A DNA stretch of 42,849 bases from Candidatus Nitrotoga sp. BS (GTDB lineage: Bacteria; Pseudomonadota; Gammaproteobacteria; Burkholderiales; Gallionellaceae). Both the position numbers and the translations under genes were made by a program. Positions 1-42,849 of the stretch are shown here, piece after piece. The stretch's first letter is position 1; every line of letters starts with the position of its first letter. The DNA lies in contig NZ_CAKMLL010000088.1 of NCBI RefSeq assembly GCF_927797785.1, forward strand, positions 1-42,849. Reading direction: 5' to 3'. The notes under the pieces are model-generated. The model had not been told where the DNA came from and searched no databases. It worked only from the letters and a program-made list of their open reading frames with translations.

Positions 1-349
1 CCGCAAAAACTAAATACCATATTGGAGGGCAATTATCTTCTACTACTCAGGTCTCCCAAATTCTACGTTACCAAAAATTTGCTACTTTTTAAGCATTTTT
101 AGCAAAAATAGTTTTGCAAGAAGCTCATCTTAGAAAATAAATTGGTATTTTGAAGGTGCTTATCAGAGTCTTCACTAAAAGATTGCGGGTTGTTTAAATT
201 AAATTTCAAAAGGGAGGAGCTTATTTGTTCCTTGAACACCCAAAAAAACTTGCTTAATATAAATTGGCAGTGATAAAATTCATCAGTCTAGAAAGTTCAT
301 GAGTTCAATAAGTTTTTTAACCAAGATGTATTGGAAAGGAGGAGAAGTT
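1..349. other. A+T-rich leader region without a convincing gene
   Basis: No long open frame is present on either strand. The sequence is strongly A+T rich. A purine-rich stretch near 211-220 could be a ribosome site for a ten-codon frame starting at a TTG, but this is too weak to call. The segment most likely carries the control region for the respiratory genes that begin at 350, but I see no clear sigma-70 pair in it. Confidence 0.4.
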
Positions 350-451
350 ATGTTTGAGAATGTGACTACTGGCCAAGTTCTTTTGATGTATGCATGTATT
401 TTTGGATTTATTTTTGGTATGGCTGCAATTTTATGTAAGAAGAACTCTTAA
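350..451 (+). CDS. 33-residue single-helix membrane microprotein
   Basis: An ATG frame of 33 codons follows a near-perfect Shine-Dalgarno sequence (aaaggaggagaag, seven or so bases before the start). The product has a short polar N-terminus, one hydrophobic helix (about residues 9-29) and a KKNS tail. This is the form of small oxidase subunits such as CcoQ or CydX, but I see no family signature. It lies 150 bases ahead of the diheme cytochrome gene, so a structural role in the respiratory complex is inferred from context. Coding status rests on the ribosome site and the hydrophobic composition. Confidence 0.6.
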   Translation: MFENVTTGQVLLMYACIFGFIFGMAAILCKKNS

Positions 452-603
452 AAAGGTTTAATGATACTGCGAGTGGTGGAAATATTGTTTTTGGATGCCT
501 TTCGAAAACATGGTACGTCTTTCACGTCGGTTGAAAGGCCAGCAACTAGAAAAGTTGTTAGGGGAAGATTAATTTGAAGAATTTCAAGAAATAAGGGGGG
601 GGA

Positions 604-1383
604 ATGCGCAAATCTACATCCATGTGGTCGTCATGGCTTACAATAATAGGCGCCATAGTACTTGTATCAGGAACTTCTGCCTCTGCAGAAACTGGAAAAA
701 TTAGTGCGAATCCTGCTAATGGTAAAGTCATCTTTACCGAAGGAAAAGGGGGTGTTCCTGCTTGCTTATCTTGCCATGGAGAAAATGCTTTAGGTATTGA
801 TGCCATGGGCTCGCCCCGTCTGGCCAATATTGGTTATGTTTATCTTGTTAAGCAACTTACTGATTTTGCTGCGGACAGACGTGTTCCTTCTGGTCTGGGA
901 GCGGTAATGAACGGATTTGCCAAGGAGTTGAGCGAGCAGGATCGCCGTGATGTGGCTGCGTATGTTGATAGCTTGCCCAGAAAATTTGAGCCATCTGACT
1001 TAAAGGCTCTTAAAGAAGAGGGGCAGCAGGTTGGTCAGACTTATTTGGGGAAGCTTCTGGCTCATAGCGGAGTAAAGGGTAAGGTGGCTTCTTGTTACTC
1101 ATGTCATGGATTTAATGGACGCGGTGCTGATCCTATGTTTCCGGCGATTGGCAATCAAAAGTATGTATATTTGGTTAATCAATTAAAAAGTTGGCGTGAT
1201 GACACAAGGAATAATGACCCAGTAGTTGGAGGGGTTCATATGATGCAAGCTGTGGCGAAAACGCTTACAGATGACGACATTTATAATGTTGCTGCATATT
1301 TGTCTTCTGCTCCGCCAGTTAATGTGCGGGACGGCCTTCTTATTGATAATCAAACGGTTTTGAAAGAAATATTAGTTCGATAG
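604..1383 (+). CDS. Periplasmic diheme cytochrome c (c4/c553-like)
   Basis: The 259-residue product starts with a Sec signal peptide (hydrophobic residues about 9-27, cleavage probably after ASA). It then has two tandem class I cytochrome c domains with CLSCH at 54-58 and CYSCH at 164-168. Methionines in the second half of each domain (near 102 and 205) are the likely sixth ligands. Two-domain proteins of this kind shuttle electrons in the periplasm to terminal oxidases or other complexes. The oxidase in this window has no CcoP (normally diheme), so this protein may fill that role; that is inference. The ATG is preceded by a run of eight G residues instead of an ordinary Shine-Dalgarno site. 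Confidence 0.85.
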   Translation: MRKSTSMWSSWLTIIGAIVLVSGTSASAETGKISANPANGKVIFTEGKGGVPACLSCHGENALGIDAMGSPRLANIGYVYLVKQLTDFAADRRVPSGLGAVMNGFAKELSEQDRRDVAAYVDSLPRKFEPSDLKALKEEGQQVGQTYLGKLLAHSGVKGKVASCYSCHGFNGRGADPMFPAIGNQKYVYLVNQLKSWRDDTRNNDPVVGGVHMMQAVAKTLTDDDIYNVAAYLSSAPPVNVRDGLLIDNQTVLKEILVR

Positions 1384-1505
1384 GTATTTTTAGCTATTAA
1401 ATTAGCTGCTGCTTGCGAAATCCCCGTGCGACGAGTTACATCGGACGCGGGGATTTTGTCTATTTTGAAAAATATTATATGTGGTCTCGGGGGGGGTTAT
1501 TCGGC

Positions 1506-2102
1506 ATGGCAATTAGCAATATGAAGCTTGGAGAAAAATTGCTATTTGGAGGGTTTGCGCTGATTGGTATTATGGCTTTTGTCAGTTGGTTGGTGCTAGA
1601 AGTTGTCAGGTCACGTTTGGATAAGCCGATGTTCCCAGTGCTTCAGTATGATTTTTCCGCACAGGGCTTGCGAGGGTCAGAGTTATTTCGTACAGCGGGA
1701 TGCACTATCTGTCACCGCGCAATGCGCAACGGTACAAATATGGGGCTGGTTCTCGACGGGATCGGTTCTAAGCGTACCCTTGAATACTTGAACAAATTTT
1801 TAACAGATCCAGAAGCAACTTACCATGGGACGACGATGGATCATGGTCCTTCTAAAGGAGCTGCTTTCGTAGCGAAATTGCCGCCAGAGGAATTGCAGGC
1901 GATTGCCGTGTTTCTCTCCGAGCTACGAGCCAATCCGGGGTCTAATGCGTCGCGATTTCCCCCAGTGGGCGGGGAATCCAATTTTATTGATGAGATGGTC
2001 AGGATGTGGGCGCCAGATAGCTGGAAATCAGAGTATAAGGATGTACGTGAGGAAGTAAAATTAAAAGCGAAAGAGAATCAGCATGACGCAGGAACAAAAT
2101 GA
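1506..2102 (+). CDS. Membrane-anchored monoheme cytochrome c
   Basis: I chose ATG 1506 over the in-frame ATG at 1413 because eight G residues (1489-1496) sit nine bases upstream. The 31 extra residues of the longer form also do not resemble a signal sequence. The 198-residue protein has one N-terminal helix (about 11-34), then a periplasmic class I cytochrome c domain with CTICH at 66-70. It resembles the cytochrome at 11153-11641 beyond the heme site: both have an LDG(I/M)GS motif followed by an aromatic-rich helix and a C-terminal helix. It probably carries electrons within the oxidase complex. The last 20 bases overlap the next gene. Confidence 0.75.
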   Translation: MAISNMKLGEKLLFGGFALIGIMAFVSWLVLEVVRSRLDKPMFPVLQYDFSAQGLRGSELFRTAGCTICHRAMRNGTNMGLVLDGIGSKRTLEYLNKFLTDPEATYHGTTMDHGPSKGAAFVAKLPPEELQAIAVFLSELRANPGSNASRFPPVGGESNFIDEMVRMWAPDSWKSEYKDVREEVKLKAKENQHDAGTK

Positions 2103-2595
2103 GCCCTGGGCTCAGGATAAAGAATATACCAAATATACATTGTGGTTTATCTATGCTTGCATCATTTACAGCATAATTGGTTTTTCATGGGGGGCATTGA
2201 TGGGTGGGGTTCCCACATTTAGACATTTTGTTAATAGCGGTATACCTGGTCACAGACTCGTTTTAGGGCATACGCATATTAATTTGCTAGGATGGGTGGA
2301 AATGGCTATTTTCGGCGCGGTATATTATCTTATTCCACGACTGGTGCGTCGCTCCATCTATAGTCTGCGTTTAGTAAAAATTCATTTCTGGATGCATAAT
2401 CTTGGTTTGCTGGGGGTCGTGGTTTTCTTTAGCTCAGCGGGGCTGGTTGGAATTTTTATCGATGACGATGCGGAATCGGTTGCATCAAGATTTATGTCAC
2501 TTGCAGGAATTTTCGGTAGTATCGTTTTATTAGCTAACATTATCTGGGGATATAACATATACCGTACTTGCAATGGATGGAACAGGCCTAAGTGA
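2083..2595 (+). CDS. Stand-alone HxH-domain protein related to heme-copper oxidase subunit I
   Basis: The 170-residue protein has four predicted membrane helices. Its central part (GHTHINLLGW, then YSLRLVKIHFW about 30 residues later) lines up with helices 10-11 of the CcoN-like protein at 7181 (AHAHLALLGF, then YSLTLGNLHFW). In full oxidases those histidines bind the two hemes. The copper-ligand histidines and the rest of the twelve-helix core are missing, so it cannot be a complete oxidase. Small proteins of this kind are known and often annotated as oxidase subunit I; their function is not settled. A heme-binding or assembly role is inferred. It overlaps the upstream cytochrome gene by 20 bases, which implies co-translation. 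A paralogue lies at 19298-19816. Confidence 0.7.
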   Translation: MTQEQNEPWAQDKEYTKYTLWFIYACIIYSIIGFSWGALMGGVPTFRHFVNSGIPGHRLVLGHTHINLLGWVEMAIFGAVYYLIPRLVRRSIYSLRLVKIHFWMHNLGLLGVVVFFSSAGLVGIFIDDDAESVASRFMSLAGIFGSIVLLANIIWGYNIYRTCNGWNRPK

Positions 2596-3131
2596 ATCTA
2601 AGAATATTAATACTGCTCGCTGTTTCTTGCCTTCTTGGTGGCTGTGGGGAATCATTTTCCTCATGGGGTATTGGAGGTGCGTCAATGGGAATGATGCAGA
2701 AAGGAATGGTTGCGCCTAGCTTGCCCACAAAAACATTGGCAGATGTCGGTGGAGATATGAGCAAAATGACGACATATCGTCAACCAGACGCGCGCATGTA
2801 CCAATACTCATTGGATAAAGCATTGGCGCTTGGCAAGCCTATCGTTCTGGAGTTTGCCACACCTGGTCATTGCACTGTGTGTGATGGGCAATTGCAAATT
2901 ATGAAGGCGTTATTGGAAAAATATCAAACCCAGGTACTTTTTTTGCATATGGATCAATACCAAAATCCGGAAGCATTCAAGGCATATCGCGTAATGGGTG
3001 ATCCATGGACTTTTTTTATAAATGACAAAGGCGTTGTTAGCGGCGTTCAACCTGGACGTATGTTGTATGGGGAAATGGAAGCGGGAATAACAAAGATTCT
3101 TAAAGAAGGAACAGAAAGTAGCGCAGGTTAA
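2592..3131 (+). CDS. Thioredoxin-fold lipoprotein
   Basis: The GTG start overlaps the stop codon of the preceding gene. The 179-residue product has a lipoprotein signal (hydrophobic 4-16, LGGC lipobox with Cys18). It also has a thioredoxin-like domain with a CTVC redox motif at 95-98 and a DPW segment at the usual cis-proline position. In other bacteria, periplasmic thioredoxin-like proteins such as TlpA keep copper-site or heme-site cysteines reduced during cytochrome oxidase assembly. The location among cytochrome genes fits a similar maturation role here, but the substrate is not shown by the sequence. A purely sensory or electron-transfer role is possible. Confidence 0.7.
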   Translation: MNLRILILLAVSCLLGGCGESFSSWGIGGASMGMMQKGMVAPSLPTKTLADVGGDMSKMTTYRQPDARMYQYSLDKALALGKPIVLEFATPGHCTVCDGQLQIMKALLEKYQTQVLFLHMDQYQNPEAFKAYRVMGDPWTFFINDKGVVSGVQPGRMLYGEMEAGITKILKEGTESSAG

Positions 3132-3137
3132 TCAGGT

Positions 3138-3587
3138 ATGAGCGATACACGTTTCAGTTTAGTCCAAGATCGCAAAGGCATGATGTGGGATTTGCTTCTG
3201 TATGTACCTACAGTGATCGCCTTATTGTCGATGGTAGCCAAATTTTGGTACGGCGGAGATGTCAGTTTGGCCTATTTATTTTCATTTTTAGCCAGTTTCT
3301 TTTTTATCGCTGGCGCCAACCGCATATTGAAAACTCGATTAATGTTATTACCTACCGCGCCCATTGCAATTGAAATTGCTGAGCAAGTAACTAGAGTAAT
3401 TATGCGCAACGGAGAGAATGTGGAGTTGGTGAAAGACATACGACTTTACGCGGATTACTCAGGTCGATCGTTTGGACTGGCAGGGCTTGATAAATTGGAC
3501 CAGCGTTTGCAATTCGTATTTCATAAAGGGCAGTTTTCAAGCATAAAAGATTACCAAGCAGTTCAGGAAAAGTATATAGCTAGTTAG
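3138..3587 (+). CDS. Two-helix membrane protein with a small C-terminal domain
   Basis: The frame begins six bases after the thioredoxin-like gene and encodes 149 residues. Two adjacent hydrophobic helices (about 20-37 and 43-63) are followed by a mixed alpha/beta region of about 85 residues rich in short hydrophobic strands, reminiscent of a membrane-tethered PH-like domain. I do not recognise the family. The last gene of this short run, it may belong to the same transcript as the cytochromes and the thioredoxin-like lipoprotein and act in their assembly; that is inferred from position only. Confidence 0.6.
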   Translation: MSDTRFSLVQDRKGMMWDLLLYVPTVIALLSMVAKFWYGGDVSLAYLFSFLASFFFIAGANRILKTRLMLLPTAPIAIEIAEQVTRVIMRNGENVELVKDIRLYADYSGRSFGLAGLDKLDQRLQFVFHKGQFSSIKDYQAVQEKYIAS

Positions 3588-4075
3588 CATCCATATTCCA
3601 AAATTCACTTGATCATAAAAATCTAGGTTAACCATAATGTTCAGATGCGCAATTCCGTCATTCGATGCGTAGGAAAAACATTTAAAACTTCTCATCGCTG
3701 ATCCAAGCTTCATATCGACTTTCATCGGAATGCGAAATTTTGCTCCTCTTCAGCCGCGTCGACTGTGCTTAGTGGCTAATTAGGTAAGAATTGATCCATA
3801 TATTTGATACCTTAATAAATGACAATGAGTTTTAAGGCGTCAACTAAACGAGTGATTCTTATTGCAAATAATTAATTCTGAAGTTATTTAGATGGTAGGA
3901 CATTCGTTGTGCTCAGCATGCCTCAAGCTAAATAAAGAAATTGTTATCATGATCAAAATATGAGAGTCTGCTCCAAAGACAAGGAAGCTTAAATTTCATT
4001 GCATCTACGTAGATATTTAAAATAAAAAATAAATAGCTGCAATATCTAGCAGTTAAAATCAATCTAAAGGAACTG
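3588..4075. other. A+T-rich intergenic region, no gene seen
   Basis: About 490 bases separate two plus-strand genes. Stops are frequent in all frames, and the only open frame on the minus strand (3537-3725) looks like chance, with no ribosome site or hydrophobicity pattern. A promoter for the gene at 4114 is expected here, but I cannot single one out. Confidence 0.4.
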
Positions 4076-4120
4076 ATGGAAAAAGCAAGTAAAATGCATG
4101 GGCAGAGTATGAGATGTTAA
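4076..4120 (+). CDS. Possible 14-codon upstream reading frame
   Basis: ATG 4076 follows a good Shine-Dalgarno sequence (aaagga, ending about five bases before it) and reads 14 codons to a TAA that overlaps the ATG at 4114 in another frame. The start at 4114 itself has only a weak site. The short frame could couple translation to the downstream membrane-protein gene. It might equally mark an indel that split a longer gene, or be chance. Confidence 0.3.
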   Translation: MEKASKMHGQSMRC

Positions 4121-4500
4121 CAGCAGGCACGGTGTGGGCTGCGTTACTAACCTATGCGTTAATGTTAGCAGCGTTTCAATATGCTAGGCATCGCATGTTT
4201 CATGTGTTGGCAATGACTTCCGTAATCTTGTTTGATCTGGGAATGCCTGTTTATCTTTATATTTTTAAGGACTGGTATCGCCGTTTGATTGTAGAGAGCG
4301 AAATAACCTCATTAATTGTATGGATACATTTAATGATGATTGTGATGATGTATGCGTTATATGTACTGCAAGTTAAAACTGCTCTGCGCTTGCTACGCAA
4401 TGATAACAGTGTACGCATCGATCATGGCGCTCAAGGTCGGGCTACGTTGCTGGTACGCGCACTGGTCATTTTTACAGGCGCCATACTTGTAGAGACCTAA
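4114..4500 (+). CDS. Four-helix membrane protein, DUF420-like
   Basis: The 128-residue product has four hydrophobic segments (about 6-22, 29-50, 63-86, 106-125). It has histidines at or near helix ends (RHRMFH, WIH, DHG) and an arginine-rich loop before the last helix. The pattern resembles the DUF420 family, some members of which help heme-copper oxidase assembly or activity (for example CtaM in Firmicutes). The resemblance is by eye and moderate. It stands alone between A+T-rich DNA and a convergent small gene. A link to the oxidase locus is inferred from position and topology. Confidence 0.5.
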   Translation: MLTAGTVWAALLTYALMLAAFQYARHRMFHVLAMTSVILFDLGMPVYLYIFKDWYRRLIVESEITSLIVWIHLMMIVMMYALYVLQVKTALRLLRNDNSVRIDHGAQGRATLLVRALVIFTGAILVET

Positions 4501-4524
4501 TAAATATGGCTGTTTGTGAAGCCG

Positions 4525-4734
4525 CTATTTACTGCCCTTGCGGTGTCGAATTACATCCCAAACCATAAATCCAATAGCCACTACACCGATGAGACAGGTG
4601 GCTAGAATAAGCAAATACTCAGTTTCCTTGCTAACCAAGCCACCAATTAGCATGTGTACAGCATAGCTCATGATGAACAGAGAGCTAAGAGCCACTATAA
4701 AATAAATTAAGATTTCTTGAATGAGCTTATTCAT
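4525..4734 (-). CDS. Small two-helix membrane protein
   Basis: The 69-residue product has two hydrophobic helices (about 7-30 and 38-60) and a basic tail (IRHRKGSK), which puts the C-terminus in the cytoplasm. I see no recognisable motif. The gene converges on the DUF420-like gene with a 24-base gap and lies downstream of the GT39-like gene on the same strand, 127 bases away. The function is unknown. Confidence 0.5.
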   Translation of the reverse strand: MNKLIQEILIYFIVALSSLFIMSYAVHMLIGGLVSKETEYLLILATCLIGVVAIGFMVWDVIRHRKGSK

Positions 4735-4861
4735 TACGTTTTAAAGTATATTTATTACCAATTACGGCATATATTAGGATTAATCAGGCTAACCACTAAC
4801 ATCCAATATGGAAAGTTGGTCATGCTAATATGACTGAAGATATACGCAAATCTCATATAGC

Positions 4862-6328
4862 TTATTGATTGGACTTCAGGTTGGCTGGCTTGTTGACATT
4901 TTTTATATGCAATAATACCCCGCTGGGCTGTAATGCGATAGTTTCAACAATCTCTCCACCAAGCAGAGATAGGTTCTTTGCGAGCGCTGTATTGCTGGCT
5001 TGATGCGGATTGAATAATATGTGGGTAATACTGTGTAACAAGTCAAGTTGAGCCTGCGGATCTTGTGCGGCGGGAGGTAAGGGTAAGGTATCGCATTTGC
5101 ATGCGATCATGGTACGGCTTGGCCATTGGCTGGCTACTCGCAAAAGATTATGATTTTTTCCGCTTTCGTCTTCTTCATTGGCTTTGCGGATATTTTCAGC
5201 CTTTTCAACAAGAAAGTGAATTAACTGATCCTCCTCAGGCAGAAATCCAGATTGTCGAATTTCGTAGTGACTCCTATCTGCCTGCATAAATACAGTGGAA
5301 AGAATGATAATAAATAGCATCATCAATCCGCGATGATGAACAAACCCTTTGTCTGTGCGTACATGATTCGAATGTAATAATAAAGGCGTTCCAAAATACA
5401 AAATAAGACTTAACGCAATGATGCCCCACGCCAAATCACTGGTTGTAACTCCCAGCGTCAAACCAATCAGTAAGGTGCGGCCAGTAAAATCTGACCATAA
5501 GTTGCGGAATTGTTTGGTGACGATGATTACAAGTACTGCAAGAATGACCCATCCAACTGTCCACCTGACAATAGACATTTCACCTCCTAAAGATGAGCCG
5601 AATATGCTAATTGCTAGGCTCTCAATTGGATTTTTGAACCATTCTACGTAATTCCATCCGTTTAACATGAGTATGGTAAAGATAGAAATAAAGCTTACAC
5701 CAATAAAAAAATATTTCTGCTGCTTCATATCCAGCGGCTCTTTGTACCATGACCAAAGCAGCGCTAATGGATATGCTAGGCCAATGGGATGCAAGCTCAC
5801 GCTAAACGCGCTGACAAGTAACTGGGAAAAATACCAGCCACCACCAGAGCGAGGGTTTGCTCTATATTCCGTATTTAGCCATGCACCAAATGCAAATGCG
5901 ATTACCAAGTAGATACCGGAAGAAAGAGTATCAATTTGTTCAAGTATCAGCGGAGATACAGCCAGTAAGCCACTGGCAACTAATGCACTTTCAGCATTGA
6001 CATTGCGACGGCTCCATAAGTAAAGCATCCAAATGGCAAAGGCAAATAAAAGTGTAGTGAAAACCTTGGCCGCAAAAACCTTACCTGTCCAAAGAAATGC
6101 AACAGGTAAAAACAACAATGCACGCAAATCAGGCGCACCAAAAGTAACAACTGAAGCGGCTACCTGATCAGCTATTGACCATGCTAATAAAAGAGATTTA
6201 GCGGAGCCTTCATCCAAGTTGTAAAGATCGGGCCGCGACAATAAAAGGATGGCTGCTCCCCATAATGACAAGGAAAGATACCCCCAGTAACGAAGAGGAA
6301 TACGGTCAAAAAAAGTATTAATGTTCAT
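4862..6328 (-). CDS. Polytopic membrane protein, GT39/ArnT-like glycosyltransferase
   Basis: The protein has an N-terminal helix, a short acidic periplasmic loop with NLDEG (the place where GT39/GT-C enzymes keep their DE-type motif), about nine further helices, and a soluble C-terminal part of about 130 residues. This layout matches lipid-linked sugar transferases of the dolichol-phosphate-mannosyltransferase superfamily. Donor and acceptor cannot be told. The in-frame ATG at 6328 (MNINTFFDRIP) seems more likely than the one at 6358, but neither has a good ribosome site. It runs opposite to the respiratory genes, so it may be unrelated to them. Confidence 0.6.
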   Translation of the reverse strand: MNINTFFDRIPLRYWGYLSLSLWGAAILLLSRPDLYNLDEGSAKSLLLAWSIADQVAASVVTFGAPDLRALLFLPVAFLWTGKVFAAKVFTTLLFAFAIWMLYLWSRRNVNAESALVASGLLAVSPLILEQIDTLSSGIYLVIAFAFGAWLNTEYRANPRSGGGWYFSQLLVSAFSVSLHPIGLAYPLALLWSWYKEPLDMKQQKYFFIGVSFISIFTILMLNGWNYVEWFKNPIESLAISIFGSSLGGEMSIVRWTVGWVILAVLVIIVTKQFRNLWSDFTGRTLLIGLTLGVTTSDLAWGIIALSLILYFGTPLLLHSNHVRTDKGFVHHRGLMMLFIIILSTVFMQADRSHYEIRQSGFLPEEDQLIHFLVEKAENIRKANEEDESGKNHNLLRVASQWPSRTMIACKCDTLPLPPAAQDPQAQLDLLHSITHILFNPHQASNTALAKNLSLLGGEIVETIALQPSGVLLHIKNVNKPANLKSNQ

Positions 6329-6364
6329 TATCAATATAATTGTTTGGTTTAAGTACACTATGCC

Positions 6365-6394
6365 TTGACAAGGTTAAGTGTAGGGTTTTATTAT
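6365..6394 (+). promoter_or_regulatory. Sigma-70-type promoter for the oxidase gene cluster
   Basis: TTGACA at 6365-6370 and TATTAT at 6389-6394 are separated by 18 bases. The pair lies in the divergent gap between the GT39-like gene and the 93-residue protein gene and points toward the catalytic oxidase genes. Transcription would begin near 6401. Confidence 0.6.
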
Positions 6395-6432
6395 ATCACT
6401 GCATTTTTATAACACTGAATTTTAGTGGTCGC

Positions 6433-6447
6433 TTGTCTCGGAGACAA
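6433..6447. promoter_or_regulatory. Perfect palindrome, candidate operator
   Basis: TTGTCTC-G-GAGACAA is a perfect seven-base inverted repeat about 30 bases after the expected transcription start. A dimeric regulator could bind here, or it could form a short hairpin in the leader. I know of no regulator with this site. Confidence 0.4.
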
Positions 6448-6557
6448 TCATTGCCCAAAGGAATTCAGTTGCAGAGTTGACGGATCTGAAACATCTGGAT
6501 TCCGATAAAAACAGTAACAATCTAAATTGTTTAGATAAAACCAGGGGGAAATGCAAA

Positions 6558-6839
6558 ATGCAAAAAAAGTCAATACCAGCTAGTTCCTTTTGGATAATTA
6601 TAGTTGCGGGGTTCGTAACGGGAATGGGTAATGGTAGTGTGTTCGGGGCGGCTCTTATGTGTTGGATGGGACGTGCAGGATTTGAAGATTGGGGTGGGGT
6701 GGGTGCTGGTTCATATATACCTTCAACATTTAATGGTTTTATGAGTACTTGTATGTTTGTGTTTGGCTTTGCGTTTACTTTAATGTTGGCGCTCGCTTTA
6801 AAGAGGCACGATACGATTGAGAATGGAGTTCGTGCTTAG
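6558..6839 (+). CDS. 93-residue two-helix membrane protein
   Basis: ATG 6558 is chosen because AGGGGGAA lies seven bases upstream; the longer frame from a TTG at 6477 has no site. The product has two hydrophobic, glycine-rich helices (about 11-33 and 54-78) joined by a loop with DWGGVGAGSY. I recognise no family. It is the first gene after the promoter at 6365 and precedes the catalytic oxidase genes on the same strand, so it is probably a small subunit or assembly factor of the oxidase. Confidence 0.6.
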   Translation: MQKKSIPASSFWIIIVAGFVTGMGNGSVFGAALMCWMGRAGFEDWGGVGAGSYIPSTFNGFMSTCMFVFGFAFTLMLALALKRHDTIENGVRA

Positions 6840-6894
6840 GCGCGACATACCTGTGTAAAAACTTTAAAATATGAAGCCTTAAATAGGGGGGGAT

Positions 6895-7098
6895 ATGCTA
6901 ATAATATTGGCAGGGACGTTTTGCATGCTTTTGGCGTTTTCTAGTATGTGGTTATCGTGGTATGTATTAATGCCGCACAAGCGTATACATTTGGCTGATG
7001 GTACTGATGCATTGGGTGAGGTGGTTGGTGGTACGGTGGGAGATATAGTTTCAGAGGAGCTGTCTTCGATCACACATCATAAAACGTCAAAAAAATAA
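6895..7098 (+). CDS. 67-residue single-helix membrane protein
   Basis: The ATG follows seven G residues (6886-6892). The product has one N-terminal helix (about 2-25), then a hydrophilic tail with a run of glycine and acidic residues and a basic end. Small subunits of oxidases often look like this, but there is no signature. It sits between the 93-residue protein and the CcoN-like subunit on the same strand. Confidence 0.55.
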   Translation: MLIILAGTFCMLLAFSSMWLSWYVLMPHKRIHLADGTDALGEVVGGTVGDIVSEELSSITHHKTSKK

Positions 7099-7180
7099 CA
7101 CCTAATAAAAATTAATAGTGGGACTAACGCTGATTACGACAGCCAATATGTCTGTTTAGGGCGAAATGAGGAGATGCAGC

Positions 7181-8590
7181 ATGATTCTTAAGTATTTGTT
7201 TGCAAAAAATGAGGCTATCCCGGTTGGTTCGGCGGCAGTCTTCTTTGGTTTTTCGGCCATTGTCTGGTTTATGATCGGAACAGGATTGGGGTCGTTCAAT
7301 GCGGCTAAGCTTGCTTTTCCAGATTTTGTAACGGGGACGGAAATGTTTGCCTTCGGTCATATGCGTCAGGTGCATGTGCTTGCTGTCATTTTCGGCTGGA
7401 TTTCGATGGCGTTTGCAATGGCCATGATGTATATCACCCCGATATTGGGGAACACTAGGCTGTGGTCAGAGAAGCTTGGTTTGTGGAATTGCATGATGTG
7501 GAATATCTCTCTGCTTATGGGTTTGTCCCTAATGTGGATGGGTGTAACCTCTGGGCGTGAGTATTCTGACTTTCCATGGCCACTGGATCTTGCTGTTGCC
7601 GCATTTATATCTATTCCTTTGGCGGTTAATGTATGGATGACCATAATAAAACGACGCACTCAAGGGATTTATACGACCAATTGGTTTTTTGCAGCCTCAA
7701 CTTTCATGTTGATAATTGTATTTTTGGTAGGAAATCTTCCAGAATATTTTCACCTAACTGGATTGACCGAGGCATACATGACGTGGTGGTTTGCGCATAA
7801 CGTCCTGGGGTTGTGGATTACTCCTGTGGCTGCAGCGATTGCCTATTACGTCATTCCAAAGGTGACGGGTAATCCGTTGTATTCGCATCGTATTGGTCAC
7901 TTGCACTTTTGGTCGATAGTTGTGTTTTACTCAACTCCTGCTGCGCATCATTTGATGTCGGCGCCCTTGCCAGAGTGGCTAAAATCATTCGCTTCGGTGG
8001 AGGGTGTTCTGATTTTGGTGCCAGCCATAGCATTTGTGTCGAACATACTTTTGACCATGCAGGGCAAATGGAATATGTTTGTCGAGAACCTTGAGGTGCG
8101 CTTTACCGTGGTTGGTGTATTGTTGGCTATTCCACTTAATATGCAGGGTGGCTTTCAGCAAACTCGTTCTATCAACTGGTACATTCACGGAACAGGGTGG
8201 ATGGTGGCGCACGCGCATCTTGCTTTGCTTGGGTTCTCGACGTTTCTTGAGGCTGCGGCCGTTTATCTTGGTCTGCAAACACTCATGAAGCGCAAGTTGT
8301 ATTCGCTGACTTTAGGTAATCTGCATTTCTGGTTATTGTTGATCGGATTTAGTACATACTGGATATCAATGACGATTGCTGGGTTAATTCAAGGTGCTGG
8401 AAAGATATATGAAGTACCATACATTGATGTCGTGATTGCTGAGCATCCTTATATGATAGCTCGGTGGTTGGGCGGAACTATGGTGTTTTCCTCAACCATT
8501 CTTTGGTTATACAATATGTGGATGACTGCGCGCGAAGGTACTGTTATTCCGGCTGGACGTATGCCACACGAATTGGCGTACGAGCGTTAA
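7181..8590 (+). CDS. Catalytic subunit I of a C-type (cbb3-like) heme-copper oxidase
   Basis: The 469-residue protein has about twelve helices and every ligand expected of CcoN: His65 (low-spin heme), His206, His256 and His257 (copper B), His344 (high-spin heme) and His346 (low-spin heme). Tyr250, six residues before the His pair, matches the cross-linked active-site tyrosine. This argues for oxygen reduction and against a nitric oxide reductase, which lacks that tyrosine. Gln322 stands where I recall a conserved glutamate in CcoN, and Ala316 where a tyrosine is usual, so proton entry may differ. ATG 7181 is chosen over 7166 because GAGGAG lies six bases upstream of it. The CcoO-like gene follows 35 bases later. 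Confidence 0.85.
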   Translation: MILKYLFAKNEAIPVGSAAVFFGFSAIVWFMIGTGLGSFNAAKLAFPDFVTGTEMFAFGHMRQVHVLAVIFGWISMAFAMAMMYITPILGNTRLWSEKLGLWNCMMWNISLLMGLSLMWMGVTSGREYSDFPWPLDLAVAAFISIPLAVNVWMTIIKRRTQGIYTTNWFFAASTFMLIIVFLVGNLPEYFHLTGLTEAYMTWWFAHNVLGLWITPVAAAIAYYVIPKVTGNPLYSHRIGHLHFWSIVVFYSTPAAHHLMSAPLPEWLKSFASVEGVLILVPAIAFVSNILLTMQGKWNMFVENLEVRFTVVGVLLAIPLNMQGGFQQTRSINWYIHGTGWMVAHAHLALLGFSTFLEAAAVYLGLQTLMKRKLYSLTLGNLHFWLLLIGFSTYWISMTIAGLIQGAGKIYEVPYIDVVIAEHPYMIARWLGGTMVFSSTILWLYNMWMTAREGTVIPAGRMPHELAYER

Positions 8591-8625
8591 TCCTAAACAT
8601 TAAGCCAGAATATGGGGAGTAAACT

Positions 8626-9588
8626 ATGAATTTTAGAGAGTATAAAATAGGTTCAAGGATGTTTGGTGCGGCATTCGCATTGTCAATGAGTATAACCTTG
8701 CTTTTCCCAAGTTACGATCTTGCAGCTTCAGTGGTTTCTGAGGTCGGCTTGGATAAGCAGCTGACTTCAGGGTGGGATTCGGGTTGGCAGATTAAGGATC
8801 CTTGGCTGGATGGCTTGAACAAGCCATTGAAGGTGCTGGTTAGAAAAGACCCAAAGACTGGTGAGCCGATGGAGCCAGTATATGCATATGTATATACTGC
8901 GGGAACGTCATTGCCGAATGGGGTGAAGCATCATCATAATCTGGGTCTAGGTGTCGAGGAGCTGAGTCTTAACCAGGGCCGAATAAAAGAGGCAAAAATT
9001 GAGGATGGTGCCGTATTCCTGATTAAGGCAAGTGACAAGTTGCTGGATTTCGAGGACAAGCCGCTGCATTACATAGAAAATGCGACAGCCACAAAAGGCT
9101 GGGCTCCAGATGCGGTATTAAAACAGGCAGCAGACTCGGATATATTGCACGCTGGAGCTGGGAAAACCATGTTTGTACGAGAGGGTTGCTGGTGGTGTCA
9201 TACATTATTACCTGAGCAAACACAAGATTGGCAAGTATTTGGCGCTCCCCCTATGTTGGGTGATTTTAATGGTGAATCTCCAACAGCATTTGGATCTGAC
9301 CGCAAGGGACCAGATTTATTACATGTCGGTTCACGCAATGCATCTAGAGAGTGGATGATGCTGCATTTCTTTAATCCTCGGTTAGTGCAGCCACATTCCA
9401 TCATGCCGCGTTTTGATTACTTGTGGGGTGAGGTAGACGCAGACGGCAAGAAAATTGATTTCAAAAAATGGCGTTCTGAGTACGATGAATACCGAGAAGG
9501 AAAAATCACTACGCCTCCTGACGTGCCAATGTACGCTAAGGATAGCGAAATTCGGAACTTGATTGATTTTGTTGTGAATCTGAAATAG
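8626..9588 (+). CDS. CcoO-like monoheme cytochrome c subunit with an inserted domain
   Basis: The 320-residue protein has an N-terminal membrane anchor (about 12-35) and a cytochrome c domain with REGCWWCH (CWWCH at 188-192). A GPDLLHVGSR segment and SIMPRF follow, with Met260 the likely axial ligand; this is the order seen in CcoO (EGCxxCH, GPDLxxVG, NMP). In ordinary CcoO the heme site lies roughly 60-80 residues from the start. Here about 110 extra residues, probably beta-rich and containing a KHHHN motif, separate the anchor from the heme domain. It should pass electrons to the CcoN-like subunit encoded just upstream. Confidence 0.8.
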   Translation: MNFREYKIGSRMFGAAFALSMSITLLFPSYDLAASVVSEVGLDKQLTSGWDSGWQIKDPWLDGLNKPLKVLVRKDPKTGEPMEPVYAYVYTAGTSLPNGVKHHHNLGLGVEELSLNQGRIKEAKIEDGAVFLIKASDKLLDFEDKPLHYIENATATKGWAPDAVLKQAADSDILHAGAGKTMFVREGCWWCHTLLPEQTQDWQVFGAPPMLGDFNGESPTAFGSDRKGPDLLHVGSRNASREWMMLHFFNPRLVQPHSIMPRFDYLWGEVDADGKKIDFKKWRSEYDEYREGKITTPPDVPMYAKDSEIRNLIDFVVNLK

Positions 9589-9606
9589 TTTAAGGGGGGC
9601 GATGAT

Positions 9607-10272
9607 ATGACTTGGGTATTTGATAAGCCGCTGCATACTTTGACGCACGAAGAGACAGTACAGAAAAGTATTCGTCTTTGGGAAGCTGAGGATCTTGGCG
9701 GTATGACAGAGGATAACAACCGGTTGCCGGTGCCAGTTGTAATTCTTGTTTTGCTAACAGTTGCAACCGCTTTTTTGACTACAATACCGCTTTGGGGGCA
9801 GCGCCCGACTGCTGCGATCTATGCTGAATACATTAAAGTAATGGACACACCTGAAATTCTGGCAATTCAAGAGGCTCAGGGTGATGCAGCAGCTATGAAG
9901 CGCATTGTTGAAATTAACAAAGGCAGTGAGTTCATAGCTGCGCAAGGTCGACATCCAGTTACTATGGATGACTTGCGTATTTTGAAGCCACAAATAGAGG
10001 CGGTAATGGAGCTTCCGGCGGTAGATCTTAAGGATTATACAGTTGTAGGGCCAATAGTAAAAATTGCTAATTTTGAAGGTAATTTTCGTCCAAACGGTAA
10101 GCGGGTTCGGCAGCAGCCGTGGTGGGATAAGGGATTCCTGATTGACGTATTTTATCTTTCGATGTTCTTTATTGGAGTAACAGTTACTGTGAAGCGGTTG
10201 CCTGCGTACCACTGGCAGCCACGTCATCACGACGCTGACCCACGCCACGGCGATAGACGTCATAAGCCTTAA
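9607..10272 (+). CDS. Two-helix membrane protein with large periplasmic loop
   Basis: The 221-residue product has a helix at about 41-61 ending in PLWGQRP, a loop of about 105 residues, and PWWDKGF leading into a second helix (about 179-198), then a His-rich tail. The protein at 18447 has the same frame (PFWGLRP, PWVDWGF, two helices) without the loop, so the two are paralogues and the loop is an insertion. I do not know the family. A place in the oxidase complex is inferred from the position 18 bases after the CcoO-like gene. The ATG follows a run of six G residues. Confidence 0.65.
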   Translation: MTWVFDKPLHTLTHEETVQKSIRLWEAEDLGGMTEDNNRLPVPVVILVLLTVATAFLTTIPLWGQRPTAAIYAEYIKVMDTPEILAIQEAQGDAAAMKRIVEINKGSEFIAAQGRHPVTMDDLRILKPQIEAVMELPAVDLKDYTVVGPIVKIANFEGNFRPNGKRVRQQPWWDKGFLIDVFYLSMFFIGVTVTVKRLPAYHWQPRHHDADPRHGDRRHKP

Positions 10273-10299
10273 TTTTAAATTACATTACGGAGGTAACAG

Positions 10300-10434
10300 A
10301 TGATAGATTATGATTATGGCCCTACATGTTTTATGGCGGTTGTAGCCATTGGTTTTTTTGCTCCTTATTTCTATAGTTTATTTGTGGATAATTACGATAA
10401 AAAAAATCCGCAAATTAGATCTAAAAATAACTAG
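10300..10434 (+). CDS. 44-residue single-helix membrane microprotein
   Basis: ATG 10300 follows a strong ACGGAGG site seven or so bases upstream. The product has a short N-terminus (MIDYDYGPTC), one aromatic-rich helix (about 9-29) and a charged tail. CcoQ subunits have a similar size and shape, but I see no diagnostic residue. It ends 28 bases before a strong terminator. Confidence 0.6.
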   Translation: MIDYDYGPTCFMAVVAIGFFAPYFYSLFVDNYDKKNPQIRSKNN

Positions 10435-10462
10435 GTTACGGTTTTAAGTTAAATGAATAAGG

Positions 10463-10493
10463 TATGCCGCCGTACGGGCGGCATATTCTTTTT
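10463..10493 (+). terminator. Rho-independent terminator inside the oxidase cluster
   Basis: TATGCCGCC and GGCGGCATA form a perfect nine-base stem with a five-base loop, followed by a T-rich tail (TTCTTTTT). It lies between the microprotein gene and the gene at 10515. It should end or attenuate the transcript that carries the catalytic subunits. Confidence 0.8.
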
Positions 10494-10514
10494 ACAAGGA
10501 TATATTTGGAATGA

Positions 10515-10835
10515 ATGGAGATTATTATTTATTCATTTCTTGATGCATTAAATATAGGCCGTGTCTTAAAGGTGGTAGCAGACACTGGATATTCTCCTAA
10601 ATTAGATCTAAGCATAGAAGGGATGCGCAGCCAGCAATTTAGCACGGGTGTATTTTTTTTTATGCTACTGGGTGTATTGGTATTTTCTGGCATCGTACTT
10701 ATGTTGATGTTCGGAAATCACGCACCAAAAAAAATGAGATTCGGCGAGAAAATGATGTTCAGTCTGATAATTATAGGCGTTATAGTTGCAGTCATTTTTG
10801 GCGGAATGCAAATGCTGGGCGGATATCTTTACTAA
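10515..10835 (+). CDS. 106-residue two-helix membrane protein
   Basis: Two hydrophobic helices (about 45-67 and 79-101) follow a 40-residue polar N-terminus. The link between them has the basic stretch APKKMRFGEK. I recognise no family. It is the first of seven closely spaced genes after the terminator; the ribosome site (AAGGA) is further from the start than usual. Confidence 0.6.
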   Translation: MEIIIYSFLDALNIGRVLKVVADTGYSPKLDLSIEGMRSQQFSTGVFFFMLLGVLVFSGIVLMLMFGNHAPKKMRFGEKMMFSLIIIGVIVAVIFGGMQMLGGYLY

Positions 10836-10877
10836 CTTATTTATTAGTTTGGTTCCCTAACGAAAGATGGAGAAAAC

Positions 10878-11156
10878 ATGGAAAGCTACTTGCAATCGTT
10901 GGATGATGGATGGTCTATTTACCTTTGGCTTGTTGTTGGTGGCATGATTATTATTGCTGTCATATACTGGATCAGGTGGGGAATGATGAATGAGCAGTTT
11001 GATGAAGATATCAAGTATCTAGTATTTGATGAAGGTGATAGAGATAAAATGTCACCAGAAGAGTATGCAAAAAGTCGTGAGGTAAATACCTCCCAGATGC
11101 TAAGTCGGGAGCGTGTTTTAAAGCGTCAGGAAAAAGAAAAGCATCAGAATCAATGA
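10878..11156 (+). CDS. CcoS-like oxidase assembly protein
   Basis: The 92-residue product has one helix (about 14-34), then NEQFDEDIKYLVFDEGD. This resembles the CcoS signature, a single helix followed by GQFDDLxxPAxRILFDDD. CcoS is needed to insert heme and copper into cbb3 oxidase subunit I. The C-terminal 45 charged residues are an extension beyond typical CcoS, so the call is probable, not firm. It overlaps the next gene by four bases. Confidence 0.55.
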   Translation: MESYLQSLDDGWSIYLWLVVGGMIIIAVIYWIRWGMMNEQFDEDIKYLVFDEGDRDKMSPEEYAKSREVNTSQMLSRERVLKRQEKEKHQNQ

Positions 11157-11641
11157 AACAAGGTGAAAAAATTGTTTTTGTAGTCATTGCAATTGTGGTT
11201 GTTGGTTTTATGGTGCGCAATCTTTGGCACCTCAATACTAGTAAGGAAGTCGATAAAGGTATTCCTTATTACAGCACTGCATCTGCTACCTTGGAACGCG
11301 CTGCTATGGATATTTACCGCCAGCAAAACTGTAAAAGCTGCCATTCACTGTGGACTGTGCGTGATCTTATGAAATCCGTTCCTGCCCCAATATTGGACGG
11401 TATGGGTTCATTGAGAAGTGAAGACTGGTTTTACCAGTATTTTTCAGCTATAAATCCACAAGCGATTCTACAATCTCGCTTAAAGAAAGAATATCAAATG
11501 CCATCTTATGCGCAACTGCCGGAAAGTGATCGACGACTTCTGGCACGTTATATGTCAAGCCTGAAGGTTCAAGATTGGTATCTTGAAGAAACACGCAGAG
11601 CCGAACATGAAATACTTACCGGCCAGAAATTCCAACCATGA
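11153..11641 (+). CDS. Membrane-anchored monoheme cytochrome c
   Basis: One N-terminal helix (about 7-24) anchors a periplasmic class I cytochrome c domain with CKSCH at 60-64 and a probable Met ligand in YQMPSY. The sequence after the heme site (LDGMGS, then an aromatic helix) matches the cytochrome at 1506-2102, so the two are related. CcoP is absent, so this pair plus the diheme protein may provide the electron path. The gene overlaps both neighbours by four bases. Confidence 0.75.
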   Translation: MKQGEKIVFVVIAIVVVGFMVRNLWHLNTSKEVDKGIPYYSTASATLERAAMDIYRQQNCKSCHSLWTVRDLMKSVPAPILDGMGSLRSEDWFYQYFSAINPQAILQSRLKKEYQMPSYAQLPESDRRLLARYMSSLKVQDWYLEETRRAEHEILTGQKFQP

Positions 11642-12108
11642 GTAAATTTCCGCCCTCGACCGGAGTCCGATTTTTCAGCGGTGTTGTGGCGGTTATTATG
11701 GGTTGCGCTTTGAATTACCTCGGCGATCGTATTCTTGGAGTAAAAATTGAGTTATTTCGAGGCATTCTTGACTTCAACCGACTGTGGGTCATAGATATGT
11801 TTGTGCTACCTTTTTTTGTAGGTGTGCTGGTCGCAGTTATTTTTGGACTTGGCGGTAAATGGCTGTGTTACTTTCCTCCGTTAATAGTTAAATCTATTAG
11901 TTACTTAGAAATTATATATTTAACTGGAGTTCCGGAAGGTGCATCGTTAATGCCATTTGGCATGTGGGCTTTGTTTGTGACTGTAGTTATGACTGCGGCA
12001 GGTTTCGGTGGGGTCATGGGAGAAATCATCATAAAAAAAACTTATGGAAGAGATCCGAGCGATCTTTTATATAAGCAGAGTACCGACAATAGTGAACGTG
12101 ACATTTAG
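11638..12108 (+). CDS. Four-helix membrane protein of unknown family
   Basis: The 156-residue protein has four hydrophobic segments (about 11-30, 48-72, 84-97, 105-130) and a hydrophilic, charged C-terminus. I see no heme-ligand pattern. Its start overlaps the end of the cytochrome gene and its stop is immediately followed by the next ATG, so it is translated as part of the same unit. It is likely to be a membrane subunit of the complex. Confidence 0.6.
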   Translation: MSKFPPSTGVRFFSGVVAVIMGCALNYLGDRILGVKIELFRGILDFNRLWVIDMFVLPFFVGVLVAVIFGLGGKWLCYFPPLIVKSISYLEIIYLTGVPEGASLMPFGMWALFVTVVMTAAGFGGVMGEIIIKKTYGRDPSDLLYKQSTDNSERDI

Positions 12109-13173
12109 ATGGCTGTGACTTCAGAGCACATAAATTCATTACTTCCGACTGCAGAACTGGCACGTCGTAAACGTTACTTATTGGCAACTTTTATAATTTG
12201 TTTTGTCTTGTTAGCAATTGGGGTAACCCTGTATGTGGTGAACCAGGGATTCGACACCATGGGTGAAATGCGTTCGAGTGCAACGTATGATTTGATAGAT
12301 GAAGCATCCCATATTCGCGCAGCTGGTGAAGATCTAGCATTGCATAAAGTACATGAGGCCGAAAAAAATCATGCGGGAGGATATAGTGCTATAGAAGTTG
12401 AAAGCTTACTCTCCAAAGAGAAGTGGCTCGAAATAGATAGTATGATATTTATCCCCGAGGGAAATTTTTCCATGGGTACAAATTTAGAACGAGCAGATGC
12501 ACAAAATCGCCCACAACATACAGTAAACTTGCCCGCCTTCTGGATAGATAAATATCCTGTAACTAATGCACAATATGCCAAATTTGTAGTCGCTACTTCG
12601 CACCGTCCACCGCTGAACTGGAAGAAGGGCAAAATTCCTCAGGGAGAGGTGTTGCGCCCTGTTACCATGGTGTCTTGGTACGATGCAATGGCATACGCAA
12701 AGTGGGCTGGCAAGCGACTTCCTACTGAAGCAGAATGGGAAAAGTCAGGGCGTGGCACTGACGGTCGACGTTGGCCGTGGGGTAGTAAGATGGAACCAGA
12801 TCGGCTGAATACTTATTACAATGTGGGCTCGACATCCAACGTAAATGCTTATCTAAATGGAGCTAGTCCATATGGAGTAATGGATATGGCAGGTAACGTG
12901 AATGAGTGGACAGAGGATGATTTTACGCCTTACCCAGGAACGGACGCGCCGTCAGATTTATTCAAAGGGAAAGTTTTGCAGGCGACAAATAGTAAAGAGG
13001 TTGAAATTGTGCCAACTGGGGGAAGCTACAAAGTATTGCGTGGCGGATCATGGAAGGGGGATCCATTTTCGTCTTCAGTATTTCATCGAAATTTCGCTTT
13101 TGCAAATTATGCCTCCGATTTCTTTGGGTTCCGCTGTGCCAGTAATCTTGAGGTAAAGGTCGCAAGAAGGTGA
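12109..13173 (+). CDS. Membrane-anchored SUMF1/FGE-fold protein lacking catalytic cysteines
   Basis: The 354-residue product has one helix (about 23-45), a helical linker of about 70 residues, then a full FGE-sulfatase (SUMF1) domain from about 118. Family marks are IPEGNFSMGT, DKYPVTNAQYAKF, RPVTMVSWYDA, KRLPTEAEWEK, GNVNEWTED and VLRGGSWKGDP. True formylglycine-generating enzymes have two active-site cysteines shortly after RGGSW; here that stretch has none, so it is not an active FGE of the known kind. The domain is probably periplasmic and may act as a structural or ligand-binding subunit. The start directly follows the stop of the previous gene and the end overlaps the next. Confidence 0.8.
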   Translation: MAVTSEHINSLLPTAELARRKRYLLATFIICFVLLAIGVTLYVVNQGFDTMGEMRSSATYDLIDEASHIRAAGEDLALHKVHEAEKNHAGGYSAIEVESLLSKEKWLEIDSMIFIPEGNFSMGTNLERADAQNRPQHTVNLPAFWIDKYPVTNAQYAKFVVATSHRPPLNWKKGKIPQGEVLRPVTMVSWYDAMAYAKWAGKRLPTEAEWEKSGRGTDGRRWPWGSKMEPDRLNTYYNVGSTSNVNAYLNGASPYGVMDMAGNVNEWTEDDFTPYPGTDAPSDLFKGKVLQATNSKEVEIVPTGGSYKVLRGGSWKGDPFSSSVFHRNFAFANYASDFFGFRCASNLEVKVARR

Positions 13174-13424
13174 GAGTGCTTAAGATGTTATGGCATCTCG
13201 GAATGGTTCTTGGTCTCTCATTGCTCATGGTAAAAATGAGCTATGCAGTTGATAGCTATCGGTTTCTTCACGTTCATATTGATACTCTTTGGTATATTTT
13301 TTTATTCCTGCTGGCTATTCTTTTTGTTCCATATATTTTGATGGCAGTATTGACATGGCACTACGCGGAAAAAAAAGATAATCTGAAAGAACAGCAGGAA
13401 ATATCAGCCGAGACTGACAAATGA
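13170..13424 (+). CDS. 84-residue two-helix membrane protein
   Basis: A GTG start overlaps the SUMF1-fold gene by four bases. The product has a hydrophobic N-terminus (about 5-26, possibly a cleaved signal ending in SYA) and a second helix (about 38-62) with a charged C-terminal tail. It has two histidines in FLHVHID between them. I do not recognise it. It is tightly coupled to its neighbours. Confidence 0.6.
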   Translation: MRVLKMLWHLGMVLGLSLLMVKMSYAVDSYRFLHVHIDTLWYIFLFLLAILFVPYILMAVLTWHYAEKKDNLKEQQEISAETDK

Positions 13425-13810
13425 TGTTGAGTTCGAGGGGTGGCTCCGTTCCATATAGACTGGCATGCTGGCTGATTACAGCGGTGCTGCTTTTGCTTTG
13501 TGCGATACCAATTGCGCGAGCTGATGATAACGGCCAGAAGGGCAATAGCGCTAAGGTGATGAAAGCGTTTGAACAGCAAGCCAGTAAAAATAATATAGAT
13601 AGGCCTTTAACCATACAAAAAAAACATTTGACTATGTTTTTATTGGGCGTGCCATTGTTGATCTTGCTTCTAATTACTGGAGCGCTGGGCATCGCTATGG
13701 GTATATATGGTAAACAAGTATTTATGCTGCATATGATTTCTGCTGGACTTACCATCACACTAGCTTTTGTACACGCTATTGTGGGAGTTATCTGGTTTTA
13801 TCCTTTCTAA
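13421..13810 (+). CDS. Membrane protein with signal sequence and two His-containing helices
   Basis: The 129-residue product has an N-terminal signal (about 14-33, ending ARA), a polar stretch, and two helices (about 71-93 and 97-125). The second carries MLHMISAG and FVHAIVG, a spacing reminiscent of heme-b-binding helices in b-type cytochromes. Heme binding is not proven. It is the last gene of the tightly packed run that begins at 10515. Confidence 0.55.
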   Translation: MMLSSRGGSVPYRLACWLITAVLLLLCAIPIARADDNGQKGNSAKVMKAFEQQASKNNIDRPLTIQKKHLTMFLLGVPLLILLLITGALGIAMGIYGKQVFMLHMISAGLTITLAFVHAIVGVIWFYPF

Positions 13811-14486
13811 TTCAAAGCACTCTATGCCTCGTACTATAGTTTGTTTTAAACGCTGCACATATGCATTTGAATTATGTCTGTCTCTCTATTTACTATCTGT
13901 CTAGTGGGTTCTCAGATTAATTTGTAGTGATCGTAGATTGCATTCTCTCTCGGCTTAACAGAAGAAAGGCGTTTTCTGCAGAGTATTATTTAGGTGCAGT
14001 GCAAGTGTTGACATTATGTTCTATGTATCAGATTAATCTTAATACCAGTCGTGTTTGGCGCATAAATGTATATTTGTTTAAATTCGTGATGATATAGATA
14101 CGCCGCCGCTGCTTCGCGTACTCAGTGATGTGGGTGGCAAGTGGGTTTCGAAATCGATTAGAGCCTGTTGATACAACAAGTTGCATGCTGTACCTGAGCT
14201 TGGAGAGCTTGTTCAGTTGCGCTTGCCACTAGACATCAATGTTGTTACCAAGGGTTTCAAATACTATTGTAAAAGATTTAGGCAAGCGAATGCGGCTTCT
14301 GTGACTTCCACGGCATTCGAATCCGCATACTTGTCCCACTGTGAAAATCTAAAAATATAACAGGTTGTATGAGGTTCACTGTAAGTTACGCACATACCAC
14401 CATGTTTAATTTTAAATTAAAGTTTTATATTCAGCCCTGTTAACCGTATTTGTTTGAAATATTTTGCAGCATACCAAGGTTGATTC
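13811..14486. other. Intergenic region with a possible decayed reading frame
   Basis: About 680 bases hold no intact gene. On the plus strand the frame from about 14170 to the stop at 14358-14360 is open for some 60 codons but has no start codon or ribosome site, and its translation matches no family I know. It may be a gene remnant. No clear terminator follows the run ending at 13810. Confidence 0.35.
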
Positions 14487-17102
14487 ATGCTGGTGAAAGA
14501 GCCACAATTAATGATCTCAAAGCGTAGCTTTTGGCCGCTGGCACTGCTGTATGGAGTATTCGGCCTGACTAGCGTGGCGTACGAGGTGTTGTGGGTGCGC
14601 ATGCTTTCTTTGCAATTCGGTGTGAGTATTTTTGCGGTGGTGCTAACCGTCGCCGCATTTATGGGTGGATTGGGAGCGGGAAGTTTGTTCGCAGTACGTC
14701 GGGCTTCCCATATCAAAAGCCCATTATTGTTGCTTGCTGCATTGGAAGGTGGTATTGCTGTGTACGCCTTACTCTTGCCGCTGATTCTGCAAATCACCTC
14801 GGCTGGAATGGAACACGCGGCGTCGCAACTTTCGTTATTTCAATGGTATGGCCTTATTGCGAGTGTAGCTTTGTGTTTTTTGCTGTTCCCAGCTTTCATT
14901 ATGGGGGCAGGGTTTCCATTAGTTTTAGCATCTTTGGGAAATAGGCATGAGCGATTGGGGAAGATTTACGGTTTAAATACCCTTGGTGCTGCTTGTGGAG
15001 CATTGTTGCCGCTGTGGTTGCTGCCAGCCATCGGTTGGGTCTGGGCGGTCAGAGTGGTTGCCGCGATTGGCTGTGTGGGAGCTGTTGTGCTGTTGCTGCT
15101 TTCATCACGGTATACCGCAGCACAGGTGACCGAGAAATGCGTTAAGAAAAGCCGGCCACGTTTAGCTTTCTTGTTCGCCTATGCCGGAATTGGAGCGGCA
15201 AGTCTAATCTTGCAAATAGCTTGGACACGCTTGTTCGGCATGGTGATGCTGCGCACTGAGTATGTGTTGTCAGTGATTTTGGCGTCATTTCTGCTGGGTA
15301 TCGGTATAGGCAGTTTGATCGCGCCGCGCCAGCACAGGCAAGTGTGGTTTGTAATCTTGCCCATTGCTGCTGGAGGATTCACCATATTAAGCTTATGGTT
15401 GTTGCCTGCGCTTTCGGCATGGGTGGAGCGAGCTGAGTTTACTTCTTTATTTGAAGCATTGAGAATGCAAGGGTTGATACTCACGCTGGTAACTTTGCCA
15501 GTTACACTGGCACTTGGAGCTTGGTTGCCTTTGTTAAACAGCCGCTCGAATGGTGGTGGGGTATGGTTGTATGGGGCAAATTCACTGGGTGCCGCTCTCG
15601 GAGCGGTCGTTGCAGGAGTGGTGCTCATTCCGTTTTGGGGCAGTGCTGCTACAGTAGCGATGGCCGCTTCTGTGTTGTTGATCCTGGGTTTAACCTGGGC
15701 GCAGTCGCGTGTCGCATGGCTTGTCGTACCGTTATTTTTAATTGCAGTGTGGCCAGTTGTAAAGTTACCGCCAGTTAATATGCTATTGCCGCAGGCGCAA
15801 GCGGGAAGCAGGGATTTATATTTTTACGAAGACGCTATTTCGATGACGCATGTCGTAGAGCAACCAGACGGGCAGCGCGTATTGCTGACCGACTTGCAGA
15901 GAATGGATGCTTCAACTGATCCTACGGCAGTGTTTGTGCAATCCAATCAAGCGCGACTGCCATTGCTGTTGCATGAACAGCCTGGCTCGGTTCTATTTCT
16001 TGGATTGGGTACTGGAATTTCCGTGGCTGGCTCCCTAGCGTTTCCTAATTTGGATCGAAGTGCAGTTGAATTGTCACAGGGCGCGATTAATTCCGCAGCG
16101 ACTTGGTTTGCCCCTTTAAATCGCAACGCGCTGAGCCAAACAAAAGTTGAACGTGATGACGTACGGCATTTTCTAAGTGCGAGTCGGGATCAATACGACG
16201 TCATAATCGGCGACGTGTTTCATCCGGATTTGGCAGGTTCAAGTTCTTTATTATCAGTGCAGCAATTTCAGCGTGTACGTAATCGCCTAAGTGAGAATGG
16301 AATATTTGTTCAGTGGTTAGCACTCAATCAATTCGACAATAAATCTTTAAACGTAATTTTTAACAGCTTTCGGCTGGCTTTTCCAGATGCGCAAATATTT
16401 CTCGATGGGATGCATTTAGCCTTGGTCGGCCCACGACAGAAATTTATGGGCGCGCAGGGGCTGTTGCACAATTTGCAGCGTTTGTCCTTGGAGCAACAGG
16501 ACGAAGTAACTGCAGGCGAAGGGGGGTGGACTTGGCTAGGTCGCTATTGGGGCCCTTTGCCGGGCAGCCGGGAGCAGGTGCAAGACGAGTGGTCGCCAGT
16601 GATTGAGTTTCATCTGCCGCGCGCGCGCTACGCTGGTAATTTAGATGTGGCAAAGTTATTACAAGCCTTGCTGAAAACCAGGCCGAATATGGAAGCCGCT
16701 GCAAAATTGCTGGGAATTCGTGACAACGATAAAGATGCTTTCGAACGCGCTTACGTAGGAAGCGAGCTTATGACGCGAAGCTGGCTTGCAGCTGCGCGTG
16801 GAGCAACGCAACAGGCTAATCAGCTGACGCATTTGGCTTATAAGGCGAATGCAAAAGATCGCTGGATTGCTTATGCGTTGGCTGATAATATGTTTTCATC
16901 ATTAGGCCAAGCGCGCGAGCATGGTTTAAGCGAGAAAGAGGCGTTGCAGAAAATTTTACGTCTTAATCCATATCATGTAGAAGCGGTGCGCGCATTGTGG
17001 CGAATTGAGCGAAATGCCGGTGCTGCACGCGCGGAATCGACCCGTGCGCACTTGCTGGAGCTGAGTCCGCTTGATTTTGAAGCAAATATGGCGAGGAATT
17101 AA
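14487..17102 (+). CDS. Fused membrane transporter-like and spermidine-synthase-like protein
   Basis: The 871-residue protein has about twelve to fourteen helices in its first 430 residues, like the fused MFS/spermidine-synthase family. A Rossmann methyltransferase-like domain follows, with FLGLGTGISVAG near residue 505 as the nucleotide-binding loop, DVRHF, and DVIIGDVFHPDL. The C-terminal 220 residues look helical, perhaps TPR-like. Related proteins resemble aminopropyltransferases but their substrate is mostly unknown, so polyamine synthesis should not be assumed. It is richer in G+C than the small respiratory genes before it. The downstream CcoG-like gene begins seven bases after its stop. 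Confidence 0.75.
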   Translation: MLVKEPQLMISKRSFWPLALLYGVFGLTSVAYEVLWVRMLSLQFGVSIFAVVLTVAAFMGGLGAGSLFAVRRASHIKSPLLLLAALEGGIAVYALLLPLILQITSAGMEHAASQLSLFQWYGLIASVALCFLLFPAFIMGAGFPLVLASLGNRHERLGKIYGLNTLGAACGALLPLWLLPAIGWVWAVRVVAAIGCVGAVVLLLLSSRYTAAQVTEKCVKKSRPRLAFLFAYAGIGAASLILQIAWTRLFGMVMLRTEYVLSVILASFLLGIGIGSLIAPRQHRQVWFVILPIAAGGFTILSLWLLPALSAWVERAEFTSLFEALRMQGLILTLVTLPVTLALGAWLPLLNSRSNGGGVWLYGANSLGAALGAVVAGVVLIPFWGSAATVAMAASVLLILGLTWAQSRVAWLVVPLFLIAVWPVVKLPPVNMLLPQAQAGSRDLYFYEDAISMTHVVEQPDGQRVLLTDLQRMDASTDPTAVFVQSNQARLPLLLHEQPGSVLFLGLGTGISVAGSLAFPNLDRSAVELSQGAINSAATWFAPLNRNALSQTKVERDDVRHFLSASRDQYDVIIGDVFHPDLAGSSSLLSVQQFQRVRNRLSENGIFVQWLALNQFDNKSLNVIFNSFRLAFPDAQIFLDGMHLALVGPRQKFMGAQGLLHNLQRLSLEQQDEVTAGEGGWTWLGRYWGPLPGSREQVQDEWSPVIEFHLPRARYAGNLDVAKLLQALLKTRPNMEAAAKLLGIRDNDKDAFERAYVGSELMTRSWLAAARGATQQANQLTHLAYKANAKDRWIAYALADNMFSSLGQAREHGLSEKEALQKILRLNPYHVEAVRALWRIERNAGAARAESTRAHLLELSPLDFEANMARN

Positions 17103-17109
17103 CTTCATT

Positions 17110-18450
17110 ATGGCCAGCGGTGTCAAGTATAAATCCATTTCCAGCATCCCAGTCAAGGTAATCGGCACGGTCGTAGGTTCGAACCCAGTCCGCTCTCAAT
17201 TCCGTTGGAAGCGGCGGTTGCTGCAGATGCTGATACTGATCCTGGTTGTATTGATTCCGGCTAGCGGCCTATTCCGTATCGATCCGGGGGCTGCTGCTTT
17301 CGTTGTGCTCGATCGGCAGATATGGTTGGCTGATTTTTCCTTGGTGACTGGGGCATGGCTATTTTTGGCGAGTAGTTTGGTGTTGCTGTACTCGACCGCT
17401 GGTACTGTTTTTTGCGGTTGGCTTTGTCCTCAAAATACTTTGGCCGAATGGGCCAACAATCTTACTCGCAAATTATTAGGTAAGCATGCCGAGGTAAGCT
17501 TAACCGGGGAAGCGCCGCGTGTGGCGGGTGCAAAGAATAAGATCGTGAATTGGATGTTGCTCGGGGTTGCTTTTTTGGGGGCGGCTATGTTTTTTGCGCT
17601 AATTCCGTTATTTTATTTCTATCCGCCAAGTGTGGTGTGGTCTTTCGTAATACTGGAAGAGAATACCAAGTTGGCGGGATCACTGCATTGGATTTACTCG
17701 GTATGTGTTGTGATCGTTTTAATAGACATTGCTGTCATAAGACATTTTTGGTGCCGTTACGCTTGCATTTACAGGGTTTGGATGCATTCGTTTAAAACCA
17801 AGCAGACTTTGCATATAGCATATGATGCCAGTCGAAGTGATGAATGTGCCAAGTGTAATTATTGTGTCACTTCTTGTTTTATCGATCTGGATCCGCGCAA
17901 AACTGATATTTACGACAGTTGTATTAATTGTGGTGACTGTGTTGATGCTTGCAATCGATTGCATCACAAACAAGGAGTCCCTGGGCTATTGCGTTTTGAT
18001 ATGCTTGAGCGCACGAGTAACAGTGTAAATAGATTGCGTGGTGTCGCAATTTCTCTGATTGCTCGACTGGGCTGGACGACCCCTTTCGTGGTATTGGGTG
18101 CTGTGATGTTTATTTGGGGATTATGGTCATATCAACCTTACCATGTTGCAGTGGGCAATGCGGATGTACAGCAAGGCCACACAATTCAAGAGTATCGTAT
18201 TGCGCTTTCTAATAAACTGTATCACTCTGCGGAGCTGCACGTGCGTGTGTTAGGTTTGCCGCCGGGCAGTTACCAGCTTAGTGCTGAGGACATTATATTA
18301 CCGCCGGTCGGGCGAGAGTCACTCATGCTGTCTATCGTGCAGGATTTGCCACGAGGCTTATATTCTGTGGTGGTGGAGGTTTCTGCAGGTGATACCTGGA
18401 TAGGGCGATTCCCTGTTCAACATTTTTCTGAACAAAGGAGAAAACTATGA
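17110..18450 (+). CDS. ccoG: CcoG/FixG-type polyferredoxin, variant
   Basis: CcoG proteins are membrane iron-sulfur proteins that reduce copper during cbb3 oxidase assembly. The frame shows helices around 37-55, 78-98, 145-170 and 190-210 and an FCGWLCPQN motif. Two cluster-binding motifs follow: CAKCNYCVTSC and CINCGDCVDAC. A further helix and a C-terminal immunoglobulin-like domain of about 100 residues complete it. The usual CP after the first motif is CF here, and the usual CDxVMxK region reads CNRLHHKQG. ATG 17110 is chosen because the longer frame starts with TTG inside the preceding gene. It overlaps the next gene by four bases. Confidence 0.85.
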   Translation: MASGVKYKSISSIPVKVIGTVVGSNPVRSQFRWKRRLLQMLILILVVLIPASGLFRIDPGAAAFVVLDRQIWLADFSLVTGAWLFLASSLVLLYSTAGTVFCGWLCPQNTLAEWANNLTRKLLGKHAEVSLTGEAPRVAGAKNKIVNWMLLGVAFLGAAMFFALIPLFYFYPPSVVWSFVILEENTKLAGSLHWIYSVCVVIVLIDIAVIRHFWCRYACIYRVWMHSFKTKQTLHIAYDASRSDECAKCNYCVTSCFIDLDPRKTDIYDSCINCGDCVDACNRLHHKQGVPGLLRFDMLERTSNSVNRLRGVAISLIARLGWTTPFVVLGAVMFIWGLWSYQPYHVAVGNADVQQGHTIQEYRIALSNKLYHSAELHVRVLGLPPGSYQLSAEDIILPPVGRESLMLSIVQDLPRGLYSVVVEVSAGDTWIGRFPVQHFSEQRRKL

Positions 18451-18875
18451 TCACCAGCGATATTAGTGAAAAAGCTCAAGATTTATCGAAAGTAGATGCG
18501 CCGCGCTGGGGCGAGATGCCGGATGATCATTTTGGCTATGCTTCTAATGAAGAACGTATGGCTAAACGAGGGCTAGAAGACTGGGAGCTGGTAGAAACCA
18601 TTCCTGAGTCGCAAAAAAATATACCTTATTGGTTTATAGGGGTGACAGTTGCAGTGTTACTGGTTGCGGTGGGTTTGAGTTTCCCTTTTTGGGGTCTTCG
18701 TCCGGGTGATGAGCGTCCTTGGGTGGACTGGGGATTCATCATCGCTATATTTTATGTTGCTGCCGGAAGTGCTTTTGTTCGCTTCATGGTAAATTTATAT
18801 GGATCGTCGATTGGTGGAACGCTGGATTCAGATAAAAATAATAAGGACCAATCCCATGACCTCAATGCAAAATAA
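18447..18875 (+). CDS. Two-helix membrane protein, paralogue of the 9607 product
   Basis: The 142-residue protein has a polar N-terminus of 60 residues, a helix (about 61-81) ending in PFWGLRP, an eight-residue link, PWVDWGF and a second helix (about 96-113). The protein at 9607 has the same two helices and flanking motifs but a loop of about 105 residues between them. ATGA overlap with ccoG and a clean AAAGGAGAA ribosome site show co-expression. The function is unknown; a role in oxidase assembly with CcoG is inferred. Confidence 0.65.
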   Translation: MITSDISEKAQDLSKVDAPRWGEMPDDHFGYASNEERMAKRGLEDWELVETIPESQKNIPYWFIGVTVAVLLVAVGLSFPFWGLRPGDERPWVDWGFIIAIFYVAAGSAFVRFMVNLYGSSIGGTLDSDKNNKDQSHDLNAK

Positions 18876-19284
18876 TAATATGTATATATCGATTAACCGA
18901 TTGCGCAGAGGAAATGTAAAATATTTCAAGTTATTTTTTTTGCTGTTGTTAGCAGCATGCGGTGGAGATCGAATAGCTGATACGCAACCGCAAAAATGGC
19001 AGGGTGCGGAGGTGCGAGTTGAATCTAGGCCCAGCCCGCCACAGCCTGGAAAAAACGAGTTTTTGATAATAGTGACTGGTGAGCGTGGGCCGATCCATGA
19101 CATTATGGTTTCAGTACGCACCGACGACCAAGATCAATGGGTACAGGCAATACAAGATGGGGATATAGGCGTTTACCGCCGGGCGGCAACAGTTGCTCCA
19201 GGCACCAGATCTGTGTTACAGGTGCAGGTAAAACGTAACGGCGCTGAAGGGGTTTTGCGCTTTCCGTTGAAATTATCCATTTAG
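18856..19284 (+). CDS. FixH/CcoH-like lipoprotein
   Basis: ATG 18856 is chosen because AAGGA lies eight bases upstream; a later in-frame ATG at 18880 is also possible. The 142-residue product has a basic N-terminus, a hydrophobic stretch and a lipobox (LAAC), then a beta-rich domain of about 110 residues (EVRVESRPSPPQPGKN, VSVRTDD, GVYRRAATV). It resembles the periplasmic FixH/YtkA fold. FixH/CcoH usually follows CcoG and helps assemble cbb3 oxidase, which fits this position. Ordinary FixH is anchored by a helix, so the lipid anchor is a variation. Confidence 0.6.
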   Translation: MTSMQNNNMYISINRLRRGNVKYFKLFFLLLLAACGGDRIADTQPQKWQGAEVRVESRPSPPQPGKNEFLIIVTGERGPIHDIMVSVRTDDQDQWVQAIQDGDIGVYRRAATVAPGTRSVLQVQVKRNGAEGVLRFPLKLSI

Positions 19285-19297
19285 AAATAGATAGGTA

Positions 19298-19816
19298 TTA
19301 ATAATTCTGGTCGTTGCTTTTAAGTGTGAGTACGACATTAGCAAGATAGATGCAAAAACCTGTCGCCATGATCATCCCTGAGCTGGCTACAATGGGTCCA
19401 TAAAAGCGGTGCACATCTGCCATGCCTTGAAGGTCATTGTCTAGCAATAAATTTCCTTCCAAGATGCCAAATGCCACTTGCGTAAAATAAAAATAAAATA
19501 CCCCAATTGTTGTCCACCAAAACGAATGGTTTATCAGGCGTAATGAGTAAACTGCCTTACCGCTAATAATTGGTAGCAGATAATACATAGTTCCCATTGC
19601 CAATATCACTAGTCCTCCGATTAAGTTTATGTGCGCATGTGCCAGGGGATCTATCATGTGTCCAGGGCCACCGTAAGGGCTGCCGATAGAGTCCAGCCAA
19701 GCACGAATGGACGGAATTACTTGCAACAGGCCGTGCATTGCGCCGAAAAAAAATGAAATTGTGGAAATCAACAAAAACTTAATTAAGTGTGTAAATTCAG
19801 TGTTATTTAAACGCAT
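19298..19816 (-). CDS. Second stand-alone HxH-domain protein related to oxidase subunit I
   Basis: The 172-residue, four-helix protein has LAHAHINLIGG and, about 30 residues on, YSLRLINHSFWW. This is the same motif pair as the protein at 2083 and the same as helices 10-11 of the CcoN-like subunit. The copper-ligand histidines are absent. It lies on the opposite strand to the rest of the locus, convergent with the FixH-like gene (13-base gap). It may bind heme or be an evolutionary relic retained for another role. No strong ribosome site precedes the start. Confidence 0.65.
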   Translation of the reverse strand: MRLNNTEFTHLIKFLLISTISFFFGAMHGLLQVIPSIRAWLDSIGSPYGGPGHMIDPLAHAHINLIGGLVILAMGTMYYLLPIISGKAVYSLRLINHSFWWTTIGVFYFYFTQVAFGILEGNLLLDNDLQGMADVHRFYGPIVASSGMIMATGFCIYLANVVLTLKSNDQNY

Positions 19817-19841
19817 GGGAAGTATGGGTGTGATGCTTAAA

Positions 19842-19880
19842 TAACGAAAGCACGGTCGTAATATGACCGTGCTTTCGTTA
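19842..19880. terminator. Perfect 16-base hairpin
   Basis: TAACGAAAGCACGGTC is repeated in inverted form after a seven-base loop. On the minus strand it lies between the 36-residue microprotein gene and the HxH-domain gene and is followed by a weak T-rich stretch. It may end or attenuate the microprotein transcript, or protect an mRNA end. Confidence 0.45.
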
Positions 19881-19937
19881 ATAACAGGATAACGATATTA
19901 TCGTTTTGAGTTTTGTAATAAGAGGTCGCGCAAATAT

Positions 19938-20048
19938 TTACTTGTTATTTTTTTCTGCCTCTTTAAGTCGTTCAATACCTAAACTAGACAACGTTGTGGC
20001 GATAATAATGCCAGTGCCGAAGATAATTATGGGAACCAATACTTCCAT
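19938..20048 (-). CDS. 36-residue single-helix membrane microprotein
   Basis: The ATG at 20048 follows AAGGAGTAAC, a strong ribosome site. The product has one helix (about 3-20) and a charged amphipathic tail (GIERLKEAEKNNK). It is upstream of the second HxH-domain gene on the same strand. Size and topology match small oxidase subunits; nothing more specific can be said. Confidence 0.6.
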   Translation of the reverse strand: MEVLVPIIIFGTGIIIATTLSSLGIERLKEAEKNNK

Positions 20049-20142
20049 GATGTTACTCCTTAGTATCGTTAATTTTTAGAAAAACATTAATTACTCTTCT
20101 AGAGATAAGTGTATCTAAAAGATATTCGTTGCGCAAGGTATT

Positions 20143-20177
20143 TGTCTAATTGAGGCATTGCATGCCTCAATTAGACA
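20143..20177. repeat. Perfect 16-base inverted repeat
   Basis: TGTCTAATTGAGGCAT and its complement are separated by three bases. A shorter relative (AATTGAGG-N5-CCTCAATT) lies at 21070-21090. The two bracket an orphan gene and a transposase-like remnant, so they may be remains of a mobile element or copies of a dispersed palindrome. Confidence 0.55.
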
Positions 20178-20328
20178 CAATATAATGAACGAACAAATTA
20201 TAAGATCATAACAGTTCTGGTCGGAATGTTTCCATCTTAAGTGATACCACTTCTAGGTTGAGTTCTTGCTAGAGTATTATTCAGTTAAATGTTAGGGATT
20301 AAACTATTACACCCTACAGTAGAAAAAA

Positions 20329-20730
20329 ATGTCAAAAGAAAAAACATTAAGGCCGTTAGCTTCAGTTCGTACATACCCTACCGATGCAGGTAACGTAGTT
20401 TGTCTCGCATTAACAGATACTAATGGCTCTGAAACAGAGTTTATCATCAATCCAGAAGGTTTGAATGCCCTTATATATCCGGTTCTTGGACTTGCATCGA
20501 AATGGGCAAAAGAGTCAGGTTCAAAAGTAGAATCTTGGTCTGGTCCTAAAAATGCACTTCCGGCACAGCATGTTGAGTTAGCGCTTGCCCGAACCTCTAC
20601 TGAGTGTGCTTTACGAGTTTTTATGGGTGAGGTTGAGCTAACATTTATTCTTCCGCTAGACGAAGTGCTTAAGACAGCTACAAAGTTTGTGCAAAATCTC
20701 GATAAAGATTCTGGAGGTTCAATACATTGA
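20329..20730 (+). CDS. Orphan soluble protein of 133 residues
   Basis: The product is soluble, with no signal peptide or membrane helix and a balanced mixture of short strands and helices. I recognise no family or active-site motif. The ribosome site is weak (a purine-rich run). It stands alone, flanked on the left by a perfect inverted repeat and on the right by a decayed transposase-like segment. Regular codon use supports a real gene. It could be a recently acquired or lineage-specific gene. Confidence 0.6.
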   Translation: MSKEKTLRPLASVRTYPTDAGNVVCLALTDTNGSETEFIINPEGLNALIYPVLGLASKWAKESGSKVESWSGPKNALPAQHVELALARTSTECALRVFMGEVELTFILPLDEVLKTATKFVQNLDKDSGGSIH

Positions 20731-20879
20731 GTTTTGTGACGACTGGTTTGACATGTTGAGTGTCGGTCTAATTTTATATAGTTTTATTCCGCCTCTTAAT
20801 CAGAAAAAATATTACTTTGTTTCGATGTGCACTACATAGCGTTGACGTAGTCTAATACAAATAGCTTTGTGCTTTTGGT

Positions 20880-21035
20880 CATCATTACTCCCGCTAGGAT
20901 GCAGAGGTGCTTCAGGCGATAGTGCGCAAGCTCTCCATCAATTACCGAGATGCCCCTCCTTTTTTCGGGGAGCAGCTTGACGAATTGTTCTTCTGCTCTA
21001 TCCCGGTCAATCTTGCTTGCCAGTTGTATTTGTCA
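20880..21035 (-). pseudogene. Remnant resembling an IS5-type transposase N-terminus
   Basis: The minus strand reads, in one frame, LASKIDRDRAEEQFVKLLPE, then KRRGISV, then YRLKHL. IS5-type transposases begin with a segment of the form LAxxIDWxxxExxFxxxYxxKGRPxxPxRLMxGLxxLKHxYNLSDE, and the order matches. The frame has no start, and the catalytic DDE part is missing. The match is by eye and needs a database search. Confidence 0.45.
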
Positions 21036-21069
21036 ATTTTCCGTTCTAGCCACAGCCAAATAATGACTT

Positions 21070-21090
21070 AATTGAGGCGTATCCTCAATT
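21070..21090. repeat. Short inverted repeat related to 20143-20177
   Basis: AATTGAGG and CCTCAATT flank a five-base centre. The same eight bases form the core of the longer repeat about 900 bases to the left. Confidence 0.45.
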
Positions 21091-21238
21091 TTGCGGGGAT
21101 TTCATTTAACAAATCTTCACGCTTTACAGGCTGGATCCTGACAAATTTTAGATTGCTTGATTACCCATCTATGTAGGTATGCCACTTAATTGGTTGTTCG
21201 TGGGACGGCTAATTATAAATTGCATAAGATAAAACCCC

Positions 21239-21439
21239 CTAAACAAAAATTCCCCAACCTATCAAAACATAACGCTCCAATAAAATTAGCACAACAAATA
21301 TTAATAGCATGAACATCACGAATCGTACTATCTGCCAAGCTAGATTAAGATAGCGGCGATTACGGGTAACTAAATACGCTCCGCCGGAAAAGAGAATAAA
21401 AAGAGCGGCCAAGATGATTAGCAGACGCATTATGAGCAA
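21239..21439 (-). CDS. Small two-helix membrane protein
   Basis: The product of up to 66 residues has two helices (about 4-24 and 36-62) with a basic link (TRNRRYLNLAWQ). The TTG at 21439 has AAGGG eight bases upstream; the ATG at 21430 is the alternative start. Small proteins like this occur near lpxC in betaproteobacteria, as far as I recall. It is on the dcw strand, about 100 bases after lpxC. The function is unknown. Confidence 0.5.
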   Translation of the reverse strand: MLIMRLLIILAALFILFSGGAYLVTRNRRYLNLAWQIVRFVMFMLLIFVVLILLERYVLIGWGIFV

Positions 21440-21536
21440 AGTATTTACCCTTACAGTTGTGTAACTGGATTTAAATTTTCCTGATCCTTTTATCCACTCG
21501 GTGCAGATGGGTTTGGGAGGTGTAGCCTGATGAAGT

Positions 21537-22448
21537 TCAGGCAGTTAATAATTGCAAGCGCAGGAACGCTGGTGCTTCCTCATTCTTTTTGAAAGTCACG
21601 AACTCCCATGCCTGTTCATCATCCAGCAAGGTGCGTAGCAGGGCATTGTTCAGAGCATGGCCTGATTTATATCCAGAGAAAGCGCCGATAAGAGGGTGTC
21701 CAAGCAAATATAGGTCACCAATTGCATCTAGTATTTTATGTTTGACAAACTCGTCCTCATAGCGCAACCCGTCTGGGTTAATGACGCGGTATTCATCCAT
21801 CACGATGGCATTGTCCAAGTTACCACCCAGCGCCAATCCCTGAGCTCGCATATTCTCAACGTCATGCATGAAGCCGAAGGTGCGGGCACGACTTACCTCC
21901 TTGATGTAAGAATGTTCGCCCAGATCTATCGTCACATGCTGTTTGGTTGAAGCAAACACAGGATGGGAAAAGTTAATAGTAAAGTTAAGTTTGTAGCCGT
22001 TGAATGGTTCGAAGCGCACCCACTTGTCACCATCCTTAATCTCTATGATTTTTTTTATGCGGATGAATTTCTTTGCCGTAGATTGTTCGATGATGCCTGC
22101 AGATTGTAAAAGGAAAATAAATGTTCCAGCGCTTCCATCCATAATAGGCACTTCGGCGCTAGTCAAGTCAACAAAGGCATTGTCCACACCAAGCCCAGCA
22201 AAAGCGGACATTAGGTGCTCAATAGTAGCTACACGCGTGCCGTTTACTTCCAAGCAGGTGGATAAACGGGTGTCATGCACCAGATGTGCTTCAGCACGTA
22301 TCGCCACCATTGGCACAACATCCACCCGTCGGAATACGATGCCGCTGTTTGCAGGTGCAGGAGACAAGGTAAGATTAACTCGCTCACCAGTATGCAAGCC
22401 TACTCCAGTAGCATGCACCGAATTTTTTAATGTGCGTTGATTAACCAT
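21537..22448 (-). CDS. lpxC: UDP-3-O-acyl-N-acetylglucosamine deacetylase
   Basis: LpxC removes the acetyl group from UDP-3-O-acyl-GlcNAc, the committed step of lipid A synthesis, in the cytoplasm. The 303-residue length is typical. Zinc ligands are all present: His78 in TIEHLMSAF, His237 and Asp241 in [12 protein letters not shown]. His264 in GYKSGHAL is the general acid. It lies after ftsZ, its usual place at the end of the dcw region, with a 240-base gap that may hold its own promoter. The product shows that the organism has an LPS-type outer membrane. Confidence 0.97.
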
Positions 22449-22690
22449 GCTGCTTTAAAACGTTTATAAGTTATTTTAAATATTAACATAGTTCATTCTG
22501 GCACCGATTTTTGCCCGTGTTGTGCAGGAGAGCTGTTAAGAAAATCGTGTGCATATTGCGGCGCGTCAATTCCATACGTGGTTTAATCATGTTCAGGGCA
22601 ATTACCTAATGTGAATTATTTTTCATTAAGGCTAATCTCCTGCCCGAACCGCCTAGAGCGGGTTGGAATTTTCGCGCTCCTCGAACGTTA

Positions 22691-23848
22691 TTAATCTGCT
22701 TGTTTGCGTAGAAAAGATGGAATATCCAGTGTGTCTACACCGGACTGTTTCATCGCCTCGACTGCTTCGCGGTGACGGCCATTACGTATTACTGCAGGCA
22801 TTTCAAGCTCTTTATAATTGCCCGCGAAGATTGGCTCGTTATTTGTGCCTGTGCGTAGCCCATAAACAAGTTCCGGCTTGGTTTGCTTGCGTTCAAGCGG
22901 CGAGCCTAAGCCAGTTGCCACGATGGTCACGCGTAGTTCGTCACCCATGCTTTCATCGAACACAGAGCCAACTATAACGGTGGCTTCTTCAATAGCAAAT
23001 TGCACACTGTTGGTAATTTCCCTGAATTCTCTTAGGGTGAGTTTGCTATTGGAGCTGATATTTATCAGCACACCGCGCGCGCCTGCTAAATTCACGTCCT
23101 CCAGCAAAGGGCTGGACATGGCACGTTCTGCTGCAACTTTGGCGCGATCAGATCCAGAAGCAGTAGCTGATCCCATCATCGCCATGCCGTTTTCAGACAT
23201 AAGGGTGCGCACATCTGCAAAGTCCACATTCATCAGGCCAGGTACATTAATTACCTCGGCAATGCCCGCCACCGCACCCTGTAATACACTATTGGAGGCG
23301 CTGAATGCATCCAATAGACTAGTGTCTTCGCCCAGCACGCTCATCAGTTTTTCATTTGGCACGATGATAAGTGAATCCACAGACTCGCACAGTGCTTCGA
23401 TGCCAGCTTGTGCCAAGCGCATGCGCTTGCCTTCGTGAAGAAATGGTTTGGTCACCACGGCCACGGTGAGAATGTCCATTTCCTTGGCTATCTGGGCTAC
23501 CACGGGTGCCGCGCCAGTGCCGGTGCCGCCACCCATTCCCGCAGTGATAAATATCATATTGGCACCTCGGATCAAATCGGCAATGCGCTCACGATCTTCC
23601 TCGGCAGCGGCTCGTCCAACATCCGGAATTGCCCCCGCACCCAACCCTTTGGTAATAGTGGCGCCAATCTGTAACTGAGTGTGCGCTTTGTTGCGATTGA
23701 GTGCTTGTGAATCGGTATTGATGACGATGAACTCTACACCCTGTACGCCTTTCTCAATCATATGATCCACTGCATTGCCGCCGCAGCCGCCCACGCCTAT
23801 AACCTTAATTACTGCGTCCTGAAGCTGTACATTCTCTATTTCAAACAT
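22691..23848 (-). CDS. ftsZ: Cell division protein FtsZ
   Basis: FtsZ is the tubulin-like GTPase that polymerises into the Z-ring at midcell. The 385-residue protein has GVGGCGGNAV near 18-27, the tubulin signature GGGTGTG at 106-112, and the C-terminal peptide DIPSFLRKQ that binds FtsA and ZipA. The linker before it is short. It follows ftsA by 78 bases on the same strand. Nothing is unusual apart from the small gap. Confidence 0.98.
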   Translation of the reverse strand: MFEIENVQLQDAVIKVIGVGGCGGNAVDHMIEKGVQGVEFIVINTDSQALNRNKAHTQLQIGATITKGLGAGAIPDVGRAAAEEDRERIADLIRGANMIFITAGMGGGTGTGAAPVVAQIAKEMDILTVAVVTKPFLHEGKRMRLAQAGIEALCESVDSLIIVPNEKLMSVLGEDTSLLDAFSASNSVLQGAVAGIAEVINVPGLMNVDFADVRTLMSENGMAMMGSATASGSDRAKVAAERAMSSPLLEDVNLAGARGVLINISSNSKLTLREFREITNSVQFAIEEATVIVGSVFDESMGDELRVTIVATGLGSPLERKQTKPELVYGLRTGTNNEPIFAGNYKELEMPAVIRNGRHREAVEAMKQSGVDTLDIPSFLRKQAD

Positions 23849-23926
23849 TGCTTTCCCCTTAATATTTACAATAAAAACTCAAACACTTAATAATCTGCTT
23901 AGCTGCTGCCAGCTAGAAATTATTCC

Positions 23927-25162
23927 CTAGAAATTCCCTTTGAACCATGCTTTCATACTGCTTAACACCTCGCTAAAAGAATTCGAGTGCTGACGAGTAG
24001 CCTGGTTGTGCTGGTACTGCTCTAAGCCGTAGAGCAGTAAGCCAATTCCGGTGGAAAATCTGGGTGTTTTCACCACATCAGACAGCCCCCCTACATAGCT
24101 CGGCAGTCCTAGACGCACCGGCATATGGAATATTTCCTCACCCAGTTCCACCATGCCCTGCATGGCGCTGCTGCCTCCAGTGATGACGATGCCAGAGGAC
24201 AGCAAACTTTCGAAGCCACTGCGGCGCAACTCAGCCTGCACCAGCAAATATAGTTCCTCTACACGTGGTTCAATGACTTCAGCTAAGATTTGCCGCGACA
24301 ACATACGTACATCACGCTCACCAACTCCCGGGACACTGATCGGGCCATCGCCAGCGAGCTGGCGCAGAGCGCAACCATATTTGATCTTGATGTCTTCCGC
24401 ATCCGACGTCGGGGTGCGTAAAGCCATTGCGATATCATTTGTAATCTGATCTCCTGCAATCGGAATTACGGCGGTATGACGAATTGCACCACCAGTAAAA
24501 ATTGCTACATCGGTTGTGCCACCGCCAATGTCCACTAAGCACACGCCTAAATCTCTCTCGTCGTCCGACAGTACCGCTTTGCTTGATGCCAAGGGTTGCA
24601 GGATCATCTCACGCACCTCCAGCCCGCAACGGTGTACGCACTTCATGATGTTTTGTGCCGCTGCTACCGCACCAGTAACGATATGCACTTCGACCTCGAG
24701 GCGCATACCGCTCATACCCAATGGCTTTTTGATATCCCGTTGCCCATCGATGCTGAATTCCTGTTCTAAAATGTGCAATATCTGCTGGTCGCTAGGCATG
24801 CTTAGTGAACTGGCAGTTTCAACCGCTCGGTCGATGTCAGCTTGCGCAACTTCCCGGTCTTTAATCTTGACCATGCCATTGGCATTGGAGCTTTTAATAT
24901 GGCTGCCCGCGATGCCGGTGTAAACCTCACGAATCTTGCAGTCTGCCATTAATTCGGCATCACCAAGCGCACGCTGGATAGCCGCCACAGTCGCATCAAT
25001 ATTGACCACCATTCCCTTCTTCATGCCGGAGGATTCGTACATTCCTACGCCGATTACTTCCATAGTTCCTTCTGATTTGACCTTGGCGACGATAGCCACA
25101 ATCTTGGACGTGCCGATGTCCAGCCCTATGATCAAATTCTTGTTTTCCCTGCCATTGCTCAT
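23927..25162 (-). CDS. ftsA: Cell division protein FtsA
   Basis: FtsA is an actin-like ATPase that tethers FtsZ filaments to the membrane. The 411-residue sequence has the phosphate-1 loop GLDIGTSKI near the start, the phosphate-2 segment VDIGGGTTDVAIF, and the adenosine loop GIVITGGSSAMQG. A C-terminal amphipathic segment (MKAWFKGNF) should bind the membrane. It lies between ftsQ and ftsZ as in other proteobacteria. Confidence 0.97.
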   Translation of the reverse strand: MSNGRENKNLIIGLDIGTSKIVAIVAKVKSEGTMEVIGVGMYESSGMKKGMVVNIDATVAAIQRALGDAELMADCKIREVYTGIAGSHIKSSNANGMVKIKDREVAQADIDRAVETASSLSMPSDQQILHILEQEFSIDGQRDIKKPLGMSGMRLEVEVHIVTGAVAAAQNIMKCVHRCGLEVREMILQPLASSKAVLSDDERDLGVCLVDIGGGTTDVAIFTGGAIRHTAVIPIAGDQITNDIAMALRTPTSDAEDIKIKYGCALRQLAGDGPISVPGVGERDVRMLSRQILAEVIEPRVEELYLLVQAELRRSGFESLLSSGIVITGGSSAMQGMVELGEEIFHMPVRLGLPSYVGGLSDVVKTPRFSTGIGLLLYGLEQYQHNQATRQHSNSFSEVLSSMKAWFKGNF

Positions 25163-25268
25163 TGCATTTCTCCACTGCCTAATCTTTTATGCGTTGTATG
25201 GACCATACATGTACTAAAATACGTGTCCCATCATGAGATAAATCCTCTATGGATTTTTTAGCTTCGCC

Positions 25269-26057
25269 CTATATCGTTTTTTTCCCAGCCATGCCCAGAC
25301 CATTCGTTGTACCCGACAGGTGAGCTGCGAAGCCATTGCTATAGCGTAAATCCACATACTCTATCCTGTTTTGTAGTTCATTTTCATGCGGAGCTTTTCC
25401 TGCATGAAAAACTTTGTCATTTTGTTGTATGGTCATCAGGCTGTATGGGTACAACGCCACAAAGCGTGCTAAACGCTGCAATGATTGTTCACGTCCTAGT
25501 TTCAGCAGCATGCCGTTGCTCAGGCGCAACTGCCAGGAGCGGCGCGACGACAGGCTGATTTCTGCAATGCCCTGCTTAAGCGGCGCAAGCTGTTCAGTCA
25601 ATTCGGCATACTTTTGAGATACTTCGGCTGCGCTTTCCGGTTGTCCGATGAAATTGGGTAATTGCTGGCTCGTCTCAGCTGAGAACACTTCGCCGCGAGT
25701 GTTCACCAACCCTGCATCGTTCCAATGTGCCAGCGCCACATGCTCTTCCAAGCTTATCTCCAGTTGCGAAGGGAAATGCCGTCGTATGCTTACTTTACGC
25801 ACCCAGGGGATGCTCTCAAAAGCCCGCCGCGTGCGTTCCAGATCGATAGTGAAAAAGTTACCGGGCAATTCATTTCGCGCAACTGCCTCAATTTGAGCGG
25901 GGATCACTTGGCGCGGCGCACTGCTAATGGATATGATGCGTAGCGCAAACATTGGCAAGTGCAGCACATAGTGCAACGCGCCATATAAAACCAGTACGAA
26001 GCAAATGCCGAACAGCGAGCTGGAAATCATGCGTAGCAACTCCGGCTTATCCCACAT
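25269..26057 (-). CDS. ftsQ: Cell division protein FtsQ
   Basis: FtsQ links cytoplasmic and periplasmic division proteins through FtsL and FtsB. The 262-residue protein has a short cytoplasmic N-terminus, one helix (about 10-30), a POTRA domain ([20 protein letters not shown] region, then [13 protein letters not shown]) and the FtsQ/DivIB C-terminal domain ending in the [12 protein letters not shown] segment. It overlaps ddl by 11 bases. Confidence 0.95.
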
Positions 26058-27006
26058 GGGACAACTCCAATATGGTCAACACCAGTTGTTTGAAGCTGAT
26101 TCCGGCCTGACGTGCTGCCATCGGCACTAGGCTATGGTCGGTCATGCCGGGTACAGTATTGATCTCCAGCAAATAAGGCTGCCCAGTTTCATCCATCAAA
26201 AAATCCACGCGTCCCCAGCCGACGCCTCCGATCAGTGCAAAACTTTGTAGCGCCAGCTGTTGCATTTCGCCTTCTTTTTCTTGCGACAAACCAGCGGGGC
26301 ACAGATAACGTGTATCGTTGCGCAAGTACTTTGCTTCGTAATCGTAAAACTCATTAGCTGGCTCTATCTTAATTACAGGCAGTGCCTGCCCGCCAAGGAT
26401 GGCGACCGTGTATTCGCCCGCGCTGATAAATGCCTCCGCTATTACCAGTTTGTCGTGTTTCGCTGCTGTTGCATATGCAGCTTGCAGTTCACTGGCCTTT
26501 TTTACTTTGCTGATGCCTACACTCGAACCTTCATTGGCTGGCTTGATGAACAGTGGCAGCCCCAGCCGGTTCGCTATCGCAGCCAAATCGCTAGTTGCAT
26601 CGATCATTTCATAAGCCGGAATAGGCAGCCCTGCAGCCTGCCACACCAGTTTGCTGCGCCACTTATCCATGGCTAAAGCCGAAGCTAGTACTCCGCTTCC
26701 GGTATAGGGTATTTTCATCAATTCAAGTGCGCCCTGCATCGTGCCGTCCTCGCCAAAGCGTCCGTGCAACGCAATGAAGGCGCGCTGAAAACCACCTTCC
26801 AGCAGCATATGCAAATCCTGTTCGGCAGGATCAAACGGGTGGGCATTAACCCCACTTTTCTGTAGCGCGGTCAGTACTGCTGTACCGCTTTTGAGCGAGA
26901 TTTCGCGCTCGACGGAACGCCCGCCAAACAAGACTGCAACTTTTCCATGTTGTGCAGGAGGCCGGGAGTGTGGAAATAAATATTGCTTATTCATGATTGC
27001 TTGCAT
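26047..27006 (-). CDS. ddl: D-alanine--D-alanine ligase
   Basis: Ddl makes the D-Ala-D-Ala dipeptide used by MurF. The 319-residue ATP-grasp protein has the N-terminal [14 protein letters not shown] loop, [14 protein letters not shown], and [17 protein letters not shown], which holds the metal and substrate residues. The first ATG is at 27006, with an alternative at 26994 (MNKQYLF); neither has a strong ribosome site, and translation is coupled to murB, whose end overlaps. Confidence 0.96.
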
Positions 27007-27970
27007 ACTCGCCTATGATTCGCACTTCCGGATGAAGGCAAATACCAGTTTTCAGTTGCACGCTGGCTCGTACCTCGTTAATCAGATTTTCAATATCTGC
27101 CGCCGTGGCGCTGCCCATGTTCACGATAAAGTTGCCATGCTTTTCGGACACGCGCGCACCGCCAATCTGCAAGCCTTTCAACCCGCACTGCTCGATCAGA
27201 CGTGCTGCATAATCACTAGGCGGATTGCGGAACACTGAACCTGCATTCGGCAGGTTTAAGGGCTGGGAGGCAATGCGTTTGGATAGCAGCGACTTAATCT
27301 TGCGACGAGAGATGTCACCGTCACCAGCGAGCATGCGCAGTTTCGCGCCGACAAAAAACTCTTCTTGGTGAAAAGGCAATGAATTAGAGATGCGGGCATC
27401 ATTGTGCTCAAGGTATTCATCCTTTTTTTGCAGTACAACATGCCGATAGCCAATCTCATAATCATCTGGCTCACGTTCCAATAGTTTCCCGCTACGCATT
27501 AGCGTCTGCACATTTTTCACTACATTCCAGATTTCACTACCGTAGCAGCCAGCGTTCATTGCCAACATTCCACCTAAAGTGCCGGGTATTCCGGCAAAAA
27601 ATTCCGCACCCATCAGGTTATGCTTCGCAGCGAAGCGGGCCAGCTTGGCACCGGATACGCCAGCCTGTGCATAGATCGATCCATCCGCTTCGATACGCAT
27701 TTCGGTGAGTGCCGCATGTAATAGCAACACCGTGCCGCGCAGACCTCCATCACGCACCAACAGGTTGCTGCCCAATCCCACCGCGATTACCGGCTCATCT
27801 GCGGGTAAGGTTCGCAGGAAAACAATCAAGTCGGCCAGATCAGCGGGTTGATATACTCTTTCAGCATAGCCACCAGCACGCCAACTGGTGTGGCGAGACA
27901 TGGCGACATTGCTGCGTAGCGTTCCGCGCAGCTCTTCTGTCATAAACTGGGTTGGTTCGATCATGTTCAT
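26987..27970 (-). CDS. murB: UDP-N-acetylenolpyruvoylglucosamine reductase
   Basis: MurB reduces the enolpyruvyl group made by MurA to give UDP-MurNAc, using FAD and NADPH. The 327-residue protein has the FAD motifs [15 protein letters not shown] and [21 protein letters not shown], and NAGSVFRNP with the proton-donor serine. The C-terminus [11 protein letters not shown] is typical. It overlaps murC by four bases. Confidence 0.96.
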
Positions 27971-29385
27971 TTAGGAGATGCGCCAATATTTGTAGCACTA
28001 TTTTTTATCATGCTCGCTACACCACCAATCGAACCCGCTCCCATGGTTACGACCACATCACCGGCTTGTGCCATATTCAGAATGGCTTGTGGCATATCTT
28101 GAATTTGTTCCACGAACAACACCTTGTTTTGTCCGGCGACACGTAACGCGTGCGCCAGTGCCCGTCCATCTGCTGCAACGATGGGTGATTCGCCAGCGGC
28201 ATATACTTCGGCTAGCAGTAGTACATCCGCCCCGCTTAATACCTTGACGAAATCTTCAAATAAATCACGCGTACGCGTGTAGCGATGGGGCTGAAACGCC
28301 AGCAATAAACGCCGCCCCGGAAATGCCCCGTGCACAGCATTTATAGTTGCCAATATTTCGATGGGATGGTGGCCGTAATCATCGACAAGAGTAAAACTAC
28401 CACTCCCCACCAGTGGAATCTCGCCATAGCGCTGAAAACGTCGTCCAACGCCCTCGAATTCGCCTAGCGCACTAATGATGGCATCATCTGCTACGCCGAC
28501 TTCAAGGCCTACGGCGATTGCTGCCAGTGCATTCAGTACGTTATGCTGTCCAGGCAGATTGAGTATGATTTCCAGGTCGCGAGGCTGTCCGTTTTGTCGG
28601 CATAATGCAGTGAATCGCATCTGGCCATCGTGGTGGCGCATATTCACAGCACGGATTTGCGCGTCTTCAGTAAAGCCGTAAGTGGTAACTGGCTTGCTGA
28701 TGCTGGGCAGAATGTCACGTATGTTGGCATCGTCCACACACACTATGACCATGCCATAGAAAGGTAAATGCTCGACGAAGTCTACGAATGCCTGCTTCAG
28801 CTTTGAGAAATCATGCTCATATGTTTCCATGTGATCGGCGTCGATGTTGGTAATGACAGCCAAAATGGGTTGCAGGTACAAAAATGAAGCATCCGATTCA
28901 TCGGCTTCCACTACGATAAATTCGCCAGTTCCCAGCTTGGCGTTGGTGCCACTACTGTTAAGCTTCCCGCCAATGACAAAGGTCGGATCAAACCCTCCTT
29001 TGGCTAAGACACTGGCGGTGAGGCTGGTGGTGGTGGTCTTTCCATGTGTGCCGGCCACCGCGATTCCCTGGCGTAAACGCATCAGTTCTGCCAGCATCAT
29101 TGCGCGCGGCACTATTGGAATATTGCGTGCGCGCGCGGCCACTATCTCCGGGTTGTCTGGATTTACTGCGGAAGACACTACTACTGCATTTGCATTTGCC
29201 AAATGACTATTGGCATGCCCCAGATACACTGTTGCGCCGAGTTGTTTCATACGTTGTGTGATCGCATTATCAGCTAGATCAGAACCACTCACTTGGTAAC
29301 CCAAGTTGAGTAAAACTTCAGCTATTCCGCTCATGCCGGAACCACCTATACCTATGAAATGGATGTGTTTAACTTTATGTTTCAT
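27967..29385 (-). CDS. murC: UDP-N-acetylmuramate--L-alanine ligase
   Basis: MurC adds L-alanine to UDP-MurNAc. ATG 29385 ([15 protein letters not shown]) is chosen; it overlaps the murG stop as ATGA, and the longer frame to 29418 adds non-conserved residues. The product shows the UDP-binding [15 protein letters not shown], the ATP loop [10 protein letters not shown], and DDYGHHPIE. Length of about 472 residues is normal. Confidence 0.96.
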
Positions 29386-30443
29386 CCAGCCAACTCCATA
29401 CATACCTGAGCAACACAATGTGTTGCTTCTGGTTTGGCCAGTTTGCGTGCGCTTTGCGCCATGTTCAGAGCGTGTTCCCTGGTTATTGTCCGTAATAAAT
29501 TTGCTAAGAACTGCGGCTTCAATTCGGTCTGCGGCAGCAGGGTGGCCGCGCCGCGTTCGCTGAGGAAGCGCGCATTGACGGTTTGGTGATCGTCCACTGC
29601 GAACGGAAATGGCACCAGTATGCTAGCCACGCCTGCTGCTGTCAGTTCAGCGATAGTCAAAGCTCCAGCACGACAAATTATTACGTCTGCCCAGGCATAG
29701 TATTGCGCCATATCATCCAGAAATGGCTGAGACTCGGCATTGACTGCTGCCTGTCGGTAAGCGGTTCGTACCGATTCCAAATGTTGCTTGCCAGTTTGGT
29801 GCAACACGTTGTGGCGCACAGACTGTGGTAATAATGCCAATGCCTGTGGCACGCATTCATTGATTGCTTTAGCACCTAAACTGCCACCCAGCACTAACAG
29901 GTTAAGCACGCCGCTGCGTGCAGCGTAGCGTATCTGTGGCTCGGATAGCGTGGCAATGCTGTCGCGTACTGGATTGCCGCACCATTCAGCGCTTGGCAGT
30001 ACGTTCGGAAAACCGCTTAGCACTCGTGCAGCTAATCGCGCCAGAACTTTGTTGCTCAGTCCGGCAATGGAATTTTGTTCGTGAATTAACAGTGGTCGGC
30101 GCATCAGTGCAGCCATGATTCCGCCAGGGAAGGTGATATATCCCCCCATGCCCAGCACCACGTCGGGACGATGACGCAACAATGCAACGCCACTCTGCCA
30201 CAATGCCAGCAATAGATTGAACGGCAGTATCAATTTGCGTAGCAGCCCCTTTCCGCGCAGACCGGAAAACCGCACACTAGCCATTTCATAGCCATGTTTG
30301 GGCACTAGTTCTGCTTCCATGCTTCTGGGTGCGCCCAACCAAATGATGCGCCAGCCTTTCGAATGCAGGTAGTCAGCTACAGCCAAAGCCGGGAATATAT
30401 GGCCACCTGTTCCACCAGCCATGATCAGGATATTTCGAGTCAT
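29382..30443 (-). CDS. murG: Undecaprenyl-PP-MurNAc-pentapeptide GlcNAc transferase
   Basis: MurG adds GlcNAc to lipid I to make lipid II on the inner face of the membrane. ATG 30443 ([11 protein letters not shown]) is chosen; it overlaps the ftsW stop as ATGA. The product has the glycine-rich loop [13 protein letters not shown] at the start, [13 protein letters not shown], and the donor-binding [11 protein letters not shown]. Length is 353 residues. Confidence 0.96.
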
Positions 30444-31603
30444 ATTGGCAGACCGCTCAACATTCGTCGGTTTTCCCAATCAATGCGAAGTAGCAGTGCT
30501 GCCGCAACGCAACTCACCACCATGCTGCTGCCACCAAAACTAAGAAAGGGCAGGGTTAACCCCTTAGTGGGCAATACGCCCGTGTTTACGCCAATATTGA
30601 TCATCGCTTGCACGCCTAACCACGCGGCAATACCCTGCGCCACCAGCGCGGAAAACTGGCGCTCGAGATTGGCGGCTTGCCGACCGATGGCGAAAGCGCG
30701 AATGATCAGCCCGACAAATAACAGGGTAACCATGCATACACCAACGAAGCCAAGCTCTTCAGCAATGACTGCGAGTAGAAAATCCGTATGTGCTTCAGGC
30801 AAATAAAATAATTTTTGTAAGCTTCCGCCCAGCCCCACACCGAACCATTCGCCGCGACCAAATGCGATCAGCGCATGACTTAACTGGTATCCCTTGCCGT
30901 AAGGGTCTGACCATGGATCCCAGAAGCCGAATATACGCGCCGTGCGATATTCTGATGAGAAAATAAGAGATGTAAATGCGAGTGGCAGGGCAATCACCAA
31001 TCCAGCGAATACCTTGATATTAAATCCGCCCAGAAACAGAATGCACATTGAGACAATACAGATCACCACGAAAGAACCCATGTCCGGTTCTAGCAATAAT
31101 AAGCCTCCGACCAGCGCCATCACTGCGAACATCGGTAGAAATGCTTGCCCCCAGTGATCTTTAATTAAACCTTTGCGCACGGTGTAATCGGCCGCATACA
31201 GCACGGCAAATAATTTTATAAGTTCAGATGGTTGGAGATTAATGACGAACAGTGAAAGCCAACGGCGGCTGCCATTCACTTCGCGCCCGATGCCGGGGAT
31301 CAGCACTAGAATCAGTAGTGCTACGCCAAGCAGAAACAAATAGGGTGCCAGCCTCTGCCAGTTCTGGAGCGATACTTGGAACGCCATTACACCGGCTACG
31401 ATCCCGACGAAAATATACAGGGCATGCAGCACCAAATAATGCGCAGGCTGAAAGCCGGTAAACTTGCTTGCTTCGGCAGTGGCGATAGAAGCCGAATAAA
31501 CCATTACCAGTCCGAATGACAGCAACGCGATGGTTATCCACGACAGTATCATGTCGTATTCCATATATGCATGGGGGCGTCTGTTCAGGCTTGCGGCGAG
31601 CAT
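30440..31603 (-). CDS. ftsW: Septal peptidoglycan glycosyltransferase FtsW
   Basis: FtsW is a SEDS-family polymerase that works with FtsI to make septal peptidoglycan. The 387-residue protein has about ten helices, LLEPDMGSFVVI (with the essential aspartate) and GRGEWFGVGLGGSLQK, then LPEAHTDFL. It overlaps murD by 19 bases; the N-terminal 15 residues are poorly conserved, so a later start (MEYDMILSW) is possible. Confidence 0.95.
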   Translation of the reverse strand: MLAASLNRRPHAYMEYDMILSWITIALLSFGLVMVYSASIATAEASKFTGFQPAHYLVLHALYIFVGIVAGVMAFQVSLQNWQRLAPYLFLLGVALLILVLIPGIGREVNGSRRWLSLFVINLQPSELIKLFAVLYAADYTVRKGLIKDHWGQAFLPMFAVMALVGGLLLLEPDMGSFVVICIVSMCILFLGGFNIKVFAGLVIALPLAFTSLIFSSEYRTARIFGFWDPWSDPYGKGYQLSHALIAFGRGEWFGVGLGGSLQKLFYLPEAHTDFLLAVIAEELGFVGVCMVTLLFVGLIIRAFAIGRQAANLERQFSALVAQGIAAWLGVQAMINIGVNTGVLPTKGLTLPFLSFGGSSMVVSCVAAALLLRIDWENRRMLSGLPI

Positions 31604-32985
31604 AGCCTATCCTCTTGCAAAGCATTTACTGCGGCGTTAAATACTTCAGCACGATGGCTGTAATTACGGAACATATCAAAGCTGGCGCAAGCTGGCGATA
31701 ACAGCACTGCGTCACCTGGCTGCGCCAGGGAGGCACTCTGACGCACTGCATCGACCATACTCTGCGCATAAACCACAGGTACACCGCAATTTTGAAGTAC
31801 AGCTGCAATCTTGTCAGCATCGCGTCCGATGAGCACGACTGCTCGTGCATGCTGCATTACTACCGGATAGAGCGGCGAAAAATCCTGTCCTTTACCCTCT
31901 CCGCCCGCAATCAATACGACAGGCCGTCCTAAACCCTGAACTGCCGCTATAGTAGCGCCGACATTAGTTCCTTTTGAGTCATCGTAATAAGCGATGTCAT
32001 TGATTTCCGTGACGGGCTGCACGCGGTGCGGTAAGCCCTCGAAAGCTCGTAACGCATTCAGTAACGGTGCTAGCGGCAAACCCACTGCATGGCACAAGGC
32101 TAGAGCAGCCAATGCATTAGCTACATTATGTAACCCAGCCACCCGCAACTCATTGGCATTCATAACACGCCGCTGGCCATGCATTAGCCATACACCTTCA
32201 CTATTGCTATCTATGCCCCAATCACTATCGGTGAGAGGTGGGGTATTCAATCCAAATGTATTTTGTATGCACCCTGATAACGCCATGCCAGCACTAATTG
32301 CATCATCGCGATTGAGCACTTGCTCGGTTCTTTGTCCGTTGTTACGGAAGATGCGTGCCTTGGCGGCTATATATTCGTTTATGTCGGAATAACGATCGAG
32401 ATGGTCTTCGCTGATGTTGAGCACTGTTGCTGCATCTGCACTGAGCGAGGAAGTGGTTTCCAACTGAAAGCTGGAAAGTTCAAGTACCCAAACATCCGGC
32501 TGCTGTCCTTGGCGCTTTAATAGTACATCCAGTACTGTGGGCGAAATATTGCCAGCCACTTCCGTGTCCAAACCTGCCGCACGGCACATTGCCCCGACCA
32601 TGCTGGCTACCGTGGTCTTGCCATTGGCACCGGTGATGGCAATAATTTTCGGGCGTCGATCTTGCGGCAATGATTGCGCAAATAATTCAATATCCCCCAT
32701 TATCGGAATGCCACGTGCTATTGCCTGCGCTACGAATTGGTTACTTAAGGGTATGCCGGGACTGATGGCAATAAAGTCGACTCCATTGAGCAATTCGCTG
32801 CGAAACACACCACAGTGCAATTCCATCTCCGGGAACTGTGCGCGCAATGCTTCCAGAGATGGAGGGTGGTCACGACTGTCGGCAGCGCGCACCCGCGCAC
32901 CCTGTAAACTTAGCCAGTGGACAAGCGATAGCCCAGTTTCTCCGAGACCAAGCACTAGTACAGATTTGTTTGTCATTTTCATCAC
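31585..32985 (-). CDS. murD: UDP-N-acetylmuramoyl-L-alanine--D-glutamate ligase
   Basis: MurD adds D-glutamate to UDP-MurNAc-L-Ala. The 466-residue protein has [15 protein letters not shown] for UDP binding, the ATP loop [13 protein letters not shown], and [11 protein letters not shown]. The start overlaps the mraY stop by four bases; a start three codons on (MTNKSV) would also work. Confidence 0.95.
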
Positions 32986-34067
32986 CGTAATTTAAGTGTA
33001 GTCAGTCCAATTAATACCAACATCATTGAAATAATCCAAAACCGAACAACCACTTGATTCTCTTTCCAGCCCTTTAATTCATAGTGATGATGGAGCGGTG
33101 CCATGCGAAAAATTCGCTTCCCTGTAAGTTTGAAAGAAACCACTTGAATAACAACTGAAAGCGTTTCCAGGACGAATACCCCGCCCATGATCAGCAGTAC
33201 GAATTCCTGGCGCACGATCACTGCTACCGTGCCGAGTGCCGCACCCAACGCCAATGCACCTACGTCCCCCATGAAGACTTCTGCCGGATAAGCGTTAAAC
33301 CACAAGAAAGCTAGACCTGCACCCGCAATTGCGCCGCAGAACACCGCTAACTCGCTCGCACCGGGTACATGCGGCATGCCAAGATACTTGGCGAACACTG
33401 CATGGCCTGCAACATAAGCAAAAATTGCCAGCGCACTGCTGATCATCACCGTGGGCATGATCGCCAAGCCGTCTAGACCATCGGTCAAATTTACTGCGTT
33501 ACTGGTGCCAACGATAACCAGGTAGGTGAGCAGAATGAAAGTGAATCCTGCTAGCGGAAATACCAGATACTTGAAGAAGGGCACGATAAGTTCAGTATGC
33601 GCAGGCAGGCTGGCGGTCTGCCACAGGTACGCCGCTACGATCAATGCAATGATGGATTGCCAGAATATCTTGGTTTTGGCAGACAGCCCCTTGGGGTTGC
33701 GATGTACCACTTTGCGGTAGTCATCGACCCAGCCGATCGCACCGAAACCCAATGTGGTGAGCAATACCACCCATACATAATTATTATTCAAGTCGGCCCA
33801 CAATAACGTGGTGATAGCTATTGAGGTGAGAATTAACGCGCCCCCCATGGTTGGCGTGCCAGTTTTTATCAGATGCGTCTGCGGGCCGTCATTCCGCACA
33901 GCTTGGCCTATCTTATAGGCAGTCAGCTTGCGTATCATCATCGGCCCGACCAGAAAGGAAATAGACAATGCAGTCATTGCTGCCAGCACAGCGCGCAGTG
34001 TGATGTAATTGAATACACTGAATACACTGTTATATTGCGATAACCATTGCGCGAATTTAAGTAACAT
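32982..34067 (-). CDS. mraY: Phospho-N-acetylmuramoyl-pentapeptide transferase
   Basis: MraY transfers phospho-MurNAc-pentapeptide to undecaprenyl phosphate to form lipid I. ATG 34067 ([10 protein letters not shown]) gives 361 residues, the normal family length; the longer frame to 34166 only adds the end of murF in another frame. Ten helices are expected, with [19 protein letters not shown] (catalytic aspartates) and [11 protein letters not shown]. It overlaps the murF end by about 11 bases. Confidence 0.97.
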
Positions 34068-35523
34068 TTTTGCTTCTTTCGGCCGCTCGGTTAAGTGGAA
34101 AAGATGAGGAAGGATGGTGAAGCTTGTGCATGGATTCTTCCATGCTTTTTTCCTCTCTGACCTCATTTGTTCCAGTGCAATGCTGCACCACTCGCTCCAT
34201 GCGCATAAAGCGCGAACCCTTAACTAATACCGTACTATCAATATCCAAATTTTTATCCAGCACGGCGAATAAATCCTCAATGCGTTCAAAGTGACGAGCG
34301 CCTGTGCCGAACTCATGTACTGCATGAAGTGTCAATTTGCCCAGTGCCAGTAGCTGGTTTACTCCCAAACGGAGGGCTTCAGCGCCAATTTCGCTATGCA
34401 GGCGCTCGGCGTCCTCTCCCAGCTCTCCCATGTCGCCCAGTACCAGGATTTTTTTGCCGGCGCTCTGCGCCAATACCTCAAGTGCGGCGTGCAGTGAGGC
34501 TGGATTGGCGTTGTAGCTGTCATCTATCAGCATCGCACCATGCAGTGCAGCTTTACGCTGCAAACGAGCGGCCACGCCAGCAAAATTTTCTAGTCCTGCC
34601 GCAATCGCCAACAAGGGTATGTGGAAGGCTAGCGCTGCCGCAGTAGCGGCCAGCGCGTTGCGCACGTTGTGCGAACCCGGAACTTGCAACTGAGCATTAA
34701 AGTTACCCTGCGGCGTGCTCACTTGGATATACATGCCCTTATCCTGTACTTGCCATTGCGCATGTACCGCAGCATTTTTTTCCAGACCGAATTCAATAAT
34801 CGTATGACCGCCTGCCAACTCACGCCATAATGGTGCATAAGCGTCATCGGCATTAATGATCGCAGTGCCTTGGGGCGACAATCCTGTGAAAATTTCTCCT
34901 TTAGCGCGTGCCACCGCGTCCACCGAACCCAGTCCGGCCAAGTGCGCGCTGCCCGCGTTGTTGACGATGGCGACATTCGGCCGCGCCATCTGCGTCAGGT
35001 ATTCAATTTCTCCCGGATGGTTCATGCCCATCTCGATCACCGCATAGCGATGCACATTTCGTAACTTAAGCAAGGTAAGTGGCACACCAATGTCATTGTT
35101 GAGATTTCCAACTGTTGCTAACACTGTGCCATCACCACCGGTCGCCGCGCGCAATATACTTGCCAATATTTCCTTCACTGTGGTCTTGCCGTTGCTACCG
35201 GTCACTGCTATCACGGGGGTGTTGAGCTGTGTACGCCAATGAGCTGCCAGATGACCTAACGCCAAGCGAGTGTCTTCTACCAGCAGCAATGGACACGGTA
35301 ACGTAACGTCTCGATAACTTGTAGTGTTTACTAATGCAGCGACCGCGCCACTTTGAGTCGCACTGGCAACAAATGCGGCGCCGTCGAAATTTTCCCCCTG
35401 CAATGCTACAAATAGATCGCCTGCATTAATCGCTCGACTATCGCTGGACACGGACGTAAATAATGCATCGTGGCCGACAAGCTTGCCGCCCAACACTTGC
35501 GCAGCCTGCGATAGCAGCATCAT
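34057..35523 (-). CDS. murF: UDP-MurNAc-tripeptide--D-alanyl-D-alanine ligase
   Basis: MurF adds the D-Ala-D-Ala dipeptide made by Ddl. The 488-residue protein has the ATP loop [25 protein letters not shown] and [11 protein letters not shown]. The last 35 or so residues after VVQHCTG are a lysine- and serine-rich tail longer than in most MurF proteins. Start and murE stop overlap as ATGA. Confidence 0.95.
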
Positions 35524-37052
35524 GCCCGCTGCTCCACATTGCGCCAGGCCAACAATGCCCGCTGTACGACCTCGGCGTCGTTGAACGGATATTTCACTTC
35601 CTTGATTTCCTGATACGACTCGTGCCCTTTACCGGCAACCAGTACGATATCTGTCGCATGCGCGTTGAGTACTGCTTGAGCGATGGCCGAGGCGCGATCT
35701 TCGATAATTTGGTATGTGCTGTTCGCTGTCCTGCTTGCAGATGTAATGCCGGACACAATGGCTGCGATAATGTCGAGCGGCGCTTCACTGCGCGGGTTGT
35801 CGCTGGTAATGATAGTGATGTCTGCCAATTTGGCTGCGATAGCCCCCATTATTGGCCGTTTGCCGCTGTCGCGGTCACCACCACAACCGAATACACAAAT
35901 CAGTTTGCCGTCATAAGCCCCGACTATGTCACGTCCGACCACTTCACGTACGGCCTGCAATACTTTTTCCAGTGCCTCCGGGGTATGTGCGTAGTCCACT
36001 ACCACCGTTGGGTGATCGCCATCTCCAAAAGTCTGCATGCGTCCCGGCACCGCAGTGATTTGCGATAACTCGTGCAGCGCATCGCTTAACGTCACTCCGC
36101 TTACCAGCAAAACCGCCATAACGCCCAAAAGGTTTGAAACATTAAAGCGTCCGATCAGTGTGTTATGCAGCTCACCACCGCCCCAGCTGGAATGGATTTG
36201 CAGGCTAAATCCATGCGCATCCATGCGTAATGGGCCACCGTAAACCATGCGTAAACCGAGACGCTCGGCCAAGGCTAAGGCGGTATCGTTTAGACCGTAG
36301 CCAACCACTTCGACATCCTTATCCCGCAGTTGTTCGGCAATCTCGGCACCAAATGCATCATCCAGGTTGAGTACAATAAATTTAAGTTGTTGTTTATCGA
36401 ACAGGCTGCGCTTGGCCGCCGCATAGCTGTGCATGTCGCCGTGGTAATCGAGATGATCTCGGCTGAGGTTGGTAAGTAGCGCTACATCGAACTGCACCCC
36501 ATTCACGCGTCCTTGTTGCAAAGCATGGGAGGACACCTCCATTGCTACAGCCTGCGCACCTTGTGCGAGATAATCGGCTAATAATTTATGCAGGTGGATG
36601 GCATCGGGTGTAGTGTTCAGAGTGGGCTGCAAAGCAGAATGGAACCCGTTGCCCAAGGTTCCGATCAGTGCGGTTTTTTTGCCCAGCGCGCAAAATGATT
36701 GTGCAATCCAGTGGCAGCATGATGTCTTGCCATTAGTGCCGGTGATACCGACCACCCACATTTTTTGCGAGGGACTGCCATAGACATGGTCAGCAATCTC
36801 TCCGGCATGATGAAGGAGATCGGCTACTGCCACATTGGGAAGCTGCCATGCTTCGTTCCAGCTAAATCCGTGCGCTTCCCAGATCACCGCATTGGCACCA
36901 TTTGCGATAGCTTGCTTAATGAACTGGCGCCCATCAGTCTTGCTGCCGGGATAGGCGATGAAAGTATCACCTGGCGCAACTGCGCGGCTATCCGTCACCA
37001 GCCGTGTGACCGTTACACCGAGGGAGGTAATGAGGTTGGAATAGAAGTTCAC
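35520..37052 (-). CDS. murE: UDP-MurNAc-L-Ala-D-Glu--meso-diaminopimelate ligase
   Basis: MurE adds the third residue of the stem peptide. The 510-residue protein has VGITGTNGKTSCCHW as the ATP loop and TSDNPRSE, whose DNPR motif selects meso-diaminopimelate over lysine. This predicts ordinary Gram-negative peptidoglycan. The gene overlaps ftsI and murF by four bases each. Confidence 0.97.
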   Translation of the reverse strand: MNFYSNLITSLGVTVTRLVTDSRAVAPGDTFIAYPGSKTDGRQFIKQAIANGANAVIWEAHGFSWNEAWQLPNVAVADLLHHAGEIADHVYGSPSQKMWVVGITGTNGKTSCCHWIAQSFCALGKKTALIGTLGNGFHSALQPTLNTTPDAIHLHKLLADYLAQGAQAVAMEVSSHALQQGRVNGVQFDVALLTNLSRDHLDYHGDMHSYAAAKRSLFDKQQLKFIVLNLDDAFGAEIAEQLRDKDVEVVGYGLNDTALALAERLGLRMVYGGPLRMDAHGFSLQIHSSWGGGELHNTLIGRFNVSNLLGVMAVLLVSGVTLSDALHELSQITAVPGRMQTFGDGDHPTVVVDYAHTPEALEKVLQAVREVVGRDIVGAYDGKLICVFGCGGDRDSGKRPIMGAIAAKLADITIITSDNPRSEAPLDIIAAIVSGITSASRTANSTYQIIEDRASAIAQAVLNAHATDIVLVAGKGHESYQEIKEVKYPFNDAEVVQRALLAWRNVEQRA

Positions 37053-38782
37053 ACTTCCTCCTTCACGAAATCCACAGATTGCGGCATTAATACATTGCCG
37101 AGCTGTGTATCGTTGGGCACGTTGAGCAGGCGTAACGCTGCGCCCATCACATTACTAAATACGGGTGCTGCGACCAGACCGCCGTAATACTGACCGTTGT
37201 TCGGCTCGTTGATCATCACTGCCACGACCAGTCGTGGGTTAGTCGCAGGTGCCAATCCGACAAAAGAAGAAATATATCGATTGACGTAATGCCCCCCCTC
37301 TAGTTTGTGCGCAGTGCCAGTCTTGCCCGCTACACGGTAGCCATTGATCTGTGCCAACGGTGCAGTGCCGCCGGGCAGAACCGCTAGTTCCAGCATACCG
37401 AGTATTTCGCGAGCGGTGGTAGCCGAATATACTTTCTTGCCCTCCACAGGTGCGTCAAGCTTAAGCCATGACACTGGCTTCAGTTCACCATTGTTTGCAA
37501 ATATGGTATAGGCGCGTGCCAGTTGTAACAGGCTGACAGAAATGCCGTGGCCATAAGAAAGAGTGGCTTGCTCAATAGGCCGCCATTTTTGGAAATCACG
37601 CAATTTACCTGTCGCTTCACCAGGAAAGCCACTGCCGCCCTGAGTACCGAAACCACTATCGTTAAGGCTTTGCCAGATTGTTTCCGGTGCTAACGATAGC
37701 GCAATCTTAGCCGCGCCTACATTACTGGATTTTTGAATTACCTGCGCCACTGTGAGCACTTCTTCTTGATGGGTGTCATTGATCTTGTGTCTGCCGACTT
37801 GCATGACTCCATTCTCGGTATTGATAATGGTTTGTGGCGTCACTTTACCTATATCCAGCGCCGCTGCCACGGTGAATGGCTTGAGTGTGGAACCCGGTTC
37901 GAATTGATCGGTCACTACGCGGTTGCGTAGCACCTGAAGGTTGGGCTTGGCGCGATTGTTAGGGTTGAAACTTGGCCAATTGGCCAGCGCTAACACTTCG
38001 CCGCTTTGAGCGTCCAGCACTACAATGGAGCCGGCTTGGGCACGGTGCTGCTTGACCGCCTGCTTTATTTCCCGGTAAGCCAAATATTGGATTTTGCTGT
38101 CTATGCTCAGCATCAGATTGCTGCCCGGTTTGGGCGCGCGAATGCTGGTGACGTCTTCGACAATATGACCTCTGAGATCCTTAATTACACGTTGGCTACC
38201 CGCTTTGCCACTGAGTTGATTCTGTAATGCCAGCTCCAGTCCTTCCTGGCCGTTGTCGTCCACGTCAGTAAATCCGAGCAGGTGTGCCGTTACGTCTCCG
38301 CCTGGGTAATAGCGGCGATACTCACGCCGTAGCGATACACCGGGTATGCCCAGCTTCACAATTTTTTCCACCTGTTCGGGTGGTAATTGGCGCTTGAGAT
38401 AAACGTTGTTACGCGTAGTGTCGAATAAACGATGCTGTACTTCGTTTATATCCATGCCCAGTATCCGCGCTAACTGATTCACTTGTTGCTTTGTCGCGTC
38501 CAAATCCTGTGAACTAACACTAATGGATTCCACTGGTGTGCTGATGGCGAGCGGCTCTCCATTGCGATCGGCAATCATGCCGCGGTGCGCGCTAATTTCT
38601 ATGACACGGCTGGAACGCGCATCCCCTTTTTGTTGCAGGAAATCATGGTGGATGCTTTGCAAATACACTGCGCGAACGATCATTGTAGCCATGCCAATTA
38701 ACAACAGCACAAATAACAGCTGTGAACGCCACTGCGGTAATGTGGCTAGCTTTGCGGCCTGTATGTGGCTGGAATAATTCAT
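37049..38782 (-). CDS. ftsI: Septal transpeptidase FtsI (PBP3)
   Basis: FtsI cross-links septal peptidoglycan in the periplasm. The 577-residue protein has one N-terminal helix (about 20-40), a pedestal domain with HRGMIADRNGEPLA, and a transpeptidase domain with STLK (Ser298), SSN at 352-354 and KTGT at 487-490. Length and motif spacing are normal. It overlaps ftsL and murE by four bases. Confidence 0.97.
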   Translation of the reverse strand: MNYSSHIQAAKLATLPQWRSQLLFVLLLIGMATMIVRAVYLQSIHHDFLQQKGDARSSRVIEISAHRGMIADRNGEPLAISTPVESISVSSQDLDATKQQVNQLARILGMDINEVQHRLFDTTRNNVYLKRQLPPEQVEKIVKLGIPGVSLRREYRRYYPGGDVTAHLLGFTDVDDNGQEGLELALQNQLSGKAGSQRVIKDLRGHIVEDVTSIRAPKPGSNLMLSIDSKIQYLAYREIKQAVKQHRAQAGSIVVLDAQSGEVLALANWPSFNPNNRAKPNLQVLRNRVVTDQFEPGSTLKPFTVAAALDIGKVTPQTIINTENGVMQVGRHKINDTHQEEVLTVAQVIQKSSNVGAAKIALSLAPETIWQSLNDSGFGTQGGSGFPGEATGKLRDFQKWRPIEQATLSYGHGISVSLLQLARAYTIFANNGELKPVSWLKLDAPVEGKKVYSATTAREILGMLELAVLPGGTAPLAQINGYRVAGKTGTAHKLEGGHYVNRYISSFVGLAPATNPRLVVAVMINEPNNGQYYGGLVAAPVFSNVMGAALRLLNVPNDTQLGNVLMPQSVDFVKEEV

Positions 38783-39069
38783 GGTTGCGTTTTAAATTTA
38801 CTCAGCTCTTCAGTATCAATAAATCGGATCTGATGGCCTTCCGGTAGCTGCATTTTCAATTGATTGACAGCGATTTTCTCTACCCGAGCTGACATTGCCC
38901 AAGTACTCTGCTCAAGTTGTAGCTGTCCCCATTCCACTTCCATTTGCTGCGCGCGCTCATTCTCTTTTTGTAGTTCCGCGAACAATTTGCGCGCCTTATT
39001 TTGTGAAGTCACAACGCTCAGCGCGCTAACGATCACTATAAGCAATAGCAATAGATGCAGCCTAGTCAT
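38779..39069 (-). CDS. ftsL: Cell division protein FtsL
   Basis: FtsL is a small bitopic protein that forms a complex with FtsB and FtsQ. The 96-residue product has one helix (about 4-21) and a leucine-zipper-like coiled coil (about 25-65). Sequence conservation is low in this family, so the call rests on size, topology and the place between rsmH and ftsI. Confidence 0.9.
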
Positions 39070-40021
39070 CCGCCTCTCCAGTACGCTCAGCTATGCGCAT
39101 TACCGCACTGCGCGCCCGTGGATTCATGGCCACCTCCTGTGAGGTGGCCTGAATCGCTTTGCCAATCAGGCGCAGCCTACCTTTTGGTATTTCCGCAGCG
39201 CGAATCGGCAAATTACGGGGTAGCTTGTCGCCTTGCGCCATGTCGCGCAGGAAGTGCTTTACCATACGGTCTTCCAGCGAATGGAAACTGATGATCACGA
39301 TATGTCCTCCTGAGCTTAGGCAATCCACGCATTGCGGGAGAATCCGCGCAATTTCTTCGAGCTCTTGGTTGAGATAAATCCGTATAGCTTGAAAGGTGCG
39401 TGTCGCCGGATTTTTCCCGGGTTCACGTGTGCGCACGGCCTGAGCAACAATTTCGCTGAGCTGGCGCGTCGAGGCAATAGCTTTCTCTTGGCGTGCAGCA
39501 ACAAGCGCTCTTGCAATCTGTGTAGCAAACCGTTCCTCGCCATAGTCTCGTATTACCTCTCCAAGCAATTTTTCATCTACGGTAGCAAGCCACTCCGCTG
39601 CGGTTTGTCCGCTGCTGATATCCATACGCATATCCAGTGGCGCGTCGAAACGGAAGCTGAAACCGCGTTGTTCATCATCCAGTTGCGGCGAAGACACTCC
39701 CAGGTCGAGCAACACTCCGTCCACTTTTTCAACCGCCAGCTCGCCCAATATCTTAGTCAAGTGCGCGAATCCACTATGCACTATGAGAAAACGTGGGTCA
39801 GAAATTGCCTGCGCCGCAGCGACCGCTGCAGGATCTTTGTCTAAGGCAATCAAACGTCCCATCGCGCTCAACTTTTGCAGTATCAACTGACTGTGTCCAC
39901 CGCGCCCGAACGTGCCGTCCACATAGACACCATCCGGTTTTATCTGCAATGCCTCAATGGCTTCATGCAATAAAACTGTTTCGTGTAACAATTTGGGCGT
40001 GTGAGATAAGCTACCGCTCAC
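39062..40021 (-). CDS. rsmH: 16S rRNA (cytosine-1402-N4)-methyltransferase
   Basis: RsmH methylates C1402 of 16S rRNA. The GTG at 40021 overlaps the mraZ stop (GTGA) and gives about 319 residues, the family length; the longer frame reads mraZ in another frame. Motifs include [24 protein letters not shown] for AdoMet binding, [10 protein letters not shown], and [13 protein letters not shown]. Confidence 0.95.
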
Positions 40022-40464
40022 AACGTGAATCCCTCCAGTTCCGGAGGAAGCTCGCCATCGGCAAAGGTCAATGCTATTTCCTGCTGCGCTGCCCACTTTG
40101 CCTCATCCCACAATTCGAGTTTATTGCCTTGGCCGATCAGCATTACGCGCTTATCCAGCGTCGCATAGCTGCGCAAGGCAGGAGAAATAAGTACGCGTCC
40201 TGCTGCATCCATTTCGACATCTTCGGCGTAACCAACCAGGCGGCGCTGTAACGCGCGTATTCGTGGATTAAGGGAGGACAACTTGAGCAGCTTGTCGCGT
40301 ATGGGCTGCCATTCGGGCTGCGGATAGCACAGCAAGCAACCATCCGCATCAGCGGTTAGCACTAACTGCCCGGCGCAATGCACAAGCAAGACGTCACGAT
40401 GCCGAGCCGGTATCGCGAGCCTGCCTTTGCTATCCAGATTGAGTTGTGCCGCTCCCTGAAACAT
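40018..40464 (-). CDS. mraZ: Transcriptional regulator MraZ
   Basis: MraZ is a DNA-binding protein with two AbrB-like domains that represses its own dcw operon in E. coli. ATG 40464 ([10 protein letters not shown]) gives 148 residues and has AGGG eight bases upstream; the adjacent ATG at 40467 is an alternative. Both domains show the DxKGRLxIPxR type motif ([23 protein letters not shown]). Its operator is just upstream. Confidence 0.95.
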
Positions 40465-40487
40465 CATCGCAACCCTGTACTTGATTA

Positions 40488-40512
40488 CCCACAAAAACCC
40501 ACTTTTTCCCAC
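40488..40512 (-). promoter_or_regulatory. MraZ operator: three GTGGG boxes
   Basis: On the minus strand GTGGG occurs at 40512-40508, 40502-40498 and 40492-40488, exactly ten bases apart. Known MraZ sites are TGGG repeats with the same spacing upstream of mraZ. The boxes lie just after the expected transcription start, so binding would block the promoter or early elongation. Confidence 0.85.
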
Positions 40513-40520
40513 TCGGCTTC

Positions 40521-40549
40521 ACTATATTGAAAAAAACATGCTGGGTCAA
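40521..40549 (-). promoter_or_regulatory. dcw cluster promoter
   Basis: On the minus strand TTGACC (40549-40544) and TATAGT (40526-40521) are 17 bases apart, a near-consensus sigma-70 promoter. Start of transcription is expected near 40514. Confidence 0.85.
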
Positions 40550-40886
40550 GGAATAAAAATAGTTTTTTCTTTGCGCGACAAGTAGTTAGGGCTGAGAAAT
40601 TGATGTTGTGTTAATTTCTTTAATAAAGAATGGATTGCACAAAAAAGCTAAAGTTATTTGTGGTGTTTTTTGCGGTTTGCGGGGAATTTGGGGCTTGCGG
40701 GTGAATTTGCGTGATGCTGTTAGGATGTGAAGCTGAGGTAAGGTATTTAAGATTGTTTTTGATTTCATTCAAATGAAAACAAAAGCTTGGTAGAAGCGCT
40801 CGCTCGGCAACGGTAGTTTTTTATACCAGCCTATACTAAAACCGTTCCTACTAGAAAGATCATTCCGTTAGAAACTTATAGAAATC
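40550..40886. other. Gap between dcw promoter and RNase P RNA gene
   Basis: About 340 bases, very A+T rich near 40550-40660. No gene is convincing; the open frame on the minus strand (40586-40768) has low-complexity composition. I see no clear terminator for the RNase P RNA here. Confidence 0.4.
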
Positions 40887-41241
40887 AAGTGAAGCCAGCC
40901 GATAAGCCGGGTTCTGTCGTGGACAGTCATTCCTCTAGGCGTTTCGTTACCTTACGCTCAAGCAACCTACCCGCAGGCGACGCGAGCCACGTCATTACCT
41001 GCCTATTTGGTCTTGCTCCAGATGGAGTTTACCGTGCCGTCCGTGTTACCACGTCCGCGGTGGGCTCTTACCCCGCCGTTTCACCATCGCCGTTTCCTTG
41101 CGGAACTTGGGCAGACTATTCTCTGTGGCACTTGTCATCACCTCACGGTGTCCGGCCATTAACCGGCATCTTGCTCTAAGGAGCCCGGACTTTCCTCCCC
41201 GCCCTTACTGGTGGACGCGGCGACTGTCTAGCCAGCTTCGC
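40887..41241 (-). ncRNA. rnpB: RNase P RNA, bacterial class A
   Basis: The minus strand begins GAAGCTGGCTAGACAGTCGC. It contains GGAGGAAAGTCCGGGCTCC, the P4-forming AGAGTA/ACCGCC region, GGTAAACTCCATC, and ends in ACGACAGAACCCGGCTTATC followed by GGCTGGC. These match the conserved core of the catalytic RNA that trims tRNA 5' ends. The length of about 355 nucleotides is normal. Ends are set by analogy with E. coli M1 RNA and may be off by a few bases. Confidence 0.95.
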
Positions 41242-41511
41242 AGTGAGTTTACCACGGTATAGATATACGTCTCGGGAAATAGATGAAGGTGAGACTCTCG
41301 AGTCCTGATTAAATTTTGAGGTGACAACCAGCCTGACGCAGGGGATTGACGTGACTATGATCTATAGTCGCTCGGAGAGAGCTTCAATGGAGCGCGCCAT
41401 GGCCGCCATGCTCGGGCATGTATATGGACCGTCTGGTGAGCTAGTGGAGCTGAAAAGGCAAGAAAAAGGTTTGAAGTTACTGATATTCGCGTGATTAAAC
41501 ATGCGAATCAT
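41242..41511. other. Gap with one doubtful 57-codon frame
   Basis: The plus-strand frame 41321-41494 starts with GTG and reads 57 codons with plausible composition (ERASMERAMAAMLGHVYG...), but has no good ribosome site and matches no family I know. It may be a gene remnant. Nothing else is seen. Confidence 0.3.
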
Positions 41512-41540
41512 TTGTATTAGCATTTATATTTATATATAAT
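41512..41540 (+). promoter_or_regulatory. Promoter for a candidate small RNA
   Basis: TTGTAT (41512-41517) and a perfect TATAAT (41535-41540) are 17 bases apart. Transcription is expected to begin near 41547, with no coding frame downstream before the terminator at 41664. Confidence 0.65.
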
Positions 41541-41546
41541 GAGCCC

Positions 41547-41699
41547 GTTCTCTGCTTTTGCGTTTTGCTCAGAGTACAAATAATTCTTCTCCTTAATTAT
41601 TTGTAACTTGAAAGTCTCCCCTGACACGCTTTAAGCGGAGGGCTTCCTTGATTGACTTCCTTTCCACTTTCTTTCTTCGGGGGGAGAAAGTGGTTTTTT
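41547..41699 (+). ncRNA. Candidate small regulatory RNA
   Basis: A promoter and a terminator define a noncoding transcript of about 150 nucleotides in the gap between two minus-strand genes. A short 5' hairpin (CTCTG/CAGAG, 41550-41574) is followed at once by a perfect 11-base stem (41575-41585 with 41595-41605). Its nine-base loop reads CTTCTCCTT, the complement of a Shine-Dalgarno sequence. C-rich loops of this kind are used by known small RNAs to block ribosome sites. The best partial matches in this window are the sites before 350 and 18447. I know no named family for it. Confidence 0.5.
41664..41699 (+). terminator. Rho-independent terminator
   Basis: CCACTTTCT and AGAAAGTGG form a nine-base stem followed by six T residues on the plus strand. 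The neighbouring genes are both on the minus strand, so it must serve a plus-strand transcript. Confidence 0.8.
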
Positions 41700-41743
41700 A
41701 TTACGCTTTCCCTATAGGTCTGCGCTGGGCTTTGTGCAAAACT

Positions 41744-42463
41744 TCATTCGGAAACTTTACGTAAACTGGTTAGCCTGGCCAAGCCGAAATGTATAAAGGC
41801 CAAGGCCGTGAGCACCGGTGCGAACAGGTTCAGAATAGGTACGAATTGCAATAATCCGGTCAACAATCCCAACCCCCACCAGGATGACTGATAGGTGGAA
41901 AACATGCTCTTCATCTCCTCACTGCTGGCGTGTTCCGCCACTGCATCGAAGCGAAACAAGCGCTGGTTAAGATAGGTCGCCGCGACGAAGGGTACGATCA
42001 CGCCAATGCCGATCAACCAAAACGGCAAACTCAACACCCAGATCGCGATAAATACGCCAATAGCAAGTGCTGCGTTCAATAGGTTGCCGATATTGCTACC
42101 GCCATTTTCACGTTTAAGCTGGGGGTAATCACGATCCGCCACCAATCGAATTAGTGCCGGCATGGCAAAAAATGCCGTGATCAGCAGCGCAGTAGTAAAT
42201 ACCAGAGGAACGAACAGTATAAAATGTGTGATGATCTGAATACCGTTAGCCACCCAGCGCGGCTCCAGCCCTTCCAACCACTCTTGGACGCCGATATAAG
42301 TGAGGCCACTTGTGATCCATCCTGAAAAAGTATCCCAGAAGACAACGCCCAGCACCATCCACAACAAAACCGACGCCAACATCGGCCAGATAACGATCCA
42401 TAACACCTTAAACTGGAAAAGGTCGCGAAAGGCGCAGACGATTGCATCAAATATTTGTGTCAT
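41744..42463 (-). CDS. EI24-domain (CysZ-like) membrane protein
   Basis: The 239-residue protein has about five hydrophobic segments. It matches the layout of the EI24 family (which includes the sulfate permease CysZ): an FxDLF N-terminus, a pair of helices, LIRLVADRDYPQLKRENGG, and a final GLLQFVPILNLFAPVLTALAFIH. Members in betaproteobacteria are often uncharacterised, and I cannot say that it carries sulfate. It is a single gene with its own upstream region. Confidence 0.8.
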   Translation of the reverse strand: MTQIFDAIVCAFRDLFQFKVLWIVIWPMLASVLLWMVLGVVFWDTFSGWITSGLTYIGVQEWLEGLEPRWVANGIQIITHFILFVPLVFTTALLITAFFAMPALIRLVADRDYPQLKRENGGSNIGNLLNAALAIGVFIAIWVLSLPFWLIGIGVIVPFVAATYLNQRLFRFDAVAEHASSEEMKSMFSTYQSSWWGLGLLTGLLQFVPILNLFAPVLTALAFIHFGLARLTSLRKVSE

Positions 42464-42849
42464 GACGATTTCCTTACAAATTATTATTCAATGATTCATT
42501 TTTGGCTACCGTTTCCACCAGAAATGATAATGATTGTTCATCTGGTAATACGCGTGAGCCACCCAATTATAACGACTACAGATATGGCCTAATACTTATC
42601 GCCAATCTTCTTTATCGGCAACATTCAAATAGATGTCCTCACGCCTGTCTCCTCTTGAAATGACATGGATAAGACACCATTATTGGTTGTGTTGGTCGAT
42701 GACTAATTTATGAATTAGCACTATAGGCCATTTATTATTCAGCGCAAATGTAGAGAGTGGCTGGTGAATTTTTGATGAGTTCAGATAAAAAAATGTAACT
42801 ACTCACCCCATCCCTCAAGAGCCTTACCCGCCAAAGCGATTTGAATAGC
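42464..42849. other. Upstream region of the EI24 gene, no other gene seen
   Basis: No open frame is convincing at the right edge of the window. A stretch at 42524-42540 (TGATAATGATTGTTCAT) resembles part of a Fur box, but only about half of the consensus matches. Confidence 0.35.

Follow-up and report, generated by a model that had tools for sequence, protein, structure and literature searches.

A block of genes in Candidatus Nitrotoga sp. BS is likely to encode the terminal oxidase of its host: a C-family O2 reductase with a rebuilt electron entry, in which the dihaem CcoP would have been taken apart. The block lies within positions 350-20,048 of the window, that is, the whole analysed stretch of 42,849 nucleotides (assembly GCF_927797785.1, contig NZ_CAKMLL010000088.1, positions 1-42,849). 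The assembly is 99% complete and contains nxrA, identified by a full-length match to chain B of 7b04 (E 3.9e-234). The CcoN of the block is the sole full-length COX1 (haem-copper oxidase) protein of this genome, and a search of the assembly for a CydA (cytochrome bd) gene found none. The FixP_N profile (PF14715) has no match in the genome; thus no canonical CcoP encoded elsewhere, a case considered by the first-pass annotation, was found in the assembly. A plasmid-borne system was rejected, as a plasmid collection gave no match at E 1e-80.

Organization and conservation of the block

Besides CcoN and CcoO, the block holds about 20 ORFs at 604-19816, all on the plus strand except 4862-6358 and 19298-19816. 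Seven gene pairs overlap by 4 bases or abut (2592/2595, 11153/11156, 11638/11641, 12108/12109, 13170/13173, 13421/13424, and 18447/18450), so the many co-directional and overlapping genes described from the first reading are indeed there. The ccoNOQP order was looked for at the block and is absent. When 23 genes were set against as many as three other Nitrotoga loci, a comparison was obtained for 21 (1413-2102 and 18799-19284 yielded no pair), and dN/dS was 0.01-0.28 where dS was unsaturated, which argues that the small ORFs are real genes; for CcoN the values were 0.01-0.02 against two other Nitrotoga.

All locus counts in this paper are among the best 80 of 189 relatives, all at least 80%, with more distant carriers outside this set; counts "with room" omit loci whose contig ends too early. 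Gene order is largely kept in these 80 loci and in 19 of the 20 loci of a further set, the twentieth being a variant with 60% identical CcoN; the two sets overlap partly, and L035 and L123 look like one contig. Gallionellaceae, Ferrovum, and uncultured gammaproteobacteria largely retain the arrangement of approximately 18 surrounding genes, as does a second class, which we infer to be the Zetaproteobacteria. The best 80 of 189 include 9 Nitrotoga and 19 carriers named Gallionella and kin, Sideroxydans, or Ferrovum; being common to nitrite oxidizers and iron-oxidizer genera, the system is not tied to one donor. Median identity in this set is 84% for CcoN versus 48-65% for the other conserved genes (4114 and 4862 set aside).

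Among 274 genomes of the class, the clade CcoN occurs in 21 full copies, all 21 accompanied by each of three accessory orthologues described below: the haem-less CcoP relative (23 genomes), a one-third CcoN protein (24), and the SUMF1 protein (23, at E <= 6.3e-168, the next best match being 2.2e-64). All three are confined to system-bearing genomes. The Fisher test for co-occurrence of full CcoN with the haem-less subunit gives p 1.8e-29, in a table where CcoN is scored as lacking from G033, whose CcoN is split in two, and from G035, the 60% variant. A chance gene neighbourhood was rejected, given the order kept across loci and two classes and the co-occurrence in 274 genomes; the neighbours thus accompany this CcoN almost one-to-one, as had been anticipated from the single locus.

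CcoN, CcoO and the fate of CcoP

The CcoN-like and CcoO-like genes noticed by the first-pass annotation are confirmed by profile searches. CcoN (7166..8590, plus strand; PF00115, E 3.8e-77), the catalytic subunit, is about 30% identical to ordinary CcoN and belongs to a deep, divergent clade, whose full-length members are 68-99% identical to the window protein. Residues H70, H351, H349, H211, H261, H262, and Y255 are common (>95%) to 88 clade proteins (87 of 100 clade loci and the window, leaving out the 60% variant L053) and 17 canonical ones; this alignment, the hhalign profiles, and some of the residue-conservation counts exclude sequences that contain X or fall outside a length range. The six histidines, which we take to be the ligands of haem b, haem b3, and CuB, are retained in alignment to 3mk7 as in C-family reductases, and Y255 aligns with Y251 of 3mk7, the cross-linking tyrosine of helix VII. 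A His-Tyr cross-link joining two helices is described in an excerpt of PMC8780969. The four NOR-like outgroup proteins have no tyrosine six residues ahead of the HH pair. Polar residues of helix IX are changed (Y317 and E323 of 3mk7 correspond to Ala321 and Gln327), so that the established mode of proton uptake may not apply.

Against the NCBIfam CcoN equivalog TIGR00780 the protein scores 225 bits, the cut-off being 583, which places it outside canonical CcoN. The same follows from the phylogeny, in agreement with the initial expectation: the canonical CcoN group is supported at 100/100 and the block clade at 97/99 and 97/97 in two trees, the first of which took in 19 of 21 chosen clade loci, the window, and 4 of 12 second-class rows. 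In the tree with a NOR-like outgroup, the C family including the block clade is separated from NOR at 100/100; the block clade is the first branch within it, with long branches and a support of 84/60 for the remaining groups together.

The CcoO-like monohaem cytochrome c (8626..9588, plus strand) matches FixO (PF02433, E 3.6e-18) over residues 178-269 only, has about 130 additional residues ahead of the haem domain, and is found in 73/73 loci with room. The gene that follows (9607..10272, plus strand) codes for a FixP_N-like helix, a periplasmic domain, and a second helix, and appears to be a haem-less relative of CcoP. FixP_N matches 13 of 18 members of its alignment (best 7.5e-5), against a background of 1/18 members at 0.065 and 2/11 at 0.11 for two other small block proteins; the window's own protein has no match even at the E 10 limit. 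The profile exceeds its gathering score at this position in 7 of 41 system-bearing genomes. Orthologues occur in 71/71 loci with room, directly after ccoO in the printed orders. By hhalign, the protein resembles whole canonical CcoP weakly (probability 59), and its profile found no CcoP and no meaningful match among solved structures. Hence the original observation that the locus has neither CcoP nor the ccoNOQP order stands for the order and for a haem-bearing CcoP; with this putative relative after ccoO, "no CcoP" means no haem-bearing CcoP.

The dihaem CcoP of canonical cbb3 (ccoNOQP) is missing from the block, and this extends to other carriers. Our survey covered 41 system-bearing genomes, 24 of the class and 17 of the second class (the latter drawn from 38 full and 3 fragmentary CcoN copies), plus G035 and 8 controls. 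Canonical CcoP is absent in 29 of the 41; in the remaining 12 it adjoins an ordinary ccoN. An ordinary cbb3 with its CcoP elsewhere was rejected on these grounds and by the lack of FixP_N in the host's own genome. The 60% variant L053 in G035 encodes, besides its CcoN, a CcoO of 173 aa and a 115-aa frame that exceeds the gathering score of FixP_N. Together with its two monohaem cytochromes, its thioredoxin-like protein, and its one-third CcoN protein, these predicted products make it a smaller version of the same CcoP split.

Three separate cytochromes c are encoded on the plus strand. The soluble dihaem class I protein at 604..1383 (two CXXCH; PF00034, E 8.7e-21, in two stretches) has ccoP TIGR00782 as its best NCBIfam match (E 3.4e-12, far under cut-off), resembles the cytochrome part of canonical CcoP (hhalign 97.4), and is present in 60/80 loci, or 46/52 with room. 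It is likely an electron shuttle, of Cyc1 type by position; it would correspond to the Cyc1 of iron oxidizers. Two membrane-anchored monohaem proteins, 1413..2102 (one CXXCH; PF00034, E 4.3e-7; start codon uncertain) and 11153..11641 (one CXXCH; PF00034, E 3.4e-5; invariant M116; 65/65 loci with room), are paralogues (hhalign probability 99.2). The former resembles the cytochrome part of canonical CcoP (93.8), and the latter is closer to CcoO (91.2) than to CcoP (81.8). Since 604-1383 is CcoP-like and 11153-11641 nearer CcoO, no one cytochrome is singled out as the CcoP successor; some of these matches reflect general cytochrome c likeness.

Assembly factors and other membrane proteins

The first-pass annotation implied that cbb3 assembly genes were lacking, which does not hold for two of them. 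A 92-aa CcoS-like maturation protein (10878..11156, plus strand; 67/67 loci with room) is recognized by FixS in 17 of the 18 aligned sequences (best 1.7e-4), the window's own protein giving no match even at the E 10 limit. A CcoG-like iron-sulfur assembly protein (17071..18450, plus strand; TIGR02745, E 3.6e-31, under cut-off) aligns with canonical CcoG at hhalign 99.8 and occurs in 56/80 loci. A thioredoxin-like lipoprotein with a CxxC motif (2592..3131, plus strand; PF13192, E 1.5e-5, just over cut-off; C94 and C97 conserved) is probably an assembly factor. At the place of CcoH stands a lipoprotein (18799..19284, plus strand; 25/80 loci) with no Pfam match and no match to canonical CcoH above hhalign probability 40. 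The SUMF1-fold protein reported earlier is verified as a membrane-anchored product (12109..13173, plus strand; PF03781, E 3.5e-56). Across its 84 sequences, C31 and C343 are the sole cysteines with a conservation of >=95%; at what is presumably the place of the FGE catalytic cysteines there is no conserved pair, so that formylglycine generation is unlikely.

Two proteins each correspond to one four-helix third of CcoN and retain the haem-ligand His-x-His. The first, hN1 (2083..2595, plus strand; PF00115, E 1.9e-14 at profile positions 303-406), is a single module with invariant His63, His65, His101, and His105; the six best PDB matches of its AlphaFold model (pLDDT 87.9) are all cbb3 CcoN, with TM 0.75-0.78 by query. 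The second, hN2 (19298..19816, minus strand; PF00115, E 6.2e-10), aligns with hN1 at hhalign 98.5.

The remaining genes code mainly for membrane proteins, on the plus strand unless stated. Small ones include a two-helix protein found in 80/80 loci (6477..6839; the true start is probably internal, relatives being shorter), a 67-aa one-helix protein (6895..7098; 67/80), a protein with two helices by hydropathy (3138..3587; 40/57 with room), another two-helix protein (10515..10835; 68/69 with room), and the product of 13170..13424 (58/61 with room). The neighbouring membrane protein 13421..13810 (58/61 with room) has invariant His104 and His118 (17/17), 14 apart in one predicted helix. The product of 11638..12108 (about four helices; 57/61 with room) has no Pfam family at E 0.1. 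A many-helix protein with a spermidine-synthase-like domain (14487..17102; PF01564, E 3.4e-6; 57/60 with room) aligned with CcoG at hhalign 99.8, probably an artefact of ORF extraction. The two-helix protein 18447..18875 aligns with 9607-10272 (hhalign 92.3 over 55 columns), and FixP_N matches 2 of 11 of its relatives (best 0.11); as that alignment was the sole support for a second relative of the CcoP N-terminus, the candidate was dropped. Linkage is looser for 4862..6358 (minus strand; 37/67 with room), and ORF 4114..4500 is restricted to seven Nitrotoga and one close relative (8/80 loci, 8/64 with room).

Proposed enzyme and known systems

In the oxidase that we propose, CcoN with haem b, haem b3, CuB, and the cross-linked tyrosine would reduce O2, an activity predicted from its ligands, and the single haem c of CcoO would hand electrons to it. 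The N-terminal membrane segment of CcoP would persist as the haem-less protein 9607-10272, its electron transfer having presumably passed to the anchored cytochromes 1413-2102 and 11153-11641. Both might be fed by the soluble dihaem protein of 604-1383, itself perhaps the haem portion of CcoP after its detachment. In Nitrotoga the electrons would come from nitrite oxidoreductase, given the presence of NxrA; in iron oxidizers they presumably arrive via an outer-membrane cytochrome such as Cyc2. The CcoG-like, CcoS-like, and thioredoxin-like proteins would assemble the oxidase, and the other conserved membrane proteins, the SUMF1 protein, and the one-third CcoN are by their co-occurrence probably subunits or assembly partners. 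We infer that the genes contribute to one multi-subunit complex, in a block that comes in separable modules.

This modularity also suits an essentially ordinary CcoNO oxidase of two subunits, with separate redox or assembly systems encoded by the other genes under shared regulation. Eight loci, which make up the second most frequent pattern, show the cytochromes 1413-2102 and 604-1383 inverted; the one-third CcoN and ccoN lie on different contigs in G021 and G169; and, on sufficiently long stretches of the second class, L168 and L175 lack the genes from 10515 on beside ccoN and L170 lacks those of 604-3587. The higher identity of CcoN than of its neighbours points the same way. Against it stand the co-occurrence across two classes, the tight overlaps, and the FixP_N-like gene, present in every locus with room and next to ccoO in the printed orders, and we regard this simpler arrangement as rather unlikely. 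A nitric oxide reductase, or another haem-copper enzyme not reducing oxygen, could be suggested by the first-branching position of the clade and the lost helix-IX residues, but is scarcely credible in view of the retained tyrosine, the full separation of the C family from NOR, and the fact that this is the only O2-reductase candidate of a nitrite oxidizer in the COX1 and CydA searches.

An oxidase specialized for Fe(II), persisting in Nitrotoga as a relic or in a side role, would fit the 19 carriers of the Gallionella, Sideroxydans, and Ferrovum groups, known for iron oxidation (excerpts of PMC10734462 and PMC4725956), and a report that in Sideroxydans ES-1 a cyc1 homologue adjoining a cbb3 cluster rises after Fe(II). 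However, the system is carried by 9 Nitrotoga and is the only oxidase found in Nitrotoga sp. BS, under strong purifying selection; moreover, the two cbb3 types of ES-1 are described as showing opposite responses to Fe(II)-citrate and to thiosulfate, and the oxidase of the block could be of either type. We therefore hold this specialization to be highly improbable. Returning to the rebuilt C-family oxidase, nitrite and Fe(II) oxidizers have little spare energy. It is conceivable, if improbable, that the one-third CcoN and the 13421 protein carry transmembrane b-haems in a supercomplex that couples the reduction of O2 by nitrite or Fe2+ to an uphill transfer of electrons to quinone; this would account for carriers of genera of known metabolism living on high-potential donors.

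Several elements of this picture were already known. The "proximal" and "distal" cbb3 types (Ducluzeau et al. 2008) are applied to Gallionellaceae, Sideroxydans ES-1, and Zetaproteobacteria in excerpts of PMC10734462, PMC8788666, and PMC7029218, and said in that of PMC8788666 to differ in subunit composition. The block clade is very probably one of these types, whose descriptions in the same excerpts do not list the subunits of the block. A 20-gene cluster common to Sideroxydans ES-1 and Mariprofundus PV-1, with 14 genes also in Leptospirillum (PMC3770913, 2013), is like the block in its number of genes (about 20), conserved order, haem proteins among mostly hypothetical ones, and organism groups; by this description it is probably the same gene set, and the excerpt gives its function as unknown and draws no link to an oxidase. 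In Ferrovum JA12 the cbb3 locus encodes subunits I and II only, and co-localized cytochromes were proposed to replace subunit III; the excerpt of PMC4725956 mentions no haem-less CcoP relative, CcoS-like gene, one-third CcoN, or shared block. The PV-1 genome paper (PMC3179512) gives a ccoNOP set, which may count against the dismantling of CcoP.

Thus the distinct multi-subunit oxidase of the first-pass annotation is partly supported: as a divergent CcoN clade with its own gene set, less so in its novelty, as two cbb3 types, a Ferrovum locus without subunit III, and the conserved 20-gene cluster precede it. Its assembly into one complex and its specialization for a chemolithotroph's donor would be predictions. 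New are the putative haem-less CcoP relative after ccoO and the CcoS-like 92-aa and CcoG-like genes within the block. In the sources excerpted, the terminal oxidase of nitrite and Fe(II) oxidizers is simply called cbb3; the block provides a dedicated gene set, offers a function for the 2013 cluster, and supplies marker genes, such as the 9607 product, found only with this system in 274 class genomes. Like canonical cbb3 (ccoNOQP, 3mk7), the proposed enzyme has the CcoN fold, metal ligands, tyrosine, monohaem CcoO domain, and CcoG-like and CcoS-like factors; unlike it, it has a distant CcoN with altered helix-IX residues, an extended CcoO, about 14 extra conserved genes, and, in place of the dihaem CcoP, apparently a haem-less anchor and separate cytochromes.

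An oxidase of the cbb3 core outside the ordinary cbb3 group

The oxidase gene block occupies the left half of the window (604-19816), and the right half carries division and wall genes, including MraW-like, MraZ-like, and CysZ-like ORFs recognized by Pfam and ORFs that we take to be ftsZ-, ftsA-, and lpxC-like. In the 3.10-Mb genome (completeness 99.2%), PF00115 is matched by one full-length protein, the window CcoN (7166-8590, forward strand), and by two short ones (2083-2595, forward; 19298-19816, reverse); cytochrome bd subunit I was not found there. On another contig (C104), a 1169-aa protein aligns along its full length with subunit A of the nitrite oxidoreductase 7b04 (E 3.9e-234). Thus, with haem-copper and bd oxidases searched, the locus is the sole terminal oxidase found in this nitrite oxidizer. 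The CcoN proteins of the nine loci titled Candidatus Nitrotoga share 94-99% identity with that of the window. For Nitrotoga fabula, a high-affinity cbb3 oxidase was predicted, its subunits not being described in the part of the paper available (PMC6050957).

The first-pass annotation was right in observing an unusual C-type oxidase locus, and this CcoN falls outside the ordinary cbb3 enzymes in two trees, where the canonical group is supported at 100/100 and the window clade at 97/99 and 97/97. The clade retains the catalytic ligands, and the system shares its catalytic core with cbb3. Positions that are fixed differently in canonical CcoN (3mk7 numbering) and in the clade include Y317 to Ala321, E323 to Gln327, and Y237 to His241. 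The C-family subunit I sequences of four other loci (L189, L190, L192, and L218; about 31-34% identity to the window CcoN) form another divergent group, supported at 100/99 in the tree, and the usual N-O-P-G pattern is absent from the three of these loci inspected (L189, L190, and L192).

CcoN matches at E <= 1e-20 occur in 167 of 274 genomes of the class, and full copies at 77-100% identity in 21, our own included; one more genome (G033) has the gene in two pieces, another (G035) has a variant at 60%, and the next best match is at 33%. When 398 genomes of the phylum were surveyed, 38 of another class proved to carry a full copy (68-79% identity) and three more of that class to carry fragments, most carriers belonging to one family (f198). 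From literature on the Zetaproteobacteria (PMC7029218), we infer that they are this second class.

A CcoP apparently taken apart

The absence of CcoP noted in the first-pass annotation was confirmed for a haem-bearing CcoP: FixP_N was not found in our genome, and canonical CcoP frames (E <= 1e-12), present in all eight control genomes with ordinary cbb3 only, occur in 12 of 41 system genomes, always adjoining an ordinary ccoN. Apparently, the dihaem CcoP is taken apart in this system. The protein encoded after ccoO (9607-10272, forward) has no haem motif and itself no FixP_N match, and 13 of the 18 members of its alignment match the family (best 7.5e-5), against a background of one of 18 CcoS-like members at 0.065 and two of 11 members of the 18447 type at 0.11. 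Among the 50 genomes scanned, frames after ccoO exceed the Pfam gathering score for FixP_N in seven of the 41 system genomes and a frame below it is found in 18 more, that of G336 being on a different contig from ccoN. The two membrane cytochromes starting at 1413 and 11153 are paralogues (hhalign probability 99.2). Several cytochromes are candidates for the replacement of CcoP: on the same scale, the cytochrome part of CcoP is matched by the 1413 protein at 93.8 and by the 604 protein at 97.4, and the 11153 cytochrome matches CcoO (91.2) better than CcoP (81.8). The 92-aa protein (10878-11156, forward) is CcoS-like, FixS being matched by 17 of 18 alignment members (best 1.7e-4).

CcoN has 12 helices, and the two short 170-aa proteins each correspond to one four-helix module of it. 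The AlphaFold model of the one-third CcoN at 2083-2595 (pLDDT 87.9) has its six best PDB matches all in cbb3 CcoN; His63 and His65 align to the His-x-His of CcoN, the ligands of haem b3 and haem b, and His101 and His105 are invariant in 57 sequences. The protein is predicted as a likely haem binder, a subunit or a haem-insertion factor being its candidate roles. Another small membrane protein (13421-13810) carries two histidines that are strictly conserved and lie 14 residues from each other within a single predicted helix, the spacing of the haem-binding helices of cytochrome b, and from these residues it is possibly a b-haem protein.

Conservation of the block and co-occurrence of its genes

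The best 80 of 189 relatives are titled Nitrotoga (9), Sideroxydans (3), Gallionella, Gallionellaceae, or Gallionellales (9), Ferrovum or Ferrovaceae (7), or less specifically (52). Among those of these loci whose contig reaches far enough, always present are the 6477 protein (72/72), CcoO (8626-9588, forward; 73/73), the haem-less CcoP relative (71/71), the CcoS-like protein (67/67), and the 11153 cytochrome (65/65). Next come the 10515 protein (68/69), the SUMF1, 13170, and 13421 proteins (58/61 each), the 11638 protein (57/61), and, within the conserved block, a spermidine-synthase-like many-helix protein (14487-17102; 57/60). The dihaem cytochrome at 604 (46/52), the 1413 cytochrome (46/54), the 3138 protein (40/57), the one-third CcoN, and the thioredoxin-like protein (38/55 each) are found less often. 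Among 14 loci from the second class, the gene order persists in 11 to the end of the stretch, whereas beside ccoN one module is missing in three (L168, L170, and L175). In Nitrotoga the block also encloses a membrane protein (4862-6358, reverse; weak PMT_2 match, E 0.016) that in many relatives is encoded upstream of the block. At three loci (L052 1-20000, L102, and L104) the block is rearranged into modules, the 6477 protein, CcoN, CcoO, and the haem-less protein being kept together.

The neighbours, earlier proposed to belong with this CcoN, do co-occur with it in the 274 class genomes. The haem-less protein and SUMF1 orthologues (E <= 6.3e-168; next best 2.2e-64) were each found in 23 genomes, namely the 21 with full CcoN plus G191 and G076, and one-third CcoN orthologues (E <= 1.2e-85; next best 1.9e-21, itself a CcoN) in 24, G033 being added; at these thresholds, none of the three was found in the 274 genomes beyond these 24. 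The haem-less gene of G191 and that of G076 are close to the start of their contigs, which makes a gap in the assembly the simplest account of the missing CcoN. Weaker matches resembling the one-third CcoN are found in G035 (6.1e-19) and, as short frames, in G060, G099, and G264 (3.2e-19 to 1.4e-14), one of these frames at a contig end.

In G035, the carrier of the 60% variant, the cluster is simpler. Its CcoO has 173 aa, a frame of 115 aa matches FixP_N alone and exceeds the gathering score, and a one-third CcoN, a thioredoxin-like protein, and two monohaem cytochromes are encoded as well; a canonical CcoP is also encoded elsewhere in its genome. This shorter cluster (locus L053, about 5670-14600 in reverse-complement coordinates) also holds two further dihaem cytochromes, and could represent a sister type.

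Comparison with known systems

Various aspects of this picture have precedents in the literature. Two cbb3 types were already known in these bacteria (PMC10734462, PMC8788666, PMC7029218). In Sideroxydans ES-1, Fe(II)-citrate is reported to raise one type and thiosulfate the other; the donor specialisation suggested in the first-pass annotation is a possibility. The Cyc1 homologue Slit_2657, which is described as linked to the cbb3 cluster and may correspond to the 604 protein, ranks above the 95th percentile of protein abundance in ES-1 (PMC12016527). However, the genome paper of Mariprofundus PV-1 lists ccoNOP (PMC3179512), and aa3, not cbb3, is described in two Zetaproteobacteria (PMC5513912), which speaks against a simple picture. 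In Ferrovum JA12, only subunits I and II were reported, and neighbouring cytochromes were proposed to replace subunit III (PMC4725956). A 20-gene cluster common to ES-1 and PV-1, 14 genes of which are also present in Leptospirillum, was given as of unknown function (PMC3770913); it is probably the block described here. The portions of open-licence papers searched hold no description of the haem-less CcoP relative, the CcoS-like gene, or the one-third CcoN. Overall, the system is genuine, ancient, and closely knit, and the new points compared with these reports are the haem-less CcoP relative, the CcoS-like gene, and the measured co-occurrence.
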